A DNA stretch of 64,000 nucleotides from Antedon mediterranea (Eukaryota > Echinodermata > Crinoidea > Comatulida > Antedonidae), in assembly GCF_964355755.1 (NCBI RefSeq), contig NC_092672.1, forward strand, positions 11,838,501-11,902,500. Reading direction: 5' to 3'. A program made the position numbers and the translations under genes. The notes under the pieces are model-generated. The model was not told where the DNA came from and did no database searches. It saw only the letters and a list, made by a program, of their open reading frames with translations. Position 1 is the first letter of the stretch, and every line of letters begins with the position of its first letter. Positions 1-64,000 of this stretch are shown piece after piece.

Positions 1-1177
1 TTTGAATAAAACTTGTTTGACCGAACATTAAAGTGTCAGTGTCATAAACATTATCATTGACTGTACTCATCAATATGTTCATTATCTGTAAACATTTTGA
101 ATAAAACTTGTTTGACCGAACATTCAAGTGTCAGTGTCATAAATATTATCATTGACTGTACTCATCAGTATGTTCATTATCTGTAAACATTTTGAATTAA
201 ACTTGTTTGACCAAACATTCAAGTGTCAGTGTCATAAACATTATCATTGACTGTACTCATCAGTATGTTCATTATCTGTAAACATTTTGAATAAAACTTG
301 TTTGACCAAACATTAAAGTGTCAGTGTCATAAACATTATCATTGACTGTACTCATCAGTATGTTCATTATCTGTAAACATTTTGAATAAAACTTGTTTGA
401 CCAAACATTCAAGTGTCAGTGTCATAAACATTATCATTGACTGTACTCATCAGTATGTTCATTATCTGTAAACATATTGAATAAAACTTGTTTGACCGAA
501 CATTAAACTTTCAGTGTCATAAACATTATAATTGACTGTACTCATCAGTATGTTCATTATCTGTAAACATTTTGAATAAAACTTGTTTGACCGAACATTA
601 AAGTGTCAGTGTCATAAACATTATCATTGACTGTACTCATCAGTATGTTCATTATCTGTAAACATTTTGAATAAAACTTGTTTGACCGAACATTAAAGTG
701 TCAGTGTCATAAACATTATCATTGACTGTACTCATCAGTATGTTCATTATCTGTAAACATTTTGAATTAAACTTGTTTGACCGAACATTCAAGTGTCAGT
801 GTCATAAACATTATCATTGACTGTACTCATCAGCATGTTCATTATCTGTAAACATTTTGAATTAAACTTGTTTGACCGAACATTCAAGTGTCAGTGTCAT
901 AAACATTATCGTTGACTGTACTCATCAGTATGTTCATTATCTGTAAACATTTTGAATAAAACTTGTTTGACCAAACATTCAAGTGTCAGTGTCATAAACA
1001 TTATCGTTGACTGTACTCATCAGTATGTTCATTATCTGTAAACATTTTGAATAAAACTTGTTTGACCAAACATTAGAGTGTCAGTGTCATAAACATTATC
1101 ATTGACTGTACTCATCAGTATGTTCATTTTCTGTAACTTTGAATTAAAGCTGTTTGACAGAACACTCAAGTGTCTGT
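1..1177. repeat. 95-bp satellite array (right end)
   Basis: Twelve head-to-tail copies of a 95-bp unit start at 1, 96, 191, 286, 381, 476, 571, 666, 761, 856, 951 and 1046. A decayed partial copy runs from 1138 to about 1177. The array continues off the left edge. Copies differ by a few recurring variants (GAATAAA or GAATTAA, CCGAAC or CCAAAC, ATTAAAG or ATTCAAG) that occur in several combinations, so copies have been shuffled. No open frame is conserved. Confidence 0.97.
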
Positions 1178-2540
1178 AAGGCCTACAAATGGACATTATC
1201 TTTAACTACTGTAGTATATATTATATTGTCATGACCATTTTCTACAAAATAGACATCAAGGTATAATGATCCACCACTTTCTCTTATAATTCATAGGTTA
1301 ATGTTGAAGCATCATGGTAATCTGCTGAATACATGACCATTCCGACTTGTCTTAGTTATAATATATAATAATATAACACCTGCTTTATTTAAAAGCTTTT
1401 ATTGAAACCTGTTTAACAGATGCACGTATGAGTATTGTTATATTACATGTATTCACATTAATATCATTAAACGTGTATAGGCCTACTTAGTTTCGTCATA
1501 TTACTAACGGCGGTTGGATGATATGATGCGGTTGGTTATGATCCGATATGCCTGATCATTTTAAAGAGCTGATGACGATAGTAACCTTAATACTTAAAGT
1601 CGTGTATGCCTAAATACTTTATGCATGTATGTCTGTTAGGCCTAGGCTTACGTTGCTTTGTTATTGATATAGTAATTGTAAATAAATTGATCATGGGACC
1701 ACTGTAGTTATATACTAGAGTAGGCCTACTAGGCTACAATCACGAATGTAGTATTATTATTGATTTTTAATGCACATTGTTCCACATTATTATTACCGTA
1801 TTGAATACTCAAAATATTCAATTCAATCGATGAAATAATAATGACGTAATAGTCAATGACTTAACACATGATTTGAACCGTGACCTCGTTGATAGTATGC
1901 AAGCTACTGCCAGGTACAACCATTGTTCAATGTGTTTGTTACTATGTCTATTAGTTATAAACATTGCACTAAACGTATTATATCAGCAGCCGTCGATACC
2001 ACATTCTTGTTTGATGTTCTCTATCGCTTGAAGTAGAAGAGCCATGAAAACCAAAGCTATTACAATGGAGTGTTATCATTCCAGTGTCACTTCAAATAGA
2101 ATATCAAATGAATTAAGAGAACACGATCAATTAAAATGCAATGTTTGTGAGTGTATGCTACTTAAAGTGTTTGCGAAGCACATAAATTCTACAAGGAGAT
2201 ACTCGACATTGTAGTTAAAATGGTATAAAATTAAAGCTGCTTATATTGGTAATAGATTAACACAAAGCAACACGAAACTATAATTATTTGAAGACATCAT
2301 CGTTATCATAATCATAAGATATATACGTGCCGCGCGGCAGTTCGCTGTACACCGCACAATTAGTTTTTTCAATTGTATGACTAGGTTCGTTATTAGTTTT
2401 CAATAGTATACTGATTTGTATAAAAATAATAAGTTACGTCACTCATCTTGCGACATAGTGTTTTGGTTCTACTGTTTGTATAATTTAAAATTTCAAATCC
2501 ATTTAAATTTTGGTTTTCCTCTTGCTCTTTTTACTTTTGT
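1178..2540. other. Non-coding stretch, no gene seen
   Basis: AT-rich sequence without a supportable ORF. It contains three TAGGCCTA words (near 1484, 1639 and 1723). Around 2172-2205 there is a segment (GAAGCACA...ACAAGGAGATACTCG) that recurs near 2793-2835, and whose GGAGATACTCG core recurs near 3120, so an unclassified dispersed repeat is present. Confidence 0.6.
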
Positions 2541-2668
2541 TTTAGTAGCGTGCAACGCGGCCCTCGGCTCACTATGTCGGTCGGTTGATCGGTCGGTCGG
2601 TCGGTTGATCGGTAAACATTAACTTTAACATTAAATACGCGACTGTAGCCTTGTATATGGCCTTGTTT
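2541..2668 (-). repeat. CCGA-rich dispersed repeat, copy 1
   Basis: On the minus strand it reads: GGCCATA, then a segment like GGCTGCAGTCGCGTGC, then TTAGTGTTTACCGA, a run of CCGA/CAAC tetranucleotides, and GACATAGTGAGC. The same order is found at 17228-17332 (minus) and at 26653-26765, 31244-31330 and 31866-31926 (plus). A short ORF covering it (2416-2622) is a chance reading of the repeat. Confidence 0.8.
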
Positions 2669-3063
2669 AATTCATTTAGTGCGATTTTAAAGTTTCTATC
2701 AAATGGAGAGTAGCCGACAAATCAAATCAATATTAGTTAAAACCACCTCTCTAACTTACTAAATAACTATTGCAATAATCAACTAGATTGTCTTTGAAGC
2801 ACATGCGTTGTACAAGGAGATACTCGGAATGTAACACAAATAGAAACACAAATAAGATAGTTTATAAAGAAATATTTTAATCACGTATTTTACCGCCATC
2901 TTTCATTTTTACATTTTAATTAACATCGTATCTAAAATTTTAAATGAAAACAAATAGGCCTATGGTTAATACTGAATTCAAGTATTTTATTGTGTAAATA
3001 TACCTCTATTTTAACTACTTTAAACACTAATTGTCACAATGTACATAATTATATGTATACAAT

Positions 3064-3291
3064 ATATTCATAATTGAGAATTTAAATAAATGTGAGATGG
3101 ACTCACACAAGACAAAAAAGGAGATACTCGAAGTATAGTTAAAATTAACAGGAAATATCTCTAGGCCTATACATTATTATAGTAAGTATATACAGTGATA
3201 ATGTTAGGAACACAAAGTATACAAGAAACTATATTTTTTTTGTCTTGTGTGAGTTCATCTCACGTTTATTTAAATTCTCAGTTATGAATAT
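3064..3291. repeat. Foldback element with 56-bp arms
   Basis: Arms 3064-3119 and 3236-3291 are reverse complements with three mismatches (53 of 56) and a 116-bp loop. The arms contain CTCACACAAGACAAAAAA. The loop starts with the GGAGATACTCG word also seen near 2195 and 2818. This is likely a MITE or foldback element. No transposase is nearby. Confidence 0.8.
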
Positions 3292-4480
3292 CATATTATT
3301 ATATTATTCTAAAAAGTTGAAATTGTATAAATAGAAAATTAGTTATCTATAGGCTATATATATATTTATACCATTACCATTATGACAACCCAAAATAACA
3401 CAAAGCATTTCATTTTTAAAATATGTAAGGAAAAATTAAAAACAACATTTGTTACAATGATGTAATGTACGGTCGGCTACTAAAATAATAATTAAAGTCA
3501 ACCACTTCTCATTAAAAATCATTGTTTCGTGTTTTACGATCGACAAATCAAAGTATGCGTGTGACCTGCTCCGTCTGCCAGTTACTAACACGGAATTCAA
3601 TGCTAATATTGAAATTGAATTACAAATTTATACCCGTAATATTGTTATTGTTTAACATTTCAACGTGTTATTGAACGCTGTGCACAAGTTAAATATCACG
3701 TACTATGCTAACTGAAAATAATCCTGGTTGTATTTCCCATGGTTTCATTGTTGTGACTTCATATTAAGGGAAATGACACCAGGAAAAACAACAAGCTAGT
3801 TTCCCATCCATACGTTTCAATAAGTTGAAATAAAGACAAAAATGAATGCGTTTCTGATTACCATTTGATCGATATTGTAATAATTCAACGGTCCGTGATT
3901 GGCTAATCACAGAACTTTAAACAACGCGACAGTTGACTGACACGCTTCGTGAAGTCGAATTATTGATTACCATTCAAACCCAATTACATGCTGACTTTGT
4001 TTAAATCTTTAAAACTCAACAGTCTACATTGTCGAACAATATTGTAAAGAATGTCGAATTAACAAAAAATGGTAATATTTTTAAATATTAACATTTTTAG
4101 ATTAAAAAATACCAATTTGATTTAAATTATACAGTACTGTATTATAATACAGCATTGCTTTTATAAGCCAACCATTTCAATAGATTCATTGTATAAATTC
4201 GTTTTAATTGGAAATCACGATGAAGAAGTAATGAATATGGATGAACCAAACAACAGTTTATTTAAACTAATTAATATTTACATTACTCATAATCCTTTTC
4301 GTTATGATGCTGACTTGACAAATATTGCCTACTGTTAATGTCTTTTATGATTGTCTAAAAAAATCAGGATGTAATTTATAATTTAAAAAAAAAAGGAAAA
4401 AAAGCCAGCCAACCCACCATTTATATATAGATAGTATCATGTCCAGTAGGTAGAGAGCATGATAACAGGGTCATCGTTTT
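3292..4480. other. Non-coding stretch, no gene seen
   Basis: AT-rich; no ORF with coding character in any frame. The part at about 3840-3975 has GATTACCATT near both ends in similar orientation and an internal GTGATTGGCTAATCAC palindrome. It may be another decayed mobile element, but I could not define its ends. Confidence 0.5.
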
Positions 4481-4629
4481 AAGCTCTGTCTACACTATCA
4501 AACTTTATGTGACCAAAGAGAAGTGTGATGTGCGCATTATACGGTAACGATGAGGTCACATCATTACCGTATTATTTTGGGCGCATCATACATTTTTGTC
4601 AAACTTGTCTGTTAGTGTAGACAGAGCTT
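4481..4629. mobile_element. MITE family 1, copy 1 (149 bp)
   Basis: Terminal inverted repeats begin with AAGCTCTGTCTACACTA on the left and its complement ending GACAGAGCTT on the right. The interior is similar to the element at 22707-22845, including the GGGC.CATCA.AC...TTTTGTC stretch before the right terminus. It is non-autonomous, with no coding capacity. A TTTA-like duplication flanks it, but this is too AT-rich to be sure of. Confidence 0.85.
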
Positions 4630-5432
4630 TTAAAGTAGTACAGAATGCATTTCTCAACAACATTGTATATTTTTACGTAAGTGAGATAATCGTACGTACT
4701 CTTCCTTATAGTCAGCGATTGCATACAAATTTGTGATATTCAATTGTTAACACTCGTGTCAAAATCATATTTATTGGGTCATGCTATCGATTGTGATGTG
4801 ATTTAACTCGTTACCTAATTCCGATGACAGCATCATAATTGCATCGTTTGTTTTACTAATGCATATGTTCAATACGTGATGTTACATTTGACATTTAAAC
4901 TTATAAGCTTGTTTGCTTTAAAATGATTTGTGACATCAGAATTGACAATGACATTATCGTAAAATCCTCTAAAAAGCATATCTAACTAAATGTATCTCTA
5001 TACAAAGGCGAGAGTTCGCACTGAAAAAGGAACAATGTAAATATATTTACTATATTCAGCAGTTAACAATAGATCATTTTTGTGTTAGTTTGAAAGTCGT
5101 AAACAAAGGGTGTATTGATTCTCCCTAACAATGCGAACAACGTTTTGATGAACTTTAATAGAGATTAAATTTAACTATAATAAGTTTAAAATAACTCTTT
5201 TTTATTTTATTTTATCTATCTCAGCTATTTAAATCGCATTTAATATAATATAGTTCTTAAATTATTATTTTTCTATTTAGGTATCAGTTATCAAATATTA
5301 CATTAATACATTTACATAAGCGCCCGTCTTTGTCATCTACCGGTACAACCACAATGAATTGTTGTACGTTATACAACATTGATTATTCAAAAAGGTAATC
5401 GGTGGAATTGTGCCTAACAATATTAGAGTATA
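4630..5432. other. Non-coding stretch, no gene seen
   Basis: I see nothing beyond AT-rich single-copy-looking DNA here. Confidence 0.5.
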
Positions 5433-5508
5433 TAAAAAAAAGTCGTGATTGGTGACGGACAATGTAACAATTGTTACATTGTCCGTCACCAATCACGACT
5501 TTTTTTTA
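5433..5508. repeat. Perfect 76-bp palindrome
   Basis: The axis lies between 5470 and 5471 (ACAA|TTGT). Arms of 38 bp match without error or spacer, from T5433 to A5508. The arm holds GTCGTGATTGGTGACGGAC followed outward by a run of A. A perfect palindrome without a loop is either very young, a palindromic MITE, or an assembly fold. Confidence 0.95.
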
Positions 5509-7383
5509 AAACAATTATTGTTACATTGTTGTTGAAGTAACTGTAATGTATTTATTTAGTAGGCTTTTATGTTGGACAATTATAATAATATGGAGGAAGT
5601 TCATGATCATAACACACTGTTTATTGCAGTGACTGACTAACACTTTCAACGAAACACTGAATAAACCTTAAATCATACGTAAACAATATAGATTTTTAAA
5701 TAACTGAATAATATTGTTTTTTTATGATCCCTGTATTAGTATTGACAATGATGTGAGTGTTTACTATCATATAAAACACAAACATCAGCAATAAACACTT
5801 ATTAATATTAGAGAAGTACAGCATACACAAAATGTATAGCTTTTTTATTGAAGTCATATTATCAATAGTTCATGAGATTTCAACAAATGGCCTTTTGTTA
5901 TCGTCTGCCTTTACACGATTTCGTAATCAAATATGTAATTCTGTATTGGGTAATCAAGTGCAGTGTATTGATTTCATTGGATTATAGTTTACATTTATTT
6001 CCTGACATCACCTGTTGCCGGCCATAATACTTTAATTTGTTGTTATTCGCCCATTTAACAATGTGTTGGTCATTAAAATCAAATCAATCCAAATCTTCTT
6101 AGGCCATAATATGAAAACACTCGAAACAGAAAGTGTTACGGTTTCACAAGAATACTACTATTAAAGATATATATAAAAAAATAATATTTTGTTTTTCATT
6201 TTTTTTATTTGTCATTTTAATGTCACATAATATTTTGAAAACAAAATGAATTACCTAAAAAAATGTAATTTAAAGCAAAAAATACTTAAATCTGTGTGTA
6301 GTACCTGAAATCGTTATATCGAAAATCTGAATAATAAAATGAACTATAAAAAAAAAATAACACAATGAATAAGTAAATGACTGATGTTTCATATCACAAT
6401 CTTGAAGATTGCGTTAGAAATATTTTATAGCTTTTGTTTTGAATCAATGTTTTATTCAAAGATGCAGACTGTCTGAACCAATTTGCCAACACAGATCCAG
6501 CATCATACGGAAAACCATGTCGGATTACAATTGGTAAGAACCAAATAATCACTGGATTAATTTCCTATTCAGTGCAATGAACAGCGTGCCGCTATAAAAA
6601 CAGTCCACATGAGCTCGAAGTTGTTTTTTTCCGCATCGCGACAAGTATTGTAATTAGTCCACTGAGTTTGAGATCCATATTAACGATTTTGATTGGCCAT
6701 TCGCAAGTAAGCTGCGAAATGAAGCGAACAGACATCGATAGGCCTAATACTGAGCTCTCTCACTAAGAACAAAAATCAGTGAGCGACAGAAGTAATCTAA
6801 CATTGTTGTTTTCTGCGTAAGAGCGTGCAGAGTGTAAAAAGTCACTGTCGTTTGAAAGTTGTGGAATATAAATATCTGTGAATAATGATTTAATTCTGAC
6901 TAAAGTATGTTCGGTGACGGATTTAGATCTAATCATCATTGTGCATAACTTGTCTAAATATTTATGCTCATATAATTCGGTATTATTATACATCACGGTG
7001 TCGGCAAACGTAAGGGTGTGAATCTAAAAAAACAAACACTTTTGTTGCAGGTGGCTTCAGAATACATCAACTACAATGGCTATCATAATATTGAACAGTT
7101 GATGAATCAGCGTTGAATTTATTTTGCCACAGTTGATTGAGCAGACAAACAAATATTTTTTGTTGAAATTTTGTAGACTGAAGATTTTGTTCACCGAACG
7201 AAGCAAAGGCCGTGGCGGTACTTTCAGGACATTTATAGTGCTAGATATATTCAACCAGCCTTAACTATTCTTTCACTGGTTTACACAAGTTAGTAGGCAC
7301 ATTGATGACAGTTGGTCTGTGTACTTATTATTCTCGTTCTTTGATTGAATATGGACATAGACTGATAGTGATTTTGTAATAAA
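5509..7383. other. Upstream region of the outlier Ig gene, no gene seen
   Basis: No supportable ORF. A good-looking 3' splice site (TTTTGTTGCAG followed by GTGGC, about 7040-7051) lies some 360 bp before the outlier gene and could end a 5'UTR intron. No matching donor can be named from sequence alone. No clear TATA box was recognised. Confidence 0.4.
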
Positions 7384-7401
7384 ATGTTCAGTTTAGTTTA
7401 G
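7384..7401 (+). promoter_or_regulatory. Short uORF before the outlier Ig gene
   Basis: ATG at 7384 opens five codons and stops at TAG, 12 bases before the main ATG at 7414. It matters only if the transcript starts upstream, which is not known. Confidence 0.4.
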
Positions 7402-7413
7402 ATAAGCATCACA

Positions 7414-8817
7414 ATGTTTTACATATCGAACTGTGACTTATTCTCTTTTATTGGTGTATACCTGGTATCTTCGTTGGTAGTTGTTTCCGGGTCGTTTTCA
7501 ACAAACCCGGAAAAACAGGAGGCCAAAGAAGGAGGAAGTGCCTATATGTTTTGCCTCTATCCAGAAGACTTGAACGAGGGAGAAGAATTGGCGTGGTTCC
7601 GGTCAAGGGTTAAAATATCTAATCTAAATCAGGTTATTCGAGAAACTGTGGATGACCCATTGCGATATATATTTGATTTTGACGAAGCAACTCGTCGGTA
7701 TGGATTAACTATAAAGAAACTCAAACGATCAGATGCAACTGATTATGCATGTGCAGTGGTAAACGGTGATACCACCAACTTTGCAGATTCAGCTTATTTA
7801 ACAGTTAATGAAATTCCCAAAAAACCGATATGTTTAAGCGTAGAGGATACATACCCAGAGGGATTGTCGGCAAAGATTATATGTGGCGTTGAGAAAACTA
7901 ACCCTCCTGCTATTGTTACATGGAAGAGAGGCAACACGGTACTACAAACATTTCAAGAAAACAATAACGAACATGAATTTACATATTATAGTTACACTTT
8001 TAAACCTAATTTCAACGATAACCGGGCTACATTCACTTGTCAGGTTAAAACTGAAATCGACGATAGTTTTCAGGTAAACTGTACTACTGGAATAATAAAT
8101 GTTTTGTACAAACCAAGAGTTTCAATACCAGATGGAACAGATATTAATGAAGGAAAAGAAGCTGTACTATTTTGTGAATCTGACGCGAATCCTGATGCTA
8201 CAAGTTACGATTGGAAATTTGAACCAGACATTGATCCTAACCGACTAAAATTTGAGAATAACAATAAGATTCTTAGAATAATTGCGGCAACTAAAGATCT
8301 AAATGAATCCAAAGTGATATGTACGTCTAGTAATACGGTTGGTTCTTCGTCTGCTTATGTAACTTTAATAATTAACCCACCTCAACTAAAGACTTACACA
8401 ACAGGGGGAGTGTACGACCCAGCAGATCAGCAGGTAAATGGAGAGGAAGGCCTAGCTTTTACAGTTCCTCTTATCCTTGCTCTGGCTGGAGGGTGCTCAG
8501 TGCTTTTTCTATTTCTTCTTTTAATACCAATTTGTTATATACATATGTTTGGACGTAAACGTGTAATGACGCCAGATGGTAGAATAATTGCTCAGCCAGA
8601 TATATATTTTGAGCCTAGGGATAGAATAATGCCTCCGTTACCAGGCCTTCCCGATGGGATGACGTGGGTTCGATCTGTAGGTGTACAAGTACCAGGAGAA
8701 GCCGAAAGTGAATCTGCGTTTTATGCAGAAATTTCTGGAAGTAGAAAATCAGCATGTTCAGCTTATGGATCATATACTGGTTACGGAACATATGGTAGAC
8801 GATCAACGTACATTTAA
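7414..8817 (+). CDS. Outlier three-Ig transmembrane protein, single exon
   Basis: This 467-residue type I membrane protein has a signal peptide at about 1-26, then Ig1 (Cys47, Trp61, Asp107-x-x-x-Tyr111-x-Cys113 region), Ig2 with four Cys (about 140, 157, 209, 223) and Ig3 (about 254 and 303). One membrane helix spans about 349-376, and the tail is about 90 residues. Cysteine spacing is nearly the same as in the array 26 kb downstream, so it is the same family. The tail shares PDIYFEPRD and VGVQVPGE with the array. It differs in a Pro-rich PPLPGLP segment, a YAEI motif, a Gly/Tyr-rich end and a C-terminus STYI that fits a class I PDZ ligand. The stalk is short and lacks the N/K-rich repeat. 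Codons in the shared tail differ from the array at many synonymous sites, so it has escaped homogenisation. The ligand and function are unknown; adhesion or recognition is inferred from the Ig architecture. Confidence 0.93.
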   Translation: MFYISNCDLFSFIGVYLVSSLVVVSGSFSTNPEKQEAKEGGSAYMFCLYPEDLNEGEELAWFRSRVKISNLNQVIRETVDDPLRYIFDFDEATRRYGLTIKKLKRSDATDYACAVVNGDTTNFADSAYLTVNEIPKKPICLSVEDTYPEGLSAKIICGVEKTNPPAIVTWKRGNTVLQTFQENNNEHEFTYYSYTFKPNFNDNRATFTCQVKTEIDDSFQVNCTTGIINVLYKPRVSIPDGTDINEGKEAVLFCESDANPDATSYDWKFEPDIDPNRLKFENNNKILRIIAATKDLNESKVICTSSNTVGSSSAYVTLIINPPQLKTYTTGGVYDPADQQVNGEEGLAFTVPLILALAGGCSVLFLFLLLIPICYIHMFGRKRVMTPDGRIIAQPDIYFEPRDRIMPPLPGLPDGMTWVRSVGVQVPGEAESESAFYAEISGSRKSACSAYGSYTGYGTYGRRSTYI

Positions 8818-11800
8818 AAGTATAACTAAACATAAGTTAAATGTTAAATATAATTTAAATGCATATATTTTATTGAGAGTAACTCGTATGCAACATTTTA
8901 AAATGTAAATAGTAATTTCTATGAAAATAATTAATTATTAACGCCGCGCAAATGACCATCTAAATCAAAGTTGATAAACTATATTTAAATATTTTGGAGA
9001 TACTTTTATGAGGACATGAGTTGACCTCAAATTAATGAACATTTATGACTTATGAGATTTTAATCTAGCTAGATCCAGGCTACTTATAGAATCAGGCCAT
9101 TCTGTATGACTATAGAATTATTAAACATCTGTAGTCAACCACGAATATTTCTGTAAGATCCGATCTAGTACTCAATAATGTAAGCTGAGTTGCTCTAGAT
9201 TTATAAATGTGCTGCTCTACCTACAATCAGTATTTCATTAAGTGTGATGATTATTCTTTCTATTCACGTCTGTTGAGTTATGTGTTATGCGTATTTCGCA
9301 TCTATTAAAATGAGATTTCGTTCGTACTAGTTGTTGATTACTGTTAATTATAATGTTTAACCATTCACGATGCTTTTTCGCGAATGATGACAGTAAATTT
9401 ATATTATTGATGATAGCAATGCGAGATGATGATTGCGATAGGAGGACGGCATTTAAACTCTGTCGAATGCAATTGTAAATAGCACAGTGCCCTACCTCTA
9501 TAAATATTGGCATTCCTGTAGGATGGTGAATTTGCATTGCTATTAAAATTGTCAAATTGATTTTAATCATTTTGCCTACAAGCAAGTTCTAACTCCGTGT
9601 GCAGGATGTGTAATCAACTCCAAGTATTGGCTAGATAATCATACAACATCTTACGAGTTCGATCGCTATACGATCAATACAATCTGGGACGTGACCATTG
9701 ACGAGTCATCATTTTAAGACTCATGTTAGAGAGCATGCTGTATTTTACTACTCTCTTTCTATAACCAATGTAATTATAGTTAAATTAAAATTCAGTATAA
9801 CATTAATTTTGTTTGTATTGTATAAAGTTTTATTATTAAAAAGATGGTGCTTTTCGATTTGGAATAATATTATTATTTCGTTTATCGTAAAATTAACTAT
9901 TGAGTGTATAATGATTGCCTTGCCAAATCGTTGGAGAATAATTCATTTAAAGATTTAAAATAAAAGAGCAATACATATTTAGAATATTCAAAATTCAGAA
10001 TGTTACGCAAAAAAAAATTATTGTTTTTTTTTTCTACATTAAATCTACAGAAAGTAGGCCTTTTGGTTATAATGTCTTCACTGAATGCCACACGATTAAA
10101 ACATACATTGTAATACCGTAATATTCATCAGCAATGTCACTATTTAGTAAATCTTTCATGAAACCATGGGAACTTTGTATAATGTTAATATAACGGAATA
10201 TTCAAATCATAGCTAATGATCTGCTTTAATCAAAGCAAAACACTGATCATAATACTAACTGACAATAACATTTTGATCAACGGCCAAATAAGTGATGCGA
10301 TGCCTTAAGCGAATCTAAGAAACACAATATCACTGCTGTTTTAATAAATTGAGCTTTATTTAGATATGCAAAATATTATTATAGCCTAGAGATCTTTAAT
10401 TGGAATCATGGTCGTATTAATTATTAGACGATTTATCCGAATTACGTCGATCTTTATTATTTAGACGTCGCTCGTCACAATTTTTGTTTTAATATTAATT
10501 TACCTGTGTCTGAATAGCACTGGCCAAAAAAAGGTTTACAGTACCGTACTGGTCTACTTCTAACACAGGTTGCTTCATCAGAATAGATGTTGATTATGAC
10601 AATACTGATGGCTTTTATAACGCTCGTGCATGATGATGTAAATTCATTTGATTGGACACTCACGGGTCACGTAGCGTGCAATAGTACGTTAAGAAGTTAA
10701 ATATCGTGAAATAGAATTCCATCTATCACCATCTAAAATCATAAACATTCTGAGGATATTTAGGCTATGAATGATGATGAATGACGATGATGATGGCACT
10801 AATGATGTTATAGCTTATTTGACGATGATAATAATGACGAATGATAATAAAATAGTGACGATGATAATAACTTATATCATGTGTTGTAACGGCCCTATTC
10901 TCTCTATAATTAGGTAGGTTATTATTATCAAGAAATGTATGCTCAATATAATGACTACTTATTCATTGAACTTTACTAATCTGTGCCGTCATTATCGGAT
11001 TATGGAAATGATATAATGATGTTCATACACATGCTAGGTCCAGGAATAATTTCAAGATGCATGTCAATAACCGGGTTTGTTATCGACCGTTAATGCATAC
11101 ATCTGCATGACATACTAATTGCAGTGGTGCATCGGTACAGACAAAATCAACAGTATTGAAATCGGGCCTTATTTTGTCAATAATAAGTTTATTGTATTAA
11201 TTCATTTTCCACTCGTCTCTTTCAGCATTGTTTTTCTCACAACCATACATAATGTAATTAATACATCCGGGAGCTTAAATTCTCGGTAATGCTTTGTCGT
11301 CAGACATCAATGACATCATAATAACCATGGAGGTATAACATATTGTATAACTCGATGATAATAACCAACACGTATCCGTAAAAAAAAAACAAACGGAAAA
11401 AAATCATCTATCACGTATGCGATATTATATTGGAAAGTTCATTGAAATATACGTAATCGTAAAGAAGGATTAGAACAGTAATTTTACAATCGTCATTAAT
11501 CAATTATTGATTTTTGTGAGTCAGTTTAGATTTATGTCAATAAGACCGTCGTTCATACAATTTGTATTTGTACATTGTTTACATTGTATATATATACTTT
11601 CCTACAACCTTTGCTAATGAACTCGTAGCACGCGACTAATGCATAAACAAAACAAACAATGGAATAACTAGCAGATTTATATTGAGCCTGTATAACTACG
11701 CCAAAAAGCGTTAATGCAAAACGTAAAATACTATTAACAACTAAGTAGATGCTTTACAGTGTGTATTTACGCTTCTTATCCGCAACATTTTCACACTTTT

Positions 11801-13266
11801 AGAACTTCGATATGAGTCCATCGGCGTCATGTGTTCAGACAACGTGATATTATAGGCAGCTTTATATAAACCTTTTACGTGAAGATAAAACAGAATTAAC
11901 ATTATTGTAGATCGATAAATGGGTACATGAATAGTTCTTTCGTTTCATGTTCTTCAACCGGCCAGAACACAACGTGTTTTGGTAGTTTCTATTTCAACTA
12001 TACCTGTTAGGTGCCTACTGTTCGTTCTATGTTATGGCACTGCGCTGCATATACCAGCGAATTATTCAAGAGATAACATAATTCAAACAAACAGTTTAAT
12101 ATTATTTCCAATATACATATCTAAACCCTTATATGTGAAGTAGTGAAATAATGTAAAGTGAAATGATTAATATTCATAGACTCTTCCCTGATGTGATTGG
12201 TCAATGCGGCCACGGTACGATATCTTGTTTTTTGTTGGTTTTTTTTTGTTTGTAAAGAATTCATTATGAAAAAAAGTATGTTCTTATTTTATTATTGTAT
12301 TCATGGAAATTACGATTATGTCTATATTACTAAATATTAGCGTGTGTTGTTGTTTTTATTATTGTTCAGACTATGTTTACTATCGTATATACGATAATCC
12401 TTCCAATATAACTCAGTATTGTGCATTGGGAAAATATAATGCTCATCATTACAAGAATGCTATTATTAATAATAATAAAATGACTACTTTTCTATTAAAC
12501 AATGCGAAACCAAAATTAGCTAAAGCCGAAAGTACGTGCTAAACTGCATCCAGGCAAGCTGAAAACCAGCGTTAGATCTCAGGACTGAGGAACTTAACGC
12601 TGAATATTAAGCATTCCCGAGCAATGAGACGTGTCGACTGTAATCCCAGGTTTCTGATGAAGACCTATTAATTATTACTCTAATGGTATCATTTCTATTC
12701 TTGTGCGACCCCCGGTGATTTTGCATAATTTAAACGCATAATTTGGAATAAGACTGATCCTAATGATCATTAATTCTGAGGTAGATTATATCCATCCGAT
12801 TATATTGGCATCTACTTTTTTCGTTTCCTTATTGTTGCAAATTATAGAAAGTTCTAAATATATGATTATAACCAAGAACATTTTTTTCATCAAAATCATC
12901 TCTTGGAAATATATATTTATTGATAATACTGTTATTTTTAATTCAATATTAGATCATTGTTTAAATATAATATTATTAAAAAACAAGGTTGTTCGGCATT
13001 TATGAACACAATGTTTTAATGTAGTTGATTAATGTCATTTAAAAAAAAACACTAATACAAAAACGGGGATTGAAACATTCACGTTTTTTTTTATTTTGTT
13101 GCGATGTAGTGAAAGCAAGTTAAGTTATTAATATTTTAGTCGTATCCTAGTTATTATAACACTCTCGGTTCAACAAAGACCAAATTACATTACAACAATT
13201 ATCTTTAGAACTAAGGGAGTGCTTTTAAAACATTACAGAGTGTATGTTATCAATGTCGTTCACCTT
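8818..13266. other. Long gene-poor stretch
   Basis: Several frames stay open for 60-115 codons (for example 9238-9585 minus and 9698-9958 plus). None has domain character, biased codon use or splice context I can support. A GAT/AAT-rich simple repeat lies at about 10768-10870. Nothing else was recognised. Confidence 0.5.
10768..10870. repeat. GAT/GACGAT simple repeat
   Basis: Imperfect run of GATGAT, GACGATGAT and GATAATAAT words over about 100 bp. It is a decayed trinucleotide microsatellite. Confidence 0.75.
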
Positions 13267-13614
13267 AAAGCTAGGTTCACACTGGAACGCAACACAAGGA
13301 CTTATATGCAACGCCTTTGACGTAACCGTGTCGTATGAACATAACCTTGCGTGTCACAAGTGGAAACCTACGACGTAATAAGAACGGTGTCGTAGATGCT
13401 TTTCAGCAACTGTTTCTCCTTTGTGTACGTCGCAACTCGTAAAACCTGGTTCCCAATTAGACGTCAAGCAAGGACGCGTAAACGTACCGCAAGTAATCTG
13501 ACCAATCACGACACAATGGTCTACATCCGAACTGTCGATGGTTGATTAGTCAAATAACCCGCGTTTACACCACCTATACATCGTTAGGTTGCTTCCAAGT
13601 GGGAACCAAGATTT
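13267..13614. mobile_element. MITE family 2 with 27-bp imperfect TIRs
   Basis: The left end (AAAGCTAGGTTCACACTGG...GCAAC) and the reverse complement of the right end (AAATCTTGGTTCCCACTTGG...GCAAC) agree at about 22 of 27 positions. Inside, TGACCAATCACGAC, CATCCGAACTGTCG and a second TGGTTCCCA word occur. Interior similarity to 20870-20955 (CATCCGAACAGTCG, ATTGGTCAA) suggests a second, partial copy there. There is no coding content. Confidence 0.75.
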
Positions 13615-14102
13615 CGAGGAGGATGTGAATTGATGAACAGTATTTTCTCACGTAGCGTAACGTCAACAAGCTTACATGCATTCGATCCAGTTCAGAGTCT
13701 CTCCTTCAATAATAATTGTTTAAAACTAATTGTGACAGTTTGAACTTTAAGCTAACCAATTATTTAACGAGTATGAATAAAATACTAATGCTACTATTTT
13801 AGTTGTGGATATTAATCAATAATATTATGCAATTTTAATAACGAGTTTCTTCTCCTGTACGGTCAATGTTCGTGCTTTAGGGCACTAGTAATATCTACAC
13901 AGAGTATGTCTACTTCATGGAGGAAATGTCATGGTTGGGACCTACTATTCAGTTATTTTTTATGAAACTATTAATCATAGTTTGAATCTACTGCTTTAGT
14001 TGTTTGTTCAATGTATACTATGTTATCTCTATTTTATCTGTTTTGTTACTTATCTGACTACTCCAAAACAAGTTTGTCGAAGAGCACGTCCCCTCTGCCC
14101 AC

Positions 14103-14318
14103 TAATTTGGGATTTAATCGGCAATTATTAGTAAAACAAAATATATGGTTTCAAATACAAGCAAGGGAGTGTATTTATGTTCGTTTTAATCACTGTATTA
14201 CTAACATATTGATGTGTATTAATTACATTAATTAAAACGAACATAAATACACTCCCTTGCTTGTATTTGAAACCATATATTTTGTTTTACTAATAATTGC
14301 CGATTAAATCCCAAATTA
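14103..14318. repeat. Perfect 88-bp inverted repeat, 40-bp loop
   Basis: Arms 14103-14190 and 14231-14318 are exact reverse complements over 88 bp, separated by 40 bp. The flanks diverge at once on both sides. A transcript would form a long perfect hairpin. The arm has no mobile-element hallmarks I recognise. A frame open through the left arm (14011-14235) is not convincing as a gene. Confidence 0.95.
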
Positions 14319-15465
14319 CCGCTATATGTTTTAAAGGACAACATTTTTATTCATCTCCTTGTGGCCATCAAAGGCTGCACTAACATGATGATTAAATATA
14401 TAGGTCTAACTAAATAATAATTCAATACGGAAAATCTGTACACTGTTATATACCTTCAACAAACAATCATCTAAAATGTATGATAATTATATTTTTCTTA
14501 TGAAAACAATGTCAAATTTACTATTTTAAAATCATCGTTAAATCGTGTTCTCTATTAATATCTGTTTAAGCTAATTTGAAACACGATATCAAATGCCATT
14601 GCGAGTATCTGAGTACATTTAAATATTTGAATATGAATTGAAAATACTATGGTAATATTATTTTAGAACGAAATCGTTGCATTCGAAATGATTTAGCACA
14701 ATAGCATGGTTAGCTAATAAAACAAGCCAGCTTATCGTTTAATATTTTGAATAACAATGGGTCGTCTAAAATCGTTCAGTTTCAAAATCACTACAACTTG
14801 TTTAAAAATCATATCGACATTTTAAAATGCAAGCGAGTGAACGCGTCGGATTTAAAAAAAAGTAAATGGTTCCCCTGCTGCGTGCGAAACAAAGACAATG
14901 ATGAGAAATTATTGACTAAACACAGACTGCCTTTTAATTTGCTGTTACCGGCTTCCAAAGACATTAGCTGACGGACCAATTAACAGTGCCTGGCCATGAT
15001 CAATCTATTCTGAAGCGTAAACCTCAATAACTATACGTACTAATTAAGTGTGAAATTGTCTTTCATAATCATAGCAACACAGTTAGGTAATTAGACCGCT
15101 GAGGGCAGCACGGTCATGGTGTTATTTCAAACATTTAAGTGTGTGTTTTTTAACACGTTTACTTGCGTATCAAATACCAGACACCATGTTTACGCCTAGT
15201 GAAAACTCCTATCCATGATGTCCTAGTTTGCCCGTGTATTATGCATGTTCATTTCCTGAGGGATTCTAACCACCTTTACAAAAATCAAAACAAAGGAATA
15301 CACAAAAGACCTGGAAACAATCAATTGTTTACCACAAAAAAAAAGGACAATAGGCCAAGAGAACTGACTTTGGTTATGATTTCATTATAGTGACGTTGTT
15401 CAGTTACAAATATGTAATTTAAAGGCATAATAGTTGAATATTAGAATATTATAATGAAGAACCAT
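14319..15465. other. Non-coding stretch, no gene seen
   Basis: Two frames of about 75 codons (14747-14971 and 15163-15390, plus) have no recognisable features and start in AT-rich DNA without coding signs. Nothing else was seen. Confidence 0.5.
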
Positions 15466-15828
15466 TGAAGATGTATTGTCCCTTTAAAAAACATGAAAAA
15501 TGAAAATTAATTAAGTCAGTCTTTGAATAGGTTATTTTGCAGTTTTATGAAAGTTAATCATTTGTGACAGAAAAAAAAAACAACACGAAAACAAATAATG
15601 TTTTCATTTAAACAATGACAAAATAAAGGTTAAATTCAACTAAAACCAATGGCTGTCAGCCAATTGACGAGTTTTGCATTAAATTACATATCTTTTCAGG
15701 TAATTTTTTTTTTAATCCAATTTTGTTCAAAGTCGATAACTATTATGTAACATTATAACAGCATATTCAACACTATTCAACTCAAGATTTTTAAGAATTT
15801 ATTTTTCAGGGGGACAATACACTTTTTA
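15466..15828. mobile_element. MITE family 3, copy 1
   Basis: The left end reads GAAGATGTATTGTCCCTTT...AAAAATGAAAATT. The right end, reverse-complemented, reads AAAAAGTGTATTGTCCCCCTG followed by AAAAATAAAT. These are imperfect inverted termini about 360 bp apart with an A/T-rich interior. Related pieces are at 17825-18110 and 24895-25200. Confidence 0.7.
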
Positions 15829-15954
15829 TTGAGTTTGTTGTAATTTCAAGACAATACAACATATGGCCTTGGAATAAACAAATGAATGAATATTGGTGAT
15901 GTACGAATAACAGAATTAAACGTTCGCCATATAGGCCTACCAAGCCTAGGTATA

Positions 15955-15989
15955 ACCATGGAGTAAAGAATAATTCTTTACTCCATGGT
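15955..15989. repeat. 35-bp hairpin palindrome
   Basis: Two 17-bp arms starting ACCATGGAGTAAAGAAT surround a single central A without mismatch. A third ACCATGG follows at about 15993. It is too short to classify. Confidence 0.85.
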
Positions 15990-16043
15990 ATAACCATGGT
16001 TTTCGTGCAGCCGGTAACATCCACCATTTAATTATATCAAATT

Positions 16044-16065
16044 CAATCAATCAATCAATCAATAA
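16044..16065. repeat. (TCAA)n microsatellite
   Basis: About five TCAA units, followed by AATTTATTT and an A-rich stretch. The pattern resembles the tail of a retroposed element, but no body was recognised. Confidence 0.7.
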
Positions 16066-17227
16066 ATTTATTTCTCAAATAAAAACAAAATACAGTTACA
16101 TTTTCTAGAAATAATAGATAATAAATGAGAAAAAGGGTACCCCACTGGAAGCTTAAGTTTTAAAATGTGGGGTCCAGGCAACATATTTAAAAATAAGGTA
16201 TTCGAATTCGAATGGTTACTGTATCTTAAATGAGTCTTGTAATTCAATTTCCTAGCGTGTTACTATTCACATTTTTGTTTATATTTAGTAGCTCGAAATC
16301 ACTTTCGAACTCATGTTTATCTAAAGAATTTAATGAAATATCAAACTCGGTCAGTCATCTCAATACTGGTGTTTATTGGAAACACTTTAATTAAGTTCCA
16401 GGCATCAACATCAAGTAGTAACTAAAAAATGTGACGCTTAATTATAAATAGATGATACACTCTGGATTGATGATAGTAGTGTATCATTTGTTTGTGTTTT
16501 GTTTTGTTTAGTAGGGTAGATGTGCGTATTTTACCATTAATACATTATCACTTACCAATTGAAATGTCTTCAGTATAAACAGCATTGATACGAAATGAAT
16601 AGATATGTCATAAGTGACTCGACTTGAATTGTCATCTTTTCTTGCTGTACATATCGCCTCTGTTGATTATTAACGCTAAGAATAAGAAATCTGTTTTTTT
16701 CTAATCATCGATTTATAATTTGTTTATTGTTATACGACACACTTATAGGCCTAGTGTTACATTCATTTAAATTAGTGAAATTACAATAATGTCCTTTATA
16801 GTATAATTTATTATGTTTTTATCTATCGATCTAAGCTACTTTTTTATTTGTCGGTGTATTTGTTTATATTTGTTTTATTAAACAAAAAAAGTGATGTGCA
16901 GTCCATTGCATTTAATATTTCATCCAAGGGGAAACACGAAATAATGTAATTCAGACACAAATTTATAATACACAACCGATACTAAGGCCTACACATGAAA
17001 TATCCCTTTAACCTGTAACATGAACAATGGCAATAACATTTTTACGATCCACCATACAGCAATTATGTTTTTTTTTTTTTGCCAACTTGATTGCTTAAGC
17101 AGCTGTGTGAAGATTCCGAACACAATTTTCCGTCATAGTTAACGATAAGCGAGTGGGACAGGGAGAAGCTGGGGATTGTTTACCTATAATATGTTGGTCC
17201 ATGGTTTATGCACCCGATTGTTTCATT
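16066..17227. other. Non-coding stretch, no gene seen
   Basis: AT-rich; includes a short CCCCAC...GTGGGG foldback near 16140-16175 and one TAGGCCTA word near 16747. No coding signal was seen. Confidence 0.5.
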
Positions 17228-17332
17228 TTTAGTGGCGTGCAACTCGAATCTACAGCTCACTATGTCCATCGGTTGATCGGATGGTCGGTCGGTTGAGCAC
17301 GCGACTGCAGCCATGTGTATGGCCTTGTTTAT
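17228..17332 (-). repeat. CCGA-rich dispersed repeat, copy 2
   Basis: Same order of blocks as the copy at 2541-2668, in the same orientation (GTGCAAC, CTCACTATGTC, GGTCGGTCGGTTGA, CGACTGCAGCC, ATGGCCTTGTTTA). Here the tetranucleotide run is short. Confidence 0.8.
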
Positions 17333-17824
17333 TAAACTTTTTTTAAGAGGGTGACTCAAAACAGCCGAGTCTGACATGCATGAGGCCCTCAACACTTAAA
17401 AAACAGTAACGATGCAAATACGAAACACAAGAAAGAGAATAACAAAACAAGGGGACAAAATAGACTAATAAAATGTATAAATTCAAAGGCAAATTACTGA
17501 TAAAATGAAATGCTGTAAATATATGAACATTTCGAAACCTCAAGGTTAGTGTATATAGCCATAACAGATTTAGGGGTGAGATAGTTTTTTAGTCGAAAAA
17601 TATTAAATAATGTTGAGTTTCAGATCCCGATGGGTATTGCATTCAGCAAAGACATACCTTAGGCCTATATAGAAAACTGTCCCTGAATGTTACAAGACGT
17701 GGAAAAGGAACAATGAAGTAACCTTTTTGGATTCGGTAGCTGTCACTAACTGTCAGTCATATAGAAACGAGTCAGCTTATGTTTATGTTATGTTGTGTAA
17801 TGTAATATACACACAGGTATACGC

Positions 17825-18110
17825 TTAAAGATGTATTGTCTCTTGAAACACAAAAAAATGAAGGTCAAAATATTCTAAATTTAAATTGGCCATATCAAAG
17901 TAATATTAAAGTTATTCACTTTAGGTAAAAAAAACGAGCCAACAACAAGTTTACGTAATTAACAGGTAAATTAATGTGTTTACATTACATGATGCTAATT
18001 ACAACTCGTCTCAAGTTTTATGATTATGCATACAGAGTAGCCAAACAAGCGCGTTGCATTATTAGACTAATTTTTGGTGAAAGTTAATAACTAGATACTT
18101 CAAAATGACC
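17825..18110. mobile_element. MITE family 3, partial copy 2
   Basis: Starts TTAAAGATGTATTGTCTCTTG followed by an A-rich run. It carries the interior TTATTCACTTTAGGTAAAAAA that also occurs at about 24980-25000 in copy 3. I could not find the right terminus, so the end coordinate is approximate. Confidence 0.6.
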
Positions 18111-19278
18111 CACTTTTTTTCGAAATCTTTATTTTTAATTTGTTTGGAATTAGTCTTTAACTTTTATGGTCCTATATTTGGACTTACATTGCAGCCTAAT
18201 CTAAAAATAAACTTATGAAAGAGTGAAGTTTTTTAATTCTTCATGGAGGAAGCACAGTATATTTCTAATTGTGTCGTGCAATTTCAATAACTGCGCAAAT
18301 TGTTTGCGGCATATATTTTAAGGGCCTGCAACAATTGGTCTGAGACAGGTTAAACCTTTATTTATATTACGGCACTATGTCTTCTTTTTACAAATAGTAA
18401 TTTTTATATTATATATTCTATATGTAATGTCTTATTCAATGTTTATTGTTTTCATACAGAATGAGAGGTCGTTGGCAAGAGAGCGACGACTGACCAAAAC
18501 CGATGGTATAAAAGAGCATGTGCCAAATAGCAAATCAGACAATAACCATCGAAACAATAACTACCAGGGCATTATATCATTGACCTATAATAGGTCTATA
18601 GTTGGAGGTTTGTGTGACAATGCAAAGGAGTCTTTGCAGTATATGTTTGTATATCTTTCTTATTTTGGATTAAACTAATATATTATCTACCTTAACATCG
18701 TAAAGTAACATTGTACGTAACATCGTAATATTTTATAAAGTCAAATTTATTAAACATTAAAAGTACATACATTAATAGGATATCTCAATATAGTAATCAA
18801 AACTTATAAGTATAAATTTACTTCAACTTAAAGTGATCGTGTTAACAGAGAGGGTATCTGATCAAAGAGGTCGAAAACCCACCCTCTCCGTTCTCAAAAT
18901 AGAATTGTGTTCCCAACCCAATTCTTGATTATTTTACATGAAAATGATTTAAGATTGTTTCATATCTCCCAATCAATTTGGTTCGTCATATATGAGTGAA
19001 TGTTCAGAATTGTTTGTTCACATAGTTATATATTAAATTAATTTAATCAAAACAGAACGGATGATAAAAATAAAAAAGATATTTAAATTATTACTGCCAG
19101 TGGAGATTCACTGCCAACACCCTACTGAATTGAATTTCCAAAGAAATCAAAGGCGTGTAATATGAAGTAACAAAATGTAATCCCATTCTATTGTAAAGAT
19201 TGATATAAAAAAAAACAAGACAACACCTGACATTGTCATACACCCACCGAACTCTATAACAATAGCACAGCCCATGAT
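18111..19278. other. Non-coding stretch, no gene seen
   Basis: One 83-codon frame (18427-18678, plus) has no recognisable features. Nothing else was seen. Confidence 0.5.
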
Positions 19279-19325
19279 GGGTGGGTATTGTCCTAGTGGT
19301 TATTGTCCTGGTGGGTATTGTCCTC
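19279..19325. repeat. 15-bp minisatellite (GGTTATTGTCCTGGT, three copies)
   Basis: Three tandem 15-bp units. They give a Gly-Tyr-Cys-Pro repeat in a plus-strand frame that runs to 19558. The repeat is a multiple of three, so the frame stays open by default and I do not call it a gene. Confidence 0.8.
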
Positions 19326-20046
19326 AGTCTAAATTTAACAACACGGATAAATTATTATTATTCTATATTCAGGCAAAATATACATTTTACAAATTAAGCA
19401 AATACGACACAAGAAGAAAATATAAAGTTATAGTAGGCCTACTAGCTGCCAGGAGAAAGCACAGAAGCAGCCTAAGCTATTGTCACCAATTAAGTGTGTA
19501 CCTCCAACCAGTAGCTAAGTATATTTATGGCTTTGGAATTAAAGCATCAGATGCGTAAGCGTTAATTAATGAAAATTAAGTTATGACAGAACTGTTTGCA
19601 ATTATAATCTATCTCTATTGATTTATTAAGATAAAAGTCGGCTTGTCTGTATATGTTAGTATTGATACCCACTAAATCTCATAATGCAATAGTTGGCCTA
19701 TCAGGTTTAATCCCAAAAGTATTTCCTAAGTAAAAGATGTCCTTTATTAACCACTTTCACACCTTAAATTGCAATTGTTTGAAGTGTGGTTAAAGTTATA
19801 ATAACATTCATCAATAATTGTACATAGGCCTACATTATATTTATTTTAATATGAATACTATATAAAAATGTTATAATATAACCCTTAAATCTTCTGATTT
19901 ATCATGATCGATCAGTTATTCTGTCACTCCATATGAACAAATTTGATGATTTATCAGGGGTTCGGATGTAGAAAATGTAAAGATTTACCTTTGGTATTCT
20001 ATAGATGACATAATATGGCGAGTGATTGTAATCTCGGATTGATTAC

Positions 20047-20259
20047 CTCACTTTCATTTTGAATATAATCCCCACAGGCGGGAATTACGGCATCTGTATT
20101 ATTGATAAAAAAATTAATAACAATACCATGCGTAATTTGAAATAAACCATGCACGACATCAATCAAATACCAAATCGCTGTTGTCAAAATATTTAATAAT
20201 GATTTTACAGTGTGGAAAAATTCGAATGTACGGTTAGCAATCTCGCTGTGAAACGCCAT
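20047..20259 (-). CDS. Candidate first coding exon of an unknown gene (weak)
   Basis: ATG at 20259 (minus) opens 71 codons that end exactly at a codon boundary with GAG followed by GTAATC, a plausible 5' splice site. The peptide has a hydrophobic centre (residues about 22-52: LLNILTTAIWYLIDVVHGL and following) and then ends in a more polar part with one Cys. Local base composition is less AT-rich than its surroundings. It faintly recalls the multi-span N-terminus of RNF26-type E3 ligases, but this is only an impression. No second exon was found to its left on the minus strand, so it may be chance. Confidence 0.25.
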
Positions 20260-20774
20260 TAGTGTATGTTACCTTAACGTTATAAAATCACAGATGTTGA
20301 TGATTTTAAGTAAGACATGATCACATTCATAATATCAATGTTAACAATCATAACTAACTATAAAGATGGAAACAGAACAATTCAATTCGTCGCACGCAAT
20401 CAAGCAATGCCGACAATTAGAAATGCCATAATTTCATAACATAGGACAGAACATGAATTTGAAATATGCTTACCAGGAAGCCGCCAATTTACGTTGTTAA
20501 TTATTACAATACAAAGTTCATACTCATGAAGATATGTTTATTAATCAAAACTGAACTCATATAAACTCATGATTGATACAACGCAATCTTATAAACGATA
20601 TAATTATATATAGTGTAGGGCCTAGCCATAAATAGTGAAACATAACGGTCCTAATCATTGGTTTTCGCTTTGATATTTGCTTTTTACATTTATTTTTGTT
20701 GGTGTTTTCCTTTGAGCACGGTCTTACTGAAAAACAACTTTTAGTTGAGTTAAGTATCCGTGATTAAATAAAGC

Positions 20775-20775
<1 letters not shown>

Positions 20776-20806
<31 letters not shown>
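20776..20806. repeat. (TTA)n microsatellite
   Basis: About ten uninterrupted TTA units. Confidence 0.95.
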
Positions 20807-20869
20807 TCGCTAGAAACTCAACTCAGAGACGTACGTAAGCGCAATTTAGATAATTAGACCAGGGAGTTG

Positions 20870-20955
20870 TTATTAACTCCCTGATTAGACCAATCAAAAG
20901 CGATGGACCATCCGAACAGTCGCCTGTGATTGGTCAACTCGCTTATGTTGCGCGT
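20870..20955. mobile_element. Fragment related to MITE family 2
   Basis: Shares GACCAATCA, a GGTC/GGAC..CATCCGAAC.GTCG core and TTGGTCAA with the interior of 13267-13614, in the same order. A small AGGGAGTTGTTATTAACTCCCT hairpin precedes it. Terminal repeats were not found. Confidence 0.5.
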
Positions 20956-21293
20956 GCATCATTGCGTTGTGAAAAGTGAGAACAAAACATTAGAGTTAGG
21001 TAAGTGCAGTACATAACCTAGTTTGTGTTGTAGATAGTTGTCATTCAAATCAACTAACATTTGGGCTAGTAGTTAGTTTCTCAAGCAGACTTAAGCTCAT
21101 GACGCCAATCTCCAGCAATGATAATGTGGCTAAGATACTGTTATCAAATTAATGTCAAATTGTTTCCATTTATTAAGCTAGTCTAGATAATTGTATTGTT
21201 CGTGTTTTTTAGGGCTATTAATAATAAACATACATCAGCAACGCACAAGATAGGAATATAAAACACACAATATACAAATTAACAAAATATCAA

Positions 21294-21438
21294 CTAGGCA
21301 TTATTAAAATGAGGGAATGCTTTAACCTTTTTCCAGCAGTTTGGAGTATTGGAGAGCCACTTTGATAGTGCTTGCACTGTTGGCAATCCACAGGGTACTC
21401 CATCCACACTTCGTTTGTTAATGTTGTTGTCTGTATAC
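21294..21438 (-). CDS. Candidate terminal exon of an unknown gene (weak)
   Basis: On the minus strand a strong 3' splice site (TTTATTCAATTTCCAG) at 21439 is followed by 145 bp of less AT-rich sequence. It can be read in two frames: one ends at TAG (21294-21296) and another at TGA (21290-21292). Neither peptide is recognised. Both contain a few Cys and Trp but no motif I can name. No upstream exon is identified. Confidence 0.25.
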
Positions 21439-21515
21439 CTGGAAATTGAATAAATAAATAAAATAAATAAATATTCATTTTTCTCCAAATAAAATAAGAA
21501 TAGCAACAATAACAA

Positions 21516-22706
21516 TAATAATATTTATTCTGTTTCTTCTAGAGATAGCCTCCTAAAATCTGCTAGCCGACAGAAACAATTTGAGCGCTTTTTCAAATAA
21601 TGGGATTGAACGTCCGAGATCCTATAGCGCTCATAAATGATATTGGTAATATACGGTGTTTATGACTCATTGTCATAAAGAATGCTCGGCTTTATTTGTT
21701 TTTATAAAACATTTGTATATTGTATTTTCGACTGCAATGCAAAAATAGCAAATAATATTAAATAACAGTATGCTGAATATAATGATAGCTTTAATCATTT
21801 TCTTATGACCGTTATAATTATCTGAAACTCTTATTGCGGGCGTTCTAAACATTGAATTGTTTTCCGTTTTGTTCTGTGTATTGTCTTGCTTGTGTGTATT
21901 AATTGGAATGTATCTATCCATTTTTTAAATTATGCATATATACAATAACCAAAACCGTTTTGACTGATTTAAAACAACATGAACGCTTTATGAAATTTAA
22001 AAAAGGATAATGAATATAAAAAACATTGAAAGTATCATTAAAACATGGAAAGATTTATAGGCCTATGCATTTTTGTTGATAATATTAATTCATTAGTGGG
22101 AATCGTCATTTCCCTTTTTAATAATAGTTTAGTTAATATTACATAAACAATGGTATGGTTTTTATATCTCAGCACATGTTTGATGTCTTCTTTCTAAAGG
22201 AAGCTTGTAGAAAATCCAGCAATTGTAAAGAATACTACGCAATCAGTGGTAAAGTGCTTTTGATATTAACGTAGTTATATTTGTTGCCGTAGATAATGTT
22301 GTTAATGGATGTAACGTTAACCCTAACTATCCCAAGTGTGTTTGTATTTATTAATCCTCATGTTATCAGTGTTTTCATCTAATTTCGTTCTGCTTGATTA
22401 GAAGTCCAGCTAACTACTGTGACATGGACCGTAACACGTTTTCGGAAAAGAACTAAATGGATTAAGTTTAAATACAAACATAAAAATAAAAACCCAAACA
22501 AGTTATATCTGTAATTGCCACACATTTGTTTATTTATATATTTATTTATTAAAACATATTGAGGCAGGATAACATAATTCAGAAACGAAAAGATCACAAA
22601 CTTTCTGTTTGTCAATATGGTCCTGCAATGAAACAACAGTAAACAAATAAATAGAACAAATATAACATCACATTGCTAACATGAATCGATCACAATTGTG
22701 TCGATA
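21516..22706. other. Non-coding stretch, no gene seen
   Basis: Frames at 21673-21921 and 22379-22636 (minus) stay open by chance in AT-rich DNA. No domain, splice or repeat signal was seen. Confidence 0.5.
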
Positions 22707-22845
22707 AAGCTCTGTCTACACTATCAAACTGTATAATGAAAAAAAAATGTGATGTCCCCATATATGGACATATTGATGTCATACCACTACAATATTTGGG
22801 CACATCACACTTGTTTTGTCGAACTAGTTTGATAGTGTAGAGTTT
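22707..22845. mobile_element. MITE family 1, copy 2 (about 139 bp)
   Basis: The left end AAGCTCTGTCTACACTATC is the same as in the copy at 4481. The right end, reverse-complemented, reads AAACTCTACACTATCAAACT, lacking a TGTC step. Interior words (ATGTGATGT, GGGCACATCACAC, TTTTGTC) match copy 1. Confidence 0.85.
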
Positions 22846-24543
22846 AAGTTATGTTTTAATACTATGAGTTTCACAACTAATACCCTATTCTAACATACAC
22901 ACATTTTACAAAATGGTGTAACACACTTCTATAGTAAATACGTATGAAATATAGAATCTCGAAACAATACGGTGGTAATCTCGGTGAGGCCTGTACATAG
23001 CAATATTGGCGCATAAGTACGTGCGTATCTACTGACTTGTTTTTACATGACGTTTATACCATGGCAGGCAGATAACACGGGAGATTCATGTAACAATTTG
23101 TTACAATTGAGGGGCACGTGTAAGTCTGGAATATGTGAAAAATATTAATACAATGTGAAAAGGCACTGCAATTGTTTCAGAAGAAATTCTGTGTATGAAA
23201 GTTGTCTATTGAAACAACATACGTAATATTTAGAAAATAATTTACTAAAATGTAGTATAGCATAATGTTAAATATAGCAGGTGTTGGATTTCTTAAACTG
23301 TTCCTTCTAGGCAAAGTATGATCATTATTCATTAGTATAATACATCTTTGGTACTTGACTTATAAACTCCGGGTAATTTTCACCTGTACACACTTTTACA
23401 ATCCTATAAATCATGTTTAGAACTATAGTCTGGTTAATATGCTATAGATTATAGCAATACAGATTATGTTTATTACGATCAATCGTTTTTATTATTTTTT
23501 GACATTTCGAAGGTTATATTTCATATAATTCGAAGAATTACAATATATAAAACAATATATCACTTTACGGATTACGGTACAGTTTTATAATTATCTCAGT
23601 ACCTTCCATTGAGATGATAAAGAAATGTGGGATAATGTATATAGATATTTTATTGTTAAGGATAATATGTTATACATTTTTTTAGTAAAAATGTTCAAGG
23701 ACTGGTTTGATTTTTGTTAGACAATTGTCATAATGCCGATGGCGCTTCAAATGAACGATGCTACTTGCACTTTGTACTGGTAAATCAACCAATAATATTG
23801 TTTTTTCCAACATAATCGGGAAAAATAATGCAAAGCTAATAATTCTGATATTATGTTGAATTTAATGGTTTATATAACGCCTAAATAGATTCCTGTTATT
23901 TGATTGGACGATTGCGTGTTACATGATAAGTAAATGTCATATCAATCGCTCCAGGTATCGCGGCGGTGTATTCCAATTTTTACCCGCTGAAGACCCTTAA
24001 CAATTAACACCATAAAAACAATGATTTCTAATAAAGCAGAGCTAAACAAAAGGAACAGAGAACACAATGACAAACATTGTTATTTAGTATTAGGGCTGGT
24101 ATTTATGAACCATCATTAAAAGGGCCATATTTGTTTACTATTGCTACAATTTAAGGTTGTTGTTGTTGTTTATTAAAATTACATGATATAAAATGAAATA
24201 ATTTGAAGAAGCACCATGGTTTTAAAGAAAATTTGCACTATGACATTTGCAATCTTAGTCTGATTTTATCGTAACCGAAGTTAAATTGATTTGTATATTT
24301 TTAGAAAAATACATTCTCAGTAAATCTGCCTGGATCTGTACTTTTAGGCATAATTATTGATGTACGGATAAAAATATTATGCGGTAACTAATACACATCG
24401 AGGTAAACATTAAGTTTTAAGAGCATTGAGTAGATATTGTAAATGTTAGTAATTGTGAAATTTCACGCCCTCTGTAATTAACATTTTAAGCATAGAGCAC
24501 TTAAGTGCAGTGCGTATCCAGGCAATCCATCACTACAACGCAT
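22846..24543. other. Non-coding stretch, no gene seen
   Basis: No ORF or repeat that I can support; AT-rich throughout. Confidence 0.5.
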
Positions 24544-24673
24544 ACGTCATTCATCCAGGTCAATGTTATTGCTTGCAGACTCTATTTGCTTTGTAAATGA
24601 CGAATATGTTTTACGTCACCCATCCAGGCCAGTGTTATTACTTACGAGCTTTAAATAAATCAAAATATGTACG
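24544..24673. repeat. Two-copy tandem duplication (about 65 bp unit)
   Basis: ACGTCATTCATCCAGG..AATGTTATTGCTT..(24544-24612) is followed directly by ACGTCACCCATCCAGG..AGTGTTATTACTT..(24613-24673). Each unit ends in AATATGT. Divergence is moderate. Confidence 0.7.
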
Positions 24674-24894
24674 ATGGGACAATTTAGCAGAAAATTCGAG
24701 AAAAAAAATTCGATAGTTCGTCTCGTCCAGACCATTCATGTTAGAACAGATGTTGACATGTGCATTTGGCAGATTGACAAGAAAACACACGGTATTCAGA
24801 AATTATTCTAATCGTAGGCCTATAGAAGATAGAGGACGTCATTTGTGTAGCAGTAGGCCTATAGGCCTAGTTGGTTAACGAAGTTTTAGAAATG

Positions 24895-25200
24895 TTTAAA
24901 GATATTTGGTTCCCCCGAAAAAAAAAAACAATAAAACAATACATTTTTTGTTAAATATGCCATTTTAATATCATATGATAGTTATTCACTTTGGTTAAAA
25001 AAATGTCTACCTGAAAAAATGATAAATAATTATTTCAATGGCTTTTCGGTGGGTTATTTTATTATAAGTAAAAACATCTCGGAACTTTTAATTGTTTTTC
25101 TACTTATGTGATTACTTTAACTACAAAATGACATATTAATTATTTTTGTATTATTAATCTTCATTTTTCATGTTTGTTGGGGTCAATACATCTTAAACCA
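24895..25200. mobile_element. MITE family 3, copy 3
   Basis: The left end TTAAAGATATTTGGTTCCCCC plus A-rich run and the reverse complement of the right end, GGTTTAAGATGTATTGACCCC, are imperfect inverted termini about 306 bp apart. The interior TTATTCACTTTGGTTAAAAA matches copy 2. Confidence 0.7.
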
Positions 25201-26652
25201 TTATGCCTACTCTGGGTATCTTTTTCCCCCAGAAAATATTCTAAATTTACAAAAATAAAGTATTATGGAGTCATTTTTTGTGAATCTCCTATCTTATAAC
25301 ATTGCAAGAAAGTCATAGCACCACTTAAAAAATATTGTTTCACGAACGATCGTTCTTTTTTTACAACTAAAGAAGACTAACTAGAGTATCATCGATGCTG
25401 TTCCAATGATTTATAAAAAAAAAGAAAATGTTAAACCACGAATCTCTAGCCTTTAATGTTTTCTTCTTACTCTACCGAACAGATTATTACATACATTGCA
25501 TGCAGAACTCGTTTATTCTGGTTCGTATACTCCAGCGGAAAAGAAGACATATTTTGGTTGTTATTGCTAAAGAATCTTTAAGATGTGGATTGTAGCTCAA
25601 GATTACTGATACACGTACATTAAGGCCTACACTAATCTTCATAATACTTTATTTATTGCAGTCACGATTATGTAAAAGAAACAACCGGTTTGTTTGTATA
25701 ACCCAGAAAATGGATTGATCATTGCAGTGAGATAAATTACTCATTACACCGCTTAGTTTTACAATTTAGTTTTTCAAATAATTCATATTTCTGTCAAATA
25801 TAAACCATTCGTAATACAGTTGTTATATCTATTTTGTTTTAATAATTAAACATTGGTTTATGTATAATTGAGTTGATAATACAAAGGCAAGGAATACGTA
25901 TTAGGCCTACTTTAATTATTAACTAGTAGAATATTGACTGAATGTAAATATACTAAATTAGATACATGTATTAAAACATGCTTACGGTATCGTATGATTA
26001 TGATACAGAATGATGATGCAAATATATGTAATTGAGAAACAGATTAATATATGCCAACATGAGGTCAATGCAGAGGACAGATCAACATAAATGCATAACT
26101 ACGTTGTATAATTGTACCTTACCATTGTTAAGAAAGCAAATCATGATTTACCACGTACAATTGCATATATACCAGAAGTTCTAACCCGCACATGTATTCT
26201 CGTGAGAAGATACATCGTAATTCCAGTTTCTAAACCTGTGATGTATGGAGAGAAATCATCGTAATTAAGATACCTCTTCACAGCACTGTAGAGAACTGAT
26301 AACTACCTAATCATCTACCCACGGGAAAACTTTCTATAGCAATTCTATTTTTGAAAGAGGAAACAGGGACAAATTAGTTCATAAACCAGATCACAAAGGA
26401 AAGACACAGTACAACTTTAATTACAAAGATGATGAAATAATAATAATAACCGAAATATGTTTCTTTTATAGAAAACAAGATGTGATTGTGTATTACTTTA
26501 TACCAAATGAATATTTTTGTATGATATTTTCACCCTTCACATTACTATCAATGAAACTCACAAAAGCTTAACTGATCTAAATGGTTGACTACTTAAGACT
26601 ATTTTAATTTGTATACGCCATTTCTAGGGCAATCTACAATCCTTGCGACACA
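25201..26652. other. Non-coding stretch, no gene seen
   Basis: No supportable ORF. One TAGGCCTA word near 25903. Nothing else was seen. Confidence 0.5.
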
Positions 26653-26765
26653 GTAAGGCCATATACATGGCTGCAGTCGCCTGCTTAAATTAGTGTTTAC
26701 CGACCGACCGACCAACCGACCGACATAGTGAGCTGTAGACTAAAAACATTAAAACTGCGCTAGAA
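26653..26765 (+). repeat. CCGA-rich dispersed repeat, copy 3
   Basis: AGGCCATATACATGGCTGCA, then GTCGCCTGCTTAAATTAGTG, TTTACCGA, five to six CCGA/CAAC units, CATAGTGAGCTGTAGACTAA. It is the longest clean copy and sits in the opposite orientation to the copies at 2541 and 17228. Confidence 0.85.
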
Positions 26766-27009
26766 AAAAGAAAAAACTATCTTCCATATAGGTAAACATT
26801 CAACATTTACATAATAAACTGTATTGGCTCATACTTCAATTTGAATTAAATGTCTCCTGTAGCATTTTGAAAACACTAACATCAGATCATCATCGAAAAT
26901 TGTGCATACCCCACAAAATAACACACACACAGGTTGGGTTTACAGTACATGCAAAAGATGTGATACCTAACTACACATTGTTCGTATATACTTTCAAACA
27001 AATATATAA

Positions 27010-28045
27010 TAAAAATTAGCCAGTTTAGAGGAAAACAATAGGCCTAATTAAAACATGCCTATTTCGAATATATACTACGGTTTGTTTTGTGGTTCTCTAT
27101 ATTATTAGTACAGTAGTTTATATGACAAAAAAAAATGGAGAGGGCAGTAGACAAGAATATATGAATATCAAATAATGATCTAATAGCATTAATTTAGACA
27201 TCTAAAATAATGTTCTTACCGTGAAATCCTTAGAGTAAAACCATTAGACTGGGCTAGATATTCTAAATAGACAGAATGACAATCTATCTAGTTTAAGTTT
27301 TCTATGGGCCTTTGCTTTATTCATTTATATTTGTTTAGAACAGAGATTCAGTGACACTGTCCATTGTAAAATTAACAAACCTAAAAAGTAAATCCTAAAA
27401 TAAAGGTCAATACACGCACAATCTGGAAGTAATTGATGCTTTGTAGTTAGATTAAACCTTCGTAATACATCTGCTTTTCTAAAAACCGGTTATATGTTTT
27501 TTTTTGTCTGTATTATTAGCACTGTTGGTATAATAATAGTACGGTAGTTCATATGACGTAAAGTGGAGGGCGGTAGACAAGAATATATGAATATCAAATA
27601 ATGGTCCAATAACATGCTATCACTTCTGTATATTATAATTTGAAAAAAAAAAACATGTATGATAAAAATTAGCCTCTGTGTAGAAGAAAACGAGAATTAA
27701 AACACGCCTGTTTGGATATTTCATATGTTTTTTTGTTGTTGTTGTTGTCTGTGGTTCTTTAATATTATCACTGTTGGTGTAAGGTACCATAGTTCGTAAG
27801 CTGTAAAAAGGGAGGGCGATAAACGAGAATTATGAATATAAAAAATAATGATTAAATGACATATTATATATATATCTATAATAAACTTTGCCTGTGTAAA
27901 AGAAAACGAGATTTGAAAGACATATATTTGGATATTTCATGTGTTTTATTTATTTCTGCATTATCAGCACACTGTTGGTACAGTACCGTATTCGTGTGAC
28001 GTAAAAAGGAGGGCAGTAGACTAGAAAGTACAACTATTTACCATT
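27010..28045. repeat. Degenerate tandem repeat, unit about 200-235 bp or more
   Basis: Four decayed copies share, in order, GAAAAC(G)A, a T-rich run, a TATTA.CA..GTTGGT block, a CAGTA.TTCGT.TGACGTAAA-like block, GGAGGGC.GTAGAC.AGAA and TATGAATAT(C)AAATAATGA. The GGAGGGC blocks lie near 27138, 27562, 27811 and 28009. A piece of the last block (TATGAATATCTAATAATGATC) also adjoins the LINE fragment at about 29758-29800. Confidence 0.7.
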
Positions 28046-29224
28046 TAAATTTACTCTATATTAAGAAATGTATTCATTTTGGTTTGATTCAATTTACATT
28101 TTGAGCAAATTGTTTCTTTTATTAAATTTTAATTCAGTACACACAATTTCTATGTTTCTTTTTTTTTGGTTTGACCTTATATTACATCCATTACAAATAT
28201 ATACACCAATACACACATTAATAAACCTATTTACCTTCACCAACCAGTTTACATAGTTTCTATATTATTATATGCTACATTTTATGTTTTGGTCGTGAGG
28301 TGGTTTCCCGAATGATCGTAACATCAAAACGGTACTGGGTATGACCAACTAGCGTTATTGTCACCAACTAGTCATCCATTCATAGAAGTACTGATGTAGT
28401 AGCCTATCTGTATGGTGACCATAGGATGTGATCCGAGACATGACTAACTACGACTTTTAGTTGATAGAAGATTGAAAACATTTTGTTAAGAAGAGTTGTA
28501 ATGTATGTGGATGTTTATTGACATTATGTAAATAATGTTTACACACTAGGCATATAAATAGTAATGTTTGTTAGTAAAAATAATTTTGAGTTAATAAGAA
28601 TAAGATATAACTTCAAAAAGACTATGGAGCGGCTATTCCTGAATATACAATACTAAGTATCGTAGTTTTAAATTATAAATTTTAGGCGATCTTGTCAAAG
28701 GTCAAGCGCCTATAGCCTGCCACGTTTCGATATTCCACTATTTCTAAACCTTAAAATTCTGTTCTTACTGTGTTGGCCATTATTCATTTGTTTGATTACT
28801 TATATGTTTGACCGTGTGTTTCAGTCTATGTTTTACCCTAATACATATATTTCTATCATATCTTGGTTTTAGTATAGTGTTTGTTTGTCTAATTTTATGA
28901 TGTAATGGCCTTATTTTAGATATGATGCCTGATGAATAAATAGTAACATAAAACAACCAATTTTGCCATTAAACCAGAATCATAAATGAAATTGACTGCC
29001 GATGACACGATGTGACCCTTAGGGGAGAAGAATGTTGTTGGAAAGACTAACATCTAAGTCCACAGCGCATTTGATCACTAATTGTTGCTGGAATTGGCGG
29101 AATTGCATTAATCATATTTAAATAAAATTCAGGCATAATTTGTAATTGTTTATGCTCTTCAAAATTAAGCTTACTTATCTCTAATGTACTTTCTATAGGG
29201 TACATGTAATATTTTGAATACATT
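28046..29224. other. Non-coding stretch, no gene seen
   Basis: AT-rich; one 62-codon frame at 28068 is not convincing. Nothing else was recognised. Confidence 0.5.
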
Positions 29225-29745
29225 TCTACTTACATGGGTCTGGGCTATGTAATCTCTTAACCCAGTTTAGCTTTACGAGTTCACAACTACGTAAACATCA
29301 ATCAAATTACTAACACCTCCCTCTTCTATTTTATTTATAAGTGTTTTCCTCTTAATCTTTTCTTTTTTATTTCCCCATAGGAATCTATACAGTAACTTTT
29401 CAACCATTAAAAATATATGTTTTGGAACATCGGTAATACTAGCATTGTATATTAATTTTGAAATTTGTAGACTTTTAATTATGATCATTTTTCCAAAGAA
29501 GGTAAGATGACGTTTTTCCCATAGCCTTAAATCCATAATTTTATCATCCCAGTTTTTTTTACAAAAACCTTTGTTACAGCCAACATAAATTCCGAGAAAT
29601 TTCACTGGCTCTTTCGTCCAAATGATACCAAGAGGGATGTCTAGGTTATTCTGAATTGATCCAATCCAGATTCCTTTACATTTTCCTTTATTTAGATTTA
29701 ACCCCGAAATATTACAAAATGCATTGATATAAAGTAAAACATTAT
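29225..29745 (-). pseudogene. Broken LINE reverse-transcriptase fragment
   Basis: The minus strand encodes the C-terminal part of a non-LTR retrotransposon reverse transcriptase. Reading from 29745 down: a segment of the SGLNLNKGKCKGIW type, then PVKFLGIYVG, LWEKRHLTFFGKMIIIKSL, a FLW..K step and an EEGGVSNLID-like segment. This order is typical of L1/Tx1-like elements. The frame meets TAG/TAA near 29273, while the family-like KLNWVKRL continuation is in another frame, so a frameshift is present. The 5' side is cut at about 29745, next to a piece of the tandem repeat from 27-28 kb. It is a dead insertion fragment, not a functional element. Confidence 0.85.
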
Positions 29746-30940
29746 TCTATAGGCCTAATATGAATATCTAATAATGATCCAATAACATTCTGTCACATTT
29801 AAAAAATCCAAGAAATATTCAACGAATACAAACGATTTATTATTTGTTTTATAAAGCATTTCAAATTCAATTCAAATTAAAACAAAACATTTTTTTTATT
29901 GTCTAATAATCATAAAACATTAAAATTGGAAATTTGTGTTTTGACGTACTACTACTAGACACACAAAAGTACGGAAAAACACAATATATATAAAATATAA
30001 TTTACAAAAAAAAATTATGTTAACAGTGGAATATCATGGGCTTATAGACCCTATTAGCTAGGCGAGACAGTTAACCATAAGAACAATCGATTGCGATAGA
30101 AACTGAGCTAATTCTACCAACGATTCCATTACTAAATCAAAATAATAGTATAAAAACAATTTACATGTAAGTAAAGTGCTTTTTGTGTATTGACTGTTAA
30201 TTTACACCATATGTGACTGCAGTATATTTTATATTCGTTATCAAGTGACATTTTGAATGTTATTGTTTTTAGAAAAATTATAAGCAAATAGGCGGCGCCA
30301 TACGAATTTGGCTGTGAGAGAGGATGCGCTTTTCTTCATCACAGCCGACCTGAGACGTGTTTTTATAATTGTTACATATCTGAATAAAACGTTTGTTAAA
30401 TTACAATAAGGCATGCGATACAGTGGCATTCGGACTTGGCTTGGAGTAGATTGGAGCAATTATTTCTGATCCCGAACAGCGGGGTCGAAGACACAACATA
30501 CGCCAGGCTGTAGCCCGAGAACGTCGGATCTCAAAATGTGTTAACAATGCCCGTCATACATACATAATAAGATCATGAAAAGCACAACAAAGTACAAACG
30601 TATTTGGATTGAGAATATCTAAATAGAAAATTAAAACTGTCAGGAGTTGGAAGTTTTACAGCATGAATGAAGAGAAAAAAAGCGCCGATTAATAGTTTTT
30701 TTTTACAACTATTTGATGTTTTATTTGGTCAATAAGAATATTAAAAAAAAAAATCTTACATTTTCCATGTTTATATACAGTCCAATTTATACCAAATATA
30801 CCTTACAATACTAATTCTCATAGAGATAACCAAGCTGTCATCTATTAGGTATATCGGTGGCGCTATTTATTTTAAAATGTTTCAATAGATGTTCAATATT
30901 ATATATAATATATACCATAAATCGTCTAATTGTAACTCTG
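29746..30940. other. Non-coding stretch, no gene seen
   Basis: Starts with a tandem-repeat piece (29758-29800). At 30380-30540 the base composition is more balanced (GGGGTCGAAGACACAACATACG and around), which hints at an unrecognised repeat or exon. No reading frame there is convincing. Confidence 0.4.
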
Positions 30941-31125
30941 GGTTATTATTTTTGTATTGTGTTTTAGAGTGGGTTACTATAAGAAGAGAGGTTACTATTA
31001 GAGTAGTGGGTTATTATTATATATTGACTTATACGGGGGGTTACTATTAGAAGGGGGGGGGGGGGGTTACTATTAGAAGGGGGGTTACTATTAGAGTGTG
31101 GGTTACTATTATAAGATTTACGGTA
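30941..31125. repeat. G-rich minisatellite (GGGTTACTATTAGAAGG type)
   Basis: Repeated units GGGTTACTATTAGA(A/G)GG with spacing near 20 bp include a run of 14 G (about 31053-31066) and runs of six G. Inverted counterparts (ATAGTAACCCAT) occur at about 33350-33415, some 2.3 kb away. The G runs could form a quadruplex, and the 14-G run is a likely assembly weak point. Confidence 0.8.
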
Positions 31126-31243
31126 GATGTTTTAATATTACGTTTGTTAGGGATTTCTTTTTGATGATAACTGCGATTTCATTTCTATACTAAACGTTTC
31201 AATTCGCTTAGAAATCATGAACGACGTCATAAGCCATGTTTAA

Positions 31244-31330
31244 AACAAGGCCATAGATGGCTGCAGTCGCGTGCTCAAGTTAGTGTTTGCCGACCAACCG
31301 ACCGACTAACTGACCGACCAACCGACCGAA
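31244..31330 (+). repeat. CCGA-rich dispersed repeat, copy 4
   Basis: GGCCATAGATGGCTGCAGTC, GCGTGCTCAAGTTAGTG, TTTGCCGACC and a CCGA/CAAC run. The CATAGTGAGC end is missing. Confidence 0.8.
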
Positions 31331-31865
31331 ATTGCTGAACATGTTTAAAAATGTTGAAAATGTTGAAAAAACATTTTTAATTTACACGTGCGTAGGCTGT
31401 CACTTTTGACGTGCTCGTATAACGTAATTTCGAGTTGAAAAGTGGATCAAATATGATGATATTACTAAAGAAAGTTTGTAAAACAGAAATCGGGCAAAAA
31501 TAGTGCACATTAACATTTAACGCGCAGTGCGCGTGCAAAAATCTGCGCACTCATGGCCATTTTTTAAACACTTAAAATTGCCTGAAACGTTGTCTTTTTT
31601 CATCGAAAAAAAATGGAAAATTTTAAGCGCGCGTACGCATGCGTTACATGTGCTACGCACGTAATTGTTTTGCCATATGATGATTTATGCCATGAAATCT
31701 ATGAGTACCAAATTTTATTTAATTGTGATTCATGCTTGTGAAGATATGATTACAAACGTGATTTTGTTAAATCGTGCGTAGACCGCGTAATTTTTGATTG
31801 CGCACCGTGAAAATATAACTACATCGATTCCTGGTCATAAGGAATATACTGTGAAAAAAGACAAC
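31331..31865. other. Unclassified CG-rich segment
   Basis: This stretch between two CCGA repeats has many CpG-containing words (ACGCGCAGTGCGCGTGC, GCGCGCGTACGCATGCG) unlike its AT-rich surroundings. No ORF is present. It may be the body of a larger repeat bounded by the CCGA copies. Confidence 0.4.
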
Positions 31866-31926
31866 GCCATATACAAGTTAGTGTTTACCGACCGACCGAC
31901 ATAGTGAGCTGTAGAGACTAAAAACT
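31866..31926 (+). repeat. CCGA-rich dispersed repeat, copy 5 (short)
   Basis: GCCATATACAAGTTAGTGTT, three CCGA units and CATAGTGAGCTGTAGAGACT. The GCTGCAGTCGC segment is deleted. Confidence 0.8.
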
Positions 31927-32539
31927 GAAATTGTTTGAAAATTCCTTGAAGAAATAAAAGGACATATGAATACTGTACTCACTGCATATGTATTTAAGCT
32001 GACGCTTTCGAAACGTGACAAACACGGTTTAAGACAATCGTTGTAGCATAAAAACAGCAAAAAAGTCTAGGCATTTTTTAGATTTTAACTTTAAATTTTA
32101 CATATTAAAAGCAAACAAAAAATGATATTGTGTATATCATTCCATGCACATACGGTAGCGGGACAATTCGACCCGGATACTATTCGGCATGGTCAATTTA
32201 TTTGTTATAAACATATAGGTATATAAAATAAATTTGTTTAATTGTTTGGTTTCTTTTTTCATTAGCCTTTATTAGTATAATAAATAACTTTTTGATTATT
32301 TACATTATATCAACATTGAAAACATCAATAAAATGATATTGGTAGTTCAAACCCCTTTAAGCACATAAATACCACCAAAATGTAAACTAACCAGTCAGTA
32401 TAAACGTGGGATCGACGTTTCAGCTTTTTGTTCGTGCATAAGCTGGGGACCCCTTTTGTGAAAGATACTACTTTCTAAATATAACTAAACACAACTCTCT
32501 AAACAATCTCTCTCTCTCTCATTATAAAGTAAAAAGAAG

Positions 32540-32625
32540 TTGATCTTGAAATTCGAACCCCATATTATTATTGACATGTAAAGTACATAGTCTAATCCAC
32601 TCGACTAACGGACGGCTTGACAGAA
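32540..32625 (-). pseudogene. tRNA-like sequence
   Basis: The minus strand carries a TTAGTCGAGTGGATTAGA stretch resembling a tRNA A box and, about 50 bp on, GGGGTTCGAATTTC resembling a B box. The anticodon arm is poorly paired and position 33 is not T. It is therefore more likely a tRNA-derived element or relic than a working tRNA. Confidence 0.45.
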
Positions 32626-32699
32626 TGCGTTTGCATTAGCGAATTGTAGTTAGCTCAATTTCTTACGTCACACCTTATAGATATGACTAATTCATATTC

Positions 32700-32931
32700 A
32701 TGTTTTTTGTAACGTTTCATGAGGGGTCCTCAACATATGTACGAAAAGAAATATAGCCCCAGGAAACAGGGGATGTTTTATCGAACCCAGTACACCGGGG
32801 TAAACCCCTACGAGTCCCGAATGATGACCTGGTTTCTTTAACGTGCCTCCGACAAGAAGACAATGCCCATTATTATTTATTAGGTACGATAAACGGCGTA
32901 TCTGCCTTAACCACTCAGCCATTTGACTCGC
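32700..32931 (-). mobile_element. tRNA-headed SINE
   Basis: Minus strand, from 32931: AGTCAAATGGCTGAGTGGTT then AAGGC, a clear serine/leucine-tRNA-like A box. A B-box-like GGGTTCGATA follows near 32790. The body contains GGCACGTTAAAGAAACC and GGGGTTTACCCCGG. An ORF through it (32698-32922) is only a reading of the repeat. Confidence 0.7.
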
Positions 32932-34304
32932 TAAATATGATAGATAGCATACATATTATAAACTTGATATTAAAAAAAAAAACATTTTACCTAACATTAA
33001 CATTGGCTAATTGTTTGTTTATATTATTATTTTACTAAAATTATTGTTCCATATGTCGTTATTATTATTATTTAATTGTGTCTTCCTATGTTTGTCCTTA
33101 TGCACGCGAATAAAGGCTTATTTTCATCATATTATTTATATGCATGTGAGAGGTGCATTTACATTAAAATTAAAAATATTATATTTCTAATTATTTTATT
33201 ATATAATATATTAAACAAATATTAATATTATTATTTTAACAGTTGTCCGAAATTATAACGCATCTTGTTATAAAATAAAATATGTTTAAAATATAAATTA
33301 TGCAATAATTAAAATACAGTAATGCTTTTAATAGTAACACATTACTATTATTAGTAACCCATCCGAAAGCTAATCTATAACAAAAAATCCAAATCTTTCA
33401 TAGTAACCCATCACCACTACCATCACAAGAAAATATTGTAAAAAATGACACAACTTATTAGGTCTATAAGTCAGTCAGTTCTTACAATTGTAAATTTAAA
33501 CTCATTATTATTTTGTTTGTTTACATTATATCTTTATTCATTTTACAACGAAAAATAGTTGATATTGTTGTAACAGATTTAAAAAGTACGTGCTACTGCA
33601 TTGAAAAGTAGCCACATATGGTTGTGAATTGATTAAACGACATTGTGTAGGCTACAGAGAGCACAATATGAAAATTCTCTACTAATCATGCCAGTTTATT
33701 GTTGTAATCAGACTCAATATTCTTCTCGAAATAGTCTTTTGTTCAGTTATTTCCGTTTCGTTGAATAATTCCTGATACAGTCGTAGCAGTCGCTAGAGGA
33801 TCATGGGATTGAAATCGATGATCACACACCCTAACGTCAACTATGCCAATCAATTCACAGCGTAATGAATATTCAATTATTGAATGACGTGTTCTCATTG
33901 GTGGCGCACTCTGGCCAACTCAAAATTAAATTTAACATCTGCACTCAAAAAAGCCAAAAAATGCATTTAATGCCTATGTACTACCAGTAGTAAATCTATT
34001 ACTTTTGGTTTCGCGGTACTGTATAAAAATATATAACACATTGAAAGTATAACCGTATATTGCCATATTATTCGTTGTTCAAATAACACTCGCAGTAAAC
34101 TTTCGGCACATTTTTACAATGTTAACACGTTTTAAAAATTATAATAAAAGTCGTATACTAAACTCTTTAATTGATAGTAAAACAGTCAAGATACTGCATA
34201 ATAATTACAATGTTGAAATTAGAATAGATACAATAACCATCATAAACATTGTAAAGGTTGTTTTTTTTACGTTTGTTTTTTTAATATTTTTACATATTAA
34301 GTTA
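32932..34304. other. Non-coding stretch, no gene seen
   Basis: Very AT-rich. Includes the inverted ATAGTAACCCAT words at 33350-33415. Nothing else was recognised. Confidence 0.5.
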
Positions 34305-34810
34305 AAAAACAAACAAATTGATCCGATTATTGAGTATGCCACCAGTATGCATTCCGTACAGGTACAGAGTACTATATTATTATTATACAACTTAAACCTT
34401 TTCTTTTTAATTAATTAATAGTATTGTTAGGCGCTCTGTTCTTTGTAAGGCACCATATAAAAATCTGTATAGAATAGAACAGAATGAACTGACGAACATA
34501 GACCAATTAGAAGTAGAAGCCGTTTTTAAAAAAAGGTAATAAACTGGACTATTGCAATTGATTTAGCGTTTTATTTCGACGTAATTTCTTTCATTTCTTA
34601 ACTTCATCGGATGACAACTTTTATTTAAACATAATTCTTGGTATTTATCGCATTTTGGACAATCGGCTGCACAATTTAAGCACACCTTATCTTATCTAGC
34701 TTCAGTCGTTTATTGCTTAATAATCGATAGGATAATAATATAATATTCTGTACCTGTACGAAATGCATTCTTGTGGCATACTCAATAATCGGATCAATTT
34801 GTTTGTTTTT
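34305..34810. repeat. Foldback element with 79-bp arms upstream of the array
   Basis: Arms 34305-34383 and 34732-34810 are reverse complements with about five mismatches and a 348-bp interior. The arm contains GATCCGATTATTGAGTATGC and CGTACAGGTACAGA. A 99-codon frame at 34119-34418 overlaps the left arm and is not a credible gene. The right end is 369 bp before array gene 1. Confidence 0.85.
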
Positions 34811-35154
34811 GCTATTGGTAGGCCTATGTTATGTCTAGAGTTTTGGACTTGTATACTAACAAATGTAACGTTAAGAACCTGATACGTGATGCGCTTTGTC
34901 TGTTCTTGCAGTTAAATGTATCTGAATGTTACGGGAAATTAGTACTGTAACGCATATTTAATCAAATTTTGAAAAACAGAAACGAAAATTTAAATGTTCA
35001 TGGCATACGCTCATTAATATTAATCAGGTAACAATTGCGTATACATTTGTTGCAAAAAAAGGCAACTCCATGGAGTTGTGTTCTAGTATTGTAGGCCGAA
35101 GAAACTGACGGAGTGCGACGCTAATAAGTAGAGGAAAAATAATCAAACAGCCAG

Positions 35155-35169
35155 ATGTATATGCCATAA
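35155..35169 (+). promoter_or_regulatory. Short uORF before array gene 1
   Basis: ATG-TAT-ATG-CCA-TAA ends 10 bases before the main ATG at 35180. Relevant only if transcribed. Confidence 0.35.
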
Positions 35170-35179
35170 TTGTGAAATA

Positions 35180-36613
35180 ATGTTTTGCGATATTTGTACA
35201 TTAGTGTGCATCTGTACGTTCATAGATGTGACGCTTTCAGCAAGTTCAATATCAAAGAACCCGGATCATGATACAGTAACGGAAGGCGGAAAAGCTTACT
35301 TCGTTTGCGTAGTTGATAATTTATCTCAAGACGATTACGTCTCATGGATGCACAGTGACATTGAAGTCAGTAAACAAGATAGGATTGTTGAAAGTAAGCT
35401 TCAAAATAGATATTCTATACAAGTTGATAAAGACTATGGCAGTTTTAACCTTAAAATAACAGATGTGCAAAGAGAAGATGCTGGCCAGTATACTTGCACA
35501 ATTTACAATATGGAAAATAAAAAAGTTGTTGCGCAATCTCAACCAGCTAATTTAACTGTTAACCAAATTCCACAAAAATTGTATCCAATTTGCTCTCCTG
35601 TAGAACAATTCTACGTACCAGGAGGCATGGTAACACTAGCTTGTTCTTCGGAAATAACACAACCACCATCTGTTTTAAATTGGATCCAAAATGGTATCAG
35701 AATATCACCTAATCTGTACAAAAATGTGTTTGATCAAAAAATAATGAAAATAGCCTATTCGTTCAAAGCTGAGCGAATTTCAAATCGTGGAATGTTTACA
35801 TGTGAACTTACTTCCACAATTGATCCTACCTTTAGGAATAACTGCAGTATCGGGCCATTAAATATTCGCTACGTTCCTCAAGTCCGTATCGAGCACACAG
35901 GTGTTCTTAAAATTGGCCGCGAAGCAATATATATTTGCTACAGTGAAGCCAATCCTGATAAAGTGACATATATATGGAAAACTGAACCTCAATTAAGAAG
36001 AGACCAATATGAAATAGAAAATGACATAATATTTAGAATTTTATTGTTAACGGTAGATCTTAATGGTACACAGTTATTTTGTGAAGTGAATAATGAAGTA
36101 GGAATTGGAAGTAAAAGTTACAATATCATCTTTTCAAATGAACAATCAACTAAGGTTGGTAATTTAGAAAGTGACATTAACAAGGACATTCATAATAAAA
36201 ACGATGATAAAGTTGGAGAAAATGAAAAAATGCATAAGACGCAGAATGTTGAAGAGATAGAAATGGAAAATAGTTTTGATCTATCACTTATTGTTGTAAT
36301 AGCTGTTGTATGTATATTTGTTATTATTGGCCTAGCTATGATACCTGTTGGTTACATGAGATATACACAAAGACAACCCAGTGACACCATCGGTAGAGGA
36401 AGACCTGTGTCAATACCTGATGTATACTTTGAACCTAGAGATCACATAGATCCTATGCTACCACAGTTAGGCTTATCAGCTCCATGGATGAGGACAGTAG
36501 GAGTTCAAGTTCCTGGTGAATGTGAATATGATGTAACGTATAATACACAAGTTATGCCACAGTTACGACAGGTTTACTACTCACAAAGGGTGTACCCACC
36601 ATCCTCTCTGTAA
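35180..36613 (+). CDS. Array gene 1: three-Ig receptor, divergent ectodomain
   Basis: A 477-residue single-exon protein. The signal peptide spans about 1-21. Ig1 has Cys43 and Cys106, Trp56 and an RYSI..FNLKI strand pair. Ig2 has four Cys (about 138, 155, 208, 222), the last in an NCS sequon. Ig3 has Cys253 and Cys301. An acidic, Lys-rich stalk (about 320-366) is followed by a membrane helix at about 368-393 and a tail ending PSSL. The ectodomain differs strongly from every other array gene, yet its last 265 bases differ from those of gene 2 at only about ten positions. This contrast points to gene conversion of the 3' end. It sits at the left edge of the array, 193 bases before gene 2. Receptor or adhesion function is inferred from architecture only. 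Confidence 0.93.
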   Translation: MFCDICTLVCICTFIDVTLSASSISKNPDHDTVTEGGKAYFVCVVDNLSQDDYVSWMHSDIEVSKQDRIVESKLQNRYSIQVDKDYGSFNLKITDVQREDAGQYTCTIYNMENKKVVAQSQPANLTVNQIPQKLYPICSPVEQFYVPGGMVTLACSSEITQPPSVLNWIQNGIRISPNLYKNVFDQKIMKIAYSFKAERISNRGMFTCELTSTIDPTFRNNCSIGPLNIRYVPQVRIEHTGVLKIGREAIYICYSEANPDKVTYIWKTEPQLRRDQYEIENDIIFRILLLTVDLNGTQLFCEVNNEVGIGSKSYNIIFSNEQSTKVGNLESDINKDIHNKNDDKVGENEKMHKTQNVEEIEMENSFDLSLIVVIAVVCIFVIIGLAMIPVGYMRYTQRQPSDTIGRGRPVSIPDVYFEPRDHIDPMLPQLGLSAPWMRTVGVQVPGECEYDVTYNTQVMPQLRQVYYSQRVYPPSSL

Positions 36614-36805
36614 TGCTTTTTTCATTTTTTTTAAACCAGTAACATAATTTAATATTTGAAATGGCACATACGAATAATACTTTAAATACACCAATCATAC
36701 TAAATCTACAGAAAATGTAGTATAATGAATTTGATTCGGATTCATTCTGGAAAATATATATTATTGTGAATCAAGATTTTACACAAGAGAAAAGCTGTAT
36801 TTGAG
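36614..36805 (+). promoter_or_regulatory. Gap 1-2 of the gene 2-5 type
   Basis: This 192-bp gap, like those at 38297-38485, 39977-40166 and 41658-41847, holds AACA(C/T)AATTTAATATTTG, AATGGCACATA, TTTAAATACACCAATCA and CTAAATCT.CAGAAA in order, then a short uORF, then GAGAAAAGCTGT..TTGAG directly before the ATG. No AATAAA is present. The shared blocks must include both the 3' end of one gene and the promoter of the next, unless genes are co-transcribed. Confidence 0.6.
36725..36769 (+). promoter_or_regulatory. Conserved 14-codon uORF before array gene 2
   Basis: Encodes MNLIRIHSGKYILL. Homologous 13-codon uORFs precede gene 3 (38408-38449), gene 4 (40089-40130) and gene 5 (41770-41811), reading MKLF.IH.GKYTL. 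All stop 36-37 bases before the main ATG. Conservation may simply reflect recent duplication. Confidence 0.45.
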
Positions 36806-38296
36806 ATGATATTACATCCAACATTTTTGTTTATTGCATTTTTACTGCTCAACAAAACGTTTTCCTTTCCTGAATTTATAAAACAGCCAGAGGATGAAAG
36901 CCGAGCCGAAGGAGAACTTACGTATTTTAATTGTATGGTGAAAAATCTTGATGAAGGTGAATATGTTTCATGGCTTCATAATGGTCGGAAAATAAGTAGA
37001 AAAGATATAATTTCTGATACAAGTATATTTGATCGTTATTCAATAGAGTTTGATGACGTATTTAGCACTTATAATTTGCGAATTAAGAATATACAGAGGC
37101 GAGATGTAGGAATATACGCATGCGCAGTTTATGATGATTCTGACAATGTGGTTGCAGAGACTAAATCTTCTAACTTCACAGTACTTCAAATTCCTGAGAA
37201 ATATTACCCATTGTGCTCTAATATAAAAACAAGTTATAAACTTAACCAAAACATTGTTGTTGTATGTTCATCAGAAAAGACCTATCCTCTGCCTAGTTTA
37301 ATTTGGAAGCGAGACGGTATCAATATTGTATCACAATTGGAGGAGAAAACATCACGAGATATATACAAAGTTTCCTATTCAGTTAATGCAAAACAATCCG
37401 ACAACAGAGCTATATTTATATGTGAATTAACAACATCAGCAAACCCATCTATAAGAAGGAATTGTTCTGTTGGACCTATCAACGTTTTATATCCTCCGGT
37501 TGTTAGTATTAAACAGACAAGTGATATCGTTCTTGGCGACGAAGCCATCTTTATTTGTTATAGCGATGCAAATCCACAAGAGAATATTTTTCAATGGAGT
37601 TTTGACCCACCTATCAACAAAAACATGTATTTCTTAGAAAATGAATTCATTCTAAGAATTACAAATGTAGTAATCAGTTTAAATGATACAATTGTTACCT
37701 GCGAAGTAGAAAATTCTGTTGGAAGGAGCTATAGCAAATTAAACATCAATATAAAAAGAAAAACCTCATTTGATAGTAGCGTTAATGATAACGAGGGAAA
37801 TGGAAAAGGCGGATCAAAGAAAAATACAAATGGGTTTAAAACAGAAGGTACAGAGGACGACGGTGCGACGATAGGAAACAAAGAAAAATCAAAGAATCAA
37901 AATAGTAATCAAAATACAATACAGACAAGATCCCAAGACAAGAAAAACAGCACCGATGTATCAATATCATTAGTTATAACCATTGCAGTTGTATGTATTA
38001 TAGTAATTCTAGGATTGGCATTGATACCTGTTGGTTACATGAGATATACACGAAGACAACCTAGTGACACCATCAGTAGAGGAAGACCTGTGTCAATACC
38101 TGATGTATACTTTGAACCTAGAGATCACATAGATCCTATGCTACCACAGTTAGGCTTAGCAGCTCCTTGGATGAGGACAGTAGGAGTTCAAGTTCCTGGT
38201 GAATGTGAATATGATGTAACGTATAATACACAAGTTATGCCACAGTTACGACAGGTTTACTACTCACAAAGAATGTACCCGCCATCATCTTTGTAA
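36806..38296 (+). CDS. Array gene 2: three-Ig receptor (block 2-5)
   Basis: 496 residues, single exon; serves as reference for genes 2-5. Signal peptide about 1-20 (ends TFSF). Ig1 about 22-127: Cys43, Trp56, YNLRI, RRDVGIYAC with Cys106. Ig2 about 135-228: four Cys at 137, 154, 206, 220, the last in NCS. Ig3 about 230-316: Cys251 and Cys299. The stalk, about 317-386, is rich in N, K, S, G, with a KNQNSNQNT run. A membrane helix at about 387-409 (VVCIIVILGLALIPVG) precedes the tail 412-496. The tail carries RGRPVSIP (fits the RxRxxS and RxxSxP patterns), VYFEP (YxxP), YNTQ and YYSQ (YxxQ), and a PSSL C-terminus (class I PDZ-like). ATG 36806 gives the signal peptide directly. Gene 2 is much closer to gene 4 than to its neighbour gene 3. 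Confidence 0.95.
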   Translation: MILHPTFLFIAFLLLNKTFSFPEFIKQPEDESRAEGELTYFNCMVKNLDEGEYVSWLHNGRKISRKDIISDTSIFDRYSIEFDDVFSTYNLRIKNIQRRDVGIYACAVYDDSDNVVAETKSSNFTVLQIPEKYYPLCSNIKTSYKLNQNIVVVCSSEKTYPLPSLIWKRDGINIVSQLEEKTSRDIYKVSYSVNAKQSDNRAIFICELTTSANPSIRRNCSVGPINVLYPPVVSIKQTSDIVLGDEAIFICYSDANPQENIFQWSFDPPINKNMYFLENEFILRITNVVISLNDTIVTCEVENSVGRSYSKLNINIKRKTSFDSSVNDNEGNGKGGSKKNTNGFKTEGTEDDGATIGNKEKSKNQNSNQNTIQTRSQDKKNSTDVSISLVITIAVVCIIVILGLALIPVGYMRYTRRQPSDTISRGRPVSIPDVYFEPRDHIDPMLPQLGLAAPWMRTVGVQVPGECEYDVTYNTQVMPQLRQVYYSQRMYPPSSL

Positions 38297-38407
38297 TGAT
38301 TTTTCCAATTTTCTAAAACCAGTAACACAATTTAATATTTGAAATGGCACATATGAATAATAGTTTAAATACACCAATCAAACTAAATCTACAGAAACGG
38401 TAACACA

Positions 38408-38449
38408 ATGAAATTGTTTTGGATTCATTTTGGAAAATATACGTTGTGA
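38408..38449 (+). promoter_or_regulatory. Conserved 13-codon uORF before array gene 3
   Basis: Reads MKLFWIHFGKYTL. Belongs to the uORF set of genes 2-5; ends 36 bases before the main ATG. Confidence 0.4.
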
Positions 38450-38485
38450 ATCAAGATAATACACACGAGAAAAGCTGTATTTGAG

Positions 38486-39976
38486 ATGATATTATATCCA
38501 ACGTTTTGGTTTATTGCATTGTTACTGCTCAACAAAACGTTTTCGTTTCCTGAATTTATAAAACAGCCAGAGGATGAAAGCCGAGCCGAAGGAAAATTTA
38601 CGTTTTTTATTTGTATGGTGACAAATCTTGGGGAAGGTGAATATGTTTCATGGCTGCATAGTGGTCGGAAAATAAGTAGAAATGATATAATTACTGATAC
38701 TAGGGTATTTGATCGTTATTCAGTAGATTTTGATCCAGTATTTAGTACTTACAATTTGCGAATTAAGAATATACAGAGGCAAGATGTAGGAATATACACA
38801 TGCGCAGTTTATGATGATTCTGGCGACATAGTGGCACAGAGTAAAGCTTCTAACTTTACAGTTCTTCAAATTCCTGAGAAATTTTACCCATTATGCTCTA
38901 ATATAAAAACAAGTTATACACTTAACAAAAAAATTGTTGTTGTATGTTCATCAGAAAAGACCTATCCTCTGCCTAGTTTAATTTGGAAGCGTGACGATAT
39001 CAATATTGTATCACCATTGGAGAAAGAATCATCACGAGATACATACAAAGTGTCCTATTCAGTTATTGCAAAACAATCCGACAACAGAGCTATATTTATA
39101 TGTGAATTAACAACATCAGCAAACCCATCTATAGGAAGGAATTGTTCTGTTGGACCTATCAACGTTTTATATCCTCCTGTTGTTCGTATTAAACAGACAA
39201 GTGATATCGTTCTTGGCGACGAAGCCATCTTTATTTGTTATAGCGATGCAAATCCACAAGAGAATATTTTTAGATGGAGATTTGACCCACCTATCAACAA
39301 AAACATGTATTTCTTAGAAAATGAATTCATTCTGAGAATTAGAAATGTAGTACTCAGTTTAAATGATACAATTGTTATCTGCGAAGTAAAAAATTCTGTT
39401 GGAAGTAGCTATAGCAAATTAAACATCAATATAAAAAGAAAAACCTTATTTGATAGTAGCGTTAATGAAAACGAGGGAAATGGAAAAGGTGGATCAAAGA
39501 AAAATACAAATGGGTTTAAAACAGAAGGTACAGAGGACGACGGTGCGACGATAGGAAACAAAGAAAAATCAAAGAATCAAAATAGTAATCAAGATACAAT
39601 ACACACAAGATCCCAAGACAAGGAAAACAGCACCGATGTATCAATATCATTAGTTATAACCATTGCAGTGGTATGTATTATAGTAATTCTAGGTTTGGCA
39701 CTGATACCTGTTGGTTACATGAGATATACACGAAGACAACCTAGTGACACCATCAATAGAGGAAGACCTGTGTCAATACCTGATGTATACTTTGAACCTA
39801 GAGATCACATAGATCCTATGCTACCACAGTTAGGCTTAGCAGCTCCATGGATGAGGACAGTAGGAGTTCAAGTTCCTGGTGAATGTGAATATGATGTAAC
39901 GTATAATACACAAGTTATGCCACAGTTACGACAAGTTTACTACTCACAAAGAATGTACCCACCATCATCTCTATAA
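38486..39976 (+). CDS. Array gene 3: three-Ig receptor (block 2-5)
   Basis: 496 residues with all domain boundaries as in gene 2. It shares with gene 5, against genes 2 and 4, the MILYPTFW signal start, FDPVFSTYNL in Ig1, VVRIKQ and IRNVVLSL in Ig3, QDT in the stalk and the same 5' flank. Own differences include EKFYPLC at the start of Ig2, KRDDINIVSPLEKE, RWRFDPP in Ig3 and INRGRPVS in the tail. Ig1 residues about 63-84 (after RKIS) differ from each neighbour. The gene ends in TAATGA, so a second stop codon backs up the first. Confidence 0.95.
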   Translation: MILYPTFWFIALLLLNKTFSFPEFIKQPEDESRAEGKFTFFICMVTNLGEGEYVSWLHSGRKISRNDIITDTRVFDRYSVDFDPVFSTYNLRIKNIQRQDVGIYTCAVYDDSGDIVAQSKASNFTVLQIPEKFYPLCSNIKTSYTLNKKIVVVCSSEKTYPLPSLIWKRDDINIVSPLEKESSRDTYKVSYSVIAKQSDNRAIFICELTTSANPSIGRNCSVGPINVLYPPVVRIKQTSDIVLGDEAIFICYSDANPQENIFRWRFDPPINKNMYFLENEFILRIRNVVLSLNDTIVICEVKNSVGSSYSKLNINIKRKTLFDSSVNENEGNGKGGSKKNTNGFKTEGTEDDGATIGNKEKSKNQNSNQDTIHTRSQDKENSTDVSISLVITIAVVCIIVILGLALIPVGYMRYTRRQPSDTINRGRPVSIPDVYFEPRDHIDPMLPQLGLAAPWMRTVGVQVPGECEYDVTYNTQVMPQLRQVYYSQRMYPPSSL

Positions 39977-40088
39977 TGATTTTTCTAAATTTTCTAAAAC
40001 CAGTAACACAATTTAATATTTGAAATGGCACATATGAATAATAGTTTAAATACACCAATCATACTAAATCTGCAGAAACTGTAACACA

Positions 40089-40130
40089 ATGAAATTGTTT
40101 CGGATTCATTCTGGAAAATATACATTGTGA
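40089..40130 (+). promoter_or_regulatory. Conserved 13-codon uORF before array gene 4
   Basis: Reads MKLFRIHSGKYTL. Ends 36 bases before the main ATG at 40167. Confidence 0.4.
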
Positions 40131-40166
40131 ATCAAGATATTACACAAAAGAAAAGCTGTATTTGAG

Positions 40167-41657
40167 ATGATATTACATCCAACATTTTTGTTTATTGCAT
40201 TGTTACTGCTCAACAAAACGTTTTCGTTTCCTGAATTTATAAAACAGCCAGAGGATGAAAGCCGAGCCGAAGGAGAACTTACGTTTTTTAATTGTATGGT
40301 GAAAAATCTTGGTGATGGTGAATATGTTTCATGGATGCAAAATGGTCGTAAAATAAGTAGTAATGATTTAATTGTTGATGTAAGTGTATTTGAGCGATAT
40401 TCAATAGAATTTAATGACGTGTTTAGTATTTACAATTTGCGAATTCAGAATATACAGAGGCGAGATGTAGGAATATACACATGCGCAGTTTATGATGATT
40501 CTGGCGACATAGTGGCACAGAGTAAAGCTTCTAATTTCACAGTACTTGAAATTCCTGAGAAATATTACCCATTATGCTCTAATATAAAAACAAGTTATAA
40601 ACTTAACCAAAACATTGTTGTTGTATGTTCATCAGAAAAAACCTATCCTCTGCCTAGTTTAATTTGGAAGCGAGACGATATCAATATTGTATCACAATTG
40701 GAGGAGGAAACATCACGAGATATATACAAAGTTTCCTATTCAGTTATTGCAAAACAATCCGACAACAGAGCTATATTTATATGTGAATTAACAACATCAG
40801 CAAACCCATCTATAAGAAGGAATTGTTCTGTTGGACCTATCAACGTTTTATATCCTCCTGTTGTTAGTATAAAACAGACAAGTGATATCGTTCTTGGCGA
40901 CGAAGCCATCTTTATTTGTTATAGCGATGCAAATCCACAAGCGAATATTTTTAAATGGAGTTTTGACCCACCTATCAACAAAAACATGTATTTCTTAGAA
41001 AATGAATTCATTCTAAGAATTACAAATGTAGTAATCAGTTTAAATGATACAATTGTTACCTGCGAAGTAGAAAATTCTGTTGGAAGGAGCTATAGTAAAT
41101 TAAACATCAATATAAAAAGAAAAACCTCATTTGATAGTAGCGTTAATGATAACGAGGGAAATGGAAAAGGCGGATCAAAGAAAAATACAAATGGGTTTAA
41201 AACAGAAGGTAAAGAGGACGACGGTGCGACGATAGGAAACAAAGAAAAATCAAAGAATCAAAATAGTAATCAAAATACAATACAGACAAGATCCCAAGAC
41301 AAGAAAAACAGCACCGATGTATCAATATCATTAGTTATAACCATTGCAGTTGTATGTATTATAGTAATTCTAGGGTTGGCATTGCTACCTGTTGGTTACA
41401 TGAGATATACACGTAGACAACCCAGCGACACTATCAGTAGAGGAAGACCTGTGTCAATACCTGATGTATACTTTGAACCTAGAGATCACATAGATCCTAT
41501 GCTACCACAGTTAGGCTTAGCAGTTCCATGGATGAGGACAGTAGGAGTTCAAGTTCCTGGTGAATGTGAATATGATGTAACATATAATACACACGTTATG
41601 CCACAGTTACGACAAGTTTACTACTCACAAAGAATGTACCCACCATCTTCTTTGTAA
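40167..41657 (+). CDS. Array gene 4: three-Ig receptor (block 2-5)
   Basis: 496 residues. From Ig2 onward it is nearly the same as gene 2, with a handful of changes (KRDD, EEETS, QANIF, FKTEGKE). In Ig1, by contrast, about ten of 33 codons after RKIS change amino acid and only about five change silently. The result is SSNDLIVDVSVFER in place of the gene 2 residues. This concentration of replacement changes in the outermost domain is the pattern expected of a diversifying binding face. Tail oddities are LAVPWM and YNTHV, the latter losing one YxxQ glutamine context only downstream. It starts exactly 3361 bases after gene 2. Confidence 0.95.
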   Translation: MILHPTFLFIALLLLNKTFSFPEFIKQPEDESRAEGELTFFNCMVKNLGDGEYVSWMQNGRKISSNDLIVDVSVFERYSIEFNDVFSIYNLRIQNIQRRDVGIYTCAVYDDSGDIVAQSKASNFTVLEIPEKYYPLCSNIKTSYKLNQNIVVVCSSEKTYPLPSLIWKRDDINIVSQLEEETSRDIYKVSYSVIAKQSDNRAIFICELTTSANPSIRRNCSVGPINVLYPPVVSIKQTSDIVLGDEAIFICYSDANPQANIFKWSFDPPINKNMYFLENEFILRITNVVISLNDTIVTCEVENSVGRSYSKLNINIKRKTSFDSSVNDNEGNGKGGSKKNTNGFKTEGKEDDGATIGNKEKSKNQNSNQNTIQTRSQDKKNSTDVSISLVITIAVVCIIVILGLALLPVGYMRYTRRQPSDTISRGRPVSIPDVYFEPRDHIDPMLPQLGLAVPWMRTVGVQVPGECEYDVTYNTHVMPQLRQVYYSQRMYPPSSL

Positions 41658-41769
41658 TGATTTTTCCAATTTTTCTAAAACCAGTAACACAATTTAATAT
41701 TTGAAATGGCACATATGAATAATAGTTTAAATACACCAATCAAACTGAATCTACAGAAACCGTAACACA

Positions 41770-41811
41770 ATGAAATTGTTTTGGATTCATGTTGGAAAAT
41801 ATACGTTGTGA
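41770..41811 (+). promoter_or_regulatory. Conserved 13-codon uORF before array gene 5
   Basis: Reads MKLFWIHVGKYTL. Ends 36 bases before the main ATG at 41848. Confidence 0.4.
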
Positions 41812-41847
41812 ATCAAGATAATACACACAAGAAAAGCTGTTTTTGAG

Positions 41848-43338
41848 ATGATATTATATCCAACGTTTTGGTTTATTGCATTGTTACTGCTCAACAACAC
41901 GTTTTCATTTCCTGAATTTATAAAACAGCCAGAGGATGAAAGCCGAGCCGAAGGAAAATTTACGTATTTTAATTGTATGGTGACAAATCTTGGTGAAGAT
42001 GAATATGTTTCATGGCTGCATAGTGGTCGGAAAATAAGTACAAATCATTTAATTACTGATACAAGTTTAATAGATCGTTATTCAATATACTTTGATCCAG
42101 TATTTAGCACTTACAATTTGCAAATTAAAAATATACAGAGGCAAGATGTAGGAATATACGCATGCGCAGTTTATGATGATTCTGGCGACATAGTGGCAAA
42201 GAGTAAAGCTTCTAACTTTACAGTACTTGAAATTCCTGAGAAATATTACCCATTATGCTCAAATATAAAAACAAGTTATAAACTTAACCAAAATATTGTT
42301 GTTGTATGTTCATCAGAAAAGACCTATCCTCTGCCTAGTTTAATTTGGAAGCGTGACGATATCAATATTGTATCACCATTGGAAGAAGAAATATCAAAAA
42401 ATACATACAAAGTGTCTTATTCAGTTATTGCAAAAAAATCCGACAACGGAGCTATATTTATATGTGAATTAACAACATCAGCAAACCCATCTATAAGAAG
42501 GAATTGTTCTGTTGGACCTATCAACGTTTTATATCCTCCTGTTGTTCGTATTAAACAGACAAGTGATATTGTTCTTGGCGACGAAGCCATCTTTATTTGT
42601 TATAGCGATGCAAATCCACAAGAGAATATTTTTAAATGGAGTTTTGAACCACCTATCAACAAAAAGATGTATTTCTTAGAAAATAAATTCATTCTGAGAA
42701 TTAGAAATGTAGTACTCAGTTTAAATGATACAATTGTTACCTGCGAAGTAAATAATTCTGTTGGAAGTAGCTATAGTAAATTAAACATCAATATAATCAG
42801 AAAAACCTCATTTGATAGTAACGTTAATACCAACAAGGGAAATGGAAAAGGCGGATCAAACAAAGATACAAATGGGTTTAAAACAGAAGGTACAAAGGAC
42901 GATGGTGCGATGATAGGAAATAAAGAAAAATCAAAGAATCAAAATAGTAATCAAGATACAACACAGACACGATCCCAAGACAAGGAAAACAGCACCGATG
43001 TATCAATATCATTAGTTATAACCATTGCAGTGGTATGTATTATAGTAATTCTAGGGTTGGCATTGATACCTGTTGGTTACATGAGATACACACGAAGACA
43101 ATCTAGTGACACCATCAGTAGAGGAAGACCTGTGTCAATACCTGATGTATACTTTGAACCTAGAGATCATATAGATCCTATGCTACCACAGTTAGGCTTA
43201 GCAGCTCCATGGATGAGGACAGTAGGAGTTCAAGTTCCTGGTGAATGTGAATATGATGTAACATATAATACACAAGTGATGCCACAATCACGACATGTTT
43301 ACTATTCACAGCGTATGTATCCAACAGTGTCACTCTAA
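41848..43338 (+). CDS. Array gene 5: three-Ig receptor (block 2-5), altered C-terminus
   Basis: 496 residues, sister of gene 3 (start-to-start distance 3362). Ig1 variable segment reads STNHLITDTSLIDR. The stalk has several own changes (SNVNTNKGNGKG, NKDTNGFK, TKDDGAM). The tail is standard up to TYNTQVMPQ and then departs: SRHVYYSQRMYPTVSL. The C-terminus VSL no longer fits a class I PDZ ligand and is closer to class II. The 3' flank also leaves the block 2-5 type here. The last 60 bases and the following gap therefore mark the right edge of the duplicated block. Confidence 0.95.
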   Translation: MILYPTFWFIALLLLNNTFSFPEFIKQPEDESRAEGKFTYFNCMVTNLGEDEYVSWLHSGRKISTNHLITDTSLIDRYSIYFDPVFSTYNLQIKNIQRQDVGIYACAVYDDSGDIVAKSKASNFTVLEIPEKYYPLCSNIKTSYKLNQNIVVVCSSEKTYPLPSLIWKRDDINIVSPLEEEISKNTYKVSYSVIAKKSDNGAIFICELTTSANPSIRRNCSVGPINVLYPPVVRIKQTSDIVLGDEAIFICYSDANPQENIFKWSFEPPINKKMYFLENKFILRIRNVVLSLNDTIVTCEVNNSVGSSYSKLNINIIRKTSFDSNVNTNKGNGKGGSNKDTNGFKTEGTKDDGAMIGNKEKSKNQNSNQDTTQTRSQDKENSTDVSISLVITIAVVCIIVILGLALIPVGYMRYTRRQSSDTISRGRPVSIPDVYFEPRDHIDPMLPQLGLAAPWMRTVGVQVPGECEYDVTYNTQVMPQSRHVYYSQRMYPTVSL

Positions 43339-43568
43339 CTAGTCTAATCGTCAATGTAAAGTATTTATTTAAACTGGTAACATATAATTAAACCAGTTGT
43401 TCCATGTTACGGAAAAAAGGAAATTAGATCATAAGTAGAAAACTGAATCAATATGACAGATACAATGTAGACACTAAGATATCAGTCCATCCATGAGTTT
43501 TGACAAACTATTTCTTTGAATTAACAGTTGTTATGAACACCTTTATTTAAGCTTTATTATCCTTTAAA
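43339..43568 (+). promoter_or_regulatory. Gap 5-6, not shared with other gaps
   Basis: 230 bp. Contains AACTGGTAACATATAATTAA, weakly like the 3' flanks of genes 2-4, and a six-codon uORF (ATG near 43530) before ATG 43569. No AATAAA was seen. Confidence 0.4.
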
Positions 43569-45020
43569 ATGAAGTTTCGAAGCTACATGTTGATTGTTAT
43601 TCCATTTTTGTACGAAGCATCTTCATTCACTGGATTCTTAAAACAGCCGTCAGACGAGAGCGTAGCTGAAGGTGAGCTGACATTTTTTAGTTGTATTGTA
43701 CAGAATCTTGATGGTGGTGAATACGTTTCCTGGTTGTATAATGCTCAGAAGATAAGCAAAAATGATATAATAACTAATAAAATGCTTACTACTCGCTACT
43801 CAATAGACTTTGATCCTGTATTTAAAAAATACAATTTGCAAATATATGACATCCATCGAAGCGATGAAGGACAATACACTTGTGCTGTTTATGATAAAAA
43901 TGAGATTATAGTAAAACAATCAAAAACAGCAAACTTTACCGTACTGCAAACTCCAGGACTAAATTATCCAATATGTACACTGAAAAAACAAACTTACATT
44001 GTTGGAGAAGCTGTTGTACTTGTCTGTATATCAGAAGTAACAAAGCCGTCAGCAACGTTATCATGGGTGAAATATGGTGACATTATTAAGGAAAAGGTTG
44101 TCAATGAAATGGTGAACGGAAATCATCAAACATCTTTTTCATTTACTGCAAGAAAGTCTGATAATAGAGCAATATTTATATGTGAATTGACAACACCAGC
44201 TAACCCATCGATTAGGCGAAATTGTTCAAGTGGGCCCTTCAACATTGTATACCCTCCTATAGTTCATATTCAACAAACAAGTGACGTCATTTTGGGCAAT
44301 GAAGGCATCTTTATTTGTTACAGTGATGCGAATCCACAGGAAACTACATTTGAATGGAGCTTTGATCCACCCATTGAAGAAAATATGTATTTGTTGGAAA
44401 GTGAAAGAATTTTAAGGATTGAAAATACAATAAGTAGTTTAAATGGGACAAGTGTCATATGTAAAGTTACTAATTCCATTGGAAGTGGATCTAGTAAATT
44501 AATATTGAAAATTAGAACGGAAGAAACTATTAATAATGTAGTTGAAACAAACAATGGAAAAGAAACCGACACGTCCGAAAAACCTCATGAAAGAAATAAG
44601 TCTAAGTCGAAGAATCAAAATTTAAACAACAATCAGCAGTTATTGCAGACTAACTCGCCAAACAACAACAGTACTGATGATATTTCAATTTCGTTGGTTG
44701 TCATAATTGCATTGGTATGCATTATAGTAATTCTAGGTTTGGCTATGATACCTGTTGGTTACATGAAATATACACGAAGACAACCCAGTGACACCATCAG
44801 TAGAGGAAGGCCTGTGTCATTACCTGATGTATATTTTGAACCTAGAGATCACATAGATCCTATGCTACCACAGTTAGGCTTAGCAGCTCCTTGGATGAAG
44901 ACAGTAGGAGTTCAAGTTCCTGGTGAATGTGAATATGATGTAACGTATAATACACAAGTTATGCCACAATTACGACAGGTGTACTATACACAACGGATGT
45001 ATCCTGCAGCTCCACTCTGA
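43569..45020 (+). CDS. Array gene 6: three-Ig receptor, transitional type
   Basis: 483 residues. The Ig1 is closest to genes 2-5 (KQPSDES.AEGELTFF, FDPVF), but the stalk (NNVVETNNGKET, EKP.ERNKSKSKNQN, QQLLQTNSPNNN) and Ig3 (QQTSDVILGNE, PQETTFEWSFDPPI) belong with genes 8-14. It is therefore a hybrid between the two blocks. Ig2 is individual (LKKQTYIVGEAVVLVCISE, WVKYGDIIKEK). Tail differences are GRPVSLPD and WMKTVGV. The C-terminus AAPL does not match a PDZ class I ligand. The start ATG at 43569 leads straight into the signal peptide (MKFRSYMLIVIPFLYEASS). Confidence 0.94.
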   Translation: MKFRSYMLIVIPFLYEASSFTGFLKQPSDESVAEGELTFFSCIVQNLDGGEYVSWLYNAQKISKNDIITNKMLTTRYSIDFDPVFKKYNLQIYDIHRSDEGQYTCAVYDKNEIIVKQSKTANFTVLQTPGLNYPICTLKKQTYIVGEAVVLVCISEVTKPSATLSWVKYGDIIKEKVVNEMVNGNHQTSFSFTARKSDNRAIFICELTTPANPSIRRNCSSGPFNIVYPPIVHIQQTSDVILGNEGIFICYSDANPQETTFEWSFDPPIEENMYLLESERILRIENTISSLNGTSVICKVTNSIGSGSSKLILKIRTEETINNVVETNNGKETDTSEKPHERNKSKSKNQNLNNNQQLLQTNSPNNNSTDDISISLVVIIALVCIIVILGLAMIPVGYMKYTRRQPSDTISRGRPVSLPDVYFEPRDHIDPMLPQLGLAAPWMKTVGVQVPGECEYDVTYNTQVMPQLRQVYYTQRMYPAAPL

Positions 45021-45262
45021 ATACTCAATAACTAGCATTATACAGAAACCTGTAACACAATAACAAACTCATCAAGACATCTTGCAAAAAATAGTAATGT
45101 TCACCGTTGAATATTAAATGATAGTGGTTTTAGATGTTTACAAACTAAATATGTCGCTGAAATAAACAACCGAACTATGCTTTCCGATGTAAGGAAGACA
45201 ATCATTTGGAAAATCGTTTAAAGATTTAAACATACGTTAACATTATATTCTTGCAAATAATT
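45021..45262 (+). promoter_or_regulatory. Gap 6-7 with AATAAA
   Basis: 242 bp. ATTAAA (near 45113) and AATAAA (45161-45166) give gene 6 a canonical polyadenylation signal, unlike most gaps of the array. ATG near 45177 opens a 14-codon uORF ending before gene 7. Confidence 0.5.
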
Positions 45263-46714
45263 ATGTTTTCAAAGTTATATTGTACTGTTTTGTTTATTCT
45301 CACATTATTTTTTCATGAAGCGATTTTATTTTCTGGATTTGTAAGTCAACCATCTGATGACAGTCGTGGAGAAGGTGAACGTGTATATTTTAACTGTATT
45401 GTTGAAACTCTCGACACCAACGAATACGTTTCTTGGTTACATAATAGACGTATAATAAGTAATAATGACGTCATTGTTCTGGACCAATATATGGATCGGT
45501 ACACTATAGATTTTGATTCAGACTTTGGAAAATACAATTTGAAAATCAGAAATATTCAGCGTATAGATAAAGGACAATATGAATGTGTTATATATGATAG
45601 CAATGAGAACGTTGTCAGTAAATCTTGGATTGCAAATTTAACAGTTTTAGAAATACCCCAAGGGTCTTACCCAATTTGTCAAAACACTAAAATGAGTTAT
45701 ATCGTTGGACAGCGCGTGCTTCTTGCATGTATATCTGAAACAATTTCTCCTCTTGCTCTTTTGAAATGGAAACAAAATGATATTGATATTTTGACAGGAA
45801 TAACCGAAGACACATCTAGTGGTAATTATAAAGTATCTTATTCATTTATTGCAAAACAATCAAACAATCGAGAAATATTTACATGCGAATTAACAACACC
45901 AGCAAATCCATCTATCAAAAGGAATTGTTCAATTGGACCCATCAACATTCTGTATGCTCCTGTTGTTCGTATTGAACAAACACGTGACGTCATTCTTGGC
46001 AATGAAGCGATCTTTCTTTGTTATAGTGATGCAAATCCACAAGAAACTACATTTGAATGGAGTTTTGACCCAGCAATTGATGAAACTTTGTATTTATTGG
46101 AAAATGAAATAATTTTGAGAATTAAAAATACAGTACGTAGTTTTAATGGGACAAGTGTTATATGTAAAGTTACTAATTCCATTGGAAGTGGATCTAATAA
46201 ATTGATAGTGAACGTAAAAACTAAAGAGTCCATACATATTGCTAATGGAAATAGTGTCAAAGACACAACACACTCTAAATATGACACACCAATCAAACAA
46301 AATAAAGATGCAAACAGCAATCAACAAATATTGCTTACTAAATCACCAACAAAGAACAACAGTAATAATACAGATATTTCAATATCTCTAGTTGTTATAA
46401 TTGCAGTGGTATGTATAATAGTGATTCTAGGGTTAGCATTGATACCCGTTGGTTACATGAGATATACACGGAGACAACCTAGTGACACCATAAGTAGAGG
46501 AAGACCTGTGTCAATACCTGATGTATACTTTGAACCTAGAGATCACATAGATCCTATGCTACCACAGTTAGGATTAGCAGCTCCATGGATGAGGACAGTA
46601 GGAGTTCAAGTTCCTGGTGAATGTGAATATGATGCCACATATAATACACAAGTTATGGCACAGCCACGACAGGTATACTATACACAACGGATGTACCCGG
46701 CATCTTCGTTGTAA
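45263..46714 (+). CDS. Array gene 7: three-Ig receptor, mosaic Ig2
   Basis: 483 residues from ATG 45263; the four upstream in-frame codons start at TTG and are not used here. The Ig1 (RGEGERVYFNCIVETLD, YTIDFDSDFGKYNLKI, RIDKGQYEC) is individual. The Ig2 (KMSYIVGQRVLLACISE, PLALLKWKQNDIDI, ITEDTSSGNYKVSYSFIA) is clearly of the gene 15-18 type, 13 kb away, whereas neighbouring genes 8-14 have a different Ig2. Ig3 is of the 8-14 type. The stalk is unlike both (HIANGNSVKDTTHSKYDTPI). Domain-sized exchange between array members explains this. Tail standard except MAQPRQ. Ends ASSL. Confidence 0.94.
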   Translation: MFSKLYCTVLFILTLFFHEAILFSGFVSQPSDDSRGEGERVYFNCIVETLDTNEYVSWLHNRRIISNNDVIVLDQYMDRYTIDFDSDFGKYNLKIRNIQRIDKGQYECVIYDSNENVVSKSWIANLTVLEIPQGSYPICQNTKMSYIVGQRVLLACISETISPLALLKWKQNDIDILTGITEDTSSGNYKVSYSFIAKQSNNREIFTCELTTPANPSIKRNCSIGPINILYAPVVRIEQTRDVILGNEAIFLCYSDANPQETTFEWSFDPAIDETLYLLENEIILRIKNTVRSFNGTSVICKVTNSIGSGSNKLIVNVKTKESIHIANGNSVKDTTHSKYDTPIKQNKDANSNQQILLTKSPTKNNSNNTDISISLVVIIAVVCIIVILGLALIPVGYMRYTRRQPSDTISRGRPVSIPDVYFEPRDHIDPMLPQLGLAAPWMRTVGVQVPGECEYDATYNTQVMAQPRQVYYTQRMYPASSL

Positions 46715-47046
46715 TGGTTGTTGTTCAAGATATAATAACACAAATTTAATATTCCTCGTAAATGTGAGATGCCACACGTAAAATTACTCTCAAAGAATGT
46801 ATCCAGCAGTTTTAATTTTAACATTAATAAGTTGATTTTCATATAAACCTGTAACACAATAACAATCTTATCTGGACACATAATATTAAACAATTACATC
46901 ATCAATATTCAACGTATTCTTAATTTTTACTTAATTCTATGCAGTTTGATATACCATGTATTGTTTGAACCAACTAGACTACATAACTTATAAACTTGCT
47001 TCAATAACGGCGTAGCAGTCAAATCAATGGATAATGATATTTAAGC
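46715..47046 (+). promoter_or_regulatory. Gap 7-8, longest in the array (332 bp)
   Basis: It starts like other 3' flanks (ATAACACAAATTTAATATTC, GAGATGCCACACG). Then comes a stretch resembling the end of another member's 3' flank (CTCAAAGAATGTATCCAGCA resembles the coding 3' end; AAACCTGTAACACAATAACA matches gap 6-7). It looks like a fusion of two gaps, with the relic of a deleted gene between them. A uORF (47027-47044) ends two bases before the gene 8 ATG. Confidence 0.5.
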
Positions 47047-48525
47047 ATGGCACTAAACATTTTTTATAAACTCTTCTGTACTCCTTTACTGTTGCTTACA
47101 TTTGTTTTATATGAAGTGATTTCTTTTTCTGGTTTTCAAATTGAACCGTCGGATATTAGTCAGGCAGAAGGTGAGCTGGTGTATTTCACATGTATTGTTC
47201 GAAAACTTGATGATAGTGAATATGTTTCATGGTTACATAATGGACACAAGATAAGTAATAATGGCGTGATTATCACCAATGCATACTCTCATTATTCAAT
47301 GGATTTTGATTCAGCATTTGGTTCATACAATTTAAGAATTCAAAACGTACAACGGAGAGATAAAGGAGGATATACATGTACCGTTTATGATAGCAACGAT
47401 CATCAAATTGTAGAGAAATCGAGGACAGCTAATTTTACAGTTTTAGAAATTCCTCAACAACAATATCCGATTTGTACTTCGACTCAAACGAGTTATCGTG
47501 TTGGTCAGAGTGTTGTTCTTGACTGTATTTCGGAAAAGACCACTCCTCCAGCTTTGTTAAGATGGGTACATAATACTAGAGTTAGTGAATCAGGATTACA
47601 AGAATCGTTAAATGGTAATTATGAAAAGTCTTATTTATTTACTGCAAAACAATCTGATAACAGAGAAATATTTACATGTGAATTAACAACATCAGCAAAT
47701 CCGTCATTATATAGGAATTGTTCAATTGGTCCTCTTGATGTTTTATATGCTCCTACTGTTCGAATTGAACAAACACGTGACGTCATTCTTGGTAATGAAG
47801 CCATCTTTATTTGTTATAGTGATGCAAATCCACAAGAAACTACGTTTGAATGGAGCTTTGATCCACCTATTAGTGAAAATATGTTTGTGTTGGAAAATGA
47901 CATAATTTTGAGAATTAAAAATACAGTAAGTAGTTTAAATGGAACAAGTGTCATATGTAAAGTTACTAATTCGATTGGAAGTGAATCTAGTAAATTGATA
48001 GTGAACGTAAAATTGAAAGAATCTATTTATAATATAGTTGAAACGAACAATGGAAAAGAAACGACAAAGTCTGAAAAACCAAATGAAAGAAACGACAATA
48101 AACCGACAAATCAAAATACAAACAGCAATCAAAACATATTGCATACAAGATCGCCAAATAACAGCAACAACAACAGCAGTACTGATATTTCAATTTCGTT
48201 GGTTGTCATAATTGCATTGGTATGCATTATAGTTATTCTAGGGTTGGCATTGATACCTGTTGGTTACATGAAATATACACGTAGACAACATAGTGACACC
48301 ATCAGTAGAGGAAGACCTGTGTCAATACCTGATGTATACTTTGAACCCAGAGATCATATAGATCCTATGCTACCACAGTTAGGCTTAGCAATTCCATGGA
48401 TGAGGACAGTAGGAGTTCAAGTTCCTGGTGAATGTGAATATGATGCCACATATAATACACAAGTTATGCCACAGCCACGACAGGTATACTATACACAACG
48501 GATGTACCCGGCATCTTCGTTGTAA
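47047..48525 (+). CDS. Array gene 8: three-Ig receptor (block 8-14, left edge)
   Basis: 492 residues. Signal peptide MALNIFYKLFCTPLLLLTFV and following differs from the MYTLG/MLGIG type of genes 9-14 and is nearer that of gene 7. The mature protein is of the 8-14 type. Ig1 carries FGSYNLRIQNVQRRDKGGYTC with Tyr, not Cys, before NLRI, and one extra residue in SNDHQIVEK. The stalk has the longest AAC/AGC codon run of the set (48161-48180, SNNNSSTD) and INVKLKES-type entry. Tail reads RQHSDTIS in place of RQPSDTIS and LAIPWM. Ends ASSL with the TAATGA tandem stop. Confidence 0.95.
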   Translation: MALNIFYKLFCTPLLLLTFVLYEVISFSGFQIEPSDISQAEGELVYFTCIVRKLDDSEYVSWLHNGHKISNNGVIITNAYSHYSMDFDSAFGSYNLRIQNVQRRDKGGYTCTVYDSNDHQIVEKSRTANFTVLEIPQQQYPICTSTQTSYRVGQSVVLDCISEKTTPPALLRWVHNTRVSESGLQESLNGNYEKSYLFTAKQSDNREIFTCELTTSANPSLYRNCSIGPLDVLYAPTVRIEQTRDVILGNEAIFICYSDANPQETTFEWSFDPPISENMFVLENDIILRIKNTVSSLNGTSVICKVTNSIGSESSKLIVNVKLKESIYNIVETNNGKETTKSEKPNERNDNKPTNQNTNSNQNILHTRSPNNSNNNSSTDISISLVVIIALVCIIVILGLALIPVGYMKYTRRQHSDTISRGRPVSIPDVYFEPRDHIDPMLPQLGLAIPWMRTVGVQVPGECEYDATYNTQVMPQPRQVYYTQRMYPASSL

Positions 48526-48708
48526 TGATTGCTGTTCAGAACAAATAACACAACTTTTAAAATGATTTGCCATGTTGCAATACCATTGTAAATAGATCAT
48601 AAATATTCATATTTGTATATCGTGACCAATACACTGTATGCTGATATGTCTGACTTCTTTTCTCAAGTATGTTGTAACATTTGGATAATATAGATTGAAT
48701 ATGACATC
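48526..48708 (+). promoter_or_regulatory. Gap 8-9 of the gene 8-14 type
   Basis: 183 bp. With the gaps at 50176-50385, 51859-52067, 53538-53750, 55209-55426 and 56891-57102 it shares, in order: AGAACAAATAACACAACTTT (variant in some), GATTTGCCATGTT, CATTGTAAATAGATCATA, ATATTCATGTTAT, CAATACACTGTATGCTGGTA, TTCTCAAGTA(T/A)GTTGTAACA and TGACATCATG at the start. None contains AATAAA. The block from ATATTCAT to CTGGTA, about 40-110 bases before the ATG, is the best promoter candidate. No experimental support is available. Confidence 0.5.
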
Positions 48709-48721
48709 ATGTACACATTAG
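48701..48721 (+). promoter_or_regulatory. Start-overlapping uORF of genes 9-18
   Basis: An ATG lies exactly eight bases before the main ATG (ATGACATCATG or ATGACATTATG). It opens a frame that ends just inside the main ORF, so the uORF overlaps the main start. Copies: gene 9 48701-48721, gene 10 50378-50398, gene 11 52060-52080, gene 12 53743-53757, gene 13 55419-55433, gene 14 57095-57115, gene 15 58753-58773, gene 16 60396-60446 (stop lost, extended), gene 17 62057-62077, gene 18 63718-63738. Each upstream ATG has a purine at -3. Confidence 0.65.
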
Positions 48722-50175
48722 GTTTTGGAAAAGCTTTTGGTACTTGGATATATTTGTATATATTGATTTTGCATAGAACTTATTCATTCTCAGGATTCAT
48801 AAAAGAGCCATTGGATGAGAATCAAGCGGAGGGTGATTTAACATATTTCAATTGTATTGTACGAGAACTTGATGAAACTCAATATGTTTCTTGGTTACAC
48901 AATGGACGCAAGATAAGTAAAAATGGCGAAATTATTATACATACATACGCATATTATTCCATTGATTATGATTCAGCATTTGGTACGTGCAACTTGAGAA
49001 TTCAAAATGTACAACGGAGAGATAAAGGAGGATATACATGTACTGTTTATGATAGCAACGATCAAATTGTAGAGACATCGAGGACAGCTAATTTTACCGT
49101 TTTAGAAATTCCTCAACAGCAATATCCGATTTGTTCTTCGACTCAAACGAGTTATCGTGTTGGCCAATATGTTGTTCTTAACTGTATTTCGGAAAAGACC
49201 ACACCTCCAGCATTGTTAAGATGGGTACATAATATTGGAGGTAGTGAATCAGGATTAAAAGAATCGTTAACTGGTAATTATGGAAACTCTTATTCGTTTA
49301 TTGCAAAACAATCGGACAACAGAGCAATATATACATGTGAATTAACAACATCAGCAAATCCGTCATTATATAGGAATTGTTCAATTGGTCCTCTCGATGT
49401 TTTATATCCCCCTATTGTTCGTATCCAACAAACACGTGATGTCATTCTTGGTAATGAAGCCATCTTTATTTGTTATAGTGATGCAAATCCACAAGAAACT
49501 ACGTTTGAATGGAGCTTTGATCCACCTATTAGTGAAAATATATTTGTGTTGGAAAATGACATAATTTTGAGAATTAAAAATACAATAAATCGTTTAAATG
49601 GGACAAGTGTCATATGTACAGTTACTAATTCCATTGGAAGTGGATCTAGTAAATTTATAGTGAACGTAAAATTGAAGGAACCTATTAATAATGTAGTTGA
49701 AACAAACAGTGGAAAAGAAACGAAAAAGTCGGAAAAAATAACTGAAAGAAACGAAAATAAACCGAAAAATAAAAATTCTAACAGCAATCAACAACTATTG
49801 CAGACAAGATCACCAAACAACAGCAGTACAGATATTTCAATTTCATTGGTTGTCATAATTGCATTGGTCTGTATCATAGTAATTATAGGTGTGGCTATGA
49901 TACCTGTTGGTTACATGAAATATACACGTAGACAACCTATTGACACAATAAGTAGAAGAAGACCTGTGTCAATTCCTGATGTATACTTTGAACCTAGAGA
50001 TCACATAGATCCTATGCTACCACAATTAGGCTTAGCAGTTCCATGGATGAGGACAGTAGGAGTTCAAGTTCCTGGTGAATGTGAATATGATGCCACATAT
50101 AATACACAAGTTATGCCACAGCCACGCCAGGTATACTATACACAACGGATGTACCCGGCATCTTCCTTGCAATGA
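48709..50175 (+). CDS. Array gene 9: three-Ig receptor, extra Ig1 Cys, masked C-terminus
   Basis: 488 residues. In Ig1 the usual Tyr before NLRI is Cys (FGTCNLRI), giving a fifth-strand Cys without an obvious partner. Ig2: QYVVLNCISEKTTPPALLRW, NYGNSYSFIAKQSDNRAIYTC. Ig3 begins YPPIVRIQQTRDV, like genes 12 and 14. Tail oddities: RQPIDTIS and SRRRPVS. The first stop codon TAA is changed to CAA and translation ends at the backup TGA, so the protein ends ASSLQ; the class I PDZ-like ending is thereby covered. ATG 48709 is eight bases after an upstream ATG. Confidence 0.95.
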   Translation: MYTLGFGKAFGTWIYLYILILHRTYSFSGFIKEPLDENQAEGDLTYFNCIVRELDETQYVSWLHNGRKISKNGEIIIHTYAYYSIDYDSAFGTCNLRIQNVQRRDKGGYTCTVYDSNDQIVETSRTANFTVLEIPQQQYPICSSTQTSYRVGQYVVLNCISEKTTPPALLRWVHNIGGSESGLKESLTGNYGNSYSFIAKQSDNRAIYTCELTTSANPSLYRNCSIGPLDVLYPPIVRIQQTRDVILGNEAIFICYSDANPQETTFEWSFDPPISENIFVLENDIILRIKNTINRLNGTSVICTVTNSIGSGSSKFIVNVKLKEPINNVVETNSGKETKKSEKITERNENKPKNKNSNSNQQLLQTRSPNNSSTDISISLVVIIALVCIIVIIGVAMIPVGYMKYTRRQPIDTISRRRPVSIPDVYFEPRDHIDPMLPQLGLAVPWMRTVGVQVPGECEYDATYNTQVMPQPRQVYYTQRMYPASSLQ

Positions 50176-50385
50176 TTGCTTTTCAGAACAAATAACACAA
50201 CTTTAAAATTATTTGCCATGTTGCAATACCATTGTAAATAGATCATACATATTCATGTTATCTTTATACATATGCATAATATGTAATGTATATATATCGT
50301 GATCAATACACTGTATGCTGGTATGTCTGACTTGTTTTTTCAAGTATGTTGTAACATTTTAATACTATAATTTGACAATGACATC

Positions 50386-51858
50386 ATGTACACCTTAGGT
50401 TTCAGAACAACTATTGGTACTTGGATATTCTTTTATATATTGATGTTGCATAGAACTTATTCCTTCTCAAGATTCATAAAAGAGCCATTGGATGAGAATC
50501 AAGCGGAGGGTGATTTAACATATTTCAATTGTATTGTACGAGAACTTGATGAAACTCAATATGTTTCTTGGTTACACAATGGACGCAAGATAAGTAAAAA
50601 TGGCGTTATTATCATCAATACATACTCTCATTATTCAATTGATTATGATTCAACATTTGGTAAATGTAACTTAAAAATTCAAAATATAAAACGAAGCGAT
50701 CAAGGGGAATTTGTATGTACCGTTTACGATAGCAACGATTGGATTGTAGACAAATCGAGAACAGCTAATTTTACAGTTTTAGAAATTCCTCAACAACAAT
50801 ATCCAATTTGTTCTTCGACTAAAACGAGTTATCGTGTTGGCCAAAGAGTTGTTCTTCAATGTATTTCGGAAAAGACCACTCCTTTAGCTTTGTTAAAATG
50901 GGTAAATAATATTGGAGGAAGTGAATCAGGATTAAAAGAATCATTAAGTGGTAATTATGAAAAGACTTATTCATTTACTGCAAAACAATCTGATAACAGA
51001 GAAATATTTACATGTGAATTAACAACATCAGCAAATCCGTCATTATATAGGAATTGTTCAATTGGTCCTCTTGATGTTTTGTATGCTCCTGTTGTTCGAA
51101 TTGAACAAACACGTGACGTCATTCTTGGTAATGAAGCCATCTTTATTTGTTATAGTGATGCAAATCCACAAGAAACTACGTTTGAATGGAGCTTTGATCC
51201 ACCTATTAGTGAAAATATATTTGTGTTGGAAAATGACATAATTTTGAGAATTAAAAATACAATAAATCGTTTAAATGGGACAAGTGTCATATGTACAGTT
51301 ACTAATTCCATTGGAAGTGGATCTAGTAAATTGATAATAAACGTAAAATCGAAAGAATCTACTAATAATGTAGTTGAAACAAACAATGCAAAAGAAACGA
51401 AAAAGTTTGAAAAACCAAATGAAAGAAACAAAAATAAATCGAAAAATCAAAACTCTAACAGCAATCAACCACTATTGCAGACTAGAACGCCAAACAACAA
51501 CAACAACAGCAGTAATTATATTTCAATTTCTCTCGTTGTGATAATTGCATTGGTGTGTATCATAGTAATTCTAGGGTTGGCTATGATACCTGTTGGTTAC
51601 ATGAGATATACTCGTAGACAACCCAGTGACACCATCAGTAGAGGAAGACCTGTGTCAATACCTGATGTATACTTTGAACCTAGAGATCACATATATCCTA
51701 TGCTACCACAATTAGGCTTAGCAGCTCCATGGATGAGGACAGTAGGAGTTCAAGTTCCTGGTGAATGTGAATATGATGCCACATATAATACACAAGTTAT
51801 GCCACAATCACGACAGGTGTACTATACACAACGGATGTACCCGGCATCTTCGTTGTAA
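50386..51858 (+). CDS. Array gene 10: three-Ig receptor, extra Ig1 Cys
   Basis: 490 residues. Ig1 ends in its own way: FGKCNLKIQNIKRSDQGEFVC, again with an extra Cys, and SNDWIVDK. The nearest Ig1 relative is gene 14, not the neighbours 9 or 11. The stalk and juxtamembrane part (STNNVVETNNAKETKKFEKP, QPLLQTRTPNNN) match gene 13. The codon run AAC x5 plus AGC (about 51492-51513) makes its stalk longer. Tail: Asp to Tyr change gives HIYPML, a new tyrosine next to YFEP. The second stop of the tandem pair is lost here (TAAAGA). Confidence 0.95.
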   Translation: MYTLGFRTTIGTWIFFYILMLHRTYSFSRFIKEPLDENQAEGDLTYFNCIVRELDETQYVSWLHNGRKISKNGVIIINTYSHYSIDYDSTFGKCNLKIQNIKRSDQGEFVCTVYDSNDWIVDKSRTANFTVLEIPQQQYPICSSTKTSYRVGQRVVLQCISEKTTPLALLKWVNNIGGSESGLKESLSGNYEKTYSFTAKQSDNREIFTCELTTSANPSLYRNCSIGPLDVLYAPVVRIEQTRDVILGNEAIFICYSDANPQETTFEWSFDPPISENIFVLENDIILRIKNTINRLNGTSVICTVTNSIGSGSSKLIINVKSKESTNNVVETNNAKETKKFEKPNERNKNKSKNQNSNSNQPLLQTRTPNNNNNSSNYISISLVVIIALVCIIVILGLAMIPVGYMRYTRRQPSDTISRGRPVSIPDVYFEPRDHIYPMLPQLGLAAPWMRTVGVQVPGECEYDATYNTQVMPQSRQVYYTQRMYPASSL

Positions 51859-52067
51859 AGATTGCTGTTTAAGAACAAATAACACAACTTTTTAAATGAT
51901 TTGCCATGTTGTAATACCATTGTAAATAGATCATAAATATTCATGTTATAATTATACATATACAGAATATGTAATGTATATTGTGACCAATACACTCTAT
52001 GCTGGTATGTTGACTTGTTTTCTCAAGTATGTTGTGACATTTGGATAATATACTTCGAAATGACATC

Positions 52068-53537
52068 ATGTACAACTTAGGTACTGGAAAAACTGTTGGT
52101 ACTTGGATATTCTTCTATATTTTGATGTTGCAGAGAACTTATTCCTTCTCAGGATTCATAAAGGAGCCTTTGGATGAGAATCAAGCGGAGGGTGATTTGA
52201 CATTTTTTACTTGCATTGTACGAGAACTTGATGAAACTCAATATGTTTCCTGGTTACATAATGGACACAAGATAAGTAAAAATGGCGAAATTATTTTAAA
52301 TACATACGCACATTATTCTATTGATTTTGATTCAGCATTTGGTTCATACAACTTAAGAATTCAAAATGTACAACGGAGAGATAAAGGAGGATATATATGT
52401 AGCGTTTATAATAGCTATGATCAGATTGTAGAGAAGTCGAGGACAGCTAATTTTACAGTTTTAGAAATTCCTCAACAACAATATCCGATTTGTTCTTCGA
52501 CTAAAATGAGCTATCGTGTGGGTCAAAATGTTGTTCTTAACTGTATTTCGGAAAAGACCACTCCTCTAGGTTCGTTAAGATGGGTAAATACTATTGGAGG
52601 TAGTGAATCAGGATTAAAAGAATCATTAAGTGGTAATTATGAAAAGACTTATTCATTTACTGCAAAACAATCTGATAACAGAGAAATATTTACATGTGAA
52701 TTAACAACATCAGCAAATCCGTCATTATATAGGAATTGTTCAATTGGTCCTCTTGATGTTTTGTATGCTCCTGTTGTTCGTATCCAACAAACACGTGACG
52801 TCATTCTTGGTAATGAAGCCATCTTTATTTGTTATAGTGATGCAAATCCACAAGAAACTACGTTTGAATGGAGCTTTGATCCACCTATTAGTGAAAATAT
52901 GTTTGTGTTGGAAAATGACATAATTTTGAGAATTAAAAATACACTAAGTAGTTTAAATGGGACAAGTGTCTTATGTAAAGTTACTAATTCGATTGGAAGT
53001 GGATCTAGTAAATTGATAGTAAACGTAAAATCGAAAGAATATATAAATAATGTTGTTGAAACAAACAATGGAAAAGAAACGAAAAAGTCTGAAAAAATAA
53101 ATGAAAGAAACGAAAATAAGCCGAAAAATCAAAATTCTAACAGCAATCAACAACTATTACAGACTCCGTCGCCAAACAACAAAAGCAGAAGTACTGATAT
53201 TTCAATTTCGTTGGTTGTGATAATTGCATTAGGATGTATCGTAGTAATTCTAGGGTTGGCATTGATACCTGTTGGTTACATGAGATATACTCGTAGACAA
53301 CCCAGTGACACCATCAATAGAGGAAGACCTGTGTCAATACCTGATGTATACTTTGAACCTAGAGATCACATAGATCCTATGCTACCACAGTTAGGATTAG
53401 CAGCTCCATGGATGAGGACAGTAGGAGTTCAAGTTCCTGGTGAATGTGAATATGATGCCACATATAATACACAAGTTATGCCCCAGCCACGACAGGTATA
53501 CTATACACAACGGATGTACCCGGCATCTTCGTTGTAA
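52068..53537 (+). CDS. Array gene 11: three-Ig receptor, mosaic Ig2/Ig3 junction
   Basis: 489 residues from ATG 52068. The frame is open back to 52041, but only by a TTG start and flank homologous to non-coding flanks of other genes. Ig1 has FGSYNLRIQNV with Tyr and ICSVYNSYDQ, the Asp of the usual VYDSND lost. The Ig2/Ig3 junction joins YAPVV, as in genes 8, 10 and 13, to RIQQTRDV, as in 9, 12 and 14, so a crossover or conversion end lies there (near 52765). Stalk ends LLQTPSPNNKSRSTD. The membrane helix reads ALGCIVVILG. Tail INRGRPVS, ends ASSL. Confidence 0.95.
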   Translation: MYNLGTGKTVGTWIFFYILMLQRTYSFSGFIKEPLDENQAEGDLTFFTCIVRELDETQYVSWLHNGHKISKNGEIILNTYAHYSIDFDSAFGSYNLRIQNVQRRDKGGYICSVYNSYDQIVEKSRTANFTVLEIPQQQYPICSSTKMSYRVGQNVVLNCISEKTTPLGSLRWVNTIGGSESGLKESLSGNYEKTYSFTAKQSDNREIFTCELTTSANPSLYRNCSIGPLDVLYAPVVRIQQTRDVILGNEAIFICYSDANPQETTFEWSFDPPISENMFVLENDIILRIKNTLSSLNGTSVLCKVTNSIGSGSSKLIVNVKSKEYINNVVETNNGKETKKSEKINERNENKPKNQNSNSNQQLLQTPSPNNKSRSTDISISLVVIIALGCIVVILGLALIPVGYMRYTRRQPSDTINRGRPVSIPDVYFEPRDHIDPMLPQLGLAAPWMRTVGVQVPGECEYDATYNTQVMPQPRQVYYTQRMYPASSL

Positions 53538-53750
53538 TGATTGTTGTTTCAGAACAAATAACACAACTTTTAAAATGATTTGCCATGTTTCAATACAATT
53601 GTAAATACATCATAAATATTCATGTTATATTTATGCACACACAGAATAAGTAATTTATATCGTGATACACTGTATGCTGGTATGTTCGACTTCTTTTTTC
53701 TCAAGTAAGTTGTAACAATTATGTAATAATATACTTTAAACAATGACATC

Positions 53751-55208
53751 ATGCTAGGTATTGGAACAACTGTTGGTACTTGGGTATTTTTTCACATGTT
53801 TATGTTGCAGAGAACTTATTCCTTCTCAGGATTCATAAAAGAGCCATTGGATGAGAATCAAGCCGAGGGTGATTTAACATATTTTACTTGTATTGTACGA
53901 GAACTTGATGAAACTCAATATGTTTCTTGGTTACACAATGGACGCAAGATAAGTAAAAATGGCGAAATTATTATAAATACATACGCACATTATTCAATAG
54001 AATTTGATTCAGCATTTGGTTCATACAACTTGAGAATTCAAAACGTACAGCGGAGAGATACAGGAAGATATACATGTACCGTTTATGATAGTAACGATCA
54101 AATTGTAGAGAAATCGAGGACAGCTAATTTTACCGTTTTAGAAATTCCTCAACAACAATATCCGATTTGTTCTTCGACTAAAACGAGTTATCGTGTTGGC
54201 CAATACGTTGTTCTTAACTGTATTTCGGAAAAGACCACACCTCCAGCATTGTTAAGATGGGTACACAATATTGGAGGTAGTGAATCAGGATTAAAAGAAT
54301 CGTCAACTGGTAATTATGAAAAATCTTATTCGTTTATTGCAAAACAGTCTGACAATAGAGCGATATTTACATGTGAATTAACAACATCAGCAAATCCGTC
54401 TATAGAAAGGAATTGTACAATTGGTGCTCTTGATGTTTTATATCCTCCTATTGTTCGTATCCAACAAACACGTGACGTCATTCTTGGTAATGAAGCCATC
54501 TTTATTTGTTATAGTGATGCAAATCCTCAAGAAACTACGTTTGAATGGAGCTTTGATCCACCTATTAGTGAAAATATTTTTGTGTTGGAAAATGACATAA
54601 TTTTGAGAATTAAAAATACTATCAGTAGTTTAAATGGGACAAGTGTCATATGTAAAGTTACTAATTCGATTGGAAGTGGATCTAGTAAATTGATAGTGAA
54701 CGTAAAATTGAAAGAATCTATTAATAATGTAGTTGAAACGAACAATGGAAAAGAAACGAAAAAATCTGAAAAACCAAATGAAAGAAACAAAAATAAATCG
54801 AACAATCAAAACTATAACAGCAATCAACAACTATTGCAGACAAGATCGCCAAACAATAAAAACAACAGCAGTACTGATATTTCAATTTCTCTCGTTGTCA
54901 TAATTGCATTGGTGTGTATCGTATTAATTCTAGGGTTGGCTATGATACCTGTTGGTTACATGAGATATACACGTAGTGACACCATCAATAGAGGAAGACC
55001 TGTGTCAATACCTGATGTATACTTTGAACCTAGAGATCACATAGATCCTATGCTACCACAGTTAGGCTTACCAGCTCCATGGATGAGGACAGTAGGAGTT
55101 CAAGTTCCTGGTGAATGTGAATCTGATGCCACATATAATACACAAGTTATGCCACAACCACGACAGGTATACTATACACAACGGATGTACCCGGCATCTT
55201 CGTTGTAA
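53751..55208 (+). CDS. Array gene 12: three-Ig receptor with tail deletion
   Basis: 485 residues; reference for block 8-14: signal about 1-24; Ig1 Cys47/Cys109; Ig2 Cys140, 157, 208, 222; Ig3 Cys253/Cys301; stalk about 320-377; membrane helix about 379-402; tail 404-485. Two tail changes are unique. A nine-base in-frame deletion removes RQP after KYTR/RYTR (now YMRYTRSDTIN), and Tyr to Ser gives ECESDATY, removing one conserved tyrosine. The signal start lacks two codons compared with genes 9-11 (MLGIG for MYTLGIG). Ig2 ends SIERNCTIGALDVLYPP, shared with gene 14. Confidence 0.95.
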   Translation: MLGIGTTVGTWVFFHMFMLQRTYSFSGFIKEPLDENQAEGDLTYFTCIVRELDETQYVSWLHNGRKISKNGEIIINTYAHYSIEFDSAFGSYNLRIQNVQRRDTGRYTCTVYDSNDQIVEKSRTANFTVLEIPQQQYPICSSTKTSYRVGQYVVLNCISEKTTPPALLRWVHNIGGSESGLKESSTGNYEKSYSFIAKQSDNRAIFTCELTTSANPSIERNCTIGALDVLYPPIVRIQQTRDVILGNEAIFICYSDANPQETTFEWSFDPPISENIFVLENDIILRIKNTISSLNGTSVICKVTNSIGSGSSKLIVNVKLKESINNVVETNNGKETKKSEKPNERNKNKSNNQNYNSNQQLLQTRSPNNKNNSSTDISISLVVIIALVCIVLILGLAMIPVGYMRYTRSDTINRGRPVSIPDVYFEPRDHIDPMLPQLGLPAPWMRTVGVQVPGECESDATYNTQVMPQPRQVYYTQRMYPASSL

Positions 55209-55426
55209 TGATTGCTGTTTCAGAACAAATAACACAACTTTTTAAATGATTTGCCATGTTGCTATACCATTGTAAATAGATCATAAATATTCATGTTATA
55301 ATTATGCACACGCAGAATAAGTAATTTATATCGTGATCAATACATTGTATGCTGGTATGTTCGACTTCTTTTTTTCTCAAGTAAGTTGTAACATTTATGT
55401 AATTATATACTTTAAACAATGACATC

Positions 55427-56890
55427 ATGCTAGGTATTGGAACAACTGTTGGTACTTGGGTATTTTTTTACATGTTTATGTTGCAGAGAACTTATTCCTT
55501 CTCAGGATTCATAAAAGAGCCATTAGATGAGAATCAAGCCGAAGGTGATTTAACATATTTTACTTGTATTGTACGAGAACTTGATGAAACTCAATATATT
55601 TCTTGGTTACATAATGGACGCAAGATAAGTCAAAATGGCGAAATTATTATAAATACATACGCACATTATTCAATTGATTATAATTCAGTATTTGGTACAT
55701 GCACCTTAAGAATTCAAAACGTACAGCGGAGAGATAAAGGAGGATATACATGTACCGTTTATGATAGCAACGATCAAATTGTTGAGAAATCAAGGACAGC
55801 TAATTTTACAGTTTCAGAAATTCCTCAACAACAATATCCGATTTGTTCTTCAACTAAAAGGAGTTATCGCGTTGGCCAACACGTTGTTCTTAACTGTATT
55901 TCGGAAAAGACCACACCCCCAGCCTTGTTAAGATGGGTACATAATATTGGAGGTAGTGAATCAGGATTAAAAGAATCGTTAACTGGTAATTACGAAAACT
56001 CTTATTCATTTATTGCAAAACAATCTGACAATAGAGCAATATTTACATGTGAATTAACAACACCAGCAAATCCGTCATTATATAGTAATTGTACAATTGG
56101 TCCTCTTGATGTTTTATATGCTCCTACTGTTCGAATTGAACAAACACGTGACGTCATTCTTGGTAATGAAGCCATCTTTATTTGTTATAGTGATGCAAAT
56201 CCACAGGAATCTTCGTTTAAATGGAGCTTTGTTCCACCTCTTACTGAAAACATGTTTGTGTTGGAAAATGACATAATTTTGAGAATTAAAAATACAGTAA
56301 GTAGTTTAAATGGGACAAGTGTCATATGTGCAGTTACTAATTCGATTGGAAGTGGATCTAGTAAATTGATAATAAACGTAAAATCGAAAGAATCTACTAA
56401 TAATGTAGTTGAAACAAACAATGGAAAAGAAACGAAAAAGTTTGAAAAACCAAATGAAAGAAACAAAAATAAATCGAAAAATCAAAACTCTAACAGCAAT
56501 CAACCACTATTGCAGACTCGAACGCCAAACAACAACAACAGCAGTAATGATATTTCAATTTCTCTTGTTGTGATAATTGCATTGGTGTGTATCATAGTAA
56601 TTCTAGGATTGGCTATGATACCTGTTGGTTACATGAGATATACTCGTAGACAACCCAGTGACACCATCAGTAGAGGAAGACCTGTGTCAATACCTGATGT
56701 ATACTTTGAACCTAGAGATCACATAGATCCTATGCTACCACAGTTAGGCTTAGCAGCGCCATGGATGAGGACAGTAGGAGTTCAAGTTCCTGGTGAATGT
56801 GAATATGATGCCACATATAATACACAAGTTATGCCACAGGCACGACATGTATACTATACACAACGGATGTACCCGGCGTCTTCGTTGTAA
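55427..56890 (+). CDS. Array gene 13: three-Ig receptor, extra Ig1 Cys
   Basis: 487 residues. Shares signal start MLGIGTTVGTW and 5' flank with gene 12, but the stalk (KSKESTNNVVETNNGKET, QPLLQTRTPNNNNSSND) with gene 10, start-to-start 5041 bases away. Ig1 has FGTCTLRIQNV with extra Cys. Ig2 ends SLYSNCTIGP. Ig3 is individual: PQESSFKWSFVPPLTENM, replacing TTFEWSFDPPISENM. Tail ends with PQARHVYYTQ. Standard ASSL C-terminus and TAATGA tandem stop. Confidence 0.95.
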   Translation: MLGIGTTVGTWVFFYMFMLQRTYSFSGFIKEPLDENQAEGDLTYFTCIVRELDETQYISWLHNGRKISQNGEIIINTYAHYSIDYNSVFGTCTLRIQNVQRRDKGGYTCTVYDSNDQIVEKSRTANFTVSEIPQQQYPICSSTKRSYRVGQHVVLNCISEKTTPPALLRWVHNIGGSESGLKESLTGNYENSYSFIAKQSDNRAIFTCELTTPANPSLYSNCTIGPLDVLYAPTVRIEQTRDVILGNEAIFICYSDANPQESSFKWSFVPPLTENMFVLENDIILRIKNTVSSLNGTSVICAVTNSIGSGSSKLIINVKSKESTNNVVETNNGKETKKFEKPNERNKNKSKNQNSNSNQPLLQTRTPNNNNSSNDISISLVVIIALVCIIVILGLAMIPVGYMRYTRRQPSDTISRGRPVSIPDVYFEPRDHIDPMLPQLGLAAPWMRTVGVQVPGECEYDATYNTQVMPQARHVYYTQRMYPASSL

Positions 56891-57102
56891 TGATTGCTGT
56901 TTCAGAACAACTAACACAACTTTTTAAATGATTTGCCATGTTGCAATACCATTGTAAATAGATCATAAATATTCATGTTATAATTATACATACAGAATAT
57001 GTAATGTATATCGCGACCAATACACACTATGCTGGTATATCTGACTTGTTTTCTGAAGTATGTTGTAACATTTGGATAATAATTATACTTCGAAATGACA
57101 TC

Positions 57103-58572
57103 ATGTACACCTTAGGTATTGGAAACACTTTTGGCACTTGGATATTTTTATATATGTTGATGTTGCAGAGAACTTATTCCTTCTCAGGATTCATAAAAGA
57201 GCCACTAGATGAGAATAAAGCTGAGGGTGATTTGACATATTTTACTTGTATTGTACGAGAAATTGATGAAACTCAATATGTTTCTTGGTTACACAATGGA
57301 CGCAAGATAAGTAAAAATGGCGAAATTATCATCAATACATACGCACATTATTCAATTGATTATGATTCAACATTTTTTGTTAAATGTAACTTACAAATTC
57401 AAAATATAAAACGAAGCGATAAAGGGGAATATGTATGTACAGTTTACGATAGCAACGATCGGATTGTGGACAAATCAAGGACAGCTAATTTTACAGTTTT
57501 AGAAATTCCTCAACAACAATATCCGATTTGTTCTTCGACTAAAACGAGTTATCATGTTGGCCAGAATGTTGTTCTTAACTGTATTTCGGAAAACACCAAT
57601 CCTCTACCTATTCTTACATGGACACAAAATATTGTTGGAGGCATTGAATTAGGATTAAAAGAATCGTTAACTGGTAATTATGAAAAGTCTTATTCATTTA
57701 TTGCAAAACAATCTGACAACAGAGCAATATTTACATGTGAATTAACAACATCAGCAAATCCGTCTATAGAAAGGAATTGTACAATTGGTCCTCTTGATGT
57801 TTTATATCCCCCTATTGTTCGTATCCAACAAACACGTGATGTCATTATTGGTAATGAAGCCATCTTTATTTGTTATAGTGATGCAAATCCTCAAGAAACT
57901 ACGTTTGAATGGAACTTTGATCCACCTATTAGTGAAAATATGTTTGTGTTGGAAAATGATATAATTTTGAGAATTAAAAATACTGTAAGTAGTTTAAATG
58001 GGACAAGTGTCATATGTAAAGTTACTAATTCCATTGGAAGTGGATCTAGTAAATTGATAGTGAACGTAAAATCTAAAGAATCTATTAATAATGTAGTTGA
58101 AACGAACAATGGAAAAGAAACGAACAAGCCTGAAAAACCAAATCAAGGAAACAAAAATAAATCGAACAATCAAAATTCTAACAGCAATCAACAACTATTG
58201 AAGACTAGATCGCCAAACAACAGCAGTACAGATATTTCAATTTCGTTGGTTGTGATAATTGCATTAGTGTGTATCATAGTAATTCTAGGATTGGCTATGA
58301 TACCTGTTGGTTACATGAAATATACACGTAGACAACCCAGTGACACCATCAGTAGAGGAAGACCTGTGTCAATACCTGATGTATACTTTGAACCTAGAGA
58401 TCACATAGATCCTATGCTACCACAGTTAGGCTTAGCAGCTCCATGGATGAGGACAGTAGGAGTTCAAGTTCCTGGTGAATGTGAATATGATGTCACATAT
58501 AATACACAAGTTATGCCACAGTTACGACAGGTATACTATACACAACGGATGTACCCAGCTTCTTCGTTGTAA
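57103..58572 (+). CDS. Array gene 14: three-Ig receptor, extra Ig1 Cys, odd Ig2
   Basis: 489 residues from ATG 57103. The frame is open to an ATG at 57004, but those 33 codons are flank sequence homologous to the non-coding gaps of other genes, so the shorter start is preferred; it gives the common signal peptide. Ig1 has a two-codon insertion and extra Cys (STFFVKCNLQIQNIKRSD), closest to gene 10. Ig2 has a segment found in no other member (ENTNPLPILTWTQNIVGG and IELGLKES). 5' flank (ACTTCGAAATGACATCATG) is shared with gene 11 only. Tail standard, with YDVTYNTQVMPQLRQ as in genes 1-4. Ends ASSL. Confidence 0.94.
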   Translation: MYTLGIGNTFGTWIFLYMLMLQRTYSFSGFIKEPLDENKAEGDLTYFTCIVREIDETQYVSWLHNGRKISKNGEIIINTYAHYSIDYDSTFFVKCNLQIQNIKRSDKGEYVCTVYDSNDRIVDKSRTANFTVLEIPQQQYPICSSTKTSYHVGQNVVLNCISENTNPLPILTWTQNIVGGIELGLKESLTGNYEKSYSFIAKQSDNRAIFTCELTTSANPSIERNCTIGPLDVLYPPIVRIQQTRDVIIGNEAIFICYSDANPQETTFEWNFDPPISENMFVLENDIILRIKNTVSSLNGTSVICKVTNSIGSGSSKLIVNVKSKESINNVVETNNGKETNKPEKPNQGNKNKSNNQNSNSNQQLLKTRSPNNSSTDISISLVVIIALVCIIVILGLAMIPVGYMKYTRRQPSDTISRGRPVSIPDVYFEPRDHIDPMLPQLGLAAPWMRTVGVQVPGECEYDVTYNTQVMPQLRQVYYTQRMYPASSL

Positions 58573-58760
58573 TGATTGCTATCTCAGAACTGATAACACA
58601 ACATTTAAACTGATTTGCCATACCTTTTTAATATCATTAATATTCATATTTTGTTTGTGCATATGCAATACTGATTGCAAACTATACACTTTCTATTGCA
58701 GACTTTTGTTTAACCAATATGTTGTAAGGTTTCCATAATATACTTTTAAACAATGACATT
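58573..58760 (+). promoter_or_regulatory. Gap 14-15 of the gene 15-18 type
   Basis: 188 bp. With 60216-60403, 61859-62064 and 63523-63725 it shares ATAACACAACATTTAAACTG, TTTGCCATAC, TTAATATTCATA, GCATATGCAA or GCATATACAA, TATACACT and GTAAGGTTTCC, then TTTTAAACAATGACATTATG. The first part is also alignable with the gaps of genes 8-14. GCATATGCAA(A) resembles an octamer (POU) site, which is only a word match. No AATAAA. Confidence 0.5.
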
Positions 58761-60215
58761 ATGTACGTTTTAGGAATTGGAAAGTCTTTTGGAATATGGG
58801 TAGTTTTGTATTTATTGATGTTTCAGAGAACACATTCTTTATCTGGATTCAATACAGAGCCTGGGGATGAAAATCAGGCAGAAGGTGATTTAACCTATTT
58901 TACTTGTATTGTACGAGGACTCGATGACACTCACTATGTTTCTTGGTTGCATAATGGACGCAAGATTAGTAAAAATTATGACATTATATCAGATATCAAT
59001 AGATATTCAATCGAGTTTGATTCAAATTCTAGAAAATACAACTTTGAAATTGAGAATACTCAAAGGCAAGATAAAGGAGAATACGTATGCGCTGTTTATG
59101 ATAGCAGTGACAGAATTGTGGTCAAATCTAGAACAGCTAATTTAACAGTTTCAGAAATTCCACAAGAACCTTACCCTATTTGTCATAACGCTAAGCTAAG
59201 CTATTCCGCTGGACAAAGTGTGCTTCTTTCATGTATATCTGAAAAGACATCTCCTCTTGCTCATTTAAAATGGAAACAAAATAATTTGGATGTTACGACA
59301 GGATTAAGTGAAGACACATCTAGTGGTAATTATAAAGTATCGTATTCATTTACTGCAAGAAAATCCCATAATAGAGCAATATTTATATGTGAATTAACAA
59401 CATCCGTTAACCCAACTATTAGAAGGAATTGTTCTATTGGACCTATCAACGTTTTATATGCCCCTGTTGTTCGAATTGAGCAAACAAGTGACGTCATACT
59501 TGGTACTGAAGCCATCTTCATTTGTTATAGTGATGCAAATCCACAAGAAACTACATATCAATGGAGTTTTGATCCACCTATAGACGAAACTATGTATTAT
59601 TTAGAAAATGAATTTATTTTGAGAATTAAAAAAACAGTAAATAGTTTAAATGGCATACAAGTTATCTGCAAAGTAACGAATTCTATTGGAAGTGAGTCAG
59701 ACAAATTAATAATCAAAATAAAGACGAGAGGAGACATAACAAATAATGAAGATGAAGAATATGACAAAACGGTTGATGAAAATAAAGATATATCTGATAA
59801 CAATAAGGTAAATAAAAATCAACAATTGTTGCAAACAAGATCACCAACTATAAATAACAGTCATAGTAATTCAGATATTTCAATATCTCAAGTTGTCATC
59901 ATTGCAGTGGTATGTATTATATTAATTCTAGGTTTGGCAATGATACCTGTTGGTTACATTAAATATACACGACGACAACCCAGTGACACCATCAGTAGAG
60001 GAAGACCTGTGTCAATACCTGATGTATACTTTGAACCTAGAGATCACATAGATCCTATGCTACCGCAGTTAGGCTTAGCAGCTCCATGGATGAGGACAGT
60101 AGGAGTTCAAGTTCCTGGTGAATGTGAATATGATGCCACATATAATACACAAGTGATGCCACAATCACGACAGGTGTACTATACACAACGGATGTACCCG
60201 GCATCTTCGTTGTAA
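58761..60215 (+). CDS. Array gene 15: three-Ig receptor (block 15-18)
   Basis: 484 residues; reference for genes 15-18. Signal MYVLGIGKSFGIWVVLYLLM and following. Ig1: GFNTEPGDENQAEGDL, DTHYVSWLHNGRKISKNYD, RYSIEFDSNSRKYNFEIENTQRQDKGEYVC. Ig2: PICHNAKLSYSAGQSVLLSC, HLKWKQNNLDV, EDTSSGNYKVSYSF, RRNCSIGP. The stalk is acidic rather than N/K-rich (DITNNEDEEYDKTVDENKDI). The membrane helix begins ISISQVVIIAVVCIILILG, and the juxtamembrane reads GYIKYTRR, both shared with gene 17 but not 16. Tail standard, ends ASSL. Confidence 0.95.
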   Translation: MYVLGIGKSFGIWVVLYLLMFQRTHSLSGFNTEPGDENQAEGDLTYFTCIVRGLDDTHYVSWLHNGRKISKNYDIISDINRYSIEFDSNSRKYNFEIENTQRQDKGEYVCAVYDSSDRIVVKSRTANLTVSEIPQEPYPICHNAKLSYSAGQSVLLSCISEKTSPLAHLKWKQNNLDVTTGLSEDTSSGNYKVSYSFTARKSHNRAIFICELTTSVNPTIRRNCSIGPINVLYAPVVRIEQTSDVILGTEAIFICYSDANPQETTYQWSFDPPIDETMYYLENEFILRIKKTVNSLNGIQVICKVTNSIGSESDKLIIKIKTRGDITNNEDEEYDKTVDENKDISDNNKVNKNQQLLQTRSPTINNSHSNSDISISQVVIIAVVCIILILGLAMIPVGYIKYTRRQPSDTISRGRPVSIPDVYFEPRDHIDPMLPQLGLAAPWMRTVGVQVPGECEYDATYNTQVMPQSRQVYYTQRMYPASSL

Positions 60216-60403
60216 TGATTGCTGTTTTAGAACTGATAACACAACATTTAAACTGATTTGCCATACATTTTTAATATAATTAATATTCATATTTTGTTTG
60301 TGCATATACAATACTGATTGCAAAATATACACTTCCTATTGCAGACTTTTGTTTAACCAATATTTTGTAAGGTTTCCGTAACATACTTTTAAACAATGAC
60401 ATT

Positions 60404-61858
60404 ATGTACGTTTTGGGAATTGGAAAGTCTTTTGGAACATGGATAGTCTTGTATTTATTGATGTTTCAGGAAACACATACTTTATCTGGATTTAATACAG
60501 AGCCCGGGGATGTAAATCAAGCAGAAGGTGATTTGACCTATTTCAACTGTATCGTGCGAGGACTTGATGACACTCACTATGTTTCTTGGTTGCATAATGG
60601 ACGCAAGATTAGTAAAAATTATGACATTATATCAGATAACAATCGATATGCAATCGAGTTTGATTCTAATTCTAGAAAATACAACTTTGAAATTGAGAAT
60701 ACTCAAAGAAAAGATAAAGGAGAATACGTATGCGCTGTTTATGATAGCAGTGACAACATTGTGGTCAAATCTAGAACAGCTAATTTAACAGTTTTAGAAA
60801 TTCCTCAAGAAAATTATCCTATTTGTCATAACGCTAAGCAAAGCTATTCCGCTGGACAAAGTGTGCTTCTTTCATGTATATCTGAAAAGACATCTCCTCT
60901 TGCTCATTTAAAATGGAAACACAATAGTATTGATGTTACGACAGGATTAAGTGAAGACACATCTAGTGGTAATTACAAAGTATCGTATTCATTTATTGCA
61001 AGACAATCCAATAATAGAGCAGTATTTATATGTGAATTAACAACATCCGTTAACCCAACTATAAGAAGGAATTGTTCTATTGGACCTATCAATGTTTTAT
61101 ATGCTCCTGTTGTTCGTATTGAACAAACGAGTGACGTCATACTTGGTAATGAAGCCATCTTTATTTGCTATAGTGATGCAAATCCACAAGAAGCTACGTA
61201 TCAATGGAGTTTTGATCCACCTATAGACGAAACTATGTATTATTTAGAAAATGAATTTATTATGAGAATTAAAAAAACAACAAATAGTTTAAATGGTATA
61301 CAAGTTATCTGCAAAGTAACGAATTCTATTGGAAGTGAGTCAAACAAATTAATAATCAAAGTAAAGACGAGAGGAGTCATAGCAGACAATGAAGATGTAG
61401 ATTATGACAAAGCAATCGATGAAAATAAAGATATATCTGATAGCAAAAAGGTAAATAAAAATCAACAAATGTTGCAAACAAAATCACCAACTATAAACAA
61501 CAGTAATACGGATTCAGATATTTCAATATCTCTAGTTGTCATAATTGCATTAGTATGTATTATAGTAATTCTAGGGTTGGCATTGATACCTGTTGGTTAC
61601 ATGAGATATACACGGAGACAACCTAATGACACCATAAGTAGAGGAAGACCTGTGTCAATACCTGATGTATACTTTGAACCTAGAGATCACATAGATCCTA
61701 TGTTACCACAGTTAGGCTTAGCAGCTCCATGGATGAGGACAGTAGGAGTTCAAGTTCCTGGTGAATGTGAATATGATGCCACATATAATACACAAGTTAT
61801 GCCACAGCCACGACATGTATACTATACACAACGGATGTACCCAGCTTCATCGTTGTAA
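60404..61858 (+). CDS. Array gene 16: three-Ig receptor (block 15-18)
   Basis: 484 residues. The ectodomain is of the gene 15 type, with DVNQAEG, NRYAIEFD, QRKDKGEYVC and ENYPICHNAKQSY differences. The membrane region (ISISLVVIIALVCIIVILG, GYMRYTRRQPNDTIS) is of the type seen in genes 8-14, not that of 15 and 17. It has therefore received or kept a different 3' half. The start-overlapping uORF has lost its usual TAG (TTTTGG) and runs for 16 codons to 60446, which would change any translational control relative to its neighbours. Ends PRHVYYTQRMYPASSL. Confidence 0.95.
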   Translation: MYVLGIGKSFGTWIVLYLLMFQETHTLSGFNTEPGDVNQAEGDLTYFNCIVRGLDDTHYVSWLHNGRKISKNYDIISDNNRYAIEFDSNSRKYNFEIENTQRKDKGEYVCAVYDSSDNIVVKSRTANLTVLEIPQENYPICHNAKQSYSAGQSVLLSCISEKTSPLAHLKWKHNSIDVTTGLSEDTSSGNYKVSYSFIARQSNNRAVFICELTTSVNPTIRRNCSIGPINVLYAPVVRIEQTSDVILGNEAIFICYSDANPQEATYQWSFDPPIDETMYYLENEFIMRIKKTTNSLNGIQVICKVTNSIGSESNKLIIKVKTRGVIADNEDVDYDKAIDENKDISDSKKVNKNQQMLQTKSPTINNSNTDSDISISLVVIIALVCIIVILGLALIPVGYMRYTRRQPNDTISRGRPVSIPDVYFEPRDHIDPMLPQLGLAAPWMRTVGVQVPGECEYDATYNTQVMPQPRHVYYTQRMYPASSL

Positions 61859-62064
61859 TGATTGCTGTTGTAGAACTAATAACACAACATTTAAACTGAT
61901 TTGCCATACCTTTTTAATACAATCATTAATATTCATATTATGTTTATGCATATGCAAAACTTATCAGGTATACTGTATTGCGAACTATACACTGTATGTT
62001 GCTCGACTTCTGTTTTACGAATATGGCGTAAGGTTTCCATAATTCACTTTTAAACAATGACATT

Positions 62065-63522
62065 ATGTACGTTTTAGGCATTGGAAAGTCTTTTGGAACA
62101 TGGGTAGTTTTGTATTTTCTGATGTTTCAAAGAACATATTCTTTATCTGGATTCATTAAAGAGCCTGCGGATGAAAATCAAGCAGAAGGTGATTTAACCT
62201 ATTTTACTTGCATTGTACGTGGACTCGATGAAACTCAATATGTTTCTTGGTTGCATAATGGACGCAAGATTAGTAACAACTATGACATTTTATCAGATAC
62301 TAATCGATATTCAATCGATATTGATTCAAATTCTAGAAAATATAACTTTGAAATTGAGAATACACAAAGGCAAGATAAAGGAGAATACGTATGCGCTGTT
62401 TATGATAGCAGGGACAGCATTGTGGTCAAATCTAGAACAGCTAATTTAACAGTTTTAGAAATTCCTCAAGAACCTTACCCTCTTTGTCATAACGCTAAGC
62501 TAAGCTATTCCGCTGGACAAAGTGTGCTTCTTTCATGTATATCTGAAAAGACATCTCCTCTTGCCCATTTAAAATGGAAACAAAATGATATTGATGTTAC
62601 CACAGGATTAAGTGAAGACACATCTAGTGGTAATTACAAAGTATCGTATTCATTTATTGCAAGACAATCTAATAATAGAGCAGTATTTATATGTGAATTA
62701 ACAACATCCGTAAACCCAACTATAAGAAGGAATTGTTCTATTGGACCTATCAATGTTTTATATGTTCCTGTTGTTCGTATTGAACAAACGAGTGACGTCA
62801 TACTTGGTACTGAAGCCATCTTCATTTGCTATAGTGATGCAAATCCACAAGAAGCTACGTATCAATGGAGTTTTGATCCACCTATAGACGAAACTATGTA
62901 TTATTTAGAAAATGAGTTTATTTTGAGAATTAAAAGAACAGTAAATAGTTTAAATGGTATACATGTTATCTGCAAAGTAACGAATTCTATTGGAAGTGAG
63001 TCGAACAAATTAATAATCAAAGTAAAAACGAGAGGAGACATAGCAGACAATGAAGATGTAGATTATGACAAAACGGTTGATGAAAATAAAGATATATCTG
63101 ATAACAAAAAGGTAAACAAAAATCAACAATTGCTGCAAACACGATCACCAACTATAAATAACAGTCATAATAATTCAGATATTTCAATATCTCAAGTTGT
63201 CATCATTGCAGTGGTATGTATTATAGTAATTCTAGGATTGGCATTGATACCTGTTGGTTACATTAAATACACACGACGACAACCCAGTGACACCATCAGT
63301 AGAGGAAGACCTGTGTCAATACCTGATGTATACTTTGAACCTAGAGATCATATAGATCCTATGTTACCACAGATAGGCTTAGCAGCTCCATGGATGAGGA
63401 CAGTAGGAGTTCAAGTTCCTGGTGAATGTGAATATGATGCCACATATAATACACAAGTTATGCCACAGCCACGACAGGTATACTATACACAACGGATGTA
63501 CCCAGCTTCTTCGTTGCAATGA
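62065..63522 (+). CDS. Array gene 17: three-Ig receptor, masked C-terminus
   Basis: 485 residues. Ig1 starts GFIKEPADENQAEGDL, which is the gene 8-14 style IKEP in place of NTEP, and has DETQYVSW and RYSIDIDSNSRKYNFEI. Ig2 and the membrane region follow gene 15 (SQVVIIAVV, GYIKYTRR). In the tail, PQIGLAAPW replaces PQLGLAAPW. As in gene 9, TAA has become CAA and the backup TGA is used, so the protein ends ASSLQ. This happened independently or was passed by conversion. Confidence 0.95.
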   Translation: MYVLGIGKSFGTWVVLYFLMFQRTYSLSGFIKEPADENQAEGDLTYFTCIVRGLDETQYVSWLHNGRKISNNYDILSDTNRYSIDIDSNSRKYNFEIENTQRQDKGEYVCAVYDSRDSIVVKSRTANLTVLEIPQEPYPLCHNAKLSYSAGQSVLLSCISEKTSPLAHLKWKQNDIDVTTGLSEDTSSGNYKVSYSFIARQSNNRAVFICELTTSVNPTIRRNCSIGPINVLYVPVVRIEQTSDVILGTEAIFICYSDANPQEATYQWSFDPPIDETMYYLENEFILRIKRTVNSLNGIHVICKVTNSIGSESNKLIIKVKTRGDIADNEDVDYDKTVDENKDISDNKKVNKNQQLLQTRSPTINNSHNNSDISISQVVIIAVVCIIVILGLALIPVGYIKYTRRQPSDTISRGRPVSIPDVYFEPRDHIDPMLPQIGLAAPWMRTVGVQVPGECEYDATYNTQVMPQPRQVYYTQRMYPASSLQ

Positions 63523-63725
63523 TTGCTGTTTCAGAACTAATAACACAACATTTAAACTGATTTGCCATACCTTCTTAATACAATCATTAATATTCATAGT
63601 ATGTTTATGCATATGCAAAACTTATCAGGTATACTGTATTGCGAACTATACACTGTATGTTGCTCGACTTCTGTTTTACGAATATGGCGTAAGGTTTCCA
63701 TAATATACTTTTAAACAATGACATT

Positions 63726-64000
63726 ATGTACGTTTTAGGCATTGGAATGCCTTTTGGAACATGGGTAGTTTTGTATTTGTTGATGTTTCAGAGAATATGT
63801 TCCTTATCCGGATTCATTAAGGAGCCTGCGGATGAAAATCAAGCAGAAGGTGATTTGACATATTTCAACTGTATTGTAAGAGGACTCGATGAAACTCACT
63901 ATGTTTCTTGGTTGCATAATGGACGCAAGATTAGTAAAAATTATGACATTATATCAGATAACAATCGATATTCAATCGAGTTTGATTCTAATTCTAGAAA
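63726..64000 (+). CDS. Array gene 18: three-Ig receptor, cut by window edge
   Basis: ATG 63726 opens 91 complete codons up to the right edge. They cover the signal peptide (MYVLGIGMPFGTWVVLYLLM and following) and the first half of Ig1 (ADENQAEGDLTYFNC, DETHYVSWLHNGRKISKNYD, RYSIEFDSNSR). It is of the gene 15-17 type, and the 5' flank is almost the same as that of gene 17. Membrane segment and tail are outside the window. The array therefore continues to the right. Confidence 0.93.
   Translation, partial: MYVLGIGMPFGTWVVLYLLMFQRICSLSGFIKEPADENQAEGDLTYFNCIVRGLDETHYVSWLHNGRKISKNYDIISDNNRYSIEFDSNSR

Follow-up and report, generated by a model that had tools for sequence, protein, structure and literature searches.

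The feather star Antedon mediterranea carries a family of about 100 intron-free genes, each predicted to encode a cell-surface receptor with three immunoglobulin (Ig) domains. The family is probably a germline repertoire of recognition or adhesion receptors, in which variable outer domains are coupled to one shared signalling tail. A tandem array of these genes occupies one end of the 64-kb stretch of chromosome C3 analysed here (the window).

Organisation of the window array

The window array contains 18 intact single-exon genes on the same (+) strand and spans 30 kb. The ORF listing places 17 complete ORFs at 35180-63522, as had been described from the sequence in an earlier note, with one further ORF cut by the window edge. 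The genes identified from their ORFs are R01 (35180..36613), R02 (36806..38296), R03 (38486..39976), R04 (40167..41657), R05 (41848..43338), R06 (43569..45020), R07 (45263..46714), R08 (47047..48525; the copy used for structure modelling), R09 (48709..50175), R10 (50386..51858), R11 (52068..53537), R12 (53751..55208), R13 (55427..56890), R15 (58761..60215), R16 (60404..61858) and R17 (62065..63522). R14 (57103..58572) is delimited by its conserved start, MYTLGIG; the ORF finder picked an in-frame ATG 5' of this start, at 57004, which is probably not used. Given the start at 57103, start-to-start spacing is 1.63-1.78 kb and the gaps are 183-332 bp, in line with the values first reported.

R18 (63726..64000 within the window) is complete when the genome is read past the edge. 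It is intact, encodes 484 aa and ends at window-equivalent position 65180 (C3:11903680), about 1.2 kb past the window. The next ~3.7 kb 3' of R18 contains no family sequence, and no tail copy occurs downstream on C3 before a single member at 12.63 Mb. The array therefore has exactly 18 genes; the earlier count of "at least 18" was right in number but is not open-ended.

The 35 kb on the left of the array had been called gene-poor, but this flank is not free of the family. ORF prediction, Pfam and alignment to the array reveal an overlooked single-copy, divergent member of 467 aa at 7414..8817 (+). It shares 32-33% identity with the array and has the same architecture (signal peptide, three Ig domains and transmembrane helix). 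The tail motif is also retained (...QPDIYFEPRD...RSVGVQVPGE...FYAEI), and the C-terminus is RRSTYI. Rfam and tRNA scans of the 64-kb window gave no matches.

The array ORFs could in principle be exons of one large gene. This is rejected because every ORF has a start and a stop of its own and encodes a whole receptor; across the genome, 92 of 94 tail copies lie inside intact long frames (427-536 aa). It is highly improbable that the genes are largely silent debris of retrocopying or tandem duplication. Intronless genes can be retrocopies, and neither a TATA box nor a common promoter is obvious in the ~200-bp gaps, of which only 3 of 17 contain AATAAA/ATTAAA. Against this, all 18 array genes are open, as are the long frames around nearly all tails; dN/dS is well below 1; and single-copy members at only 25-35% identity retain the same tail motifs.

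Genome-wide family

The cytoplasmic tail of the family is present in 94 copies in the genome, 93 of which are on C3, the chromosome of the window array. The family was also found by full-length searches, and four pieces of the 18.7-18.9 Mb region were examined. Its members are arranged as five tandem arrays and about 24 dispersed genes. All complete members read are single-exon, with one ORF running from signal peptide to stop. In the tree the arrays are monophyletic (support 0.975-1.0); arrays grow by local duplication. The common tail noted in the window array is thus real but not specific to it, as it is found throughout the genome-wide family.

Two other features of the genome identify its source as a crinoid. 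Crinotocin (CFWRTCPVG) is the sole genome-wide match to the vasopressin/oxytocin pattern, and the reversed-pattern control gave zero matches; its exon encodes a signal peptide and CFWRTCPVGGKR. Trp-Arg at positions 3-4 of crinotocin is crinoid-specific (PMC9793003). The genome also contains an intact ambulacrarian Hox cluster; the Lox5 KLTGP signature is in none of the Hox homeodomains read, so a lophotrochozoan source is not favoured. Searches for mitochondrial COX1 and for mollusc haemocyanin found neither, but the haemocyanin result is uninformative because no control gave a match.

Protein architecture and fold

Each gene is predicted to encode a type I membrane receptor with a signal peptide, a nectin/Kirrel-like three-Ig ectodomain, a stalk, one transmembrane helix and a family-specific tail. 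The ORFs, Pfam and a structure model of R08 all agree with this layout, which had been read from the sequence beforehand. All six members scanned with Pfam contain Ig domains. The R08 model has a signal helix, three beta-sandwich domains and one transmembrane helix at 383-410.

Structure-based comparison with the nephrin/Kirrel and nectin families, suggested in the earlier note, gives matches in both. The best VIA-align match is the Necl-4 ectodomain (5zo1; Z 18.2, 3.6 A, 281 residues), followed by nectin-3 (Z 15.9) and then DIP-eta, Rst, NEGR1, SYG-1 and Neph1. Foldseek places nectin-3/nectin-1, SYG-2 and Rst at the top, and sequence matches in the PDB include CADM4 (3e-15), Robo2 and SYG-2. 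Antibody Fabs reach nearly the same structure scores (Z about 14.5-15), which limits the informative matches to those that cover all three domains. The three Ig domains are accordingly modelled as folding like those of nectins, Necl/CADM, Kirrel and DIP. Nectin/Necl (CADM) and SYG/Kirrel/Rst proteins also have a single transmembrane helix, the three-Ig fold (nectin, CADM) and, in some members, a PDZ-type end. In contrast, their pairwise identity to the crinoid family is only about 20%. The known members of these families are few and contain introns, and they are not known to have the QPDVYFEPKD / RSVGVQV tail.

The closest known gene, compared by description and fold, is echinoderm kirrelL. 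Sp-kirrelL is a single-exon gene for an Ig transmembrane protein needed for skeletogenic cell fusion, and no echinoderm examined, a feather star among them, has introns in kirrelL (PMC8903837). The crinoid family shares with KirrelL (Strongylocentrotus, Lytechinus, Amphiura, Anneissia) the single exon, the Ig transmembrane layout and the Kirrel-like Ig fold. It is possible, though doubtful, that the intronless kirrelL lineage expanded specifically in crinoids to give this family, whose members would then help mesenchymal cells, skeletogenic or other, to adhere or fuse and would not recognise self or microbes. The common intronless state, the echinoderm host and the Kirrel/SYG/Rst-like fold are consistent with this origin, as are hydrophobic PDZ-type ends such as STHV in several members. 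However, descriptions of KirrelL are of a single gene that acts in skeletogenic fusion; ninety-odd copies in arrays with diverging outer domains exceed the needs of a single fusion effector. The Rst, SYG-1 and Neph1 matches (Z 15-15.8) are also not specific, since nectin-like and DIP-like folds match equally and Ig-fold matches discriminate poorly among these families.

Gene conversion and selection

In all five arrays, synonymous divergence is 2.7- to 6-fold lower in the tail than in Ig1; pooled pS ratios of Ig1 to tail are 2.93, 4.05, 4.91, 6.17 and 2.71, with all bootstrap intervals above 1. Tail and ectodomain have different histories. R01 is the most divergent gene of the window array, sharing 58-60% nucleotide identity with the other genes. 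Its tail, however, matches that of R02 at 96% of nucleotides; dS for this pair is 2.14 in the ectodomain and 0.115 in the tail. R05 has an ectodomain near those of R02-R04 and a tail that is much less near (R02-R05 dS of 0.12 in the ectodomain versus 0.277 in the tail). In four arrays, 500 permutations never reached the clustering observed in the four-gamete test.

Because these histories conflict, most clearly in the R01-R02 dS values, the similarity of the 3' parts is attributed to homogenisation by gene conversion. Under conversion the 3' part (Ig3-transmembrane-tail, or the tail) stays similar between genes, and divergence builds up in the 5' part (signal peptide, Ig1 and often Ig2). A recognition repertoire would be expected to show such a pattern. 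The "fixed" tail of the earlier description is indeed alike between genes, but it is held alike at the DNA level and is not a case of simple conservation. Selection alone as the source of tail similarity is rejected, since synonymous sites are similar too and the genealogies are in conflict.

Tail dN/dS is 0.07-0.20, which indicates purifying selection. Ig1 dN/dS is 0.23-0.75 and below 1 in every array; strong positive selection was not found at domain level, and the outer domain is therefore not shown to be under diversifying selection. Ig1 could have diverged by neutral drift as conversion maintained the core.

This bears on the idea of a strict immune or allorecognition repertoire, in which coelomocyte receptors would detect microbes or polymorphic self. 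High copy number, tandem arrays and a homogenised inner half beside divergent outer domains all fit this idea, as do tyrosine-based tail motifs and an organisation analogous to the Hydractinia Alr complex. The lack of detectable diversifying selection at domain level argues against it. In addition, crinoids are solitary, so colony fusion compatibility is not an obvious need. On balance, a role restricted to immunity or allorecognition is rather unlikely.

The Alr comparison made in the earlier note is reasonable in form: both systems consist of clustered germline Ig-superfamily membrane receptors with a variable membrane-distal domain. Here the host is a crinoid echinoderm, and the nearest described gene is kirrelL. 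Alr genes are cnidarian, have distinctive V/I-set domains, differ from the single-exon crinoid family in exon structure and tail, and are tied to phenotype and polymorphic alleles; the crinoid family is known from one assembly. Allelic polymorphism within a species is a hallmark of allorecognition loci. The Alr complex has 41 genes, as cited in PMC11999971. Large germline families also underpin echinoderm immunity (review, PMC13428168). The sea urchin SpTransformer (Sp185/333) genes likewise form a tandem family in an echinoderm, with a history of duplication and recombination, but this family encodes effector proteins without Ig domains or a transmembrane receptor layout.

Tail motifs and predicted function

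Two tyrosine motifs mark the tail: QP[DE]VYFEP[KR]D and, for most subfamilies, YxE[IV]. They are placed around a W-x-R-S-x-G-x-Q-V box, and the tail tyrosines are invariant in 31 representatives. Two observations weigh against the favoured repertoire reading with its signalling tail: the window array has lost YxE[IV], and canonical ITIM-like spacing ([SIVLT]xYxx[LVI]) occurs in only 12 of 68 tails, the matches being listed for dispersed genes. By sequence pattern, C-termini are PDZ class I or II-like in 24 of 68 members; 32 of 68 have no such pattern.

Nectins, Kirrels and DIPs use Ig1 to recognise Ig receptors of an adjoining cell. By analogy, the crinoid receptors may bind ligands via Ig1, and these ligands would probably be further Ig receptors carried by apposed cells. 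Many outer specificities would then feed into one shared tail, whose tyrosines may be phosphorylated and bind SH2 adaptors. The expected output is cell-cell recognition, which might serve self/non-self discrimination, coelomocyte immunity, or cell-type-specific adhesion and fusion.

The receptors might instead form a cell-type or neuronal identity code, with different cells displaying different Ig1 variants for sorting or wiring, like DIP/Dpr or clustered protocadherins. The best structure matches include DIP, IgLON, SYG and nectin folds, and the shared tail with variable outer domains resembles the design of clustered protocadherins. However, the crinoid genes have no shared constant exon, and such a code is unlikely.

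The broadest form of the favoured repertoire reading is put forward tentatively: an undescribed crinoid-wide germline recognition system of ~100 intron-free receptors concentrated on one chromosome, with polarised conversion and a diversifying outer domain, possibly KirrelL-derived, and serving self/non-self recognition or choice of fusion partner. Being compact and single-exon, the units lend themselves to cloning and swapping; specificity is therefore directly assayable.

If the genes do encode recognition receptors, a deuterostome without lymphocytes would have assembled its Ig-receptor repertoire from compact arrays of intron-free genes, with opposite evolutionary regimes for the two halves of each gene. 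Should the family prove to be of the KirrelL lineage, an essential cell-fusion protein would be tied to a receptor repertoire, and a common molecular origin of fusion-partner choice and self-recognition would become testable.

Tandem array and flanking sequence

Between 35180 and 63522 the + strand of the window holds seventeen complete ORFs, each running from ATG to stop and arranged head to tail, and an eighteenth is cut by the window edge. This bears out the count in the earlier note; in the genome the last gene, R18, is intact (+ strand, start 63726, end equivalent to window position 65180, 484 aa). About 3.7 kb of genome sequence beyond R18 contains no further family member. Gene starts are 1.63-1.78 kb apart, with 183-332 bp between genes; both ranges agree with those first proposed and depend on setting the R14 start at the conserved position 57103. 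Every array protein has the layout already claimed: a signal peptide, three Ig domains carrying the canonical cysteines and tryptophans, a low-complexity stalk, one transmembrane (TM) helix and a tail. Ig2 is flanked by an additional conserved cysteine pair (C143/C225 in the eighth gene, R08).

Nucleotide identity among R01-R17 is 58-96%. Because the 18 sequences are distinct, collapse of the array seems unlikely; an assembler may nevertheless miscount near-identical copies, and array and family counts rest on one assembly.

A TAACAcAA-like motif recurs soon 3' of the stop codon in nearly all intergenic gaps (36614-63725). AATAAA/ATTAAA, absent from 14 of the 17, does not account for 3'-end formation in most of these gaps of about 200 bp. 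Most genes of R09-R18 have an out-of-frame ATG a few bases 5' of the conserved start (AATGACATCATG / AATGACATTATG); this may reflect translational control or chance.

The 35 kb to the left was described as gene-poor DNA, but a solitary family member at 7414-8817 had gone unreported; it is 33% identical in alignment to the array and has the same layout. The sole other coding-like stretch recognised there resembles a fragment of a LINE-type reverse transcriptase (29276-29746, - strand, 157-codon open stretch). A 95 bp tandem repeat (12 copies, 96% matches) occupies 1-1174 and extends past the left edge.

Family members across the genome

A search with a 59-residue tail consensus, with all matches scored, finds 94 tails in the genome: 93 on C3, the contig that carries the window (C3:11838501-11902500), and one on contig C10. 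Of the 94, 92 lie within frames of 427-536 aa; the other two are a fragment (18.718 Mb) and a gene interrupted by one stop (18.8785 Mb). By our count of tail matches there are five arrays of 18 (window), 10, 15, 9 and 17 genes and about 24 dispersed genes. The four other arrays all fall within C3:18.70-18.92 Mb; in the portions read, their gaps are wider than those of the window array (about 0.23-0.8 kb, with a few of 2-2.5 kb). Full-length searches from three seeds, which scored a limited number of candidates, bring in a few more members whose tails have diverged, and the family comprises at least about 100 genes. No intron-bearing copy with the family tail was found in the genome search.

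In the ectodomain tree every sampled array forms its own clade (support 0.975-1.0) and dispersed genes sit on long branches, the pattern of an old family that has had independent local bursts.

Relation to described genes

The Hydractinia Alr complex, cited in PMC11999971 as having 41 genes, had been offered as an analogy. The likeness in organisation holds, but the closest described gene is echinoderm KirrelL. This single-exon gene encodes an Ig transmembrane protein required for skeletogenic cell fusion; it is proposed to have arisen by retrotransposition and occurs in a feather star (PMC8903837). Going by its published description, KirrelL is a likely relative. A single-exon relative on C10 (L035, C10:1677218-1678909) encodes 563 aa with a longer, different tail ending in KTEFV; it is outgroup-like and is a candidate for a conserved single-copy KirrelL-type gene. 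The paper on the Anneissia japonica genome is silent in its main text on immunoglobulin and kirrel genes (PMC7351957). No description of the family was found in a literature search whose reach excluded preprints and most subscription journals.

Crinoid features of the genome

The best Hox query matches fall in one intact cluster, where 12 homeoboxes span 380 kb (C2:7.828-8.206 Mb). It includes genes of Hox4 and Hox5 character and posterior genes, one of them inverted; all gene names in the cluster were assigned by eye. None of five homeodomains read has a Lox5 signature. The feather star A. japonica is reported to have 10 clustered Hox genes and a GC content of 33.2% (PMC7351957); the latter agrees with about 33% here. 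A degenerate vasopressin/oxytocin pattern has one genome-wide match, in an exon encoding a signal peptide and CFWRTCPVGGKR. The sequence is that of the crinotocin synthesised for Antedon mediterranea; Trp-Arg at positions 3-4 sets crinoids apart from other echinoderms (PMC9793003). These features identify the source of the genome as a crinoid.

Divergent ectodomains and homogenised tails

Homogenisation is polarised: all five arrays show strong synonymous divergence at the 5' end that drops to low values at the 3' end. Synonymous differences are 2.7-6.2 times as high in Ig1 as in the tail, and the bootstrap intervals exceed 1. The position of the drop varies. It lies at the Ig1/Ig2 border in the 18.70 Mb array (Ig1 dS 1.1-1.4, then 0.05-0.16), at Ig2/Ig3 in the 18.77 and 18.74 Mb arrays, and at TM/tail in the window array (stalk 1.19, TM/tail 0.33, tail core 0.07).

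R01 and R02 differ by a dS of 2.14 over Ig1-3 and 0.115 in the tail; for R02 and R05 the values are 0.12 and 0.277. The ectodomain and tail genealogies thus differ. Selection at the protein level cannot yield conflicting genealogies, but conversion can, as can intragenic unequal exchange. The clustering of compatible sites was matched by 0/500 permutations in the four arrays tested.

The tail is under purifying selection (dN/dS 0.07-0.20). Ig1 dN/dS is 0.23-0.75, which indicates constraint or relaxation and does not demonstrate positive selection.

Codons 427-466 of R08 (about 48325-48444) and their equivalents in neighbours have a synonymous divergence of 0.07 across 17 genes, versus about 1 in the ectodomain. 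This stretch may be a conversion hot spot or a constrained DNA element, such as the promoter of the next gene.

Ectodomain structure and tail motifs

The ectodomain model has a pLDDT of about 85-90 over most of Ig1-3. A structure search, suggested in the earlier note for the nephrin/Kirrel, nectin and Alr families, gives full nectin/Necl ectodomains as the best match (5zo1, Z 18.2, 281 residues, 3.6 A), followed by DIP, NEGR1, SYG-1, Rst and Neph1; Foldseek ranks nectin-3/nectin-1, SYG-2 and Rst highest, and sequence searches of the PDB match CADM4 (3e-15), Robo2 and SYG-2. In nectin/Necl proteins and the others matched by the structure search, trans binding is mediated by Ig1.

Two tyrosines of the tail are invariant: the first stands in QP[DE]VYFEP[KR]D and the other usually in YxE[IV], with a WxRSxGxQV box between the two. 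ITIM-like spacing or a PDZ-type terminus occurs in some dispersed genes.

The protein layout, the number of copies, the one-sided homogenisation and the constraint on the tail are shown; binding of ligands by Ig1, signalling through the tyrosines and the setting in which the receptors act are what we infer. In this mechanism Ig1 (with Ig2) would be the determinant of binding specificity, and the common tail would deliver one signal.
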